A DNA stretch of 64,000 nt from Blastobasis lacticolella (Eukaryota; Arthropoda; Insecta; Lepidoptera; Blastobasidae), in assembly GCA_905147135.1 (NCBI GenBank), contig LR990045.1, positions 15,104,173 to 15,168,172 on the forward strand. Direction: 5' to 3'. Shown piece after piece: positions 1 to 64,000 of the stretch. A model generated the notes under the pieces. It was not told the DNA's origin. It worked only from the letters and a program-made list of their open reading frames with translations, and ran no database searches. The position numbers and the translations under genes are program-made. Position 1 is the first letter of the stretch; the number at the start of each line of letters is the position of its first letter.

Positions 1-37
1 CCTGTATTTTACAATCAGGCTTTTTGCAAAGGCCGAA

Positions 38-305
38 CATTTATCATCATCACAGCCCGTAACAGTCCACTGCAGGACTTAGGGCCTCTCCCACGAAAGG
101 GGAGGTTATTGCCATAATCTCCACGCCTGGCAGGCGGGTTGGAGATCGCAGTGTTTAAATAATACAATGGAAAATGCTGCTGCCCATTTTCCAGACTACG
201 GAGACTCTTGATCTTTTGCCTCGAAAACATTAGTCGCCTTGTACGACACCCATGAGTGTAAGGGGTTGGTGCTATTCTACTCTGCCGGACACCACACGGC
301 ACATT
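38..305 (+). repeat. Interspersed repeat family R, copy 1
   Basis: The block starts with a stretch about a 'Cataacagtccactgcagg'-type end, continues through 'ccataatctccacg' and 'ggagatcgcagtg', and ends near 'gccggacaccacacggc'. The same order of landmarks recurs near 10 kb, 12.5 kb, 37.4 kb and 55-56 kb. No coding potential is convincing. I call it family R; I do not know its published name. Confidence 0.75.
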
Positions 306-552
306 TATTTGAACCGAACATTTATATGACAATAAAATTTCTGATGATAACGTTCAATTCAGTAGATTATAGCTCCAACCCCTACTTACTGATGTCGTAC
401 TGTTAATGATAATGATTGTCGTTTAATAGTACCAACTCTTTTACAGACCAGATAGAATAGTTTTTGAAGATAACTTTTTTCATATAAAGGGGCCGACATG
501 TCAGTCGCGATAGTTTGAAATATTCTTTTTCTCGTGGTCTTATAAATCAGAA

Positions 553-749
553 CAGAGGGCTGACTGTAAGTTTTGCTTCGATTTTACTTTACTATCACGT
601 TTGCGTTTAAGTCGAAATAAAGAAGAAGAAAAAGAAACTTAATTTACGTACCACTAGACGGCGCTATAAATTTTTTCATACTAATTTTCACATAAACGCA
701 AACACGATAGTAAAGTAAAATCGAAGCGAAACTCACACTAAGCCCTCAG
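553..749. mobile_element. MITE-like element with long terminal inverted repeats
   Basis: The arm at 570-609 is matched in reverse complement at 692-732 (about 38 of 40 bases, core 'cttcgattttactttacta'). Weaker matching extends outwards to about 553 and 749. The short centre has no ORF. This is the structure of a non-autonomous DNA transposon or long hairpin. No target-site duplication was defined. Confidence 0.65.
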
Positions 750-1094
750 GTCGTTAGTCAATTAAACTTATATATTAACATGGGCAAACTTTATGGACAC
801 TTGCAACAACATGAAAAGGGACGCGTGTCTGTCTCTTGTACAAGAGCAAAATCTGCTACTTAAGGCAATCTGGAAGAAAAGCTTTTCGAAAATCATCTCA
901 AATTAATATTTGAATTTGGGCTTTCAAATAAATAGAGACGATTTTTGAGTTAAGTTTGTAATTGTCCATTTTCTACTGATATCAATCGTACGATTTGTTA
1001 TCTACTCATTATAAAATATCTACTCATTAAAAATAGGTTGCGCAATATTTTTATCTGCGTGTTTCAAATAAATAATAATAAATATATAAATATT

Positions 1095-1333
1095 CGTGGA
1101 TAAATTCACACAGCGCCATCTAGCCCCAAACTAAACAAAGCTTATACTATGGGTGCTAGATAACTGATTTACTACTAAAATAATTTTAAATACATACTTA
1201 TTATACAAAGAACACCCAGACCCGTAACAAAAATTAAAATTCATCTTTCAATTTCTGCCCGGCCGGGAATCGAACCCGGGACCTCTTGCGTGGCAGACGC
1301 GGCATGTTGACCATTGAACCACTCAGGTCGTCA
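1095..1333 (-). repeat. tRNA-Gly-headed SINE, copy 1
   Basis: On the minus strand the block begins with a tRNA-like head. It has an A box, an anticodon loop that reads GCC within 'ctgccacgc', and a B box 'gggttcgattcccgg'. A body follows, ending in the conserved 'cacagcgccatctagcccc' stretch. Copies occur near 11.43-11.62 kb and 55.39-55.58 kb. The acceptor stem is not matched as in a working tRNA, so this is a SINE and not a tRNA gene. Confidence 0.8.
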
Positions 1334-1934
1334 AACATATTCAACATACATACAACAAATATTCAACATAACATTTAAATTTGCACATGTAAAACATCTA
1401 GCTCACCACACTCATCGTATCGCGTTTGGAGTTTTTCATTAGCAGAACTACTTTTAGCCTGAACGTTTTTTAACTCCTGCAGGAAAACTGCAAAAATGGA
1501 CAAAAAATTAACTCCATTTATGAACTAATTGTTCTAATCACAAACACAAAATAATTATAAAACCTTGCTTGCAAATTTAAATGCCAGTGATTGGAATATT
1601 TAATTTATAAAAACTATGTAAAACAAGCCTACAATTGAATAAATATTATTATAATTAACTGATGCTACATTTGAATTAAAGATATTTTTAAACGCATGGA
1701 GAGTTTTGTTTTAATGACTAAAATCAACGTCTGTATCGTACACAACGTTATAGCTCTAGCCAAAGTTCTTGATTTTAAAGCAGGTAGTACCTACATGTTA
1801 TTAAAGTTAGAATAGATTTAAAAGAGAGCTACAATGGACAGGCGAGGTATTTACACATTGAGATGAATTACAAACTAATAGATGAGATGACATTTAGAGG
1901 TTGCCACTGCTCGTTTGGGCTGGTCGAAAGGTAC

Positions 1935-2082
1935 CTGGTGGAAGCGGCGCGTGCGATCGCTTGATTTCGGCGGAGTCGGCGCGGTAGGCGCTGTCGGCGC
2001 GCGGCGGCTGCTGGCCGGACCCGACCGCCGAGACTACCACCGCAGGCGCCGCGCTCTCACTTGTCTTCTCATTTTCCGACAT
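1935..2082 (-). CDS. Possible first coding exon of a minus-strand gene leaving the window
   Basis: On the minus strand an ATG at 2082 opens a GC-rich frame (MSENEKTSES...). It reaches a good donor after 1935 (ccag|gtacct), giving 49 codons plus one base. If unspliced, the frame would stop at 1894 as a 62-aa peptide. The peptide is rich in Ala, Ser and Pro and carries a repeated 'RADSAYRADSAE' stretch, with no recognisable domain. High GC in an AT-rich background, an ATG in good context and a donor suggest a real exon; the rest would lie left of the window. It is head-to-head with the plus-strand gene starting at 2774. Chance GC-rich sequence remains possible. Confidence 0.45.
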
Positions 2083-2773
2083 TCCTACGCATCAAGCATC
2101 CATATGTGCAACTTGCCCTTAAATTATCACCAATTTGTCACCAGAACGTAACGGCAAACAATTTTTTGAATTATTAGTATTACAAATGGGCGAAACGTCA
2201 CGCTGTGTAAATTTTGACAGACAACTTTCATATTTTTTCATGGTTTCTATTTTCGAAAATGTAAAGTAGGTCGCTAGATATTTTGTCCCAAAGTAGTTAA
2301 AAAGTATGCATGCCTTTATTAATCTTTATTATAGTTCAAACAATTGATTAGTTAACAGAACTGATAAAGCTAAGAACTAATTTAAGGCAAATAGATACAT
2401 GAATAAATCTCTAAAATGAATTTGCTAATAATTATTCTGTTCTTTGTACGTAATTATAATGTTATTTATTCGATAATATTGTTAACGTTAGGTTAGGTAG
2501 TATGTTATCCTTAGCTTGTCGATATTAATTATAATATTTTAACAAATTGTGGTGAAATAATTGTATCCACTCATCATCTTATTAAAGAAACCGGAAACTC
2601 AGGGGATATTGAAATATCAAAAGATAAGTAAATTGATGTCACTATCAGTAATATGTCAGAATAATGTAAAAATTCTATTAAATGCACTAAATTTATTGTT
2701 TGACCTACTTTTGATTTGTTTATAGGGCGTGTAAATCGTGTAACTATGCCGGGCAGGAGAAAAATAAAATGTG
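2083..2773. promoter_or_regulatory. Possible shared promoter interval
   Basis: This AT-rich interval separates the candidate minus-strand exon ending at 2082 from the plus-strand start codon at 2774. No clear TATA box or repeat was seen. A 'tttgtttatag' followed by GG near 2715-2726 could be a splice acceptor in the 5' untranslated region of the plus gene. Bidirectional use is inferred only from the head-to-head layout. Confidence 0.25.
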
Positions 2774-2783
2774 ATGGAAAATA
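2745..2783 (+). promoter_or_regulatory. Short upstream ORF overlapping the start codon
   Basis: An upstream ATG opens a 12-codon frame (MPGRRKIKCDGK) in a different frame. It ends at a TAA just after the ATG at 2774. If both are in the mRNA 5' leader, this small ORF could dampen or redirect initiation. It may instead be excluded by splicing. Its effect is inference. Confidence 0.35.
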
Positions 2784-5561
2784 AAAAGTCTCCATCTAAA
2801 AAGAAGTTAATATCCATCAAAGAAGAGAAATTAATTCGCCAGTTTGGATACGATCCCGACTCATCGCTTTGCCTTCGTCCACATAAAAAACAACTTCTAC
2901 TTGGTAACTTCTTGGTTTCATATTGAAAGTGGAGAAAAATCGTAGCCTGGTCAACGCCTCACATATTTCTTGTTTGCACAGATCTGGAAATACTGAAACA
3001 GCATTCAACGCAACGCAAATCCTCCCAACGGGTTCTAGTCTCGATAAAACCGCGCGCGCCCGCTGTCAAGACTCTCTATTTGGCTGAGCCAAACTGCTTC
3101 GCTGAGCAAAAGGTCAGTGAGTGATGACTAGCTCTACCCTATCATGAATGTGTTCCTATTGTATAATTTTATGGCCGTTTGCAGGGTTCAGACCTGGAGA
3201 TACTGAAAAAGAACCAATCTCTACGTGAAGGCTCCAAACGAGTTCTAGTCACTATAAAATCGCGCGCACCCGCTGTCAAGACTCTCTACTTCGCTGAGCA
3301 AAAGGTGTGTGATTGCGGTCTAGCTCTGTCACTAGTATATTACTATTACACTATTTGATGGCCATTTGCAGGGTTCAGAGCTGGAAATACTGAAAAAGGA
3401 CCAATCTCTACGCGAAGGGTCCCAACGGGTTCTAGTCACGATAAAGCCGCGCGCACCCTCTATAAAGACTCTTTACATCGCTGAGAAAACCCGATTCTAC
3501 TCCGGAAAGGTTAGTGTTGGACGATGGCGCCGACAACACTGAAGTTCACCAAACTGTATTATTACATAATTTTATGGTCTTTTATAGGGTTCAGAAAAGA
3601 CAGGTTCACGTTCTCGATTGGGCATAGGAGATCATTCTTCTTTTACTACTCGTAAGTCTATTAAATGTTATTCAAATTACTACTTTAAGTCAATTGCTTT
3701 TTAACGCGCTTTTTTATTTTAGATTACAGTGACAATGATGCACATTTAGGTGCGTATGACGTGGAGGAAGTGTTGCCAGAAAACAAATATTTTAAGGTTT
3801 CCGGACACGGATCGAGCTCCGACACCAAGAGCTCTGATACGGATTGTCTATCTAAGGGGGTCAATGTTTACAAAAACACGCCACGTTCAGCAGAAAAATG
3901 CTATGTTTACACACAGCCTCAGATGAATATGAACCTTCCTAGACTTAAACAAAGAGTTAAAGAATCAAAAGCGTGCCCAAACAAAATTGATATTGGCGTA
4001 TTTGTTTCGAACCCCAGTTCCAACGATTCGCTGCCATATTCTCTCAACACATTCAATAAATTGCAGAAACGAATCGATCGCTTGGAGAGAAAAATTTTTA
4101 AGCAAGAAATGGTTTTTAGATCTATCGATCCTAACATACAATTGTCGTCCTCCGATGAAGAATGCCAACAGAATATGAAGTGCGGCTCCGGATCAGGGCG
4201 GCCCTGCTGCAGCTACATCCAGCAGTACAGCCACGTGCCGGAGACGTCAGCGTTCCAGCGCTACGCGGCCTCGCCCGCCTCGCCCAGCCGCGCCACCACG
4301 CTTGACAAGGAGCACAACTCCGAGCAGTACGGCCGCGACTTCACCGCCTACGACGGCATCACGGCGCGCGGCCGCCGCCAGTGCGCCTCGGTGCCCTGCA
4401 AGCGGGATGACTTCCCCAAACTGGCGGCGGACAGGGTACACAAAATTAGACACAAATTGAATCCCGTTCGTGATTACAGGCTGATGGACACGGTCCACTA
4501 TCTAGCTCAAGGCGAATTCGCTCCGCGCGATGACGGCATAAAGCTCACCCCGTCCAGAGAAGCGGTGCTTAGTGATATAATCTGGGAAGACGTTTGCCGC
4601 ACGCACTGGCCTACCACGCGGCTGGGCCGGCGGCAGGGCCAGGAGCGCTGCAACACGCGCTGCGAGCTGCAGCGGCTCATCGATAGCCTGCTGCGCGAGC
4701 GCGTGGCGCACGTGGAGCGCCGCCGCCGCCGCCACTACCGGATCGTGAAGCTCAACCACCGCCACGAGAGCTGCCGACCGGTAGGGAAAACGGGTGACAT
4801 CATCGTGGCCAGTCACAAGAAGAAGGAGGACCACGGCGAACGAGGCGGCGACTTGCACATCAGCGACCATAATGCAGCGAGAGCGATGTTGTCGGACAGG
4901 CGACGTGAGGAGCAATATCTGCGCAGGAGTCACCGCAGTCATGACCGGCTGGTGTGCTCGGAGTCGCGGCACCGGCGGCGGACGCGCGCGGAGGAGTGCT
5001 CGCCGGGGCCCAGCTGCGCGGCGGCGCGCTGCCCCGCCCGGGAGCCCACGTGCTGCTACCAAACGACCAGGCCCGTCAACGCGAGGGACGTGGCGGGGCT
5101 GTCGAATAACTCTCATGTCGTATCTCGCGAAGTAATTAGCACCAGTAGCTCCTGCAAGCGCATTGCCAATAATCCTCGGCTCGTCGTCCGCAAGGAAACG
5201 TCACACAGGAAAAACAGGCGCGACGAGCCGGACTTGGAACAGTACATATTATTACCGACACTAGTGATACGTACGCCGTCAAATGTTAGACGCCAAAAGA
5301 AGTTTAACGAATTGTACCATCGTATACTGAATGTGCAAATGAATAACGGTAAGCATTAGTTGAAATTCTCGAGGTCCACCTGGTAGTAGCTGTTGCTAAG
5401 TGTAAATAATGTCAATTTCAGGTGCAGACACGAGTACTTGCGCGGTCGAGTCCGAAGCTGCTGAACGCAACCCGAGCCCATGTCCTAACAAGAAAGACAT
5501 TGGCCTGAACATAAATATTAGCATCTCTACGAGCACTGAATTTAGGAAAAGCCATAAATAA
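2774..5561 (+). CDS. Unknown Arg/His/Ser-rich protein with tandemly duplicated exons
   Basis: Seven exons join in consistent phase: 2774-2903, 2982-3112, 3185-3304, 3372-3509, 3588-3651, 3723-5348 and 5422-5561, giving 782 aa. Every junction is GT/AG and introns are 67-78 nt except one of 71 and one of 73. Exons 2 to 4 encode three similar 40-46 aa segments sharing 'LEILKK', 'RVLV' and 'KTLY', so they are tandem copies. The large sixth exon is Ser-rich, then GC-rich with many Arg, His and Cys residues (4190-5120). It includes 'QKRIDRLERKIFKQEM', which may form a short coiled coil. No enzyme domain, signal peptide or membrane segment was recognised. An AATAAA lies at 5580-5585. The product is basic, probably cytoplasmic or nuclear, and its function is unknown. 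A short upstream ATG frame overlaps the start (separate entry). Confidence 0.8.
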
Positions 5562-5579
5562 GCATTTCTAATCTAATTA

Positions 5580-5585
5580 AATAAA
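5580..5585 (+). terminator. AATAAA polyadenylation signal
   Basis: The hexamer lies 19 bases after the stop codon of the gene at 2774-5561. It is the first AATAAA downstream, so it is the likely 3' end signal, though unusually close to the stop. Confidence 0.55.
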
Positions 5586-5599
5586 CAATTCAATAATTT

Positions 5600-7245
5600 A
5601 CAAATATTTAAAGATATAAACTAAATTGTAGTGACATATTTTATTCTAAAATATATTAATTTGAAACAAAAATTGAGAATTTTATTTATCTCCCTCCGCT
5701 ACAGCAACATTATATAGTGGGAGTAAAATTTGGAGCTTGTGCTAGTTTGCGTGGGTCCGCGACCGCGGTGCCGGGCCACCATTAATTAACGTCAGCTCTT
5801 TGTATAGACAGCTTTTTTTTCGAGATTTTGCTGAATCAGTAAGGACCATCCCAGAAGGTAAAGACAGAGGTGTGAAATAACGGGAACTTCCCGCTTGCCT
5901 GTTTGTCTACCGCAAGATACCTACAACAGTTAAATAGTACCTACTAAAACTAAAAACCCTGACTGTTGTTTGTTGATTCTTGTAAGTTGTACATTTATAT
6001 TTTTAAATCTTCTTTTGAAGACCTTTATCTTGATAACCCACTCGATTGGATTTATAGAAAATTATTTTCAACAGTCAGCACCTAAATAAAATTCATTTTT
6101 TATTTTAATGTATCCAGTGTCACTTGCGCGACCAAGACGAATCTAACAACACCTCGTATGGTAAAATTCATTGAGCCGTTAGGGCTGAAGGTGCGCCAAA
6201 GAAAGATACATATATACTGCCGAAAAACATAACCCTTCTTCTGTCGCAGTCGTGTTTAAAATATGCAACATGCAACAATAGGAAAAACCTGACTGTTTTT
6301 AGCAATAATAATAATAATAATATACCGTCATGGGCTGCGAATCGGCTCTCTAGACAATTCCAACAGTCTCAGGGTCCCTAGTTTGAGCAAAGACTAAAAT
6401 TTAATTTTTTAAGCTGGTATGAGGTATTTTATTGGACAACATTAACTTACACAAACGAATGTAGGTATATTAGGTATTTGGCTTCTGATAGCTACCATAT
6501 TTTCGATCTTCAGTCTATCATTGTGTAATAACTTAGAGCATTAAATGTTCTAAGGTAATAATGATATCGACTGGCTAGTAATAATTCAATGAAAATAAAA
6601 TAGACATCCATCTGTTGCGGCATGTGCAAATATTCCGACGTTCATAGCAATGCTAGCATTCCATACTTTATGATTGTATCGAACATCGAAGCAAACTTGT
6701 TACCGAGGGTGTACCCTTTATAGACACGTCACAGACTTTGCGATGCTCCTTATTAGTGCAGCGCATGGCTTCCTAGCAACTTGAGGCTTCGGTTAAGGTT
6801 TTTAAAACTAAATATTCATGATTATATTGAACATCATGCTGTAGAAATGTAGTGATCAATATCGCTGGATATTTATAGCTTAGCTTATAATTGTATCAGC
6901 AATTGATAGTGTTTATAAGGCGATGCATTAGGAATTCGTCATACTAGAAGAATCAAAGAATCCTGCTTAGGTAAGTAATTTTGGTATGCTTACTTTTTTT
7001 ATACAAAATAAGTAGCGTATTGTCCGCCAGATTAGAAAAGTGGAGGCACCACTCTTTGTATTAATGCGGTGCACTTGGCCGGTCAACTGGACAATTTAGT
7101 TTTGATAGTCTCTCGCACGTCCAAAGACAAGCTAAACGGTCTTGGAACACCCAACAAATTTAATTAAGCAGTAACAGGTAGGAAAGATAGTGATTCCGTG
7201 TTCCAACTTTTAAAAGCGGAGACAGCGCAAAACAAAATAGGGGAA
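5600..7245. other. Intergenic, no gene seen
   Basis: No host exon was recognised. A short 'cccgcttgcctgtttgtct' stretch near 5890-5910 matches the tail of the Jockey-like LINE found near 42.4 kb. A short (AAT)n run lies at about 6304-6322. The rest is AT-rich and unassigned. Confidence 0.5.
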
Positions 7246-7249
7246 TGAA

Positions 7250-7625
7250 ATCAAGAAATTAGGAGAAAACGCACCACGGACACACACTAAATTATGTCTA
7301 GCATTATGTTGTCAATGCGCTTAAAAGCTTTAAGGTTGCCAATTATCGCCACGAGGTCCGAATAAAATACTACACCCGAGTTACAGGAAATAGAATCCAA
7401 CATTAAACATTTCTCATGTTGCCACAGACCGCAATCCCCTTTGAATATGGTGAGTGGATTGTTCAAATAAACTATCACGCGAAGAAAACTCACAGTAGGG
7501 CGAAGGCACACTGTGAGTTACCGTGAGCACACGTAAGACAAGGAAAAGAGTGTAACTTAGCGTTGAAGTTACCATGCCCAGTCAGGAACTGAGCTACACA
7601 ATGGTCCACCTCCAGACATTTCTTA
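7250..7625 (-). pseudogene. Remnant of a LINE ORF2 C-terminus
   Basis: Read on the minus strand from about 7620, the peptide runs 'VDHCVAQFLTGHGNFNAKL' and then a Cys-containing stretch. It decays with stops towards 7260. The 'LTGHG' motif followed by a Cys/His knuckle is typical of the region after RNase H in I/R1-group non-LTR retrotransposons. No intact ORF remains. Family assignment is by motif memory only. Confidence 0.5.
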
Positions 7626-8539
7626 ATAAATGTATCACGGAAAGACGAAAAGAAAAGAAATGTTACTTGATAATTAACTTTATAAGGTTATTTATATGAT
7701 TTTGAAGTCAGTTTCATTTAATAATTTCATTTCAAAGTTTTCAGTGATAAATAGAACAGTTCCATTCAGTCAAGTAATAAACGTAATACACTATAAATGC
7801 ACATACAATCTGTGAGGGAATACCTGAGATGTCATCACCAGATCGTAACCTCGTAAAAATCAGAACGGCATATCCACCCTTGATACGACTAAATATTGTT
7901 CCTGTCGACAAATTGTCATTATCCCCAAACTTGTAATCGTTAAGGAGTTCTGTGGTTACATCATCAGCTCAGCAGCATGAGATGATGACTCTTAAAAGCA
8001 AATACCTGTGTCATTTATATATCTAAGACACTATACCTACGTACGTAATTATTGAGGATTTCCGTCGATTTCCCTGAGATTTTGTAATCTGATCCTGTCC
8101 TGGTGTGAATCCTGATTGATGGTGGAAGTCCTGGGGAAAATGAGCAGAGTACCCTACCAAACAACATGACAATCCTTAAAGTGTTCCTATCGACAAATCG
8201 CAGTATTATTCCATAGGTTCTAATCGTTAAGGAGTATACCCTTCATCAGCATTCAGATGATGACACCCTTCTATAATTTTCGAGGGTTTACCTTTTTATC
8301 TCAAGTGTTTCTGTCATCCTGACCTGATGAAAATAGGACCACCTCAAGACCTCCCAAACTTCAAACCCTTTCAAACAAAATGGTTTTGAAAATCGCTGCT
8401 CAATTGGCAGATAAATCGGTGAACATAAGTACATAAAAAATATACATTCAGTCGTACATAGAACCCAAAAAAGGAAGATTGTCGAAATTCAGAATACGAA
8501 ACGCTTTGAATTTCGTCTGATCATTTATAACTGTCGGTT

Positions 8540-8900
8540 GGAGCGTCGGTGGCCGAGCGGTTAGAGTATGCGACTCGTAAGCCAGAGGTCCCGGGTTCGA
8601 ATCCCGCTCCGGCCATGTACCAATGACTGTTTTCTGAGTTATGTACATTAGTTAAATACTAACCCATGCTCTTACGGTGAGGGAAAACATCGTGATGAAA
8701 CCTGCACATTCAGCCGACTGAATGTGTAACCATGATCCAATCTGGTCAGGTTCCCCTGGTAGCAGGGTCACGGAGGTCAGATGGCAGTCGCTCCACTGTA
8801 ATTACCTAACCTGCCAAATCCTGGATCATGGTCAAGGTGGACCCCGGACCCTCGTGCGTGAGAGTACAACCGGGACATTAACGCCAAGATGATGATGATG
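8540..8900 (+). repeat. tRNA-Thr-headed SINE, copy 1
   Basis: The head has an A box 'tggccgagcggttagag', an anticodon loop reading CGT, and a B box 'gggttcgaatccc'. The body contains 'ctcttacggtgagggaaaa' and 'ggtcaaggtggaccc', and it ends in a GATGATGATGAG tail. The acceptor arms do not pair as a functional tRNA would, and at least six relatives lie in the window, so it is a SINE. Confidence 0.85.
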
Positions 8901-9039
8901 AGGTATAACTGTCGGTAAATTCCGTTTTTGTAACTTTACCAAAAAGATATACGCAGTATTCTGTACATAATATATTATGTTTGTACGTATAGTAGATCGT
9001 ATGTACACGTAGTATCATTTTTTTCTCTGTCATCGTCAT

Positions 9040-9190
9040 CATCATTATCATATCAGCCCATAGACGCCCACTGCTGGGCATAGGCCCCCAGAGATCTCCA
9101 CAAAGGCCGGTCCTATGCCTTCCGCGTCCAGCTGGTACCTGCGATCTTTACCAGGTCACCTTCCTTCAGGTCCACCTTGTGGGAGGCCTA
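9040..9190 (-). repeat. RTE-like LINE 3' tail (fragment)
   Basis: Read on the minus strand it ends '...ggcctatgcccagcagtggg' and then runs into a TGATGATG-type tail. The same tail follows the LINE coding remnant at 56,519-56,960, so this is a 5'-truncated copy of that element. Confidence 0.7.
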
Positions 9191-9749
9191 CGTTGCTATT
9201 TTTCTGTGTAATGTTATGCAATTTTTGTAGACTTTTAATAATTCGGATCTTCTATATAAGTTATTTCAGTTTATCGCAATAGAGCCATATAGAAGCAATG
9301 GCCCTGATTGAATGTACTAACCTAACTACTTACCAGGTCACAAAATTATTTCACAAATATTTCTGTTAGCCGATAATAAATTTGTTGAGACGGTGACAAT
9401 AGGAAATTTCTCCGACTATTTATGAACTAGAAATACAGACAATTATTGATAGTTCGAAGAATCTCGAATTTCACACCGGTGAAAACCAAGGGAAACATAT
9501 AGCACTTAAATAAATTAGGGTAGCGGGTCGCGGTCTGAACGATGTCAGTCGGACGTACGTGGTAAATATTTAATAGGAAACATTTTCGATCGTCACCCGC
9601 GCCAATGAATCGATTCCAAATTCCAACTACTAGTGACGAAGCTATAAAATCTGGATATTTCTAATGTGTTAGACCAGGAAGGACTGGGCTGCAGGTTTTT
9701 TTGTTATGATTTTCCAATATCACAACTACAGCTGTAACAGTCTACTGGT

Positions 9750-9965
9750 AAACTTGAGCATCATCTAAAACAGTGGAGAGTTGGCAGGCTTATGTCAGAC
9801 AGTTTTTATGTCATGCGGTAGTCAAAGCGGACAACCTGTTGGAAAGTGGTGACCGCTGTCTATGGACATCAGCAGCACCAGGGGTATCAGCGTTGTCCAT
9901 CTTAAAATCTCAGCGGGCCACCTAATGGAAAGTAGTCACCGCTGCCTATGAACATTACCAACACA
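9750..9965 (-). repeat. Jockey-like LINE tail fragments
   Basis: Two partial copies of the 'tagtcaccgctgcctatg' / 'gggccacctaatggaaagt' landmarks lie in reverse orientation. They match the 3' end of the Jockey-like element at 40.56-42.42 kb. No coding part is attached. Confidence 0.55.
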
Positions 9966-9994
9966 AGGGGTGCGTTTTCCACCCTACAATATCA

Positions 9995-10190
9995 GGAGTA
10001 AGCCCCTCCACGAAAGGGGAGATTATAGCCACAATCTCCACGCTTGGCAGGCGGGTTGGAGATCGCAGTGTTATAAATATAACAATGGAAAACGCTGCTG
10101 CCCATATTCCAGCCTGCGGAGTCTACCTCCCCTTTCGTGGGAGAGGTCCTAAGTGCTGCAATGGTCTGTTATGGGCTGTGATGCTGAAGC
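9995..10190. repeat. Interspersed repeat family R, rearranged copy
   Basis: The block holds the 'ccataatctccacg'-side landmarks on the plus strand and then the 'cctcccctttcgtgggaga' landmark in the opposite orientation. The two halves of family R therefore face each other, and the copy looks rearranged or palindromic. Confidence 0.6.
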
Positions 10191-10191
10191 C

Positions 10192-11035
10192 CCTCCACTG
10201 CCAAAGCTACGGTTCCCCATTGAGCGCTATCCCATTGACGTTGCGCATCGGCAAGAACACAGCCACCCATTTAAAGTTTACATTTAGTTTGGTTGCGGTT
10301 TTCTGTAAGGTGGAGGTACTTCTCCAGTCGGGCCTTTGAAATTCGAACTGGACATCCTCCGTTCGGGTTACCGTGCTTATTATCCCATTCGAATTTGAGC
10401 CGACCAGTGAGCGTGGGAGGACGTTCCTTTGGAATCGTACAATTCGCTACCAATTACGACCAAGTGAGAATGAAGTAACAAACCCAATCCACTTGTACTT
10501 AAAAGGACTCGACTTCAACGATGCTTCAGCGTGGCTTCCATTCGAACTGCGGGCGATGGAGAGCGTGAAGAAGTGGCTCACGGAACGCTCAGTGAAGAAG
10601 AACGGGATCTACGTACACTACAGCCCGCCGAGGTGTAAGTATTAATTTTTAACCCCCGACGAAAAAGAGGGTTGTTATAAGTTTGACGTGTATATCTGTG
10701 GCTCTGTGTATCGGTCTGTGGCAGCGTAGCTCTCAAACGGATGGACCGATTTCGGTGTGGTTTTAAAAGCTCTAATTGAAAGCCAGTTTCATCGAAATGG
10801 CTTTGTTGCATTAAAATCGGTTCAGTAGTTTAGAAAATATTTGAGTATATGTAAACTTGGTAGCAGGTCATCCGACTTTTTCTGTCGGTTATTGTCTTAT
10901 GTTGATTCCTATTGAAAAATTGTTTTTTATACCACTAAAATTTCCAACTCCAATTTCCACTAGTATGTTACTGACCCTATAAAATACGTTACTCTATTAG
11001 CAAATAGGCGAAGGCCCTCCACTGCCAAAGCTACG
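10192..11035. repeat. Unit flanked by 23-bp direct repeats, with a gene-like fragment
   Basis: 'cctccactgccaaagctacgg' plus TT occurs at 10192-10214 and again at 11013-11035. Between them lie a coding-like stretch (10332-10642) and a common repeat beginning 'aacccccgacgaaaaagag' (about 10650-10885). The flanking direct repeats could be ends of a mobile unit or a target duplication. Confidence 0.45.
10332..10645 (+). pseudogene. Unidentified exon-like coding fragment
   Basis: From 10373 an open frame of 90 codons includes 'NPIHLYLKGLDFNDASAWLP' and 'KKWLTERSVKKNGIYVHYSP', with protein-like composition. It ends at a TAA at 10643. A gtaagt donor-like string near 10635 could end an exon. Immediately upstream, 'GPLKFELDILRSGYRAYY' is open in another frame, which suggests a frameshift. 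The piece may be a captured host exon or a transposon protein fragment. I do not recognise the family. Confidence 0.35.
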
Positions 11036-11425
11036 GTTGCGCTCGACCTCACTCACATATACCTATACCTACATTTCATTGAAGTATTTTATTCATGACG
11101 TGGTTTCCACCAGAACACTGCATAATTGAATTTTGCCCGGCCGAAGTCGCAGACGAAAGCGAGTACCTACGTAGGTCGGTACTTTAAATTTTACCTGATA
11201 ATAATATAACGAAAGGTGCCGCTAGTAAAAAACAAATAAAGTGTGAATATACGAGTAGATTCTGTAATAATAATGGAGGAGTTCCATCAAGTAATTACAT
11301 TTTTAACGGACATACCCACTCTATCGTAAATAACATTGATATATTAAGGTACACGTGTCTCATTTGCAATGGCCTTTTGCAATTTTCTTGATTTACGATT
11401 CTATGACATATAAATAAATAAATAT

Positions 11426-11615
11426 GCGTGGACAAATTCACACAGCGCCATCTAGCCCCAAAGTAGGCAAAGCTTGTGGCTGTTAGATAACTAATAAACT
11501 ACTTATGAACTTTTTTAATTCATACTTATTATACATATCTACTACACCCAGTAACAGAAAATGAAATACATAATTTCAATTTCTGCTCGAACATGTCAAC
11601 CAACTGAACTCAGGT
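11426..11615 (-). repeat. tRNA-Gly-headed SINE, copy 2
   Basis: It has the same 'cacagcgccatctagcccc' body as the copy at 1.1 kb, in the same orientation. The tRNA-like head is eroded ('ctgctcgaacatgtcaacca'). Confidence 0.7.
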
Positions 11616-12469
11616 AGCCCGATATACTAAAACTTTGTATCCGAAATATCCGACAGAAAACAAACACTGTCTGTCTGTCTAGTCTACGTACTGGATACAC
11701 TTCGCGTGCATGCCCGAAGTTGTTCCTCAAAATCGAACTAAATTTACATATCTGATATTCTTTCAAGCTTATTATCTTGTGTTTGCCATGGTTAAAGTAG
11801 TTTAATTTAATTGAACACGAAAAAAACTTCCTATAGAAAAATAGCTGGAGGTACACATGAATTAAGTATCCTCTGTTATCTATATTAACCTTGTTTCTGA
11901 GCATATGACCATTCAGTCGGGTTTCCCACATAAAAATGAATGTTAATCGATACCATATGGCTTCATGGCCTGAATATTTATTATAATATCTTGACGATAG
12001 ATACCTAAGGAAGTAACAGTTATGAAAGCAGGAAATGTGAATAGCAAATTATGAAAGCGGTAGGTAGTAAATTGTAAGCAGCTTACGTGAAGGTGCCACA
12101 TAATTTATGTGTGGGTGGACTTATAATGACCACTTGCCGACGTCATATAAATTCACATTTGCAACAGTTAAAGAGGTTTCGCGTGTTTAGTAAATGAGGC
12201 GGCTGTTTTATTTATGCCTTGCCAAGGTCACTCGCATATGTACATGATGCAGTGGTTCTCAATAGTTGCTCAAAATTACGTGTAACGGCTCACTTGCGTC
12301 CAGCTATTCACGAGTATATTAGCTTTCGAAATTCAAACGCTATTATGCCCGATTTACATTGATCAAGGACAGTGGCGAGTGGCGAGTACAAGTATGGTGG
12401 CCAGTGACGAGTTACTCTTTACACTGAAGCGAGTCCAGTACCATTTCTCTGTCGATATGGACGAGCATT

Positions 12470-12735
12470 TGGCCGTGTGGTGTCCAGCTGAGTAAAATAG
12501 CATCAACCCCTTACACTCATTGGTGTCGTACAAGGCGACTAATGTTTTCGAGGCAAAAGATCGAGAAAGAGTCTCCGTAGTCTGGAAAATGGGCAGCAGC
12601 ATTTTCCATTGTATATTTAAACACTGCGATCTCCAATCCGCCTGCTAAGAGTGGAGATTATGGCATTTACCTCCCCTTTCGTGGGAGAGGCCCTGAGTTT
12701 TGCAGTGGACTGTTGCGGGCTGTGATGATGATGGA
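12470..12735 (-). repeat. Interspersed repeat family R, inverted copy
   Basis: This is the reverse complement of family R, from 'ggccgtgtggtgtcc' to 'gtgggagaggccctgag' and 'gggctgtgatgatgatgg'. It is nearly full length compared with the copy at 38-305. Confidence 0.75.
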
Positions 12736-13789
12736 CGAGCAACGTCAACAAATACAATACTTACAATTTTGTGCAAAATTCGGCTGTTCGAGCGCACTTG
12801 TGCACTATAGGAATCAATTCAATTTGAATCTACCTACTTGCAAGGCAGCTTTAGCAAGTTAAGTTGACTCGCTACTCTCTGAACGGTTTACACCACTGTA
12901 CTTACTCACTATACTTACCCTCTTGACCTTTACATTTCTGCAAGAATACAGAATTTCCGCTATTGAGTTACAAAAGATACCTACCATCCCCAAAAGAGAT
13001 AATAAATTATTATTTATGGGTTGAAGTTAGCACAGCATTTTATTTAATTACATTTGCGAGGCGTGGGTTCAATCTTAGGAGCTGAACTAGAACCAATTCG
13101 AGACATAATTGAGCTGAAATTTGCATACATTATGTAAGTTCGGTGAGAATTCAATGTTAAAGTACCATAGAGCTAATCTGAAGAAGATGATGAAGCTGGA
13201 AGGTGGTCATTGGAATGCCTAAACTAATATAATAGGACCACGATAAGTCCGTATTGACTGACAGTAGTAAAAATTATAAAGTGTAGATATGGCAATAATC
13301 TGGGGATAATCTGTCCTTGTCAGTTCTTGTTAGTCCTTCTTGTAAACATTTACTTATTCGGTCACTATTAGCTTGAACTTTTGTTTAATTTATTCATCAT
13401 GCTGAAAATTATCCCCCGCACTTCCTTTTTAATTGTTTTGCCCATTATTTAATAATATTTTTCATAACTCACGAAAATAAACAATCCTACAGAAATCAAA
13501 TTGTTTGTTATAACTTTTATGAATGACGTTCTATGAGGAATTAAAAACTTGGCATAAGTTGCCATACAGAGATTTTTTTTAATATGCCAATCGGATTTAG
13601 CGTGGTCTTATTATACATAATAAAACTATAGAGTTTGGGGTCGTTTGGTTTGTCTTGACAAGTACTCTGACTGATCGGTAGGTGGTATCCAACTAATCCA
13701 GCGCGATAAAAGCTCGTATTAAAAATAATGTTTTACATTTGAGAGCTTATTCCCCTAATATAAATAATAATCATTTTATCCTTAATATC

Positions 13790-14105
13790 CTGGCTGTGCC
13801 TGGGCCCGGGGTCCGCCTTGACCATGATGATCCAGGATTTGGCAGTTCATGTAATTACAGTGTAACGACTGCCATTTGAACTATGTGATCCTGTTTCCAG
13901 TTCAATCTGTCCAGATTGAGTCATGGTTACACATTAAATTGCCTGAATATGTAGGTTTCATAACCATGTTTTTCCTCTTCCTAACAGAATCGGTTAGTGG
14001 TCGAGAAATGTATATAACGCAGAAAAAGTCATTTGCTAAATGCCAGCACTGTGGATCGAACTCGGCACCTCTCACTTGTGAGTCGGAAACCTTAAACACC
14101 GAGCC
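13790..14105 (-). repeat. tRNA-Thr-headed SINE, copy 2 (diverged)
   Basis: In the minus orientation the body landmarks 'ccttgaccatgatgatcc' and 'tcatggttacacatt' are followed by a degraded tRNA-like head near 14040-14100. It is more diverged than the copies at 8.5 and 31.5 kb. Confidence 0.7.
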
Positions 14106-15860
14106 CTTACCTTTACCTTTTACTCCTAATATGTCAACATATTATTACGATTTATTGACGACTATTTGGTATAAATGCCTAGTTCAAATGAATCATTACA
14201 AAATAATTTATTTATGTTTTATCTTCAAGGTTCTACTTAGGTAAGTATATGTGTATGAGCACAGAACGGTCTTGTAAAACCATTTTCAGCGAGTGAATGA
14301 CGCGACCTTAGCATGTCGAGATAGTAAGTTATTTGCATACAATTAAACGTAACCTGAGCATGTACGTATTTTCGAGAAATAATTGTTAAGCTTTCCGTTT
14401 CATTTAGGCCTTGTTAGGTAATTGAAAATATAAGAAAAAGTTTCACTTATAAGTGAAATATTATTTTGGTAGACAGAAGGTGTGATTTGATCGTTACTTG
14501 TGGCACTTGATCTCTGCCTATTTTTGGGTAATCCGTTTAGGTTTATGCGGGCTTATGATTATGTGTATCTTAGTTATTTTTCTCTGTACTTTTCTATCTT
14601 CAAAATTAATTGCCTTGCGTTGGTCTCGCAAAAAGTTGAAAATGTCTGGACCGATTTCAATTTTTTTTTTATGTTTGGGTCTATGGATGGTGTACATTTA
14701 TAACTGGACCCAGTAGGTTGAACTGCATTCGTGCAGGACAACGTCTGCCGGGACGCTAGTTTTAACTTAAAGAAAAAAAAAATCAGCCTAACGTATACAC
14801 GCATGTGAACGATCTGACGTTACATGTGTATGTATTTATTAATAGGTGCTTGTATGTTAGTCAGGGTCTTATTTGCCGCGGCTTTCACAATAACTTTATC
14901 CTATTTATCTGGTTTCCGTGTAGCAATGTGTCTGAAATATTGAAGAAACAATATTTTTTACTGTGTTTAATCCCTAAAGACACATAAATAATATAAGTTC
15001 AATGCTTTGAAATAGGACATAGCGGCCGAGTTTCAAGCCACACAAATGTTTTTAAAATATTTAACAAAATTTAACAATTCATAAATTACAGTTTTTAAAA
15101 TAGGTTAATACCCACTTGTGGTGAATACATTTTTCTAACAACAATAATATATATTGTTGTAAATACGTAAACGAATCAAGTAGTAAGTAACATCCGTGAT
15201 TCTAAATTAATATTTGTACGGCGACGTCGTTAATACAAAATACAGCTTAGCCTAGAATCTAGTCGTCTAGGCCCTAGACTACTAAGCTGTTACAGTTTAC
15301 TGAATTATTTCTGTTAGTCATTTGTACACAATATGAAGGCTTTAGTGGGGCATTGCTCCAGTAATGCGGGTGGTCGTGTGACATATGCCTGAGCATATTG
15401 AATATCTATGTTCAGGGGCTATTCACCTGTGTATTTCAACACTACATCCTTGTATGTTGGTGGGGAAAATGGGAACCACTGGGTTTCGTAAAAGCATTTG
15501 TACAAAACGCAACAACAGCGCCACCATTAATTCCATGGCAACATAGAACACCGGTAATTGAGTCTCAAACAGGCCGCAACTGACTTATATATTCATGTTG
15601 ACGTCAAGCCAACTACTAATAGAGCAACTAGATTTATATAATGGGCTGGTGCTTTAATCTAAGACTATGTTTGTCAAAGAGAATTGTTAAAGGTATAATT
15701 ACCTAATACAATCAATATTAATACCGTGCGGTATCCGCTTCTGTATATTAAAAAAAAATCTCCATGCCAGACACCCGGCAAAGTAGAACATAGCACCAGC
15801 CGAAATAAATTGGACTCTATGTCCAATTTCTTTCCACTAACCCCATAGCACAGAGAAAAA
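14105..15860. other. Intergenic, decayed repeats only
   Basis: Reading frames here look like chance. A block near 14660-14790 ('gaccgatttcaattttt' and 'caacgtctgccgggacgct') resembles a common insect transposon remnant. No host exon is supported. Confidence 0.4.
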
Positions 15861-15869
15861 ACACTACGC

Positions 15870-16190
15870 ACTAATTTGCCTAAATACATACAGACAGACA
15901 GTCGCGAAGTACTTGTGTCAAAAATCGAGAGTACTTCATCTAGAATCTCCGATTGGGGACGACTAAATCTAGTCCAATTCAACCCCACTAAGACACAAAG
16001 ATGCGTGTTCACCGCCAAGAAAACTCCATTCGTTGTAGCTCCTCAGTTCCAGGACGCACCGCTTGCCATCTCTAAGAGCATACATATCCTAGGTGTCGAT
16101 ATCTCCAGTCACGTCCAGTTTCGCAGTCACCTAGAAGAAAAGGTCAAGCTCGCATCTAAAAAGCTGGGTGTGCTTAACTTTGGTGTGGTG
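15870..16190 (+). pseudogene. Jockey-like LINE reverse transcriptase fragment
   Basis: The frame from 15876 encodes 'SDWGRLNLVQFNPTKTQRC', then 'FTAKKTPFVVAPQFQ' and 'SIHILGVDISSHVQFRSHLE'. This is the thumb-side region downstream of the reverse transcriptase active site. It closely parallels 41,600-41,915 in the larger copy at 40.6-42.4 kb. Only about 110 codons remain. Confidence 0.75.
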
Positions 16191-16492
16191 ACTTTAATTT
16201 ATACTATGTATAGATAGAGATAAGCATCGCAATACGAACTTCAACCTGCCTATGTAAATATTATGGTTAGCGTCTACAGGGCCCTCAAGTCTAACAAAAC
16301 ACTGTCACAGACAGTTGATGGAAACGAAGACATGGCTTTTAAAACTGTTTACCCGTTTTTGACAGTGAAGCCTCTGACAAGGTTAGTAGATATATAGTTC
16401 TACCTACGGCTATTACTTCAGGAATGTTTCATAAATATAATGTGTTCCAAAACTAGCTTCTAGAAGCGCCTTTGCGAACTCAATAGGAATGA

Positions 16493-16655
16493 CTCCATGG
16501 GCCCTATTTTTGAAACTGCTCACATCCATGCGCGTGCTCGCATGCGCTATCTATCTCTTTCCAGTCGTGGTAAGTTGATAGAGATAGAAAAGACAAGCTT
16601 TAGAAGGCGAGCGCTCGCGTGGACGCGAGCGGTTTCAAAAATTGGGCCCCATGTC
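16493..16655. mobile_element. MITE-like element with about 45-bp inverted ends
   Basis: 'gggccctatttttgaaac' near 16500 is mirrored by 'gtttcaaaaattgggccc' ending near 16651. GC-rich inner arms ('gcgcgtgctcgc' and 'gcgagcgctcgcgtgg') continue the pairing. There is no coding content. Confidence 0.65.
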
Positions 16656-18600
16656 CTATTGGAATCATGTACACATAACGTTCACTTATTTACACATTTA
16701 AATTTACAAATTTATCACAAAAGGCAAGCTTTGCTTCAATCAGCAAACTAGCTAAGACAAATAGGCAGGCCTTCACCAAAACATTTTTTCTTCGTCTATG
16801 GAGTTACCTGTTGGACAGTGATTACCGCTCTATAATTATTAGCAATACCAATGGTATATAAAATTATAGAAAAATAATACTTCCGAGTTGTAACAAGTAC
16901 CATCGCTCGACTAAACAAAGCCATGTATTACGAAACTTGAGGAAACGCAATCAATTTCCCTACATCAAAGCATAAGGGGCTAACGTTTACATGTAAACAG
17001 AATCATATATCGAGCTTAAGGTCATCAGATACGAGTTAAAGAGCAATTCTCACTGGTTCCCGCCCGGATGTTGGCAACAAATTGAGGTCTTGCCTCTTTA
17101 TTGCATTTGGAAACTGTACAGGGTGGTTAACCAGACCTTAAAGAACTCTAGTATAGTTTATCAGTAAGTAATATATTTAAAACAAAAGTTGAAAATAAGC
17201 TGGCTAAATAAGTATGGCTTACCTGTATTGCTGATGTTGTAGCAAAGACGCATGCAATATCTTGCCAGGGTCTTTTATATATAAAGTAAAATTCAATGAC
17301 GAAACTTTTACAGAGTAGGTATAATGTCTAGCTAAGAAGAAGAATCGCGCCTACGAATAAGGACCCAAGTTTCAAGGGCCCTTATTTATTTATTCATATA
17401 TCATTAATAGCCGTAACCTTTTATTATAAGAGCCCTTACTCCAATTCGACAGTCAATCCTGTGCTTAGGGTCAAAGGAGGAGCAAGCATTAAACTTTCTT
17501 TGTACGTTAATTGTGTGTCTCTATAGTCAACTAATTAGAGAGTGTTTAGATTTATTATTGCTGGTTTTAACCGATGGTAAACCATGGTGGCTAGGTTCGA
17601 ATCTCACTCGGAGTCCTTACCAACCAATATAATTATATTGGTCTGTACACATCTTCAAGACCAAATATCAAACAAAGATGGCTTAATCCAGTTATTAAAG
17701 TAACAATGATTTCGATCGAATATGCATCACGTTACAATGCTGTTATATAGAAGGCATAGCATTTGTACCCAAGAAAATAATTCGAATGTCCAAAAAAGCA
17801 AATTTGTCAAGTTGTAAAGGAGCAATAACAATAAAAAGCTATAATAATGGTTTATAGCGTAATGAAACCTGAACAATTAGTATAAAATGTCGTAGTTCAA
17901 ACCTTTTATTCAGTTCGAATTATGAGTTACTTAGCCGTGCATGCCTAGGAAGGAAAACATTTAATGGGTCATCAAAATTATCAAAATTCAAAGGATCATA
18001 GGTCAACGGATTCGCCTCGCCATCCAGCGGGACAACGCAGCCAACCTTCTGGGCACCTATTCCATTTATGGGAACATGGGGAAAACATTTTATCTAACAT
18101 TTTCTACTAAGTAACTTTGACAGATTGCTAAAATATTTGTATGCTAAACTTATTTTAACAATATAACAAATATAATTCGACGCTATTGAGTAGTCTTCAT
18201 CCTTAATAAGCCGCTTTGATTATTATACACTTTAAAAAGTTCGTCGGTTAAAACTGTCCTATTTTGACGCCAACGTCTACTACCTCAAATATTAACACAT
18301 TTGACAAAAATCATAATTCCGTTAGGGTGGCGCTAGGTTTTTATCAGAGACGTAAATTTTTTATTTTACAATTGGGTCATGTTAGTTTGCTTTTCCGCCA
18401 CATACCTTATTATCCATGTCGCATGTTTGTTGCATATAATGCTATATAAAACACCGAAATAGCGCCGCAATTGACAGGTCACCTCAGATATTGGAATTCC
18501 CTTAATTGTAGATATGTGTGGTTTTCCAACATCAATCAGTTAGCTCTACTGCTTTAGACTTAACAGGTACACACTGTATACGATATCTTGGCTATCATAG
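16655..18600. other. Intergenic, with minor transposon traces
   Basis: Jockey-like tail traces lie near 16790-16860. A tRNA-derived B-box trace ('ggttcgaatctcact') lies near 17594. A short LINE peptide trace ('RLAIQRDNAANLLGTY') lies at 18008-18055. No host exon was recognised. Confidence 0.4.
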
Positions 18601-18850
18601 CACAATCACTAAGCCGCTGGTCGCGTGATCGGAGAGCGATACCCGTGGGCCTGCCGACGTATATTGACTCACCCGTCCGCGCCAGCGCACCTAGAAGGCA
18701 TCGCCGTCGGCCCACTGCAGTTGAATATTGTTAGCTTAGGGAAGCGGCCTAATTTCTTTCGCCTGTAAACATCGTGAAAGTAATGAAAGGCCAGCAGACG
18801 GGGTCTAGATGCTGACGACGCTAGCGGAGTCGTCTAGTCGGTTTTGGTGA
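18600..18850 (+). promoter_or_regulatory. GC-rich block upstream of the ankyrin gene
   Basis: The block is clearly richer in G and C than its surroundings. At 18809 an ATG, preceded by an in-frame stop, opens 12 codons up to a strong donor (tttTG|gtgagt at 18846). It could hold the promoter or first exon of the large ankyrin gene. However, its phase does not fit the acceptor at 19793, so another exon would be needed. Confidence 0.25.
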
Positions 18851-19129
18851 GTTTAATCCGGTTTTTTATTTTGGGGATTTTGTTAGGTCAATTGCAAATC
18901 ACATAATTTGATTAGGAATATTCCAAACCAACTGTCTGTTAGTCTGCCTACGTCCGATTTATTTGTGTATCTACCGGCTGTGAAACTAAGTACGTAGAGA
19001 GAGGACAGTAATAGCGGACTTTTGTAACGTCTCTGCTGATGCAACGGCATGAAACCCGTACCGTGGTGTACTTATTTATCACAGCACCATTGTTGGAAGC
19101 TGTATCTCCCCGGTTCCCTAGTGCAGTTT

Positions 19130-19792
19130 TACAGTGCCGGACTCAGTACCCGGCGCCCAACTGCGCCAGTGGATACGCTTCGTGCTAGAGCTTCGGCTGG
19201 AGCGCGCCGTGTTGCCGGTGAGATCTGCAAGCTCTATATCTCCGATTCCTCAAGTGCAGTTGCCTTTTACAGTACAGGTTTCAGATCTCGGTGTCAAACT
19301 GCGTCAGTGGGCGTGCTTCGGGCTGGCGCTGCAGGGCCGTTGGCTCTGACGCTGTCTTAATTGGCAACGGTTGTACGACGGACGTCGGTTGACCAATAGG
19401 AGAGCTCAAAACTGTCGTTTCCAATTAGGACAGCGCCTCTGTCTCTTCGATTTCTCAAGTGTCGAATTAGTCCCCGGCGCCGAACTGCGGCAGAGATGCG
19501 CTCAATTTCTTACAGTACTGGACTCAGTCCCCGGGGCCCAACTGCGCCAGTGGGCGCGCTACAGGATACAGGTTGGCGCCGCGGTTGGAGCGCGCCGTAC
19601 TGGTGGAGAGATCCACGACCTCTATATCTCCAGTTCCTCAAGTGTCGCTACCTTTAACAATACTGGACTCAGTACCCTGGGCTAAACTGCGTCAGTGGAC
19701 GCACTTCGGGTTGGCGCGGCAGGGCATTCGGCTCAGTTTCTACGACTTCTCAACTGTTGAGTAGATTTTTTAAGTTTTCTTGCTTTTTACAG
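19130..19792 (+). repeat. Five decayed tandem copies of an exon start
   Basis: Pieces matching the start of the exon at 19793 ('gactcagtccccggggccca') recur near 19140, 19277, 19467, 19517 and 19662, several preceded by 'tttacag'-like acceptors. Most copies are truncated, shifted or stopped. They look like tandem duplicates of the acceptor region plus the first 60-90 bases of the exon. They are not expected to be used as exons but could be cryptic acceptors. Confidence 0.75.
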
Positions 19793-22700
19793 TGCTAGAC
19801 TCAGTCCCCGGGGCCCAACTGCGCCAGTGGGCGCGCTTCGGGCTGGCGCGGCGGCTGGAGCGCGCGGTGCTGGCGGGGCAGGGCCGGCGGCTCCTCTCGG
19901 AGGCGGAGGCTCTCCCGCTGGCGCGCAACCTGCCGGCCCTGGTAGCGAAGTGCGACGCGCTACACGCGGCAGTGGAGAAGGGGTCGCTGCTCGAGTTGCA
20001 GGTATTGATGGTAACTATTTTAGTAAGTAGCCGTGAGGTAGTTAGATTTTTGGTTCAGAGCTATGTAGATAAGGATGTCAGCTTAATCCTTGCAGTAACA
20101 AGTTGACGCATGTTGACGGATAGATAGATAGATAGATATATCCGGGCCATTTCCGCATTCGGGCGAACTCGCGCCCATTTTGCGTGGATATGGTATACTC
20201 CAAGATACCCTATTGTTCCTGCCATCCCAACTCCTCCAGGAAACGCAGCAATCCTTTCAGCTTTGCAAACGTCTCTGGAAGGGTTTGTGGTTGTCCGAGA
20301 TGCTCATGCCTGTATGTTGTCACCCCCTCGCATGTCCGCAGGATATGTGCTGCTGTCTCCTCCTCCCTCAGGCAGGCTCTGCACAATGGGCTGTCGGTGA
20401 GACCTATGGTGAAGAGGTGTTTATTAAATGGACCGTGTCCCGTTAAAGCTCCGGTTACCAGACGGAGTTGTTTTTTGGTTAGTTTTAAAAGCCTTTCTGA
20501 AAGGGGGGGGTTAATTTTCGGTAGAGCCTCCTTGGCTTGTCTGCATCCCTCTAGTGATGACCAGAGTTGGTTATGTTTTACCTTGATTCTATCCATCAGG
20601 TGTTTACGGGTCCATGCAAATGGCATAGGTATAATTGGTTCTGGGCCAGTGGGCTTCGTGCTTGAGCCTCTTCTGGCCAACTCGTCAGCTGCGTCGTTCC
20701 CTCTCGATCCACTGTGTCCTTTAATCCATTGTAGGGTTATGGGATTTGTTTTACATACCTCATTTAAGCAATTGCGGCAGTCGAGTAGAAGCCCCGAGGT
20801 TGTGTTGTTGTTTTCAAGGGCCATAAGTACTGCCCTGCTGTCTGATAAGATCCTAATAGGCTGTTGTTCTACCTTCTTGTCCCGTACCGCGTGTGTGGCT
20901 AGGATGATTCCCATGCACTCCGCTTGAAAGATCGTGTTGTACTTACCCAGTGGGGCAGCTATTTTGATGTTTAGGTCTTCGGAGAAAACTCCGCAACCTG
21001 TACCTGAGTCTGTTTTGGACCCGTCAGTAAAGATCCTTACTTCTCGTATGTTTTGGCCCTCCCGCGGGTCCTCGTACAGTTGGATCTTGTACTTCTTGAC
21101 CGTTTCTACCTGCTTTGATATTCGGTCGCTAATGGCCTCCATCATTGGTTCCATTTTTGTTTCATCGTAGTAAAGTACCGTATGCGGGAGCGGCACTTTG
21201 TCCAATAGATTTGAGTGTTTTAAGCGTACCATAGCTATTGTTGCCTCTTGTTGTACGTGAAGGTGTAGTGGTGTTAGGTTGAGCATAGCTTCCAGGGCCG
21301 CAGTTGGGGTTGTCCTCATGCAGCCGCTAACTGCCATGCAGGCTAACCTTTGCAGTTTTTGTAATTTTGCTATTGTGGTGGATTGCTTGGTTTTAGTCCA
21401 CCATACTACCGCTCCGTAGCAGAACATAGGCCTAATCACTGTTTTGTATAGCCACATTATGACTTTGGGGGATAATCCCCAGGACTTCCCTATCATCCTC
21501 CTGCATTGCCAGAAGGATATTGTAGCTTTGTTGTACCTTGATTCAATGTGGTTGTTCCAGTTTAATTTGTTATCAAGTATTACTCCTAGATATTTTACCT
21601 CCGTTGATAGAGTAAGTTGTGTTTTAAAGAGACTGGGTAGTCTATAGTTACCTAAAGTCCGTTTATTCGTAAACATTACCATCTCTGTCTTCGTTGGATT
21701 AACTGAGAGTCCATACTCATTACACCACAGTTCCACCATTTTCAGAGCCCTCTGTGTAACTCCAGTGACGGTGTCCGCGTTGTTTCCAGTAATGAGTATG
21801 GCCAGATCATCAGCATAACCTACTGTAAAAAAATAATTAGAGTTTAGTTTAGATATTAGTGTATTAGCCACCAAATTCCATAGAAGAGGTGACAGGACTC
21901 CACCTTGTGGGCAACCTCTTACCACTGATACCTGTTTGTTAGGATTACTATCTAGTTGAATGACTCTTTTGCTAAGCATGTTCTCTATCCATCCCGAGAT
22001 AGTTTCCGAGACATTGTGTTTGTTTAATGCGTTTTTAATGCTTGTGAAATTAGTTTTGTCAAAGGCCCCCTCTATATCTATAAAAGTACCTAGACATATT
22101 GCTTTATTTTGAATTGCATTTTCGATTTTCCCCACTACTGCATGCAGTGCCGATTCTGTAGATTTACCCTTTGTATATGCATGTTGATTCTTGTGCAGGG
22201 GATGTTTTATGAGTGCCTTATCTCTAATTAGCACTTAGCACAGACGTTCAAGGGTCTTGAGGAGGAAGGAGGTAAGACTGATTGGTCTGAACGATTTCGT
22301 ATCGGTGTAATCGCTTTTTCCTGGCTTTGGTATAAAGGTGACTCTTACCTTCCGCCATTTAGACGGTATATATCTGTGAGCCAAACATGCTCTTAATATA
22401 TCCGTCAGCAGGTGTATCATGCGTTCGCCTGCCCATTTTAAAAGTCCAGGGAAGATTTCGTCTGGCCCCGCTGCTTTAAATGTTTGGAAACTGTTAATGG
22501 CCCAGTTTACTGACTCACTGGTAACTACTTCACTTGCAATTTTCCAGTCCTCTGTGGTGGGTGTGTATGCCTCCTCGGTGATATCCGAGTTGTTTGTATT
22601 GTGGATTTTACAACCGGGGAAGTGTGTTTGAAGCAGGGTTTCCTCCGACTCCTCAGCAGTGCTTGTCATTGTACTGTCTGGTTTGCGCAGTACACCTTGT

Positions 22701-25700
22701 TGTGTTTCCATAGGTTTGGATAGGACTTTCCTTACCCGGTTTGCCTGTTCGTTGGATTCGATGTTGGTACAGTACTTTTTCCATGTTGTGTACTTCATGT
22801 ACCTGATTTCTTTTTTGTACTTTGCTTTTTCATCTTTGTATAATTCCCAGTCTTCCTCAGATCTAGTGTTCATTGCTCTGTTGAACCGTTGTCTCACCTT
22901 TTTCCTAATTCTGTCTAATTTGGGACCCCACCACGGTTGCTGTTTGGCGGTGGGGTTGGAGACTCCTGGTTTGGGACAGCTGTTATGATAGCAGTTAATG
23001 ATTAACTTTGTTAGTTGTTCTACCTGTTTTTCTATTTGTTGCGTGTCGGTTAGTTTTAGTGGTTTACTCATGCGTTTAACCTCTTCCTCAACCAGAGCTG
23101 TGTATTTATTCATGTTTGTCTTTCTCGGGTTTCTACGTAGCACCGTGTTAGTATTAGCTATGTTTAAATCGTACAGAATCCACCTGTGGTCTGAACAGGA
23201 TGCCTCAGAAGAGACTCTCCAGTTCGATATTAGTTTGGCCGCGGTTTCTGTAGCTAGTGTTAGATCAATTATCGTTTGACTTCTTTTGTTTACAAAGGTC
23301 GGTTCTGCACCGTTGTTAATAATTAGCAGGTTAGTTGTGAACAGGTATTCAACTAGCAGTTTACCTCTATTGTTTTCATTCTTCATCCCCCATAGTGGAT
23401 GATGTGCATTTGCGTCCGTCCCAATAATGAGCTCCAGCTTGGATTCTTCACACCATTTCACTAGCTGGATTAGTTCATTAGATGGCGGGTCGTCCTGTTC
23501 TGGCATGTAGACTGATGCAATGACCATGTCCTGCTGCTTGGGATCTAATTTGTTGGTTATCCTTATAGCTGTTAGATCTCTGGAACAGTAATTAAGGAGT
23601 TGTTGTGCATGTATATTGTTACTAGTATATATGCATGTTCTGGGTGATTCAGTCGAATTGTATATCTTACCTCCTGTATGTAGGAGACCGCATATGCGGT
23701 TCGCCCTAATCCAGGGCTCTTGGATTAGGGCGATGGTGGTGTTGTGGACCTCCAGCCACTTGTGTAGTTGAGCCGTGGCAGTTTGACTGTGATAGAGGTT
23801 GATTTGGATGATGTTGATGTTGGGGTTAGGCGAAGTCAGCGCCATCATCCATGAGCGCTCTCTCCTCCTCGTCCAGACTCATGTCGCCTAGGTTGCGGGA
23901 GCATTCGTCGTCGCTGCCGCTAGATCCCGGTATGGCGGTATCCATCGGCAGCGCCGACGATGGCGGTAGCAGCGACTCTGTCTGGAGTGTTGTAGGGCCT
24001 GGAATGGCCGTATCCACCACAACGACTGGGCTTGGTTCTTCCGTCTGTGCCGGTGGGGTGTCCTGCTTCTCCTCCTCTTCGGCTCTTCCCGCCGGGCGCT
24101 CCGAAAACTTCCCCCCCACGACCTGAAACTTCACGTAGACTGACCCCAAACAGAAACACAGCCTACGTTCTCTCTCCAGCAGTGTGGGGACGATAGTTTC
24201 CGGAACGCTGACCACGACGAAGGTATTCCCCTTTTGCACGTCGACCTTGTGGACTCGCCACGCGTCCACCTGAGCCCAATCGTTCTGGTAGCGCAGCGTC
24301 TTGCCTATAACTTTTGCGTTAGGCCATTCGCCGGGTACCAGGATACCGCAGCGAACGCGTCGTTGGAGCTCGTGCTCTTCCTTTACACAGATGGTATCTC
24401 CACTGCGCAGGATGACATTCTGTAGCGTGTTCCTGACCCACTCTTTGGCGTCAGTACTAAGGCACCACAGCTTCAGATTACCATCTGTGTAAATCGGTTT
24501 CCCTTGGAAGCCCGGGCCCAGCCTTAAGTTATTACTTGCTGCCTCCATGATCTTCTGGCAGAGTAGCATTTCCACCTCAGTGGCTTGTTCCCGGCCCAGA
24601 TGATTTTTCTGGTTGGTGACCCCCACCACCAAGTTTGGTTTCGCTGCATCAGCGTAACTGCCAGGCTGTGGTCTACGCGGAGTCGCAAACTTCTGTCGTT
24701 TAGGACCCTCTCTCGGCGTGATGGTATCGTCGAGACGGTTCCTCTTGACTGGGGTTTGCGCCTCCTCGTGACCAGCAATACCTTGTAGCGTAGTTCCGAG
24801 GTTCCTACATGGCCGGTACGCCTTTGGAGGCGGTCTGCCCACCACAGGATGAGTTGCCTCATCCGAGGCCGGCAGCCCAGCGTCCTTGGACGTCCCAGGT
24901 CGGGGTTCCCCTTCGCTAGAAAGAGAGGCAAGGCGTCTGTATTCCTTTGCCCTCTTTTTCTTGCTTGGCCTCACTTTCCGGGTCCTCTCAGCCACCTTGG
25001 CCGGTACCCTCGGGGCCACCAGAGTCCATCCCTCGTCCATCGGATCGGGCTCTGGTTGTTGTTGTAAGGTTGTGGTCACCTGGCTCGGTGTCGCTTCGCT
25101 AGGCCCAGCAGCAGAGTTATCTGCCACCGTGTTCCCAACTACTGCCACTCCGTAACCTCAACTTCGACGGTGGGGCCGCTCGTACCGGCCGGCCCTGGTC
25201 CCAGGGATTTCTCCGTGGAACCAACACCGACTGGTATGGGGCCCGATGGCCGCCTGCTACTTGTCGGAGGCTTGCCTCCCCTACCGCGCTGTCCCTGCGC
25301 GTGCATGTTTTTGGATGCTGTTGATTTTTTGCAGTTTTTGGTATGCATATTGGAGTACTGCTGGTTTTGCTTTGCTGGTTGGATGTTGACGGATTCTGGC
25401 AGCAGCTGGAATTGATCGCTAGGATGACGATGATGATGACATTATAGAGTAACACCCCCGGTGACAACCGGTCATTACTGCTTATGGACTTACAGCTTGA
25501 GTATCTGAATGCACTTTTCAATATAATGGCGAACTCTGGCTGGCAGATTTACCGCTAGACGCTGAGACATGATTTACCGCTAGAATGAGAAGGAGAAAGA
25601 GGAAGAGAACAACTATTAACAATCCGTATTCTCCCATAAAGCTCCTCCGACCAATATGATAGAGGAGTTAACACCGACCACACTAGTGGTAACTTGAGCT

Positions 25701-28650
25701 ATCCGTTGCTAGATTTTAAGATACCAGTAGTATGTATGATCTGTGAACAATGGAACCCCGAATCCAACAAAATGTACTGTTAAGTAGTTTAACACAATAT
25801 TATTTGTTAAAAGCTGAATGCACCGAAATAGTATAATTTGTTTCAGGAACTACTTGAAAACGAATACAATCGCCGTAAATACGCGATGTGCTGCGACGAG
25901 GCCGGGGTCGGCTTACTGCACAAAGCGATTTATTACGACTACATGGACATCGCTGAATGGCTCGTCAAGAACTATCCAGAGCTAGTTCATCAAAGGGATT
26001 CTGTAAGTAGAGTAGTGAGTAAAGCGTAGCAAGTCCTACGACGCTACATAATTGCTACGAAATAGCTACGTATTACATTTCAGCAACATCCATTTTTTTT
26101 CCATCCATTCACAGGAAATAATATCAGATCGAAATATAAAAACGCCTTTCATTTGTTACAAATAGAACGATGCGCGTTCTAATATTTTTAATAGATATTA
26201 TGAGTTATTATTTTTTATGAAATAAGCCAGGTAGGGGTTATCGTTTTTGGTTTGCGTGACGAATCTCATGGTTCGAAATTATAAAGGTCTCGTCGTTGGA
26301 TTTGGAATGTATGTTTCATACATTTACTATATTACAGCGTAGGTAGCCTAGTGGTTAAGGGGTCCGACTGGTAAGCGAAAGGGTAAAGTTTCGAGAGCTC
26401 ATACCGCAGTACCGCCATGTACCAATGAATAATTTCTCTGTAATTCTGAAAACTATGTAATTACTAGATCTGGCAAATCTCGGATTAAGGTCAAGGCGGG
26501 CCCCTGGCCCTCGTACGCGAAAGCACAACCGGGACATTAACGCCGAAATGATAATGACATGTACTCGTAAATTCACATTACATTGCCCTACTCAATAAAT
26601 CAATTTTTACTTTTTATTCTATGATATGTACTATCTAATAACAGGCTCAATAGTAGACCCACCTAAAAATAGCCAACACTGCAATACTAGAAACAATGTA
26701 AACAACACCCATAAAATGTGTTTTTTGCGTCTAGTAACCTTTGTAATAAGTAAATGTCCTGTCCAACTTAAATAACCAATGTATTATGGATACAGCAACA
26801 AGACAAAAGGCCCCCAAATTCATTGTAATTATACCCGTATTTTACGTAAATTATTCCTCAATTACCCATAAAAACACCTAGTACGTAGTTTAGGTCGTCT
26901 ATGCACGAAGGTGTTCAAATATTCAGGTTGTATAGTTTTAGGACATACCTATTAGGCCTAGATAGCTATGTCGATCACACACGAGGTGGTTATTGCCCTG
27001 GAAAATAAAGTCGGTGGAATGCTTTACATAATTTTGTCGCCCTTCGAAAGCGTCATTATCTTTCCCAGGCCGCAATGAAAAAATACATGAAATGCCCAAT
27101 CCATTAGCACTAAAAGCAAATATGAGTTGAATCACGCATAGACAGATAGGAACTAATTAGAGGGACTTTCTTCATAATAATTCAGACAGACAGCGACTTG
27201 ATTACATTTAGTTTAGATCAGTTGAGTTATTGTAGACGTTATGTAGCCGTAGACGTCATTAGATAGACGTAGACGTAGTTGTAGACGTAGACATTACGTT
27301 ATTGTGACGTGTTGTCAAGTGGAGACCACGATTGAGCAAGCAACGGACTCACTACGGACGGACTAAGAAAAGCAGGAAGGCGTACCCCGATCCCCCGCAT
27401 GTTGCGCGGGGGCACAAACGGGATTTAATGCTAAGATGATGAGGATGAGACATTACGTTATTGTAGACGTGTTCTCAAGTGGAGACCATCCTGGGCATCC
27501 TGTGGCTTGATCCAGTGACAATTTGTAGAAACGGCTGGCAGTGACTTTGGTTCTGTAAAACTGAAGAGTGCGATTTAGGAGCGACAAGTAGGCCGATTTT
27601 AAATTTTAATCTTTAATTAATTTATTTGATACCAACAGGTTAAATAATAGTTTATTGGTGTAAGAAGAAGGTGTAAAAAGAGCCATATTTTAGTAGCTGA
27701 TTTGTACCGAGAAAGTATGCTTGACTAGTCACATAGTGCTCTCGGATACTGACATTCGCCATTATCACCATCAGTACCGAGCCTCCCACACCTCTCGACT
27801 TACCCCTCGGTTCCCTTTGACCGCTGCCCAAAAGAGCCATCATAAACTGTTTGCTGTCATCGACTTATATTCAAAGGGGAGCAGCACGCCTCTCCACTAC
27901 ACGGCGGTGCAACTCCAGTGTTGCAATTACAGCAACGACCCAAAAGACCAATCATGAGTTGTATTGCCAGAAAGGCCGCACGCCTCTCCACTACAGCGGA
28001 GAGCGTGGCGGCGCTGTTGGAGAGCGTAGTGCGACCTTATCCTTTGCTTACGGTGGCTATCTTATCCTTGCGGCTAAGTCTTCACAGTGCTGCTGCTGTC
28101 GCGCTGTTAATTAAAACCCAATTGCAAGACTCATGGGGGTTATGAGCGACAGCTACCGCTTTCTATCTTAAACTATCTGCTATCACCGAGTTGTATTCCC
28201 AGGAGGGCCGCACGCCTCTCTACTACAGTGGAGAGCGCGGCGGTGTGCCTTGCACTGCTGGAGGGTGCAGGGCAACCTTATGCCTTTGAAAACAGTGTTT
28301 ACCTTATCCTAGCAGCTTAGTCTTCACATTGCGGTCGCATTGTTAATTGAAACCCAACTAAAAGGCTACCAAATCTACGTTATGAGCGACAGCTGGCTAT
28401 GTTGGAGGCTTTGCCCAATGCTTTCCATCATGAGCTGTCACCAAGTCGTATTTCCAGGAGGGCCGCACGCCTCTCCACTACACGGCGGTGTGCCGGGCGG
28501 GGGGCCGCGCGGCGGCGCTGCTGGAAGGCGCGGGCGCGGCGCGGGGCGCGCGGGACGCGGCCGGCCGCACGCCAGCCGGCTACCGCGGCGCTGGCCGCAC
28601 TCTGCTAGCGCTGCCTGCGCCGCCGGCCATGCCTGACAACGGGAACCCGG
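19793..28650 (+). CDS. Ankyrin module A (exons 1-3 of the fusion gene)
   Basis: Exon 19793-20001 encodes a Leu/Arg-rich helix stretch ending in 'LHAAVEKGSLLELQ'. Exon 25847-26002 continues 'ELLENEYNRRKYAMCCDEAG' and then 'LLHKAIYYDYMDIAEWLVKN'. Exon 28458-28650 opens with 'EGRTPLHYTAV' and is over 75 percent GC. Together they make about three ankyrin repeats. Donors are gtattg, gtaagt and gtgagc. The first intron holds the LOA-like LINE, and the second ends in tandem copies of the third exon's acceptor region. The next coding exon is 10.7 kb downstream and fits in phase (G|GG). Confidence 0.8.
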
Positions 28651-31600
28651 GTGAGCTTGAATTTTGAAATTGTAATTTTGGAACTTTGTTTTTTATTGAG
28701 TGATTGCGGTGCTGGCTGGTTTGGTTTGTTTTGAGCGGCTGTTTCGGTTTCGAATTTTTGGAGGAGCAATTAAATATTTTTTAACTTTAAAAATGCTAAT
28801 TTTTTTATTAACAAATGACTTAGAAAGTTTATACAAGTTTCAATAAAAGGTACCATTCAAGGAACTACTAGTTTTAGGTGCCTGCACTAAAACTATTTTG
28901 AAAATATCCAGATGATGTTAAAGAAGTACTTACAAAGTTTCCAACTCCGTTTAGCTGTTTGAACATGAAGAGAAACAGACATCTGACTTGCTCTTTGTAG
29001 AGTGCTAGAGGCTGTCCCCAAGTGGCTGTATCTTGTATAACATAGATACTTTACTTAAGATGCCCAGTTTTTTGGGTGCCGTTTCTTTCTTAGACTCGTT
29101 ATCGGCGTCGAAGTTAAGAGAATTAAACTCTATGACTCTTGATTTCTACATACGTGTAACGCGAAAACTCAATATTACACGCATTCATTTGCATACTTAA
29201 ATAGAAATATCTTCCATGTCTTTTCATAGGATTATAATCTCCCTCATCATGTTAGAGTAGTATTGTTGTTAAGTCGTTGGTTATTTTTTGTCTATCTGAT
29301 TAACGAAACCGATAATTAAATGGACAAAAACACCCAAAATAACCAATTTTGCATTAGAGATAAAGCTGTACCTTTTGTGATTGTTATCTTTATTTTCATA
29401 TTATTGTAACTTTCTTTGTGCACAATAAATGGTTAAATAAATAAAGTTTTAATTGTGTTTTAAAATACTAATTTAAAGAAAAAACCTTTTAGTAAAAGGT
29501 CATTAAGATCGTCGATTGTCTTAATTGTCGTTCACAATAATTTATGTGCCTAAGTTACATTAGCGACACGAAATTTAGGATTTTTTTCATCATTCACGCA
29601 ACAATATTTCAAAACAGATATCACAATTTATTACATAGCTAGGTACTCTATGATGTTGTTATTGTCAAATAGGTATACTTGGTAAAAATAATCATCTTGA
29701 CATTAATCATCCTGGTTGTGTTCTCGCGCACGAGGGTCTGGGATCCGCCTAGACTATGATTCAGGATTTGGCAGATCAGGTAATTACAGTGGAGCTAACG
29801 GACTGCCATTTGACTTCCGTGCCTCCTGACACTGCCATCTGGGAAACTTGACCAGATTGAATCATGGTTACACATTCAGTCGCCTGACATTGCAAGTTAA
29901 ATCACGATGTTTTCCCTCACCGTAAGAGCATCGGTTAGTAATCAACTAATGTACATACATCAGAAAAGAGTAATTGGTACATAACCGCAGCGGGATTCGA
30001 ACCCGCTACCCCTCGCTTACGAGTCAGATACCTTAATCGCTCGACGGCGCAATCGGCGACCGACGCTCCTAAATAGGTATACTTAGCAGATACCCATAAA
30101 TAAATATCAGTATAAATGATTTTTTGAATTGTAATGTGAATGTAAAAGATGTAGATTGATCGTTAAATACTTATTTTACAGTTCACATTATTTTGTAAAA
30201 AGGCGTGTCGTTATGTGTGTAGGTAGGTACATATGTACGGACGTACATAATTTTAAAAGCAAGATCGATATGCACAATTACGTGACCGCTACGCAAAGTC
30301 ATGTTGTGTTGTGACAGTGATAGGTACCTCTGGCATTTCAAACTTTAATAGACTATGCTAAACCTACCGTTAGCTTGTTTTACCACTTTAGTGGGAACCA
30401 CACTTTAGTAAGTTTTTTCTAATCTGCGACCAAATTGGTAATATTTTGGAAAAAAAAATACAACTTCTGTACATAGTATGTAATAAAGCAGCTTCCCACC
30501 GTCTGGCTCTATGTATCTATGTACGCTTAAATCTTTTAAACTATGCAACGGATTTGAATGCGGTTTTGAACAATATATAGGAAGGAATGCTTGAAGTACT
30601 GCGAGAGGATTAATGAATGATATTGTTTTGTAATAAATACTGATATATCTTTAGCTTTCAGTGAATTGGTGAATACTGTTATACTGTAACGTTGTTTTAA
30701 ATAAATAAATAAATAAATAAATAGCGTAATTCATTTTATTTTCTCTGATTCATGAGACTGGTTTACAAGCAAGAAAAAAAGGGTAAAGTAGGAGTAGGAC
30801 GCCACGCGATCGAAGTCGCCACCAGGTCCACTAGTTTCAAACAAAATTGCCTCTAATAATGCAATCAACACCCGCGTATAGTGGCTGCAGTAGCGTAAAT
30901 TGCTTAGTTCAATTAACTTTTCGCGTATCACATGAGTGATGAGCGGCGATGGAGCGGCCGGGATTGCGCCATTAATTTCATTAGCATGTAGATAAAGGCT
31001 TGGCGGGGCGCGGCGGCTCGTGGTCGCGTGATCACGAATATTTAGGTTCATGGAAGCCTTCGGACGCCACTCCCAATCCCACATTTTATTTTAACCCCCT
31101 CCGAAATAATTGGCCTTTCCAACACAATCTGTGCGGGTCATAATTTATTCTATTCTCGGTCCGTAATGGAATGTTCCGTAAAAAAATAAACGGGCGGCAG
31201 TCTACGCCGTCTTTTTATCGACGATCTGAACACTTCGCCGGCGCTCCGAGCGCGCTGATGGTAATCTGTGTGCGTTTGTTTTCGGCGTGTTACTGCGAAT
31301 GTTGCCATTGCTTATGTTATTCCCAGGCGAGAGTTCGACACGCGAACCTGTTGCTTCACAACCTCCACTCTCATTAATCAACATTATCATCCTCCTTAGG
31401 ACGAGTAGTTCATTTGATTCGTGCTAACCTTTCATGGAATGCAAATAGCGTGTGATACAGCTAACCTGTTTATGCAAATGGCGTTATAATCCTACTATTG
31501 TTATAAATATAAAGCGTCGGTCGATGAGCGGTTAGAGCATCCGACTCGTAAGCTAGAGGTCCCGGGTTCGAATCCCGCTCCGGCCATGTACCAATGACTG

Positions 31601-34600
31601 TTTTCTGAGTTATGTACATTAGTTGAATACTAACCGATGCTCTTACGGTGAGGGAAAACATCGTGATGAAACCTGCACATTCAGGCGACTGGATGTGTAA
31701 CCATGATCCAATCTGATCAGGTTCCCCTGGTAGCAGGGTCATGGAGGTCAGATGGCAGTCGCTCCACTGTAATAACCTGACCTGCCAAATAATGGATCAT
31801 GGTCAAGGCGGACCCCGAGCCCTCGTGCACGAGAGCACAACCGGGACAATAAAGCCAAGATAATTTTTTTTATTGTTATAAATATAAAATTTGTAGATAC
31901 TAGGTATAAATATTTTTTCTTTCGATTATTTCGGAAGGACTGTACCAAATAATTTTAAATATTTGATAGTTGGTTGTCGGCTTGTTTGTTACGAAGTAGC
32001 AAAAAAAATTGTTTTTTTCTGAATTCTACAGATTTGGTTACTGAACTGAATTGACTTCGTTTTATTCCGGTACCTACTTAGATATATGGTGCTCCGTAGA
32101 CAAAATTCAGATATCATCTCAGCCACAATATGTCCATTGCTGGGCCAAGGCTCCAACACCGATTGACGTCATGCTCACTTAACTATGTCAATTCCGTGAT
32201 AGTGCCATATGTATTCGTCCGTCGGCTCCCAAGATTAATTAACGAATTAACTAAAGAATAATATATACAACGTTAGAATTATTAATTCAATGGTAGCGTA
32301 ATTTCTAGAAAATCCAAACTAGATCCGTCCTACGTTTAGATTTCCTGTACGTGGGCGCCACTCATGCGACTGCGACTTATGTCGGCGACTTTAGTTCTTC
32401 ATATCTTATCTTGTAGTTAGACTCAGAGCATGCCTCTTTCCATTGCGCGCTGAATGACTTCCAACCTTATATTGAATTAGGTACTTACCTAAACCCATGA
32501 ATTTAACAATAATTGCTCGCCCTACATAACGTGAGACCCTAGCCATTGTAAACAGCCGTACGAATATCATGCCATACATGGCCTTCCCACTTTTCCACGT
32601 AGCTCGATAGAATAGGCATCAATTGATTGTCCCTACAGAAGTCGACTTCAAGGCTCTTGGCAGGTGTCCGCCATCGATCGCCGCCAGGTCATTAAACATT
32701 AAAGCCTATCTGTCTGGCTGTGCTGCCTGAATACGCCGGTGGCCTTGACACTTCATTCAGGAATATAGAAATGTCCAACTTCGTACCGAGCCGCCCACGT
32801 GCGGTGGTGACTAACGATATTTCCAAATTTCAACGTCAATTCATCGACAATTTGTGGTTTCATTAGAATCCTATTGACAGGTAATTTGATGCGAGGAATG
32901 GATCGAAGGTGCTAGATAGACATAATAATTTTCGGTGCTATTATCCGTTTATTTATAGCAAGAAATGCTTATAATATATAGGAATATATTATAAGAATTT
33001 CTTGCAATAAATAATAAGCATAGCCTCATTCTAAATATTAACACCCACTGTGAACGTACCTACTGGCTACAACTGGGAAAAAATCACATTTAAGAGAAAA
33101 TAGTAGAAAATTGCAATTGTTATTTTCTATTAAAACGTATTTTAAATACGCGTGCGTGTGGTCGGCGCCTTGTCGGCGTGTGCATTTGTCAGCATACGCT
33201 TGCCGGTCTTCATGCGACACCCCTACCTGATAGATATCGTTTGACATTCCTTTTGTTTTTCCATTAGTTTTTTTATTTTTCATACATCTCAAAATCACTA
33301 TGAATGACGAACACAAAATGTAACCGATGCACAGTGCTTCACTCCCATACAAATTGCTCGTAATTGAATAAGTCAGAAAATCACCAAATACCGTTGTAAA
33401 TCTGTGCGCTTATGGTTTTAAATGTATGTGGAACAGGACACACAGGACATGACGTGTTCAGTGGTTTCCGTATGCGAAAATAAAAAATAAAATAAACATT
33501 ATTTTCATTATTATTTAATCGAATTTTCTGCCATTAGCCATTCCAAATTGTACCTACTTGTAGAAAGTGTCCAAGTTTTTGCCAGACTTTATCCAATTTT
33601 TGGAGGACACCATACAAACCACGGTACAAGTTGCACCTGAAAAAAGTAGAATCTACCTATGGTCCGGGGCACAAATTGCCCTAAATATAAAGTATTTAGC
33701 ATTATAGAAGTCTAACACATAAATGAAAAATATATAGTTGGGTTTGCAACTACCTCTTTTTATTCCTGGTCTTCGAAAGTTGATAAAGAAAATTAAAAGG
33801 CAATGAAAACAATGACAACTTTACGATCATCTTAATTTAAAACAGTCGTTATTATCACAATTAAAATAATATATTTTAAAAGTTCAAACCTTCTTTAGCA
33901 TGCTGCATAACTTTCACTGCCATATACTTCAGTGCATCAATTTTATTAAATCGCAACCGCAAAAGGATAAAATGCAGATTTTTGAAGTTTCGATAAGACA
34001 ATGACTTCTACATACTTTAAGTAAAAATATTTTACCGTTATAATGAGCTTTAAGGAAAAAATTATATATTATCAGTAAGTTGTCTTTAAAATTAAAGTAA
34101 AAGTAAAAATTTTACATACCTTAGATTTTTTAATTACGAGCAATCGCTAGTATGGGAGTGGAACACTGTGCGATGGCCCGAAACTTAGCCATTAGCAGCA
34201 CTATCGATAGCTGTCCTACGCATGCATATGGGGGACACGCAAGACACATTACTTTCCTTTTTTACTTAGTTAACATGAAACATAATGTTTCAAACTTAAG
34301 TAGACTTTATCACTTACGCGGTTTATGCGGTAGAAAACCCGGATCATACTTTTAAAATAATTAAAATTCTTAATTTTATAAACTAAGTAAGTAACATACT
34401 TATTTCCTTATTATCCCTGTTTTACCTATTTGTCAATTAACGAGTAGGTACCCACCACCGTTCGAACCAAGTAACCAATGTTGTATTTTCCCTCAAAATC
34501 CGCCCATCATTGTCACCATGGCCCATCTATCCCTCGCTAGGCGCTGTTTGCACGCACCGCGATCCAATAGCCCCCTAATAGCCTCATAAAGTTTAACACA

Positions 34601-37600
34601 CCTCTAGTTTAGCAAACGACAACAACTTTGCTAAGGCTTGCGTGTTTTCGCACGTTTTGGGTATTGCCCATCGAATTTCAATTTAAAAATTGGGTAAGTG
34701 CGAGTTGGAGGCGCTCATGATGGGTTTAATACTGCGTTGAAAATTAGAGGTGAAATTCGGTTCCTATTTCTTTAATTGGTTCATTTCAGAAGGTCTAAAA
34801 AGGCCAGGGCCAAGGATTAATATTAAAGTACCACAAACTTATCTGACTCGGTGGCCAATACTGAAACTAATTGACGCCATTTTGAATTGTCATATTAATA
34901 TCAACAACAGCGATGCTGCAGATAAGTTTGTGACAAGTTAAAATTAATGTGGCCTTTTTAGAACCCCAGATGGACTCCTCAATATACTCAGATATTATAT
35001 CTGTCTGCTACAGGTTGCAATTGGGTGTGTGTGCGATGGCCTAATTTATCCGGCCCCTTTCATCTTTCGAAGCACAAGAAACGGGCAGCCCTTCCTTCCA
35101 CCTTTATATCGTGATAGCTAGCCACACGAACTTCTATGGTTCGACCTGCCTATTGCGTCTTAACACCTTGCCTTACCACCAGATGTTTTCATTAGAACAA
35201 ATATTTACGCGATAGAGGCCATAGTATCACGTGTTCGGTGAAAAATTAAAAATGATAAATATCGCGCTTCAAGAGACAGCCCAGAGACTGTCAAACATAC
35301 AGATAACGATCGCAGACCTCGTGGAACCCTAGAAAATATAGGAGTGTTTTCGTAAGCCAATCTAAGGGAAAGCTATCAAGTGGAAGCTATTGAATTCATT
35401 TTACATACCTAGTTTTGGGTTTTGGTCTAGTAATTATTCCGAACAAGTTTTTCTAAAACCGACTTTGAAATGAAAGTCTTTTGTCTAAGTTAAGGATGTG
35501 TATATATCTACAAACGAAAAATACGACCTTGATTCTATCTAACGAAGTTTTCTTCGTTCTTGGGGTTCTGAGTTCGTAATAAATTAAGTAATTGTGACAC
35601 ATAATTTATTAAAGTGGTCGGTACTTTATACAGGCTGACCTTAGCCTCTAGACAAACAATGAAACCCTGTTTAAGACTGCTACTCAGCAGCATCATAAAA
35701 TAGGTCTTTCTTTAATTAGACAAAAAACATTAAAAAAAAAATTTCTAACAAATTAAATTGAATGTTATCGGCAACAATTACAACATACTGTATCACAACA
35801 ACACGAATAAATTAACTATTGACATTCATGATGATATGACACATGAAGAGCGAGTGACGTTATGTCACACTTACTTAAAAGGAGACCCCTACAACCATAG
35901 CCTCCTTCATCTTACAAGCCATGCTGTAGCGCGGAACGGCAACGTCGCTGTGAACCGATTTGCTCATTGTTTTCATGTCAACGTGCGTACCATCTACGAA
36001 GTTAAATAAAAGTAAATATATTTATAATTGTGCTAAAATTGGATAAATACCATTTATGAAAAACAACCCTTGACCATTTTTGTTTTTAGTTTTTTACTTA
36101 TTTCATAAATCAAATTCTGTTTCATAATCGTAATCTTTCTCTAACAGATGCAAAGGCCTTGTTGCGCTTAAAAAATGCAAGTAAAATTATGATTAAACCT
36201 TAAAAATGGGAAAGAAGCCGTGCCGATGTTTTGCTTTCCAAAAGATGTAATTCTATTAAACAAATGGACTTCTGCTATTTCCCAAGTATGCTGGAGCCCC
36301 ACCGAAGGATCTTTTGTATGCAGCAAACATTTTTGCATTGTGAAAGTTATCACAACTACTTTAAACCGCGATCTCTGATTATCCACGATGATCTAAGCGT
36401 TGAAAAAGTAGATAAGTACAATAACTAAGTAAGTAGTTAGTTTTTATATACTTAGGTACTTAAATAAAACTGTTAAAAATGAATTATACCTAATATTTAA
36501 TAAATTGGCAATATTTTAGCTGGCGTAGATTATTTTATTTCATAATAGCTTTTGGTCGCGACTGCGCCCGCATAAAATTTTACTAAAACGTTCCGGACCC
36601 GTTCCTGCGAAAACCACATTAAATATCGGGATAAATTATAGCATATGTGTAATTTGGGGCTATATGCTATATGACTGCCAAAGTCCAATAAAATCCGTTC
36701 CGTAGTTTTTACGTTAAGGAGTAACAAACATCCAATACGTACATAACCAAACATAGATTATATTTCGCATTTATAATATGAGGATAATACAATTGCAAGT
36801 AGGTAGATAGGTAAATAGTACAGGAATATATCCAATTTCATATTATCTAACTAAAGTATATGCTTATTAATATACTTTATCACTTAGATAACTAATAACA
36901 TTAAACGCAGACGACCGCAATGATAGTTTTACAGTAGTTTAAGGTTCACTAAAATTTAAAAATGCGACGTTCTCAAACTTCTGTGCATGGCTTGTAAGAT
37001 GAAGGAGGCTATGCTACAACTCATAAAATTGTGATTGTAAATTTAGTTGTTGGAATCATAGCCTCATGGAATACATTTATTATATTTAAAAAAAACTTAT
37101 TGTCAAATTACAATAAAAAAAATATTCTATTTAGGCTGTCATCTAGCGTGGAGTTCTAATGCAATTCAAAAGAGTTTGCAATGTTAAGGGGAACTTATTG
37201 GACCATGCAACAATATACAAGCTGCTCCTTGAGTGATAAATTTAAAATCGTTGATTTTTCAGTAAATACTTGACTGAATGTTATGATACTTTCCAGTTTT
37301 GTTTTAACTCCCCTACTCCACTAGTAGTATTCGGCTTTCCCCAGAGCGTAAATCACCCTGTATAAAATATAGTATCACATCACAGCTCATAACAGTCCAA
37401 TGCAGGATAAGTCCTAAGGAGCCTCTCCCAAGAAAAAGAAGGTTATTGCCATAATCTCCACGCTTGGCAGGCGGGTTGGAGATCGCAGTGTTGTAAATAT
37501 AACAATGGAAACGCTGCTGCCCATTTTCCAGTCTACGGAGACTCTAGATCTTTTACCTCGAAAACATAAGTCGCCTTGTACGACACCCACTAGTGTAAGG

Positions 37601-40600
37601 GGTTGGTGCTATTCTACTCTGCCGGACACCATACGGCAAGTAAAAGTATAGTATATTGTACACAATTTCATAATATCGATTAAGTTCGCGCTGTCGTCGT
37701 CAGCAAAACCTAATTACTTATTGAATGCGTCGTAATAAAATTATGAGAATTTAAGAAAAATGAAGGTTTTCTCTGGATAGTACAACATGGAGTTCTTCAA
37801 GGAAGAGGTGAAAAGGTTTTTACGCGTGGATGATGCCCCTGGTATTGCAAACGTCCATAGGCAGCTGTGACTGCTTACCATCATGCAGGCTGTAAGCTTG
37901 TATGCCACCTTAGTGGTATAAAAAAAACATACGCCTAGTTGTGCGAACTGCCATATGTCAGCGCTTATACAATTTTGCTATTTTATAAAACACATGATAC
38001 GTCAAATGCCAAGGTTCCATTACTCATGCATTGTGTAATGTCCATTATTATGATGATTACAGCCCTCAATGTGGTACGACCTTGACATTAAGCTCTTTAT
38101 TTTAATAATGTATTCTAATTAATGCAATATTTATTATTTATCGAACACTTAACTTTTATAACTTTAAAAAACTGACAATTCAAATAACCGGCAACCGGCA
38201 ATACCCATCTTTCACGTAATTTAAGAAATTTTACTTCAATTGAAGTTTAATTCTTTATAAGGACCTACATACTAATTAAATAATACAAACTTAACATTAT
38301 GGCATTTTTTTTTAATTATAGCAAAAACAAAATAAACTCCTGTAACAAAGATAGCATTTGCATCTAGTCGGTTGAAAATCTGCCGTTGTCTCTTTTAAAT
38401 TGCAAACCATTTCACCATTAGTAGGTTTACCTTGAACCCCGCCATCGATTGCAATTCCACACAGCTCACTACACCCACATCCATCATTCTATGAATTTAT
38501 TGCCCAACGGTGACGCCTTTATTCTGATTTTATTGGACAACTCAATTCCCACGCTGCTGAATTACAAAAGTAATTGTGTACCCAGTTTGCACGAATCGCC
38601 AATCAAATTAACAAATTACCCAAATGACGTGTCATTCCGATAACATTTTCAGCCTTGGTGGTTATAATATTACATAAAGTTTCAGTGTTATTGTTAATGT
38701 TTATAAGATTTATAACTAAAATATTGATTGGTATCAATAAAGCCGTAAAGAGAACAAACGTCTATTTGAAAATTATCGCCTATATCCCGGAATATCGCGG
38801 AATATTACGTTCCATTCGGTTTGGAGCCGCCCGCCTGGGTTAGTACTTCCACCTTACAGAATATCAAAGCCAAACAATACTACCTTAAATAGAATTGTGT
38901 TCCTGCCAGTAAGGTATCCAGTGTTCCATTAGGATCCGTGGCTTTGGTATTGAAGGCGCACATTTATGTAAATTTTCTGCCAGAGCTACATGTCCCGAGG
39001 TTACAGATCAGTAGCCGTATTCACAATGATTCGAAACCGTTTCCGAACGATTCGACACGAAATTCGTGAGCGGCGAATCCGTGTCGATCGATTCGAAAAC
39101 TGTTATTCTGAATCCCCATAGATTCTACGGAAACTCTACTCTCTATAACAAATGAAAATTAACTGAAACCACATTTTCCTAAGAACTTTTGCGGGGTCCT
39201 TTGTCGATTCCGTATCCGAATCCGATTTCCGAGCCATTGTGAATACGGCTACAGCAACGCCTTGGTGATACCCCTGGTCGTTTCCCTGCCGAATGACATA
39301 AATAGGAGTTTATCCTGATATATGACCGCTTCCACCCTCAGGGTTGGTGATAAAGCGACACAACATCCGCATCTGGTGCCATGACTGCGACATGGCGAAG
39401 TTGCAGCGCGTCGTGTGGGAGGGGCACGGCGCGCGGCTGCTCAGCGAGGTCTCCAACCAGCCGGTCGTCAAGCGGTTCTTGGAGGCCGTGCCTTATATCA
39501 TGGTGAGATGCGATACCCCAGGTATTGTTAATGTCTATTGGCAGCGGTGATCACTTTCCACCAGGACATTGCCAGATGCCCTATTATTTAAAAAAAATGT
39601 ATGTTGCGAGTTATGCGATATATAAAATTGCTCTATTTGTGCGAACTTACAACACGGGCCATCGTTGAACAAGAGCGGTGGCGAAGGACGGTAGAAATTT
39701 CTGTTGTCTATGGCTTACCTATTGGGTTTTATGAGTTTACAGCTAATAAGAAAAATTTAACTTGGATGGGATTCGAACGAAATAATTTCAAATTGAAATG
39801 GATACATACTGTATAAAATGTACAATCCATTGACATTCTAAATAATAAGTACCTACATCAGCCCTATGTAAAACAAAGTAAAATAAAATGCGTAGAAACA
39901 TGACTATTAATGCTCTAAAACGTTCGAAACCACCAGAACACAATCCGCGAGATCCATAGCGCGGTGGCGCAGAACGACCTGGAGGGGCTGATGAAGCTCG
40001 CCGGGGACCCCGTGCCGCCGCAGATCCTCTCCAGCCGGGACTCGCACAACATGACCGTCATGCATAAGGTTTGATACCCTTTAACTTTGTTATCTTTTCG
40101 CTTGTAGATTACCACTTTCCCTTAGCTTTATCAGAGATAAGTCAGCGATTATTGTTGCCGCATATCAGAGTAACCCTATTTTGCGGTACTTAGGCTATAA
40201 GTACCGTATCGTCTTACTGAAGCTATAATTATACCTTCTTTCAAATTTCATACGAAACAAATCAATTTCTGCGTATTTCTTATTGTACGTATGACAACAT
40301 AGAAAACCGAAAATATAGTAGTGGACTAAAAAATCGAATCAAGGTTGCCTAACTTTTGAAAAAAATGTCTCTTTTCAGTTTGTAATGCATTTTTTAAACA
40401 AAAATTCATATATTTACTGAAATTAGAACAATTAGGCCTTTCAAATGTTATACATAATTTTCATATAATTATATTTGCAACAAACCTAAAGTACCTTTTT
40501 AGTACATCAATCTACTTTACTGCAGCGGCTCTGTAACTTAGGACTACAAAGAGGATAATGGCTGGAGCAAAATTTAAATTAATTGGTGGAATTGGGGAGA

Positions 40601-43600
40601 GACTCATCAGCTACCCATCTGGGAGTCGTGCTTTTGGTCTCTCTCCAAAGCTGTTGAGGGGAACTTTTGTCGGACTTCCTTTCCACCTTTGCGCAAGCCG
40701 GATGACCTATGGCCCACACGGCAATCTCTTGGGTAATCTCTTTGCCAAAAACTTAACTCTGGATGAGGGGGGAGCTGCACCGCCTACCATCTCGCGGTGT
40801 GAGAGCAGCATGCCTGAAGTTCATTTCACCCAAAAATTTATAAGACGTGTGCTTCTCTCCCTATACATCCGGAAGTCCAGTGGGCCTGACGGCATTCCGG
40901 CTATTGTTCTTAAAAAATATGCTTCCGCGTTATCTCCCGTGCTAATGCGCTTATTCGAGCTTTCATACACCTCTGCAACAGTGCCATCTTCGTGGAAGCT
41001 AGCCCTTGTGCATCCGATACCCAAGAATTATAAGGTTATAATTCAGACCCATCAAATTACAGGCCTTTAGCGGTAACCTCCTTGCTCTAAGGTGATAGAG
41101 CGGGTTATCAATATACAGCTCCTCGGATACCTAGAGGACCACCAGCTGATCAGTGACCGTCAATATGGCTTTCGCCATGGGCGCTCAGCTGGTGACATAC
41201 TTGTGTATCTAACGCACCGGTGGGCTGAGGCTGTCAGTCTTGACATAGCCAAGGGTCTAGCCATAGATCGGGTCTGGCACAGGGCACTACTATCAAACCT
41301 CCCGAAGTACGGTATCTCCGAGGGGCTCTGCAATTGGGCATCCAGCTTTCTGTCTGGACGGACCATCCAAGTCGTTGTCAATGGATGCTGCTCCGATACC
41401 AAGACTATAAATGCTGTAGTACCCCAAGGTTCAGTGCTATCTCCCACGCTGTTTTTTCTGCATATCAATAATATGCTGTATATCCCCAGTATTCATTGTA
41501 ATGTGGATTACAGTACTGGAGATGCTAGTTATACTGGCCGAGCGAATGTCCCTCGTTTCGAGTTGTCGGAAAGCCGAATTAGACTTGTGTCGAATATCGA
41601 ACATTCCTTGGAGCAAGTTGCTCAGTGGGGCAGACTAAATCTGGTCCAAATCAACCACTTTCCATCAGGTGGCCCGTTTGCCTGTTTGCCTACTGTACGA
41701 CATAAAAAAAAAACCCTCGAAGACCTGTGTCTGCGCATTTTCCGCCAAAAAAGATCCTTTTGACATAGTGCCGCAGTTTCAAGAAACACCCCTTTCCATC
41801 TCAAAAAGTATCGGGGTCCTCGGTGTCGACATATCGGATAGCATGCGATTCCGGAGTAACCTGGAAGGCAAGGCCAAACTGGCTTCGAAAAAGCTTGGAG
41901 TGCTTAACCGGTCCAAGTGATACTTCACCCCAGGGCAGCGCCTACTGCTGTAAAAGGCACAAGTGCGGCCTCATATGGAGTATTGTTCCCATCCTAGGGC
42001 CGGCGAAACTACCGACCTGTTTAATCCTCTGGACTCCGTACAGAGACGCGCCGTACGAATTGTCGATGATCCTATACAAACAAGAAAGTTGGAACCACTG
42101 GCAAACCGAAGGGACTTTGGCTCCCTGTACTATAGGGAGTGTTCCGAGGAACTTTACGATCTGGTGCCCACAGCACAATTTCGCCATCGCACCAGCCGCC
42201 GTGGGCTGAGTACTCATCGAAAAAACGTTTCTTGCTCGTACGATTTGGATGTGGAATGAGCTCCCAGCCAAAGTGTTTCCTTTGGTCTATGACATGGGAT
42301 CGTTAAAGAGGTATATTAGAGGGCAACGCATTGGTGACTCCCCTGGTGTTGCTGATGTGGCGGTGACCACTTTCCATTAGGTGGCCCGCTTGCCTGTTTG
42401 TCTGCCGTAAAAAAAAAGGACACCTGAACTAATTACTACCAAGAAGGTACGGGAACCATTAGATCACAATTCTTATAAAAATATTTTTCCAATACTTCCA
42501 GGCTGCCGGTTTAGGACATGGGAGCATACTGGGCTACATCGCCGATAGGTATCCTGAAGGTATAAATGATGTTGACAACGACGGGCGCACGCCCTTGCAC
42601 TACGCCGCTGCGGTCCGGGACGACCAGCATATGTACAACACCCTGGTCAGCCTTGGGGCAGATGAAGGAGCTACAGATAACGTAAGAATAAGCTTCATGG
42701 TACTTACAACGACACGACAGGAAAAAAAACACTATAATTGACCATGCACAGAAAAAAATATCAAACTACAGTCGAATCCGTAATACAATACACGTATCAG
42801 TACCTCTACTGCGCAAAATTCACTGCACAAACTTTTAAATCGCAACCACTATCAATTTATCACAAGGAAAGATAATGTTTACTATAAATTTCGTTTCAGA
42901 AAAATAAACCACCTGGCTATTATATAAATAAACCGCAAGAAATAGACAAAAACTTGCTAAAAGCCTTACCCGATGCGCCTAGAACTGCATCAAATGCATA
43001 TCCACCTTCTTGGGACTGGAAAATATTAGACACAGAAGCAATTGTAGAATTAAACAAAAAGTCCAGGAGGAAGAATTTAAAAGCATCTAATGAAAACATT
43101 TCGTACAAAACTAATTCAAATAGTGTATCAGAGAACAAAAGTAATCGTAAGGGTGGCATGAAAGGAAGCAGCACACAGGAGTTCATAAAAGACTTGCCTG
43201 ATTTAAATGATGGCAGGAAAAAACACAATGGAAATATAAATAAGGTGAGAAAAGTGCATGTTACACAATCACGGAATGTTATTGACGTTAATTTGCAGTG
43301 CTTTTTGTTAAACATTTGCATGAACCTTTATTTTCTGCATTTTAGGAAACAGAAGAAGTTGAAGAAAATAATGACAACACAGAACCTGATGATCATAGTC
43401 AACAGGAACATACCGCGACTCAAGAAAAGGAAGAAGTACTTCAAAATATCGAAGAAGACGAAGTGGCTCCAGAAATTGGAACACACGAGGAAGATTCCGT
43501 AGGTGAAAATACAGAAAATAAAGAAGAGGCCCAAGATGAAGAAAACAAGGATGATAGTGACGGAATTGATAACAAAGACAATGATGCCCCACAAGATCTT

Positions 43601-46600
43601 AATCAAGACGAAAACATCGATACACATGCCGAACAACCATCAGAAGACATTGCAGAAATAAAATCCCAAAATGATGATAATGCAACAGAAACGAATTTCG
43701 AAAATGAACCCGAAGAAGAAGACAACATAAAAACAAGTAACGACACAAAGAGCCATGATAATGCGGAACATGAAGATGAACCCGTTGTCGATAAAAACGA
43801 AGAAGACGCTTTGAATGACGAATCAAATGGTAATAATAACGATAATATACCTCACGAAGTAGAAATAGAAAACACAACACATGAAAATGAAAACACACAA
43901 TCAGAACATGAAAATTTTATTAATAAAATTGATAATTCAAATCATGTAATTGATAATTCTAACGCCACTCTTGAGAGTGATAAATCAATTCACGTAATCG
44001 AAAACGATAATACCACTCTTGAGAGTGATACATTATATCACGTAACCAAAAACACAAAATTTGAAGAGGAAGGCGATGCGCCGACAAATGAAGGTAATAA
44101 TAATGATAATAGCGAAGATGACAATGATGTTCAAGTGCCGGGAGAGTCACAATCTGAATACAGTGACATCCATCTAAGAAGCACTGCAGAAGCTACTAAC
44201 ACAGGAAGTGCCAAGAGAGGTAACACTGACATCTCGTCTGGTACTACACACGAACAATAAAAACTTAAATAACACTTTTACTTAAAAAAATATACGGGGG
44301 TCCCTGATAAGTTCAACATTTTTAATTATTTTGCTAATTAAGGAAACGAGACCGGCCGAAATACACAGGAAAGTTTAATCGAAGGAATTATTAGTGGCGA
44401 AGCCGAAATGGATTCTCAAGATGCAAGTATTACACAGAGAGATGTAAAAGTTGAAGGAGACATCCTAGTAGTTGTAAGTATAATTTGTACATCAAGCATG
44501 TCAATTCAACCAAGTGACGAAGGTAATACGTAAATAATTGGTTTCTGTGTTTCTTAGAGTAGTACCATAAATCGTAGATAGTTCACTGTGTTCCTCACAG
44601 ACACACGTACCTCACCGTCATGAAAATTGAGTTGCCAGCTTTTTAGTTTATATGTTATCGATAATATTAGACCGCAAATGCCTGTCACCAAATAAAAGAA
44701 GTACTTGATTGCACACTCCAATTTAACTATATCTTATTTCAACAGGAAAATGAAATAGATCCCGAGGTTGCCGAATTAATTTATAGTGCTAATATGGAAA
44801 TGCTAGCTACATTAGTTTTGAATGGTGAAGGTTCGAGATTAGTAGGTAGAATATCAGGAAATTCTGAGTTACAAGCTTTCCTGGATAACGTACCGACGTA
44901 TATGGTAAATATCATTACTGCTAAATGTTAATTACAAATAGCACTGCATCACACGTATACCTAACATATGTTTTCAGCAAAAAATCAACAAGGTCCATTT
45001 AGCTGCGAGAGAAGGTAATATAAAGGATCTGCAAGCCGCGTTAGATCGACGGAAATTCGCAATAGCACGTGATCCAATTTCCCCAAATGGCGCTACGCCG
45101 TTACATGTAGCAACTGTATTTGGAAAAACTAATATCATGAAATATCTAGGAGGAAGGTTAGATTAATACAATCCTTCATGTTTATTATTTAATAGCACTG
45201 AATTTGTAAAAGGATTCAGTCAATTTCAATCCCTCGATACCTCATTTTGTATAATACTGTTCCACATTTTTATAAAGCATGTAACTGTTTCCGTCTTATT
45301 CAGCATGGACAACTTATTTCACACCCACGAGGACATGAATCCTATTCATGAGAATTTAATTTAAAATATTGTTGTGTAGGTTTCCGGAAACTTTATCAGC
45401 GGTAGATTTTGAAGGTAGAACAGCTTTACATTATGCTGCTGTAACGCCAGATAATGGTCATTATTACAATTTATTGCAACAACTTGGTGCCAATGCAAAG
45501 GATTTAGATGATGTAAGTAGTATGGAGATTGCTATCAAAACTTTAGTAATATATGAAATCTTAAAGCTATGGGTATACATTTATATTAATTTTATAACAC
45601 AGAGCGGACAGTCTGCTGAAGATTACTTCAACAATCCCAACTTACTACCATTTAATCAATTGCTTGCTGATTTTGGAATAAGTGAAGAAGCTGCACATAG
45701 CATGCTGTCAGATAAAGGTATGTAAAATTAAGCAAATAATTTATGTCACAATTAAAGACAATTTGCATTTACATCTACTTATGTATGTAGTACCTGACGA
45801 TCGTGTGTCTTCTCGGCGGGTTCTGGAAACTCCTGAAGCGCTTGACACTCTGGAGAGATGTTATCGTCTTCTAGCAGCTGCCACGCCAGCAAGAACTCCG
45901 CTATCCGCATCTTCTAATCGAGCTACACCACCTCTTGTGTTAGGTAGATTCCTCAAACGTCTCGTTTTCGATGCAATAAAAAATAGGACAACTAAACTGG
46001 ACCATGACCTGTTTGATGTTATATGGCCAGCAGTCAAAAAGCTACCAGATAATAGAAATGTCATACAAACTGTAGAAGAAGACTTCCCAGGAGGAATCAC
46101 AGCACCTGATTACTACGTCTATGAAGTGTTCCACGAATTTCTCACACCGCTCATTAAAGATCTTCACAACATAAATATTCATTCTGAATTACCCCTACAT
46201 CCACCCTCGGATTTTGCTACAAACAAAATTAAAACATCGGACCCGCTGGTTGAGTTAAATATTGATCCAAATGATGAATTTGTCTTATCTGGAGTAATAG
46301 AATGTACGCGTAACATAGATGGATTCGAATTGCCTCTTAATCTCAAAATTGGAAAATTAGAAACCATAGAAAGTATATTAACAACGGTATTAATGAAACA
46401 AGACTTTTTAAAGCATAGTGCTCAATCAAATCCAGAATCTGACCAAAGAGGGGGAACATATTATTCGTTAAATGAAATATTAGAAAAACCGTCGGAGATA
46501 TGTGCTCAGCTAGCATCTGCCGGTCTACTAATAGCTCTATGTGATAGAGAAGAGATAGATGATAGCGCCCGGTTACATGGTAAACACTGGCCATATGGAC

Positions 46601-47142
46601 GTGGGGTTTTTGTCAGTGATGACAAATCTATAGCCATTTGGGTCAACGTGCATGATCATATACGAGTGCTTGTAGCGACGCCTGTGGATGCCCCTGGAGA
46701 ATTAGGAATCCCGTACAGCAAAATGACCCATATTATGACATATTTGCATGAAAAACTTGATTTTGTCTGGGATTATAAACTTGGCCATCTGTCTAGTAGA
46801 CCGACTTTTGTTGGCGCAGCAATGCGCTTCAGTTTGATCGTCAATTTTCCCGGTCTCGCAAAGGATTCTGATAACATGAAACATCTTTGTGCCATGAGAG
46901 GACTTCAATACAGAGAAACCTTAAACGCTGACATAGCCCGAGTCAGCAACTATCAGTGCTTAAGTATGACGGAGACGGTTTGTTTTAATGATTTCATCAC
47001 TGCAACCTCGAACTTACTACACTTGGAAAAAGATTTGTCAATGCAAAATTCAGCTCACATCGCCACGATGTTAACGAACATCTTTAAAAGGAAGAGAAGC
47101 AGTTTGGCGGACTTGGATGTTTCTGAAAAAGCTGAAAATTAA
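19793..47142 (+). CDS. Ankyrin-repeat protein fused to an arginine-kinase-like pseudokinase
   Basis: Fourteen exons join in phase: 19793-20001, 25847-26002, 28458-28650, 39342-39502, 39937-40068, 42502-42681, 42900-43244, 43346-44219, 44343-44473, 44746-44904, 44978-45156, 45380-45512, 45603-45717 and 45791-47142. They give about 1,438 aa; the first exon is missing because 19793 begins mid-codon. Three homologous ankyrin modules appear: A (exons 1-3), B (exons 4-7) and C (exons 10-13). Each carries a 'GRTPLHY' or 'GRTALHY' core, for example 'NDGRTPLHYAAA'. A 291-aa acidic linker separates B from C. The last exon is a full-length phosphagen-kinase-like domain without key catalytic residues. 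No signal peptide or membrane segment was seen. It is probably a cytoplasmic scaffold; role unknown. The split of modules over 27 kb makes missed exons possible. Confidence 0.85.
20210..22234 (-). CDS. LINE ORF2, 3' part: reverse transcriptase and RNase H
   Basis: This part has 674 codons in the same frame as the preceding part after one TAA. The polymerase active site 'GYADDLAIL' and the 'GCPQGGVLSPLLWNL' motif are intact. An RNase H domain follows with its acidic residues in 'IFTDGSKT', 'QAECMGI', 'ILSDSRA' and 'GNDAADELA'. A Cys/His region ('CRACLREEETAAHIL') sits near the C-terminus. No ATG begins it, so it is not expected to be made alone unless the stop is read through. Confidence 0.8.
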   Translation of the reverse strand: MLIRDKALIKHPLHKNQHAYTKGKSTESALHAVVGKIENAIQNKAICLGTFIDIEGAFDKTNFTSIKNALNKHNVSETISGWIENMLSKRVIQLDSNPNKQVSVVRGCPQGGVLSPLLWNLVANTLISKLNSNYFFTVGYADDLAILITGNNADTVTGVTQRALKMVELWCNEYGLSVNPTKTEMVMFTNKRTLGNYRLPSLFKTQLTLSTEVKYLGVILDNKLNWNNHIESRYNKATISFWQCRRMIGKSWGLSPKVIMWLYKTVIRPMFCYGAVVWWTKTKQSTTIAKLQKLQRLACMAVSGCMRTTPTAALEAMLNLTPLHLHVQQEATIAMVRLKHSNLLDKVPLPHTVLYYDETKMEPMMEAISDRISKQVETVKKYKIQLYEDPREGQNIREVRIFTDGSKTDSGTGCGVFSEDLNIKIAAPLGKYNTIFQAECMGIILATHAVRDKKVEQQPIRILSDSRAVLMALENNNTTSGLLLDCRNCLNEVCKTNPITLQWIKGHSGSRGNDAADELARRGSSTKPTGPEPIIPMPFAWTRKHLMDRIKVKHNQLWSSLEGCRQAKEALPKINPPLSERLLKLTKKQLRLVTGALTGHGPFNKHLFTIGLTDSPLCRACLREEETAAHILRTCEGVTTYRHEHLGQPQTLPETFAKLKGLLRFLEELGWQEQ
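22235..23848 (-). CDS. LINE ORF2, 5' part: endonuclease and start of reverse transcriptase
   Basis: This part is 537 aa and starts at an ATG inside the end of ORF1. An APE-type endonuclease occupies about residues 10-230, with 'IIQINLYHS', 'ALIQEPW', 'IIGTDANAHHPLWG', 'IIDLTLATE' and 'CSDHRW' providing the usual Asn, Glu, Asp and His positions. The reverse transcriptase begins near residue 445 ('FKAAGPDEIFPGLLKWAG'). The frame is cut by a TAA at 22235-22237 and continues in the same frame in the next entry. Confidence 0.8.
   Translation of the reverse strand: MMALTSPNPNINIIQINLYHSQTATAQLHKWLEVHNTTIALIQEPWIRANRICGLLHTGGKIYNSTESPRTCIYTSNNIHAQQLLNYCSRDLTAIRITNKLDPKQQDMVIASVYMPEQDDPPSNELIQLVKWCEESKLELIIGTDANAHHPLWGMKNENNRGKLLVEYLFTTNLLIINNGAEPTFVNKRSQTIIDLTLATETAAKLISNWRVSSEASCSDHRWILYDLNIANTNTVLRRNPRKTNMNKYTALVEEEVKRMSKPLKLTDTQQIEKQVEQLTKLIINCYHNSCPKPGVSNPTAKQQPWWGPKLDRIRKKVRQRFNRAMNTRSEEDWELYKDEKAKYKKEIRYMKYTTWKKYCTNIESNEQANRVRKVLSKPMETQQGVLRKPDSTMTSTAEESEETLLQTHFPGCKIHNTNNSDITEEAYTPTTEDWKIASEVVTSESVNWAINSFQTFKAAGPDEIFPGLLKWAGERMIHLLTDILRACLAHRYIPSKWRKVRVTFIPKPGKSDYTDTKSFRPISLTSFLLKTLERLC
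23826..25148 (-). CDS. LINE ORF1 (gag-like, RNA-binding)
   Basis: ORF1 is 440 aa from ATG at 25148. The N-terminal half is Pro/Ser/Lys-rich and probably disordered. Residues about 165-320 form a compact domain with 'REQATEVEMLLCQKIMEAA' and 'LKLWCLSTDAKEWV', resembling the DUF4780-type domain found in some insect LINE ORF1 proteins. The C-terminus is acidic, with no CCHC knuckle. It would package element RNA. An earlier frame (25139-25348, 69 aa, Gly/Pro-rich) overlaps the start by 10 bases and might be an extended N-terminus after a frameshift. Confidence 0.75.
   Translation of the reverse strand: MAVVGNTVADNSAAGPSEATPSQVTTTLQQQPEPDPMDEGWTLVAPRVPAKVAERTRKVRPSKKKRAKEYRRLASLSSEGEPRPGTSKDAGLPASDEATHPVVGRPPPKAYRPCRNLGTTLQGIAGHEEAQTPVKRNRLDDTITPREGPKRQKFATPRRPQPGSYADAAKPNLVVGVTNQKNHLGREQATEVEMLLCQKIMEAASNNLRLGPGFQGKPIYTDGNLKLWCLSTDAKEWVRNTLQNVILRSGDTICVKEEHELQRRVRCGILVPGEWPNAKVIGKTLRYQNDWAQVDAWRVHKVDVQKGNTFVVVSVPETIVPTLLERERRLCFCLGSVYVKFQVVGGKFSERPAGRAEEEEKQDTPPAQTEEPSPVVVVDTAIPGPTTLQTESLLPPSSALPMDTAIPGSSGSDDECSRNLGDMSLDEEERALMDDGADFA
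26336..26560 (+). repeat. tRNA-Thr-headed SINE, copy 3 (internally deleted)
   Basis: The tRNA-like head ('tagcctagtggttaag') is followed directly by the SINE tail ('ggtcaaggcgggcccc' and 'cgggacattaacgcc'). The middle of the body is missing. It lies in the intron after exon 2 of the fusion gene. Confidence 0.7.
27290..27489 (+). repeat. SINE-like insert between about 40-bp direct repeats
   Basis: 'gacattacgttattgt' followed by 'gtcaagtggagacca'-type sequence occurs at 27290-27329 and 27449-27489 with few differences. Between them is a block ending in 'ggatttaatgctaagatgatgaggatg', like a SINE tail. The duplication is much longer than usual for retrotransposition. Confidence 0.55.
27880..28457 (+). 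repeat. Tandem copies of the next ankyrin exon's acceptor region
   Basis: The start of the exon at 28458 ('ggccgcacgcctctccacta') recurs at about 27888, 27978 and 28208. Each time it follows 'gttgtatt'-like sequence and, in two cases, 'ccag'. The intervening parts also repeat ('ttatgagcgacagct' near 28139 and 28380), giving units of about 240 bp. The upstream copies lose the ankyrin frame quickly. Confidence 0.75.
29697..30070 (-). repeat. tRNA-Thr-headed SINE, copy 4
   Basis: Full-length minus-oriented copy: the tail lies at 29697, and the head ends near 30070 with 'gggattcgaacccgct' and 'cttacgagtcagatacc'. Confidence 0.8.
30470..30724 (+). repeat. Interspersed repeat family S and (AAAT)n run
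   Basis: The 'cttcccaccgtctggc' ... 'tttaaactatgcaacggatt' order is shared with blocks at 57.24-57.68 and 59.05-59.25 kb. It is followed by an (AAAT)n microsatellite at 30702-30724. No ORF. Confidence 0.6.
31513..31862 (+). repeat. tRNA-Thr-headed SINE, copy 5
   Basis: Full-length plus-oriented copy, closest in sequence to the one at 8540-8900: same head, 'ctcttacggtgagggaaaa' and 'gttcccctggtagcaggg'. Confidence 0.85.
32949..33014. repeat. 66-bp near-perfect palindrome
   Basis: The two 33-base arms ('ttatttatagcaagaaat...' and its mirror) differ at only about four places, with no spacer. It would form a stable cruciform in DNA or a long hairpin in RNA. It could be a collapsed MITE. Confidence 0.75.
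34793..34965. mobile_element. Hairpin/MITE-like element
   Basis: 'tctaaaaaggcca' at the left is mirrored by 'tggcctttttaga' at the right. Inner blocks 'ccacaaacttatctg' and 'cagataagtttgtg' also pair. It is about 170 bp with no ORF. Confidence 0.6.
36205..36375 (+). pseudogene. THAP-domain-like remnant
   Basis: One frame reads 'FCFPKDVILLNKWTSAI', then 'WSPTEGSFVCSKHF', then a stop. The FPKD...W...C..H layout matches the second half of a THAP zinc finger. The usual N-terminal Cys pair is not in this frame, so it is broken. THAP domains occur in P-element transposases and in host proteins derived from them. Confidence 0.5.
36537..36760 (-). repeat. Dispersed repeat fragment
   Basis: The block 'ataaaatccgttccgtagtttttacg' style sequence followed by 'gtaacaaacatcc' resembles a common lepidopteran repeat end. 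It has no coding content. Confidence 0.35.
37380..37640 (+). repeat. Interspersed repeat family R, copy 4
   Basis: Nearly full-length plus-oriented copy, in the same order as 38-305, ending at 'gccggacaccatacggc'. Confidence 0.8.
37830..37930 (+). repeat. Jockey-like LINE 3' tail
   Basis: 'gatgcccctggtattgcaaa', 'ccataggcagctgtgactg' and 'ccttagtggtataaaaaaa' follow the order of the Jockey-like element's 3' end, ending in an A-rich tail. It is 5'-truncated. Confidence 0.6.
39011..39252. mobile_element. MITE with 18-bp perfect terminal inverted repeats
   Basis: gtagccgtattcacaatg at 39011-39028 is exactly mirrored at 39235-39252. The 242-bp element is non-coding and rich in 'gattcg' words. 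It lies just upstream of the exon at 39342. Confidence 0.75.
39342..43244 (+). CDS. Ankyrin module B (exons 4-7 of the fusion gene)
   Basis: Exon 4 encodes 'DMAKLQRVVWEGHGARLLSE' and ends 'FLEAVPYIM'. Exon 5 has 'IREIHSAVAQNDLEGLMKLA'. Exon 6 has 'ILGYIADRYPEGINDVDNDG' and then 'RTPLHYAAAVRDDQHMYNTL'. Exon 7 starts 'KNKPPGYYI' and becomes a Lys/Asn/Ser-rich tail. This is the same order as modules A and C. All four exons are phase 0 except the start of exon 4, which completes a split Gly codon. The donor of exon 5 (gtttga) is weak. The intron between exons 5 and 6 contains the Jockey-like LINE. Confidence 0.85.
39510..39600 (+). repeat. Jockey-like LINE 3' tail
   Basis: 'ccccaggtattgttaatgtc', 'tggcagcggtgatcacttt' and an A-run follow directly after the donor of the exon ending at 39502. 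The intron start is thus within about 10 bases of a transposon tail. Confidence 0.55.
40557..42420 (+). pseudogene. Jockey-like non-LTR retrotransposon, decayed
   Basis: Fragments of one ORF2 lie in order. First, 'SSGPDGIPAIVLKKY' and 'SSWKLALVHPIPK' (40.86-41.02 kb). Then 'ISDRQYGFRHGRSAGD' and 'VPQGSVLSPTLFFLHINNM' (41.1-41.48 kb). Then 'RPHMEYCSHPRAGE' and 'QRRAVRIVDDPIQ' (41.96-42.09 kb). A tail ends in an A-run near 42.41 kb. Frames shift several times, and the polymerase active site reads NVDYS where YADDS is expected, so it is inactive. The endonuclease part is missing, so the copy is 5'-truncated. It sits in an intron of the fusion gene, same orientation. Confidence 0.8.
43346..44473 (+). 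CDS. Acidic low-complexity linker (exons 8-9 of the fusion gene)
   Basis: Exon 43346-44219 encodes 291 residues dominated by Glu, Asp, Asn, His and Thr. A short internal repeat appears as 'DNSNATLESDKSIHVIEN' followed by 'DNTTLESDTLYHVTKN'. Ending the exon at agag|gtaaca and resuming at 44343 (ttaag|gaaac) keeps the frame and adds 'NETGRNTQESLIEGIISGEA'. If this intron is not removed, the frame stops at 44258-44260 and the protein would lack module C and the kinase-like domain. The linker is probably disordered and highly charged. Confidence 0.75.
44746..45717 (+). CDS. Ankyrin module C (exons 10-13 of the fusion gene)
   Basis: Exon 10 ends 'QAFLDNVPTYM', matching 'FLEAVPYIM' of module B. 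Exon 11 has 'VHLAAREGNIKDLQAAL' and 'NGATPLHVATVFGKTNIMKY'. The exon 11-12 junction splits an Arg codon to give 'GGRFPETLSAVDFEGRTALH'. Exon 13 carries 'SGQSAEDYFNNPNLLPFNQL'. Codon use is AT-rich, unlike modules A and B. Exon phases are 0, 2 and 1 and fit exactly. The module leads straight into the kinase-like exon. Confidence 0.85.
45791..47142 (+). CDS. Arginine-kinase-like pseudoenzyme domain (last exon)
   Basis: This 450-codon terminal exon covers both halves of a phosphagen kinase. The N-terminal domain shows 'VFDAIKNRTTKLDHDLF' and 'GITAPDYYVYEVFHEFLTPL'. The ATP-guanido domain shows 'EFVLSGVIECTRNIDGFELP', 'HWPYGRGVFVSDDKSIAIW' and 'RPTFVGAAMRFSLIV'. Compared with canonical arginine kinases, the STRVRCGR motif reads SGVIECTR (Arg124 and Arg126 lost) and NEEDH reads NVHDH (Glu225 lost). 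The reactive Cys271 of CPTNLG is Arg (codon 46798-46800), and the RGTRGEHTE loop is shortened with Arg309 and Glu314 gone. Arg229 and Arg280 equivalents remain. Catalysis is unlikely; a binding or scaffolding role is inferred. The C-terminal tail is Lys/Arg-rich. No intron interrupts it. Confidence 0.85.
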
Positions 47143-47589
47143 ATCATAAATATGAAATTTTTGTTGATAGTAGTTTAGTAGATACCTACACCACATAAAT
47201 TATACGTTTATTAATTTACAAAACTAGAAATACAATTATCAAATGTTGGAAAGATGTTGTAGGTGCTGATTTAGCACTTGGGCTGCCGATGACAGACAAT
47301 AGAATTCCGGAAAACATAGGTCAGTACAAGTTTACGTAGACATTAACTTCGCGTGTCCGTGTGAATTTTGGAGTGACGTGACTGCAAACGTTCACGCTTT
47401 AGAACACCATTTGTGAGCAATTGAAATGTTAACAACGCTTTGTATTTTGTTGCACGCTCATCGCAAGCCGCTGCAGTCTTTCCAACATTAGATTAAGTTT
47501 TGTGAGCTGTTGTGTGTGAGTCCTCGTTAAATGTATGTTTTTCTTACTTCTAACGAATTTCTATTGAACTAATTCCTAACTCTATGAAT

Positions 47590-47595
47590 CAATAA
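47590..47595 (+). terminator. AATAAA candidate for the fusion gene
   Basis: It lies about 450 bases past the stop ('caataaagccctg'). An ATTAAA variant overlaps the stop codon at 47138-47143 and is a less likely alternative. Confidence 0.4.
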
Positions 47596-47599
47596 AGCC

Positions 47600-47999
47600 C
47601 TGATTTAGTTTAGCTGATGGTAAAATCAATACAGCGAACCAACAAAGAGGTAATTATGATTAAAAATAAAGTCCCGTCATTGGTCGATAAATATCAATTA
47701 TGAGCATCGTGTGGTAATAGAGCCCTTTGGCTCCCGCGGCCATAACCTCACATTGATCTGCCCCCACCACCCTAGCTCTCACGCCCACAGGCCGTGGCAG
47801 CGCGTTAGGTGTTGGTGTTGGTAACTCACACAGGTGTACCGAAGGCCGTCACAGTGAATAATTGATCGGTTTCAGGTACGAGTAACGCCGCTGCTAATGG
47901 CCATATGGACATTCCTACCTTTAAAACGGAAGAGGGTAGATATCTCGCCAAGTGTAAGCTCGTTTCGAAATCACTGCTTAGTTTCTAACTTTAATTGCG
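47600..47999 (+). promoter_or_regulatory. Presumed promoter and leader of the Dpy-30/ankyrin gene
   Basis: This is the interval between the fusion gene's likely 3' end and the ATG at 48000. It is moderately GC-rich at 47730-47900 and free of the repeat families named here. No TATA box was clear. Confidence 0.3.
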
Positions 48000-50900
48000 A
48001 TGGATAGTTTGTTGAGAAACAGTGACGGTTACATGAACGATGTGTTTTTAGCTCTCGGAGATCCTTTGATCAAAGGTCTCACCGAAGTGGCTAACGTGAA
48101 ACCGAAGGACCCAGTCGCGTTCCTCGCCAGTTTCCTGCACAACTTTCCCGAACACGAGAAGCCTCAATTAGGTATGGAGGTGAGCTTGATTTATGCATGA
48201 TTTTGTGCTTTACGCGTTCGGAGTAATGTGTTTTCATGAATTGATAACGTTTTCGTTAAGTCCATAATTAAAGTCAGTCAGGCAATCTGAAAGTAACTAC
48301 GTCCAATTCCAATGAAACAAAAGCCCGAAGCAAGTGCACGTCGTTTTACGCTGTGCGGTCATTGAAGAACATGGTATTTGTATAATATATACATCTTTGG
48401 AAGGTTTAAACAAAGTCGCTGCGCCAGCCTTTCCAAAGTCTATCCTTATCAAGGATTTTGATATGCTTTTCTTAATTAAATAAGAGTTACTTACGAGGAA
48501 GGAACTATGTATTTAGCATAGTCTGCTGCAAAGAAAGGCGACTCCATATACTACAGGCAACTATAATCGGAGGAGTTCCTGTTATCTGCAGCTGACTGCA
48601 ATAGGTACATGTGCGAACCTGAGCGGGCCAGTAGTTCAAAATTAAAATTACCCTTTACCGCTTACCGCAGAAAATTAGGAGCTACTCTACCAATCCCTCC
48701 ATCTAACCTCAGTCTCTAAATAGGAATCGAATGTGGTAGTGACAACCGAAGCGGGCGAGGTCGACAACGAGCAACCGCCGTCCAAGCCGGTCCGCAGCGC
48801 GGCGCGCACCGCCGTCCGCCCGCACCGGCCCATTGACGTCGTCACCTTGGAGCCCCAGGCCCCCGAAGCCAGCCCCGACGCGCCGGAGGCTGCTTTCAGC
48901 AGTGCCAATAGGGTGAGACAGCATTTTTGACGTTTTGTTGGGGAGAACCCCAGACCCCTGAAGCCAGCCCTGATGTGCCAAAGGCAGCTTACAGCAGCGA
49001 AAATAGTGTGAGCCAGAATTTTTGACATTTTTTTGGATGAAGCCCAAGGCCCCAGAAGCCAGCCCTGATGTGCCAAAGGCAGCTTTCAGCAGCGCCAGTT
49101 GGGTAAGCCAGCATTTTTTACATTTTGTTGGATGGACCCCAGGTCTCTGAAGCCAGCCCTGATGAGCCAGCGGCAGCTTTCAGCAGTGCCAATAGGGTGA
49201 ATCAGCATGTTTGACATTTTGTTCGATGGAGCCCCAGACCCCTGAAGCCAGCCCTGATGTGCCAAAGGCAGCTTTTAGCAGCGCCAGTTGGGTAAGACAG
49301 CATTTTTGACATTTTGTTGGATAGAGTCTCAGGTCCCTGAGGCCAATCTTAATGTGCCAGAGGCAGGTTTCAGCAGTGCCAATAGGGTGAGCCAGAATTT
49401 TTTACATTTTGTTGGATGAAGCCCCAGGCCCCAGAAGCCAGCCCTGATGTGCCGGAGGCAGCTTTCAGCAGTGCCAATAGGGTGAGACAGCATTTTGTAT
49501 GTTTTTTTAGGTAGAGTCCCTGGCCGCTGAAGCCTGCCTTGATGCGCCAAAAGTAGCTTTTAGCAGTGCCAATAGGGTAAGACAACATTTTTGACATCTT
49601 CTTGGATAGTCTCAGGTCCCTGAGGCCAATCTTAATGAGCCAGAGGCAGGTTTCAGCAGTGCCAATAGGGTGAGACAGAATTTTTGACGATTTTGTTTGA
49701 TAAGAGCCAAATGCGGAAGCGGATGGAGCCGGTCCAACGGCGCGGCGGTCGGATTGACGTCATCATGTCAAGCCAGCCGCGGTGCACCAGAGACCACTTT
49801 CAGCAGTAGCATTAGAGTGCCTCAACGTTTTCTACTACTGCATTGTTTGCACCTTAGTGGAACATAAGAGTGGTAATGCAGCCTGCATTATCACTAAGGT
49901 GGCAAACAATCTTACGGCCTGCCTGATGATCGTAAGCAGTCACCGCAGCCTATGGACGTTTGCAATACCAGGGGTATCACCTACGCTCTGCCGACCCTGT
50001 AAAAACCTTTCATCCTTGCTCGAAGATTTCCATGTTGTAATCTCCAGGGATCTATACGCGAGCCTCCACCTCAGGTACTATGTATGGTATGTGTAGAAAG
50101 GAAATAGTATTTACTGGGATTCACTTTTCTATTCCCCGTTATCGACGTTCTTCTTGTCACAGGACGAACACGGTCAGTCGATGCTCCACTTCGCATCAGC
50201 GCGGCAACACACCAACAACGCCCTGTTCCAGCTGCTCCAGGAGTCTGACATCAGCATCGGCTACCGTGACGAGCTGTATCGTACGGTGCGAGACGTCTCC
50301 ATACAGGCCAACATCGCTGAGAACACCGCGGAAATAGACCGCTATGTACTGCATTTAGCTGCGCGGGGTGAGTTTTCTGTTATATCTTGATGTATTCTAC
50401 TTATTGTTATCTGGCAAATTGAACAAGTTCATTTCATTGCTTTGATAATGTAGATTAGGTAAATGGTATCATTACAATTGCTGTATATTATAAAACAAAG
50501 TCCCACGTGATGTTCGTTAGCTCCTAACGAGCTTTACGAAGTCGTTGTGAATCTCTTTGGGGGTATAATCTAATAGTGTTATATTTTCTTTTGATACCTT
50601 GCAGGTAACACACAAAAGATAATGGAGCTACTGATGGAAGGTTACGACCATATCCTAGACGTGGTGGACGAGGAGGGCGTGGCAATCACGGAGGTGATCG
50701 CGCAGCGCGGCGACACGGAGATGAGCGCATTGCTCGCGTCGATACCTTCTTTCGAGGTAAATATATGATAATATATAGGATGATATATGAAAACAAACCA
50801 TGTTAAAATAAATTAAATTTTTTGAGGCCCTAATTTAATAATAACAACCCATTCGTTAACTTTTAGTAATCATCATCTAAATCTTAATAATATCTCGAAT

Positions 50901-53276
50901 ATTCTTGTTTGAATTGAAAACATAAATGTTCATAAAGTGATCTCATGAATCGGCATCATAAAAGGTAGGTATAGAAACCATATGATCGGCACTTGGTAAA
51001 CCGCACTTCATAAAGGACGATTTTCCCTTGCAATATTTTAAGAACTTTATTACATTGATTTCACGGGAAGTTTCGTCAAAACCGATAAACCACTTTTCAG
51101 CCTAGGGCCTCGCTAGGCTCGCAAGGCTCTCGCGCTGTAACATCTCGAATTCGACATTGTTTGTAGCTAAACAAATAAACATCTTGGCGTTAATATCCCG
51201 GTTGTGTTTATATCCCGGCAAGGGCCCGGCGTCCGCCTCCACCAAGATCCAGGTTTTGGCAGATCAGGTAATTGAGAAACGCAAACAGGAAAAGGACTCA
51301 CGGCACCCTCTCTATGGTCAGGAACCTACTGTCAAGAGATTGAAAAGCCGATCCAGTTTCTTGACGACCACCACTGCCTGTAAAAGTGACGCCCCCACAG
51401 CCAGAAGAAACCTGTGGATCACTAAATTTTCCAATCCCGCCTTTATCCCTCCTACTGAAAAGCTCCCACCCGGAAACAAACTTCCGTGGCCAACCTGGAA
51501 GGCGTTAAATAGGCTGCGAACCCAGGTGGGCCGATGCAAAGAGAATCTCTTTAAGTGGGGATATACAAATGACAGTTCTCAGTGCGACTGTGGCATATCT
51601 CCGCAAACTATGGACCACCTCGTTTCATGCTCGGCGTGCCCTAAAACTTGTACCATGGAGGACTTGTTTAAGGCCAGTTCAAACGCTGTATCCGTCGCCG
51701 AATACTGGGCGAATAAAGTATAAGTGAGAGTTTTAGTCCATCGACTCGATAAGAAGAAGGTAATTATAGTAGGGCAACTACCATCTGACCTCCATGACCC
51801 TGCTACCAGGGGAACCTGCTTCTAGCTAAATATCTCTATAAAAATGTAATTTAAAACGATCTTCGATAATAAACGACTAGCGTAAATCTTTGAGTATTAT
51901 ACCTTTTTTGCTAGCAATAGAGATTTAGAGAATTTTAATAGATATTCTATTTGTTGCTAAAGAAAATATTGAATTCTACTGTCTGTACAGGAATCCCGCG
52001 AATCCCTCCACGGCGCCGCCCGCCGCGGGGACCTGACCGCGGTCCGTGCATCCGTGTCCGCGGAGGGCGGCCGCACGCTAGCACGCACACGGAACACCTT
52101 CGGCCGCACCGTGCTGCACGTGGCCGTGCTCGCGCAGCACGAGGACGTGGTCGCGTACCTCGCGCAGACGTGCCCCGAGCTGCTGAGGGTCGGGGATAAC
52201 GTGAGTATTAGCGCACTGATAACCAGCGCCACTGCGTCAACTTTGGCATTATGCTGAGTGCGGCCCATGCACTTCTCCATGATACAGCGAAGATATGCCC
52301 AGAACTGGATAGGCAACAGTCAATGAGAGACCCCCTGTAACCGATTTCTTGGACGATACCTCAAACAACGTAGTACGTAGTACGACCATAGCGTGACCGT
52401 AGCATGATCGTAGCACCACCTACTGCACTATCTGTTGGCGATTTGCAAAATACTTCATCCAAGTGGCGGGAATTTTTTACAAAATAGTTCGCAACCAAGT
52501 ATGCAACCATGGAATACAATACTATCAAAATTAGAGCTTAACACACTATATTTTAGGGTTAATGCTAAATGTGACATTCACTATCAGGCTACCGAACTAC
52601 TACGAAATCGATATCGATTGTGTACCATGCCACTGCCCCATTAATGAGCCCATTAACGTAGATTTGAAATCACCGTTTTATTGGCAATTTATTTTGATCG
52701 ATTCTCAAGACATTCAAATTTTCATTAATTTAATTTAAATAATTTAAATTAATACATTTTAATTTTAACATACGTAATATCTTTCTGCTTCATAGAGCGG
52801 CGTTTCTGTTGCACACGTAGGATTTCCTTACATTACATTTCGATTAGGCAATACGAAGTCGAAACTAGCAGATATGCAATATTTACTGCCGAGTATAAGG
52901 ATTAAAGAATTTCGGGCAATTGAATGCAAGCCTATTCATAATAAAAAGAAATAGTACAATTCCTACCTTGTACAACGATATCTGAAGTGTTCATTTGTAT
53001 AAGGCACGAATGACAGGCCCAGTCCATGCCGCGTGCTATATAGTCTTTCCGAGACTGACAATTAAATTACATTGGCTCCTTTTGCATGGTTTCCAGCTGG
53101 AACGCACTCCGCTGCACTACGCGATGGGAGTGGAGAAGATCGAGTCGCTGAGCAGGCTGCTCATACGCGCCGGCGCCAAACGCGTCCTCAAGGATCTGAA
53201 GGGCCGCCAACCGTCCTACTACTTTATGAACAAGTCGGATATATTAAGATTGAAAGAGGAAGAGGAAGTATATTAA
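48000..53276 (+). CDS. Dpy-30-motif ankyrin-repeat protein
   Basis: Six exons join in phase: 48000-48179, 48724-48912, 50163-50367, 50605-50756, 51991-52200 and 53097-53276, giving 371 aa. The N-terminus has 'YMNDVFLALGDPLIKGLTEV' followed by 'KPKDPVAFLASFLHNF', which fits the Dpy-30/RIIa-like dimerisation helices. Exon 2 is a Pro/Ala-rich linker. Ankyrin repeats follow: 'RYVLHLAARGNTQKIMELLM', 'SRESLHGAARRGDLTAV', 'FGRTVLHVAVLAQHEDVVAY' and 'ERTPLHYAMGVEKIESLSRL'. Module order and exon borders match modules B and C of the upstream fusion gene, so the two are tandem paralogues. It ends in 'LKEEEEVY', with no kinase domain. Dpy-30 motifs anchor proteins in histone methyltransferase complexes and in flagellar radial spokes and related complexes; the latter is more likely here, by inference. 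Confidence 0.85.
48840..49669 (+). repeat. Nine-copy, about 95-bp tandem array across an exon end
   Basis: The last 54 coding bases of exon 2 plus about 41 bases of intron are repeated. Donor-like GT positions are at 48913, 49008, 49103, 49197, 49292, 49387, 49482, 49577 and 49670. Each of the eight extra units has exactly 54 bases with no stop in the exon's frame, encoding variants of 'PEASPDVPKAAFSSAS'. All eight have a GT donor context, and seven of eight keep AG just before the 54-base part. They may be cassette mini-exons or simple duplications. Confidence 0.85.
49850..49985 (-). repeat. Jockey-like LINE tail
   Basis: In reverse orientation, 'cactaaggtggcaaacaat', 'gtcaccgcagcctatgg' and 'aataccaggggtatcac' match the 3' end of the Jockey-like family. 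A nearby mirrored piece ('ccttagtggaacataagag') gives a small hairpin. Confidence 0.55.
51181..51825 (-). repeat. tRNA-Thr-type SINE split by a LINE insertion
   Basis: The SINE tail lies at 51181-51270 and its continuation at 51761-51825 ('ccatctgacctccatgaccc'). The inserted block between is flanked by 'ggtaatt' on both sides, a 7-bp target duplication. The tRNA head is missing. Confidence 0.75.
51271..51760 (+). pseudogene. 5'-truncated LINE ORF2 C-terminus
   Basis: The frame up to a TAA at 51721 encodes 'RLRTQVGRCKENLFKWGYTN', then 'CDCGISPQTMDHLVSCSACP' and 'EDLFKASSNAVSVAEYW'. The Cys-x-Cys...His...Cys knuckle and the final helix are typical of the end of a non-LTR retrotransposon ORF2. 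An AAGAAGAAG tail follows. It is inserted in a SINE and is much younger-looking than its host. Confidence 0.75.
52201..53096 (+). other. Intron, AT-rich, nothing recognised
   Basis: This is the intron between the last two exons of the Dpy-30/ankyrin gene. No repeat family or coding signal was recognised. Confidence 0.5.
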
Positions 53277-54274
53277 AAAAGAATTACGAATCACCAACAT
53301 TTCTTGATACAGGAGGTATGAATTGTACTAAGGTATCCATAGGGACACTAGGGACACGCGTGGGTCAAACTAGCGGCATATAGAAGAGAATATATATTGA
53401 CGCGGTATTGCAAAGTAAGTACATACTACCCGTTTGGGTTAGGTTGCTGCTGTTGCTTGTAGCGTCAGTTGTTCAGAAGAAAAAATGTAGGTCAATGCGA
53501 ACATAACCAACATACGATGATATTTTATATATAAAACGGCATATGCCATCCCATCCACCATGCCTAAAGTACGTTTCGTACGTTTAAAAAGAAAAAAAAA
53601 GCATGATAATCACTATTACCCACAGAAATCTAAATAAATTGAGTTATGCCTGCGAGTGTTCCCTGATCATTATAATCTGGACGCCTTTAAGGCTAGAGTA
53701 CATAGGCTGTTCCTACAGGCATGCTCCATCTTCGGCCGCAACGTCACTTACCACCAGGTGAAATAGTGGTCAAATGCCTGACAAGTTCAATAAAAAGAAA
53801 TATAGATTCTTCATGACATTTCTGTGGACAGTGCTTACCATTGTCGTGCAACGTATTGTCGTCCCATTGAAACGTATTTTACGATAACTGATAAACTGAT
53901 AACCTGACACAATATTTTCTATTCATGTTATTGTCAGAAAGATCTGGAAAGATTGGCCAAATGTCTAAATATTTCAGAGAAATGTAGCTAGCAAGTTGTC
54001 CAACAACAGTGATTGATTGAGTAGGCTTACCGATTGATATTCGAACTGCAGATAGTTTTAGTTGCTTCTTAAATTCGCACTTTGCAACTCGCAATACTTT
54101 ATAATTACATACTTACCTACTTATATACTAGAAAATAAATTACTAGAAAGTGTGCCGAATGTTAACGAGTAGCGTTTGAAATTTTTCTATGATATAGAAC
54201 TATGTCTTAATCTACACAAATTTGTACTTCATGGGACCCGAAATTTGAATATAGGTACCTAAGCGTAACAAATT

Positions 54275-54280
54275 AATAAA
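54275..54280 (+). terminator. AATAAA candidate, plus strand
   Basis: Possible 3' end of the Dpy-30/ankyrin gene, about 1 kb after its stop. A nearer AATAAA lies around 53790 ('ttcaataaaaag'). Confidence 0.4.
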
Positions 54281-54304
54281 AGTATGTCACTAAGAGAAGT
54301 TGTT

Positions 54305-54310
54305 TTTATT
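54305..54310 (-). terminator. AATAAA candidate, minus strand
   Basis: TTTATT on the plus strand is AATAAA for the convergent CCDC34-like gene, about 370 bases past its stop. It lies 25 bases from the plus-strand signal at 54275. Confidence 0.4.
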
Positions 54311-54678
54311 TCATCTAGAACAAGAACGACCTCGAGGTTAAAATTAAAACACAATATGAACACAAAAATAACTACAACAAAACATTAATCTAAAATCGAA
54401 AATTTACTCTAAAACATAACGCTCATTTTTATATAAATAGCTACAGATATTTAATTACAGCATCGAAACTCGTAGCGCAAGAGGGGAGTCCCCGATGAAT
54501 CGGAACGTACGACTTAACACGTACGGAGTCGTCCACTACGGTCGGCACTCGATGGCACAATTACTAAACTATTAATTATGTAACACTGGCACTAGGTAAA
54601 ATATCAATAAGTAAATCGATTATGGTATAAATAATAATAATAAAAAAACAATCCGGCGGCTCCTTGCAGGGCTCCACT

Positions 54679-57600
54679 TCAGGTCTCCGACTGCCACGGG
54701 ACGGGGTTTATGTACATCTGCGACACCGAGCCGCGCATGCCTGTGACAACAGACATATTACTCTGGTGCCTTCAACAATGTGATCATCTGTCTGCACATT
54801 GTAAATCCTGGATTTGAAATTTATTTTATAAATGTTCACCGATATTTCCTTTCAGACTTGCACAGGTTACCCTATATTGTTGAATAGGGAAAAAATCCCT
54901 TTATTTGACATTTAAGTCGATTAAATAACAGATGAGGGCAGATTATATCCATGGCAAATCCATAGTTGGACTAGGGTGAGAGTAAGCAACCCATATGTTT
55001 TTATTTGAGTCATATTCTCCAGTGGCCGTGTGGTGTCCGGCAGAGTAGAATAGCACCAACGCCTTACACTTGTGGGTGTCGTACAAGGCGTCTAATGTTT
55101 TCGATGCATAAGATGTAGATCTCCGTAGGCTGAAAAATGGGCAGCAGCGTTTTCCGTTGTTATATTTATGTCGCAGCCATCTGGTTTCGTCAGCCATTTA
55201 ATGAGATGGCTAGTCCGTTAACTAAAGGCCGGCATTCAATATAATGGCTGAAGGACAACTAGCCAAGTAGTTGAAAATAACGTTCAGCTATGTGTCCAAA
55301 CATTATTTAGCCGTTTTGTTTAATAGGATATAGATGTTTGGTTAGAGTGGCCATGAGTTCATAACTTAAATTAATATAATCTAAATAATCGTGGACAAAT
55401 TCACACAGCGCCATCTAGCCCCAAACTAAGCAAAGCTTGTATTATGGGTGCTAGCTAAATGATATACTACTTATATACTTTTTAAATACATACTTATTAT
55501 ACATAGAACACCCAGAACCAGAACAGAAATTAAAATTCTTGCGTGGTTGACTGGCATGTTGACCACTGAACCACTCAGGTCATCATTTATAACCTTATTT
55601 AACATAAAAAGGGAACTAATTATTAGAACCATTATTATTTTATTAAGAAATTATTAATGGCAACAAATTCAGTAAAAATACAATTAATTGTATTGCGAGT
55701 ACCTATAACATTTATAGTTGTTAACACTCAAAACTTTAAACTTAATCTAATTATAGGTAAGTATAAAAAGAAAATAAACAAATTAGGTTATCTTTATTCT
55801 TACGTAAAAACATGAAAGTACAATTTAAATTCAGTTTAAAATGAAAAAATTACAAAAATATTAGTTGCTGTGAACGTTGAGTGTTGCTAGTTCAATTAAC
55901 GATCGGCCTAGGCGTTCAATTGAATGCCGACGTTTACGAAACGGACTAGTCATCTTATTAAATGGGTGATTTAACCAGATGGCTGCGACATTTATATCAC
56001 TGCGATCCCGGACCCACCCCTGCCAAGCTTGCAGATTATGGCAATAACCTTTCTTTTCGCGGGAGAGGCGCTAAGTCCTGCAGTGGACTGTTATGGGCTG
56101 TTATGATGATTCTCCAAAATAACAGATGAGGAAAGATATTTCTGTGACCGGTCTTAGACCTGAGTCGCTGTCCTAATAGGTAATAGGAGACCTCTAAAGC
56201 GCCCTTGGCACGACCGTTGCCAATTAGGACAGCGTTTTAATGGATGATGTATGCAGCCTCTCACTGAGCTCGCCCTGGTTGAGCGGCACGGGCAGCGGCT
56301 TGTTCTTGCTGGTGCGCAGCCAGTCGCGGTAGGCGCGCTCGCCGGCGCCGCGCCGCCGCTCGTTGTCGACGGCGGCGCGCGCCGCGCGGCGCTCTTCGCG
56401 GGTCTTCATCTCTATACGGTTAATGTTAAGGAAATGGTTCGATATTGAATTAAATGTGTTACATAGCAGACAATAAGGGCAACCACGATTATTACTGTGA
56501 GGGAGGCGTCAGTCACAATTACCGCAGTGTCTCAAGACGTGTGTGTTGCCACGGAACAGAAACGTGGCCGCTCACCATGGGCCTTATAAGAAAGCTCACT
56601 GTTACCCAAAGGTCAATGGAAAGGGCTATGCTCGGAGTCTCGTTGCACGATCGAATCAGAAATGAGGAGATCCGTAAGTGGACCAAGGTCACCGACATAG
56701 CCCTAAGTTTTGCCAGGCTAAAGTGGCAGTGCACAGGGCACATAGCTCGAAGAACCGCTGGGGCAGTAAAGTTCTCGAGGGGCGACCACGTACCGGAAGA
56801 CGCAGCGTGGGTAGGCCAGGCCTCCCACAAGGTGGACCGACGACCCGGTAAAGATGGCAGGTACCAGGTGGATGCAGAAGGCACTGGACTGGCCTTTGTG
56901 GAGATCTCTAAGGGAGGCCTATGCCCAGCAGTGGGCGTCTTTCGGCTAATATAATGGTGATAAGGCGTCAGTTCTTCAGTAATCAGTATAGTTTCCGCAG
57001 CGGCGGCATGTTTTCCATTTGACGCCACATTCAGTATTCTACATTGTTTTGTCTTTTTTCTATTGAAACGTACCTACTTTATACAACTGCATGCAACGGA
57101 AGCACCTACACGACGCGGCAACGTTTTGAATATGTAGGTAGTCATCGCCATCTTCGTTTTTTTTAAATGACGATTATAATAACTAAAAATGGCCTCGAAC
57201 AAGTCGTAAATATTATAAAATTAAAATTCTATCGGTATCTGGTGCCGGTAGTATAAAACAAAGTCGCTTTCCGCCGTCTGTCCCAATGTAACTGAGCATA
57301 TATCTATGTATGTATCTGTATATCTATCTATGATCTGTCCAAACTGACTTGTCTTATTAAGTGAACAAATAATGCCCAAAATCAAGACTTTTCGTATCAA
57401 TCACGCTACGTACATTGTGTATATATGTTTTAAATTATATAAGAAACACATAGAATGTGAATTTCTATTAATACTGCTGCACATTATCTATTTAAAAATA
57501 TAATTTCCTTAACCAAATAAGACAAGTCAGTTTGGACAGATACTATGTGCGCTTAGATCTTTTAAACTACGCATCGGATTTTAATTCGGTTTTTAACAAT

Positions 57601-60600
57601 AGGTAGAGTGTTTCAAGAGGAAGGTAAAAAGTAAAGTAGGTGTACGCGACCGAAGTCGCGTCACATCCACGAGTAGATAGTTGTGTTCGAAAACTACCAA
57701 CAGTTGTAAGCAAATCTTAAACTTCAATTAGGTCGATCTACCTTTGATTTTCTCCTCCTTCTTGCGCGCCCACTCGCCGAGTTTTTCGTCGCGCTCGTGC
57801 TCACGCTGCCCGCGCTCGTGCTCCTCGCGCTGCTGCACCCTATAGTGCTGCATTATGTCGTCGGCCTTGCGCCGCTCGCCCTGGGCGCGTTTGTGCTGCA
57901 GCCAGCGCCTATAGGACTCCTCGCGCTGCTCCGGCGTCGTGGTCGGCACTAGAGGCCGCTTGACTTGCTGCGTGCGCAGCTTATCGCGTTTCTGTCGACA
58001 ACGTCGCCACCGTCCGAACGGTTAATTTCAGCTTCTGTCAGGGTCCGTGTACCTTCTCTTCTTCCGCCGCTTCGACCGATTTTTTACAGTACTTAGGTAC
58101 CTACAACCTTTTTGTAAAACGATCTGACTAAATGAGAGAGTTGTTGTTTCTATTAGACAGTGTTTTGGGCGCATCACACCTCTGACGCAATCATACCTAC
58201 ACAGTAGTCTTGCACAAACTGTTATTTGACAAACCTGTAAGTTGTTACTTGTAATTTGGCTGATCACTTATAAACAGTCTACGGAAAGACCTATCGTGTT
58301 GGAGAACTTATTTAAATACCTAGAGGGAATGATTGTCTTATTGGCTATCAAACCGCGAAAACCTAATTAAAATTGATGACACATTAACATTGAGGTACAT
58401 TAGTTTAACATTAACCGATGCTCTTATGGTGAGGGAAAACATCGTGAGGATACCTGCACATTCAGGAAACTGATGTGTATCGATCGATGTGTATGATCGT
58501 AGTCAAGGCGGATCCCGGACCCTTGCGGCGCGACAGTAGAACCGAGATATTCACGCCAAGATGATTTAATGTAAGAATATACGGTCGAAAGAACTTTAGT
58601 GACGTACTCAAGAGTAAGGCAAGCGCAGTATAGGATGCCTTTCGGCCAAGTGGATCGACGATTTAAAAGGTTGCAAGTGAACGCTAGCGGCAAGCCGCCG
58701 ACGACAGGCTTTACTGGTCCTCGTTGGGGAGGCCTACGTCCAGATGAGCAGTTGACAAGTATAAACTGATGATGATGATGAAGATGAGAGTATGCAGCAT
58801 TCCAACTTTATGCTATATTCGCAAAAACTTTGAACGGTGAATACTCAATAGGTACCTAGGTAAAGAAAGAGTAGCGTGCGAAATGAAAGTATGCGAATTG
58901 TAATTAGCCAAAAAGGAGGAACCCAGACAGCAAATCAAAAGCAGACTAAACAAAGATAATTTTGACAAACGAGCAGGCAGCGCATTTTATGAAGTGGTAA
59001 GGGATTGTCATAACATCTACAGTTCACACGATTTCATGATCTATACATAGAATAAAACAAATCGCTTCCCGCCGTCAGTCCCTATGTATCTACGTAGGAT
59101 TAGATATTTTAAACTACGCAACAGATTTTAATGCGGTATTGAACCATAGATACAGTGATTAAAGATAAGGGTTTATAAGCAAGAAAAAAAGGTAGGTAGG
59201 GGCAAAGTAGATGTACGCGAACGAAGTCGCGCCGGGACCACTAGTGTTACAATAAAAACCAATGAGAACCCAGTATAAAAGATGCCTCTTGCCTGGAATA
59301 AATTTTTGCATTGTCTACCACAACCCCCAAACCAAAAGACAACTATGCAACTGTATACGGTACTGGTATATGACCTTCTTTGCTACTGTACATTCAGAAT
59401 TCAAAGAAAGAAGTATATGACCACGTCAGATTTGATTGTGTCAATATGTTTTATGTGCTTGATTTGATTGAATAAAGCCTAAATTATACGATAAGAGCTT
59501 ATTTATTACTACAATATATACTTATATACAGGATTGCACTGAGAATGACACGTCTATAAAGGAACTCGATTCACATAGAAGTAGAAGTCATTGTCGATTC
59601 ATTATTTCTGAAGCCGCTTAACGAAGTATACTCCAGGCATAGACTTGCAAAAGGATCGCAACAACCGGGTGAGTCCACCGATCAGTATTTACAAGCATTG
59701 AAGCTCCTCTCAAAGGAATGCAATTTTAAGCAAGTAACCGCGGAACTAAACGAAAGTGAATTTATTACAGACGCTTTCATTGCTGGGCTCTCATCGTCGC
59801 TAGTACGTCAAAGTTTGCTAGAAAACAACTCTCTCACTTTAGATGATGCTTTTAAGAAGGCCCGCGCTCTTAAGATGGCTCGGCTACACAATGACGATTA
59901 TCGACAAGCAAGCTCTACTACTTCTTTTATTAATGCAGTATCTACTAACAATCAGAGTGCTACCATCCAAGAACAGTGCTATTTCTGTGGGAATAAAAGA
60001 CATGCGCGCCGTAACTGTCCTGCTGCCAGTAGTACCTGTCTTAAATGCGGAAAGAGAGGACATTTTGCGAAAGTTTGCAAAGGTGCGGTACTTTAACATA
60101 ATGCAGTTGCTTCACAAAATGAACCAACCCAAGACACCGAGAACGGTAAATGCCAACAAAGTATATCTTGTATAGTGGCCGCAACAACCGAACTAAACGA
60201 AGCTATAGTATTAGTTACAGTAAACGGTTTATTTACAGCCAAAGCGTTGATCGACACGGGGAGTACAGCGAGTTTCATAGACAGTCGCATAACTCATCAA
60301 CACGGACTCCAAACGAGTTCTACTGTCTTCAACTGTCTGCTTATTTCCGAATCTAGGGCCAGACTGCAAACCAATAGCTATGAAGTCGCGCAGGTTCTCA
60401 GACTGTGACATGCAGTTTATTGGAGCCGAGATAAAGAAAATACTATATGAAGGGATAATAGAAGCTAGCTGGTACGCCCTGAAGGGCGTAAGTGCTCATA
60501 ACAACACATAAAACCCACAAAGAAAGAATGTGTATAGATTACTCGCAAATGGTAAACAGATATACGCAGTTGGACGCGTAACCTTTGCCCAGTATTAAAC

Positions 60601-63518
60601 GTTTAATTTCCAAGATTGCAAAGTATCGAGTATTTAGCAAAATTGATCTAAAAAGTGCCTACTACCAGATCCCTATACTTGATCATGAAAAACTATATAC
60701 AGCTTTTGAAGCTGAAGGCAATTTGTATCAATTTAAGAGGATACCTTTTGGAGTCACCAATGGCGTGGCAGCTTTTCAACGCGCTTTCAATAACGTAATG
60801 TTTAAAGAGAATTATAAAAGAAATTTTGCCTACCTGGACGATATCACCATATGTGGTATAAATCAAGCTGATCATGATCAAAAGTTACAGCGCTTTCTTG
60901 ATGTTCAATCATGAAAAGAGTGAATTTTCATTAAAAGAAATAAACACTCTGGGATTTACTATATGTCATGGAGTAATCAAACCCGACGCGGAGCGTTTAC
61001 GTCCGCTATTAGATATTCCTCTTCCTTCAGACAAGACATCATTTCGCCGAACACTCGGGTTGTTCGCTGACTACTCTAAGTGGGTACCAAGATTCTCAGA
61101 CAAAATTCGGGCTTTGTGCGAAAGCACATTTCTATTGAACTCTGAGGTGGTTAGCGCTTTTCAGGCTCTGAAAGAAGAAATGAAAGAAGAAATAGCGAGG
61201 TCAGCAGTAAACGCCATTGACGATAAATAACAATTTGTCGTCGAAACTGACGCCTCTGATACCGCGATCGCGGGAACATTGTCCCATGATGGCAGGCCTG
61301 TAGCTTTTTTTTTCGAAAAGCCTCCACAGAAGCGAACGTAACCACCCAGCCATAGAGAAGGAGGCGGCGGAAATAGTTGAATGTCTTCGGAAATGTAGAC
61401 AATATTTCAGCGGAAGAGTTTTTACATTGATCACCGATAAAAAATCGATCGCATTCATGTTTAAGCAACAACATAAGTCAAGAATAAAGAATTACAAAAT
61501 CCAGCGGTGGCGACTGGAATTATCCGAATTCAACTTAGATATAGTCGAAAATGTAGTAGCTGATGCTTTATCGAGAGCCAATGTAGTGTTAGTTGCTTCT
61601 ACTGATAGCTCGGCAAACTCGCTGCGGGAATTGTATAATACATTATGTCATCTAGGTGTAACGAGGATGTTGCATTGGATTTGGAGTAAAAATCTAGCGT
61701 ACTCCACAGATGACGTAAAACGTGTTATTTCAAATAGCTCGATTTGTGCGGAAGTAAGACCACGGTTTCAATCAAACTTTGGTAATTAATAAGAGTGATG
61801 GCTCCTATTGAAAGAATGTCGTTGGACTTTAAAGGCCCGCTCCCTTCAGATGGCACTGGGAAGAATCGATATATCCTAACGATTGTGGATGAATATTCTT
61901 GATTCCCTTGGACACATCCATGCCCGGATTTAAGTACAAAGACAGTAATCAACAAACTTGATGACTTTTTTTCTGTTTGGTATGCCTACCTATGTGCATT
62001 CAGATCGAGGTGCTTCTTTTCTTTCAAAAGAACTGAAAGATTATCTCCATAATAAGGGAATTGCTACGAGCTACACTACACCATACAATCCTCAAGGTAA
62101 TGGACAGAGAGAGAGCGATATAACGGTAACATCTGGCAGACTATTAGCTCTAAAAAGCCAACATCTGCCTATAACAAAATGGGAGTTAGTCCTGCAGCAA
62201 GCTTTACACTCTGTGAGATCACTCCTATGCACAGCCACCAACAGCACACCCCACGAACGAATGTTTACTCACCCAAGGAGATCCTCAAATGGTCAGTCGA
62301 TGCCTACGTGGTTAACCATTCCCGGCAAAGTATTAATGCGCAACCACGCCCGATCTAGCAGATATGAACCAATAATTGAAGAAGTTGACATACTAGAGGG
62401 TAATCCTCAACATGCTCGTGTGTGTTTAAGCAGTGGAAGAGAAGTGGTAGTATCAAATAGGCATTTAGCTCCTGCTGGGGAACGTCCTATAGAAACAAAT
62501 GGAGCTGATTCGAATGATGACGTTGACTTCATTGATGAAGTCGAGGGAAGGGATGAAACTAATGAAGCACCCACGGAGAAACCTAAGAACATGGAAGGAT
62601 TACGGCACTCTGGAAGAGCACGCCATCCACCAGCCCATCTGGCTGACTATGTGACATATTAAGCCCAGGAGAATGTGGTCATATTACGACCTTCTTTGCT
62701 ACTGTACATTCAGAATTCAAAGAAAGAAGTAATAACAATATGTTTTATGTGCTTGATTTTTGTTGAATAAAGTCTATATTATACGATAAGGGCTTATTTA
62801 TACAAGGGCACAAACACATCGCCTTTCAGAGTCGCTCAGCGTTCTTTTACAAGTAATCTGCATTTCTAGCTATTATTAGATCTTTCCTATCTGTAACACC
62901 TGGTGTACGTGACGAGAATTGCTTATTTTTTTGTAGCACCGAATAATTACACACGTTCAGGTAACTGACCTCCTGTTCCTTGCGGGCCAACCACTGCTGG
63001 AAGGCCTCCTGGCGCTTGCGCTCATTACGCTCGCGCTCCTCCTTGGCCGTGGTGGTCGTCGACAGCGAGGCGACGGAGAGGCGGAACGTGTCCGCACCGT
63101 CCTCGCGGTACGTGCGGTTCCGCGGTGTTGGGTCCAAGTCTTCGAGGACAGGCACGTCGTCCAGTCGGCACGACTTGCGCTTCACACTTCCGGACGAGGT
63201 CGACGACGCGCGCCCGCTCAGCGTGGGTGTCGAAGTGCTCCGGTACGTCGAGTGCGGGTGCGGCGTCACGTCCGCCTCGTCCACGCACGACTCTGCCAGC
63301 AGCGACGTCGCCGAGTGCGCCTCCACCGGCTCGATGTAGATAGCCGGGTTTATGTACCGCGTCTTCGTTTTCTTCGAGCCGAGCGACTCCGAGTCACTGT
63401 AGTACTGCACGTGCTCGCCCGCCCCGTCGAACACATGGCCCGACCCCTTCCGCAGCTCGTACTCCGGCCGGTTGCGGGCGCTGTCACCGTAAGTTCCTTT
63501 CTCCATTTCCCTTTGCAT
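54679..63518 (-). CDS. CCDC34-like coiled-coil protein
   Basis: Four exons read on the minus strand: 63518-62970, 57991-57742, 56411-56265 and 54740-54679, giving 335 aa. The start is secure because an in-frame TGA lies 12 bases upstream of the ATG. Phases are 0, 1 and 1 and fit exactly. The N-terminal half is Ser/Thr-rich ('SLGSKKTKTRYINPAIYIEP'). Three Trp motifs follow, each in a charged helix: 'QQWLARKEQE', 'RRWLQHKRAQ' and 'YRDWLRTSKNK'. The C-terminus ends 'MYINPVPWQSET'. Long Glu/Arg/Lys-rich helices with spaced WLxxK motifs are characteristic of the CCDC34 family, linked in vertebrates to sperm flagella and intraflagellar transport. Family assignment is by motif only. The first intron (5 kb) contains an LTR element. 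The gene converges on the Dpy-30/ankyrin gene. Confidence 0.75.
55170..55989. mobile_element. Non-autonomous TIR transposon (820 bp)
   Basis: The ends 'gtcgcagccatctggtt' (55170) and 'aaccagatggctgcgac' (to 55989) mirror each other. Diverged pairing continues for about 75 bp through 'ctagtccgtt' and 'ggcattcaat'. It is flanked by atttat at 55164-55169 and 55990-55995. No transposase is seen inside; a SINE has inserted in it. The superfamily is not determined. Confidence 0.75.
55390..55580 (-). repeat. tRNA-Gly-headed SINE, copy 3
   Basis: The 'cacagcgccatctagcccc' body is present, with a shortened tRNA-like head ('gcatgttgaccactgaacca'). It is nested inside the TIR element. Confidence 0.75.
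56519..56960 (+). pseudogene. RTE-like LINE ORF2 C-terminal remnant
   Basis: The frame contains 'TETWPLTMGLIRKLTVTQRS', then 'MERAMLGVSLHDRIRNEEIR' and 'VTDIALSFARLKWQCTGHIA'. This is a conserved stretch at the end of RTE-type LINE ORFs common in Lepidoptera. Later residues are shifted. The 3' tail '...ggcctatgcccagcagtggg' matches 9040-9190. It lies in an intron of the CCDC34-like gene, antisense to it. Confidence 0.75.
57240..57680 (+). repeat. Repeat family S, interrupted by a MITE
   Basis: 'cgctttccgccgtctgtcc' at the left and 'cttttaaactacgcatcgga' at the right match the order of family S at 30.5 and 59.05 kb, but are separated by the MITE at 57335-57539. Confidence 0.65.
57335..57539. 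mobile_element. MITE with 24-bp perfect inverted ends
   Basis: The sequence ctgtccaaactgacttgtct plus TATT at 57335-57358 is exactly mirrored at 57516-57539. The interior is AT-rich and non-coding. It is nested in family S. Confidence 0.8.
58395..58565 (+). repeat. tRNA-Thr-headed SINE, headless copy
   Basis: 'gatgctcttatggtgaggga' and 'gtcaaggcggatcccgg' are present without the tRNA-like head; it ends 'cacgccaagatgat'. Confidence 0.65.
58680..58790 (+). repeat. RTE-like LINE tail
   Basis: 'ggctttactggtcctcgtt', then 'ggggaggcctacgtccag' and a (GAT)n tail resemble the 3' end of the RTE-like family. Confidence 0.5.
59050..59250 (+). repeat. Repeat family S, copy 3
   Basis: 'cgcttcccgccgtcagtcc' and 'ttaaactacgcaacagatt', then 'acgcgaacgaagtcgcgcc'. 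It ends just before the LTR element. Confidence 0.65.
59610..60096 (+). pseudogene. LTR element gag remnant with two zinc knuckles
   Basis: An open stretch runs to a TAA at 60094. 'CYFCGNKRHARRNC' and 'CLKCGKRGHFAKVC' are two CCHC nucleocapsid knuckles. The capsid part upstream ('ESEFITDAFIAGLSSSLVRQ') is incomplete at its N-terminus. Confidence 0.8.
60170..60410 (+). pseudogene. LTR element aspartic protease remnant
   Basis: 'ALIDTGSTASFID' is the retropepsin active-site motif (DTGS). The frame ends at 60408 before a complete domain. Confidence 0.75.
60540..61230 (+). pseudogene. LTR element reverse transcriptase remnant
   Basis: 'FSKIDLKSAYYQIPI', 'FKRIPFGVTNGVAAFQRAF' and the active site 'YLDDITI' (60832-60852) are present. 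A frameshift near 60905 separates the connection region ('TLGFTICHGVIKPDAERLRP'). Confidence 0.8.
61230..61600 (+). pseudogene. LTR element RNase H remnant
   Basis: After a TAA at 61228 the frame resumes with 'VVETDASDTAIAGTLSHDG', typical of the gypsy RNase H start. It shifts near 61310 and ends with 'VADALSRAN'. Confidence 0.7.
61795..62662 (+). pseudogene. LTR element integrase remnant
   Basis: 'MSLDFKGPLPSDGTGKNRYI' begins the catalytic core. 'VHSDRGASFLSKELKDYL' and 'SYTTPYNPQGNGQRE' give the second Asp and the third acidic position. An internal stop and frameshift near 61900-61965 break it. Confidence 0.75.
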
Positions 63519-63889
63519 GGTGCGGGCTCAAAAAATAAATGCCATGCCTAAACAGTCCAAAACGATGTCGGTCAACTCCAAAATAAATATATCAAGAATA
63601 AACCACACAAATGTAAAATTGTGGCACGCGTAAGTTGTCAAAACGTCACCATATTATATGTCTCATTTTGATGTTCTAAAAATAAATATTTGACAATTTC
63701 AATCTGTACGAGTTCATCAGTATCTGTGGTAATGTATATGGCCACCTCAAAGGAAGGACAAAAAGGTAGAAAATATTTTCGTATAACCCATAGACATAAA
63801 AAAATCGATAAAAAAAATTATCTATGTCGAAAACGCCCTTTTGATATATACATAGATAAATTTGATATATAAATAGAGCAAATAACCAA

Positions 63890-64000
63890 TAGTCTAAGGC
63901 TGGGAATACACGTCAGATTTTGTTTCCGATTGTCTGTTCAGATTATCTGATCGGTTTTACTCGATACACATCCGATTTTTGCGCCAGACTTTGTCTGAAC
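63890..64000. repeat. Possible repeat cut by the window edge
   Basis: 'ctgggaatacacgtcagatt' and later 'cgatacacatccgattttt' look like internal repeats of a MITE that continues beyond the window. Only a hint. Confidence 0.25.

What the first reader, a model, noticed from the sequence alone, without database searches (positions are those of the whole stretch)
19793..47142. Ankyrin-repeat protein fused to a dead arginine kinase
Fourteen exons in perfect phase link three ankyrin modules and an acidic linker to a full-length phosphagen-kinase-like domain. In that domain the reactive Cys, the catalytic Glu of NEEDH, two ATP-contacting Arg residues and the RGTRGEHTE loop are replaced or missing, while the fold-defining stretches remain. 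I know of no described ankyrin-phosphagen-kinase fusion. It could sense arginine, phosphoarginine or nucleotide, or dock on true arginine kinase. What is seen: frames, junctions, residues. What is known: arginine kinase catalytic positions. The function is inference.
Basis: partly seen in the sequence, partly recalled or inferred. Interest (0 to 1): 0.88.

Follow-up and report, generated by a model that had tools for sequence, protein, structure and literature searches.

The report
Ankyrin scaffold with dead arginine kinase
A moth gene for an ankyrin-repeat scaffold appears to end in one of two ways, with a docking motif or with an arginine-kinase-shaped domain that has lost its catalytic residues; the kinase-shaped version is kept in many insects, and I found no published description of it.

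Summary

Two corrections. The gene is longer: 22 exons, 10556-53276. And the kinase-like domain is one exon with its own stop; the transcript can instead skip to exons for a Dpy-30 motif and a fourth ankyrin module. Both versions are open and in phase here; the skipping junction is seen in moth, locust and fly proteins. Deposited models from four holometabolous orders and a termite join ankyrin to this domain, some named "Arginine kinase"; my paper searches found no description.

Best reading (inference): a non-catalytic binding module, exchanged for a Dpy-30 dock by splicing. Arginine sensing is disfavoured; nucleotide or phosphate binding is not excluded. The partner is unknown. C. elegans ARCP-1, an ankyrin/DPY-30 ciliary scaffold, is a lead whose homology was not tested.

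The parts
10556..10634 (+). exon 0: start codon, MESVKKWL..., donor GGT|gtaagt
   Evidence: tblastn with P0001, P0002, P0012 and P0025, not P0023; phase
19793..20001 (+). exon 1, start of ankyrin module 1
25847..26002 (+). exon 2, ankyrin module 1
28458..28650 (+). exon 3, end of ankyrin module 1
39342..39502 (+). exon 4, start of ankyrin module 2
39937..40068 (+). exon 5, ankyrin module 2
42502..42681 (+). exon 6, ankyrin module 2
42900..43244 (+). exon 7, conserved linker
   Evidence: 77 of 115 residues identical to Plodia P0002
43346..44219 (+). exon 8, fast-changing acidic linker
   Evidence: 67 of 291 residues identical to Plodia P0002
44343..44473 (+). exon 9, linker
44746..44904 (+). 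exon 10, start of ankyrin module 3
44978..45156 (+). exon 11, ankyrin module 3
45380..45512 (+). exon 12, ankyrin module 3
45603..45717 (+). exon 13, last shared exon; its donor can join exon 14 or exon 15 (both take one carried base)
45791..47142 (+). exon 14: pseudo-phosphagen-kinase domain, single exon with its own stop TAA
   Evidence: Pfam, fold, uninterrupted ORF in relatives
46294..46302 (+). positions of R124 (Val here) to R126 (Glu here)
46651..46653 (+). position of catalytic E225 (His here)
46798..46800 (+). position of reactive C271 (Arg here)
47035..47106 (+). conserved tail beyond the arginine-kinase fold: ...IATMLTNIF then basic residues
   Evidence: conservation; the arginine kinase 1bg0 ends at model residue 416
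47876..47953 (+). exon 15 of the form that skips exon 14
48000..48179 (+). possible own start of a short Dpy-30/ankyrin form (ATG at 48000), running into exon 16
   Evidence: separate short gene models in other insects
48052..48179 (+). exon 16, Dpy-30 motif
   Evidence: PF05186 E=5.4e-14
48724..48912 (+). exon 17, linker
50163..50367 (+). exon 18, ankyrin module 4
50605..50756 (+). exon 19, ankyrin module 4
51991..52200 (+). exon 20, ankyrin module 4
53097..53276 (+). exon 21, end of ankyrin module 4 and stop

Best explanation
The locus is one insect gene of 22 exons that makes an ankyrin-repeat scaffold with two alternative ends. Splicing from exon 13 either enters exon 14, a single-exon phosphagen-kinase fold with its own stop, or skips it to exons 15-21, which give a Dpy-30 motif and a fourth ankyrin module. 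Shown: the exons, phases, fold, residue changes, their conservation, and the skipping junction in deposited proteins. Inferred: the kinase-like domain has no phosphotransfer activity and works as a fixed protein-binding module, with the ankyrin modules and the conserved basic tail as contact surfaces, so that the cell chooses which partner the scaffold carries by choosing the end. Where it acts is not known; cilia or flagella are only suggested by the Dpy-30 motif.
For: Both isoforms are open and in phase in the window: A 1465 aa, B 1395 aa. The exon 13 to 15 junction predicted here (SDK|GTSN...NGHMDIP) is present in Anticarsia P0122 and Plutella P0124 and, slightly changed, in two proteins of unnamed contigs, P0123 and P0125; its counterpart is in locust and Drosophila. 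A motif count found ankyrin 3 with Dpy-30 but no kinase in 17 of 360 proteins fetched. The exon 13 to 14 join is at the same place (D-K or D-Q, then V-P or a like pair) in 104 of the 120 proteins, and at least 10 of the other 16 differ only in the residues next to it. Proteins read from unnamed contigs hold the kinase-like exon as one frame; the 38 C-termini printed end within 23 residues from the start of the NIF motif. Catalytic Glu absent in 114 of 114 and 121 of 121 (termite included); Cys to Arg in 114 of 114 and 120 of 121; no Arg at 126 or at 330 in either set. Constraint: 364 of 450 residues identical to Plodia in exon 14 against 67 of 291 in the acidic exon 8. Tail: Phe 431 in 121 of 121, basic residues at 432 and 433 in 121 of 121. 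The only other PF00217 place found in the genome is a canonical arginine kinase, so the enzyme role seems filled.
Against: No transcript of this species was seen; database models come largely from gene predictors, and isoforms of one species count several times. 35 of 360 proteins are modelled with the kinase-like domain and Dpy-30 in one chain, so the two ends may not exclude each other in all insects. Many insects are annotated with a short Dpy-30/ankyrin protein of its own instead. The Tribolium model P0037 has about 25 extra residues at the join. R229 and R309 are invariant and R280 is often kept, which could mean ligand binding rather than a pure protein contact. No partner, location or assay is known. 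C271 mutants are called 'partially active' in the title of a paper cited in PMC12467219, so inactivity rests on the sum of changes.
Confidence: 0.6

Rival explanations
1. The domain is a ligand sensor: it no longer transfers phosphate but still binds a nucleotide or phosphate through R229, R280 and R309, and passes this on to the ankyrin modules.
For: R229 and R309 equivalents are Arg in 114 of 114 and 121 of 121 sequences; N223 is invariant and H227 is missing once in 235; among the structural matches, entries titled transition-state or ternary complex rank above those titled substrate-free.
Against: R124 is nearly always gone, R126 and R330 always, and 126 is Glu or Asp in nearly all, a negative charge at a phosphate site; H185 is replaced in the 17 sequences, window included. 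R280 varies (R 57, K 47, other 10 of 114). AlphaFold tends to give closed forms (recalled), so that likeness is weak support. For arginine as ligand: E225, C271, E314 and most of loop 63-68 are replaced.
Confidence: 0.22
2. The domain is an enzyme with changed chemistry, for example another substrate, using the retained His and Arg residues.
For: Strong conservation of a whole fold, of the WPYGRG motif and of N-x-x-[DE]-H.
Against: Residue 225 is variable (Q, H, L, K, R) and 314 lies in a variable loop, unlike a catalytic site.
Confidence: 0.06
3. Exon 14 is a separate gene, and the fusion is an annotation error.
For: In this window an in-frame ATG lies just upstream of the acceptor (frame), and most hits show the domain alone, as frames of contigs.
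Against: In the 38 proteins printed, residues before the acceptor are not shared between groups (a few near relatives share some), and many frames begin exactly at it; the exon starts inside a codon that exon 13 completes; a start at the upstream ATG would use intron sequence; 104 of 120 models join it to ankyrin at the same place.
Confidence: 0.05
4. The domain is a decaying relic of an arginine kinase without function.
For: Loss of catalytic residues.
Against: Covered nearly end to end in 114 of the 120 hits; 81% identical to Plodia while the acidic exon 8 is 23%; new residues such as Arg at 271 are kept.
Confidence: 0.02

Closest known systems
Arginine kinase (phosphagen kinases, PF02807 + PF00217)
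   Different: Guanidinium contacts, most of the specificity loop and three of six essential Arg replaced; no intron where the moth's own enzyme has one at Gly56; extra basic tail; attached to ankyrin repeats.
C. elegans ARCP-1 (F34D10.6), passages read in PMC6953435
   Same: Ankyrin repeats with a DPY-30 domain; two transcripts.
   Different: No kinase domain is mentioned in the passages read (the term 'kinase domain' occurs 0 times). The paper reports a sensory-neuron scaffold that binds PDE-1 and localises it to BAG cilia; nothing of this is known here, and common descent was not tested.
Uncharacterised insect ankyrin/phosphagen-kinase and Dpy-30/ankyrin models (e.g. Plodia LOC128674871 and LOC128674872, Galleria LOC113520751)
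   Same: Same gene by sequence and domains.
   Different: No function is given in the listings; several are named 'Arginine kinase'. That the two Plodia entries, on contigs of the same length, are alternative ends of one gene is proposed here, not shown.
ASB9 with brain-type creatine kinase (PDB 6v9h, title seen)
   Same: An ankyrin protein and a phosphagen kinase in contact.
   Different: There the two are separate proteins, and the title calls the kinase the substrate of ASB9.

Membership tests
Phosphagen kinase fold family | N- and C-terminal Pfam domains above cut-off | tested here: met
   114.9 bits (cut-off 22.4) and 34.8 bits (cut-off 25.7)
Phosphagen kinase fold family | complete fold | tested here: met
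Arginine kinase (enzyme) | guanidinium contacts E225, C271, E314 | tested here: not met
   (E314 in a poorly aligned loop); roles of these residues from PMC11075012 passages
Arginine kinase (enzyme) | essential arginines 124, 126, 229, 280, 309, 330 | tested here: not met
   three of six lost here (V, E, C), three kept; R280 as the sixth is recalled
Arginine kinase (enzyme) | phosphotransfer activity | not testable with these tools
   needs an assay
Dpy-30 motif proteins (isoform B) | PF05186 above cut-off | tested here: met
   52 bits, cut-off 22
ARCP-1 family | ankyrin repeats plus DPY-30 in one protein | tested here: met
   ARCP-1 side from PMC6953435 passages
ARCP-1 family | common descent (sequence similarity to ARCP-1) | not tested
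ARCP-1 family | binding of PDE-1 and place in cilia | not testable with these tools
   needs experiments

The most novel reading that the evidence does not exclude
Insects carry a splice-switched scaffold: one ankyrin chassis ends either in a Dpy-30 dock or in a dead arginine kinase. The dead site is not empty but rebuilt: Arg at 271 goes together with Glu or Asp at 126 in nearly all relatives, perhaps as a salt bridge that plugs the pocket, while the new basic tail binds the partner. The termite state (C271 and R124 kept, E225 and R126 already lost) would be a step on the way. The exon may have entered as an intronless copy of an arginine kinase into an older ankyrin/Dpy-30 gene of the ARCP-1 kind.
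Probability: 0.3. Interest if true: 0.75.

Novelty: new variant of a known kind. Interest (0 to 1): 0.62.

Why it matters
Pseudoenzymes are well known among protein kinases (recalled), but no paper of the library held 'arginine kinase', 'creatine kinase' and 'pseudoenzyme' together (114 papers hold two of the three; the list puts papers with more terms first, and its first ten hold only two), and I met no phosphagen-kinase pseudoenzyme in the other searches. This one is kept in four holometabolous orders with a termite relative, sits in an exon that splicing can include or skip, and has a clean control in the same genome, a canonical arginine kinase. That makes questions testable: what a phosphagen-kinase fold does without catalysis, and why an ankyrin/Dpy-30 scaffold would trade its dock for it. 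It also matters for practice: database entries call it 'Arginine kinase', which can mislead gene counts and choices of RNAi targets.

Tried and rejected
Rejected: a chance ORF (Pfam E=4e-33; relatives); a decaying copy (conservation); a separate gene (start within a split codon; join shared by 104 of 120 models). Isoform with kinase-like domain and Dpy-30 in one chain: modelled in 35 of 360 proteins; in the window I saw no strong donor near the end of exon 14, only a weak one by eye; left open. Amphipathic tail: its hydrophobic moment is not outstanding (best window rank 12 of 438), so no claim of a Dpy-30 or calmodulin helix is made. Non-insect members of the kinase fusion: not settled, since each protein search lists only the best 120; crayfish P0233 and damselfly P0231 are ankyrin/Dpy-30 without the kinase, but may be partial models. 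Six gene identifiers of insect relatives gave no paper. Passages of four papers holding both 'arginine kinase' and 'ankyrin repeat' were opened; there the words belong to different genes or to a reference. Mosquito passages (PMC9725125) speak only of live arginine kinases with the CP[ST]N[IL]GT signature. A first look for residue numbers in PMC12467219 and PMC11075012 found nothing; a second, with other spellings, gave the residue roles in PMC11075012 and only general remarks in PMC12467219. Other Dpy-30 and PF02807 places in the genome could not be searched.

Full report
What was checked. The window lies in a 577-Mb genome (contig C6, 15104173-15168172), a moth by its nearest relatives. The 14 exons have AG and GT borders, every phase fits, and the joined frame runs 1439 codons to the stop at 47142. 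Exon 14 (45791-47142) matches both halves of the phosphagen kinases: PF00217 at 4.2e-33 and PF02807 at 2.3e-8. The stretches before it hold ankyrin repeats.

The gene is longer than reported. tblastn of the Aphomia relative P0001 (1837 aa) put its first 26 residues at 10556-10633, ahead of exon 1, and its last 370 or so on exons between 48003 and 53273. With exact borders I get 22 exons, numbered 0 to 21. Exon 0 ends in GGT|gtaagt and completes the first codon of exon 1. Exons 16 and later hold a Dpy-30 motif (PF05186, 5.4e-14) and a fourth ankyrin module.

Two ends. Exon 13 leaves one base. Exon 14 takes it and ends in its own stop (isoform A, 1465 aa). Exon 15 takes it too, and exons 15-21 then read on without a stop to 53276 (isoform B, 1395 aa). 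Isoform B was written down after I had seen the skipping in locust P0161 and Drosophila P0171, but before I had looked at the moth junctions; the junction it predicts, SDK|GTSN...NGHMDIP..EEGRYLA, is present with small changes in Anticarsia P0122, Plutella P0124 and two proteins from unnamed contigs of about 4 kb, P0123 and P0125. By motif search over all 360 proteins fetched, 17 have ankyrin 3 and Dpy-30 without the kinase and 35 hold kinase and Dpy-30 in one chain; 86 show Dpy-30 without the other marks (motifs are strict, so these are lower bounds). Many insects are annotated with a short Dpy-30/ankyrin protein of its own, for instance Plodia LOC128674872; the window has an ATG at 48000 from which such a form of 371 aa is open. 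So the kinase-like domain is best seen as an alternative terminal exon.

The join to ankyrin. In 104 of the 120 proteins the kinase-like part follows D-K or D-Q at the same place; of the other 16, ten have the place with other neighbouring residues, Tribolium P0037 has about 25 extra residues, Anopheles P0108 lacks two, and four could not be read by the motif. Several rows are isoforms of one species, and most are predicted models.

Single exon. A profile search with the domain alone listed 120 of 189 hits, mostly frames read from unnamed contigs. In the 38 printed, the residues before the splice acceptor are not shared between groups, though a few near relatives share some; many frames begin right at it; and all end within 23 residues from the start of the NIF motif. 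A canonical arginine kinase gene in the same genome has an intron at Gly56; the pseudo-domain has none there. An intronless copy inserted into an older ankyrin/Dpy-30 gene is a fair guess, not a result.

Dead site. Numbering was fixed on a tick arginine kinase chain copied, in which the positions named below carry the residue recalled for Limulus. Here S63 is F, G64 P, Y68 T, R124 V, R126 E, H185 G, E225 H, C271 R, N274 F and E314 R; G66, R129, N223, D226, H227, R229, R280 and R309 are kept. The moth's own arginine kinase (L001) keeps every tabulated position. R330 is Cys. E314 lies in a loop that aligns poorly, so that row is less sure. According to passages of PMC11075012, E225, E314 and C271 hold the guanidinium, loop 62-68 recognises arginine, and arginines 124, 126, 229, 309 and 330 support the phosphates; R280 as the sixth essential arginine is from recall. 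In 114 relatives (120 hits, six left out for short alignments: P0010, P0034, P0035, P0059, P0084, P0106) residue 225 is Q 65, H 33, L 15, R 1, and 271 is Arg in 114; R229 and R309 are kept in 114. In the further 120 plus the termite, 225 is Q 68, H 37, L 14, K 1, R 1; 271 is Arg in 120 and Cys in the termite; 126 is E 111, D 9, N 1; R124 survives in 2, the termite included; R330 in none. The two sets may share species, and the second is largely of unnamed origin. The termite P0106 keeps C271 and R124 but has lost E225 and R126, which suggests stepwise loss.

Where else. The 120 listed of 224 hits to ankyrin 3 plus kinase all carry PF00217 and ankyrin families; 36 rows are Lepidoptera, the rest beetles, Hymenoptera, Diptera and one termite (orders assigned by me from the species names). 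Ankyrin/Dpy-30 without kinase appears in locust, damselfly and crayfish models, some perhaps partial. In the own genome PF00217 rings at two places only, this one and the canonical enzyme.

How it may work. Shown: one gene, two in-phase ends, a kept fold without catalytic residues. Inferred: the domain is a non-catalytic contact module, and splicing decides whether the scaffold carries it or a Dpy-30 dock. Arginine sensing is unlikely from the residues. Nucleotide or phosphate sensing is the chief rival. A partner cannot be named. The Dpy-30 motif and C. elegans ARCP-1, an ankyrin/DPY-30 protein that binds PDE-1 and places it in sensory cilia (passages of PMC6953435), make a ciliary or sensory role worth testing, no more; homology to ARCP-1 was not tested.

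Print and databases. Five searches paired ankyrin with arginine kinase, phosphagen kinase or guanido phosphotransferase. The last listed 20 papers with both 'arginine kinase' and 'ankyrin repeat'; I opened passages of four and saw of the other 16 only titles and starts of abstracts. None that I saw describes the fusion. Only open-licence papers are held. In databases the protein is present for many insects, uncharacterised or named 'Arginine kinase'. Hence: the kind is known from deposited sequence, the variant is undescribed as far as I can see.

Noticed in passing
20210-25157 (-): Non-LTR retroelement in intron 1: endonuclease frame (22238-23878) and reverse transcriptase with RNase H (20213-22234) in two successive frames, with a further long frame upstream (23826-25157).
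   Followed up: partly
40537-41763 (+): Reverse transcriptase fragment in intron 5 (PF00078 on 41077-41760; no match on 40537-41067).
   Followed up: no
59560-62662 (+): Pieces that look like an LTR-type element: zinc knuckle and integrase core matches, both under the Pfam cut-off.
   Followed up: no
19127-19876 and 27862-28498: Degenerate copies of the starts of exon 1 (four in register, the real one included) and exon 3 (likewise four) lie just upstream of the real exons, acceptors included. Either exon-edge duplication or satellite-like spread.
   Followed up: partly
56227-58021 (-): Two frames match CCDC34 (PF13904, E=4.1e-10, and 2.9e-5 under the cut-off), so a CCDC34-like gene may face the ankyrin gene.
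   Followed up: no
3689-5359 (+): Open frame of 556 codons without a Pfam match.
   Followed up: no
43922-44050: Short internal repeats in the acidic exon (NHVIDNSNATLESDKSIHVIENDNTTLESD), seen in the translation.
   Followed up: no
L001 1-3627: The only other PF00217 place found in the genome: a canonical arginine kinase of two coding exons with all tabulated catalytic residues.
   Followed up: yes
P0106 (termite protein): Termite relative keeps C271 and R124 but not E225 or R126: possible intermediate state.
   Followed up: partly
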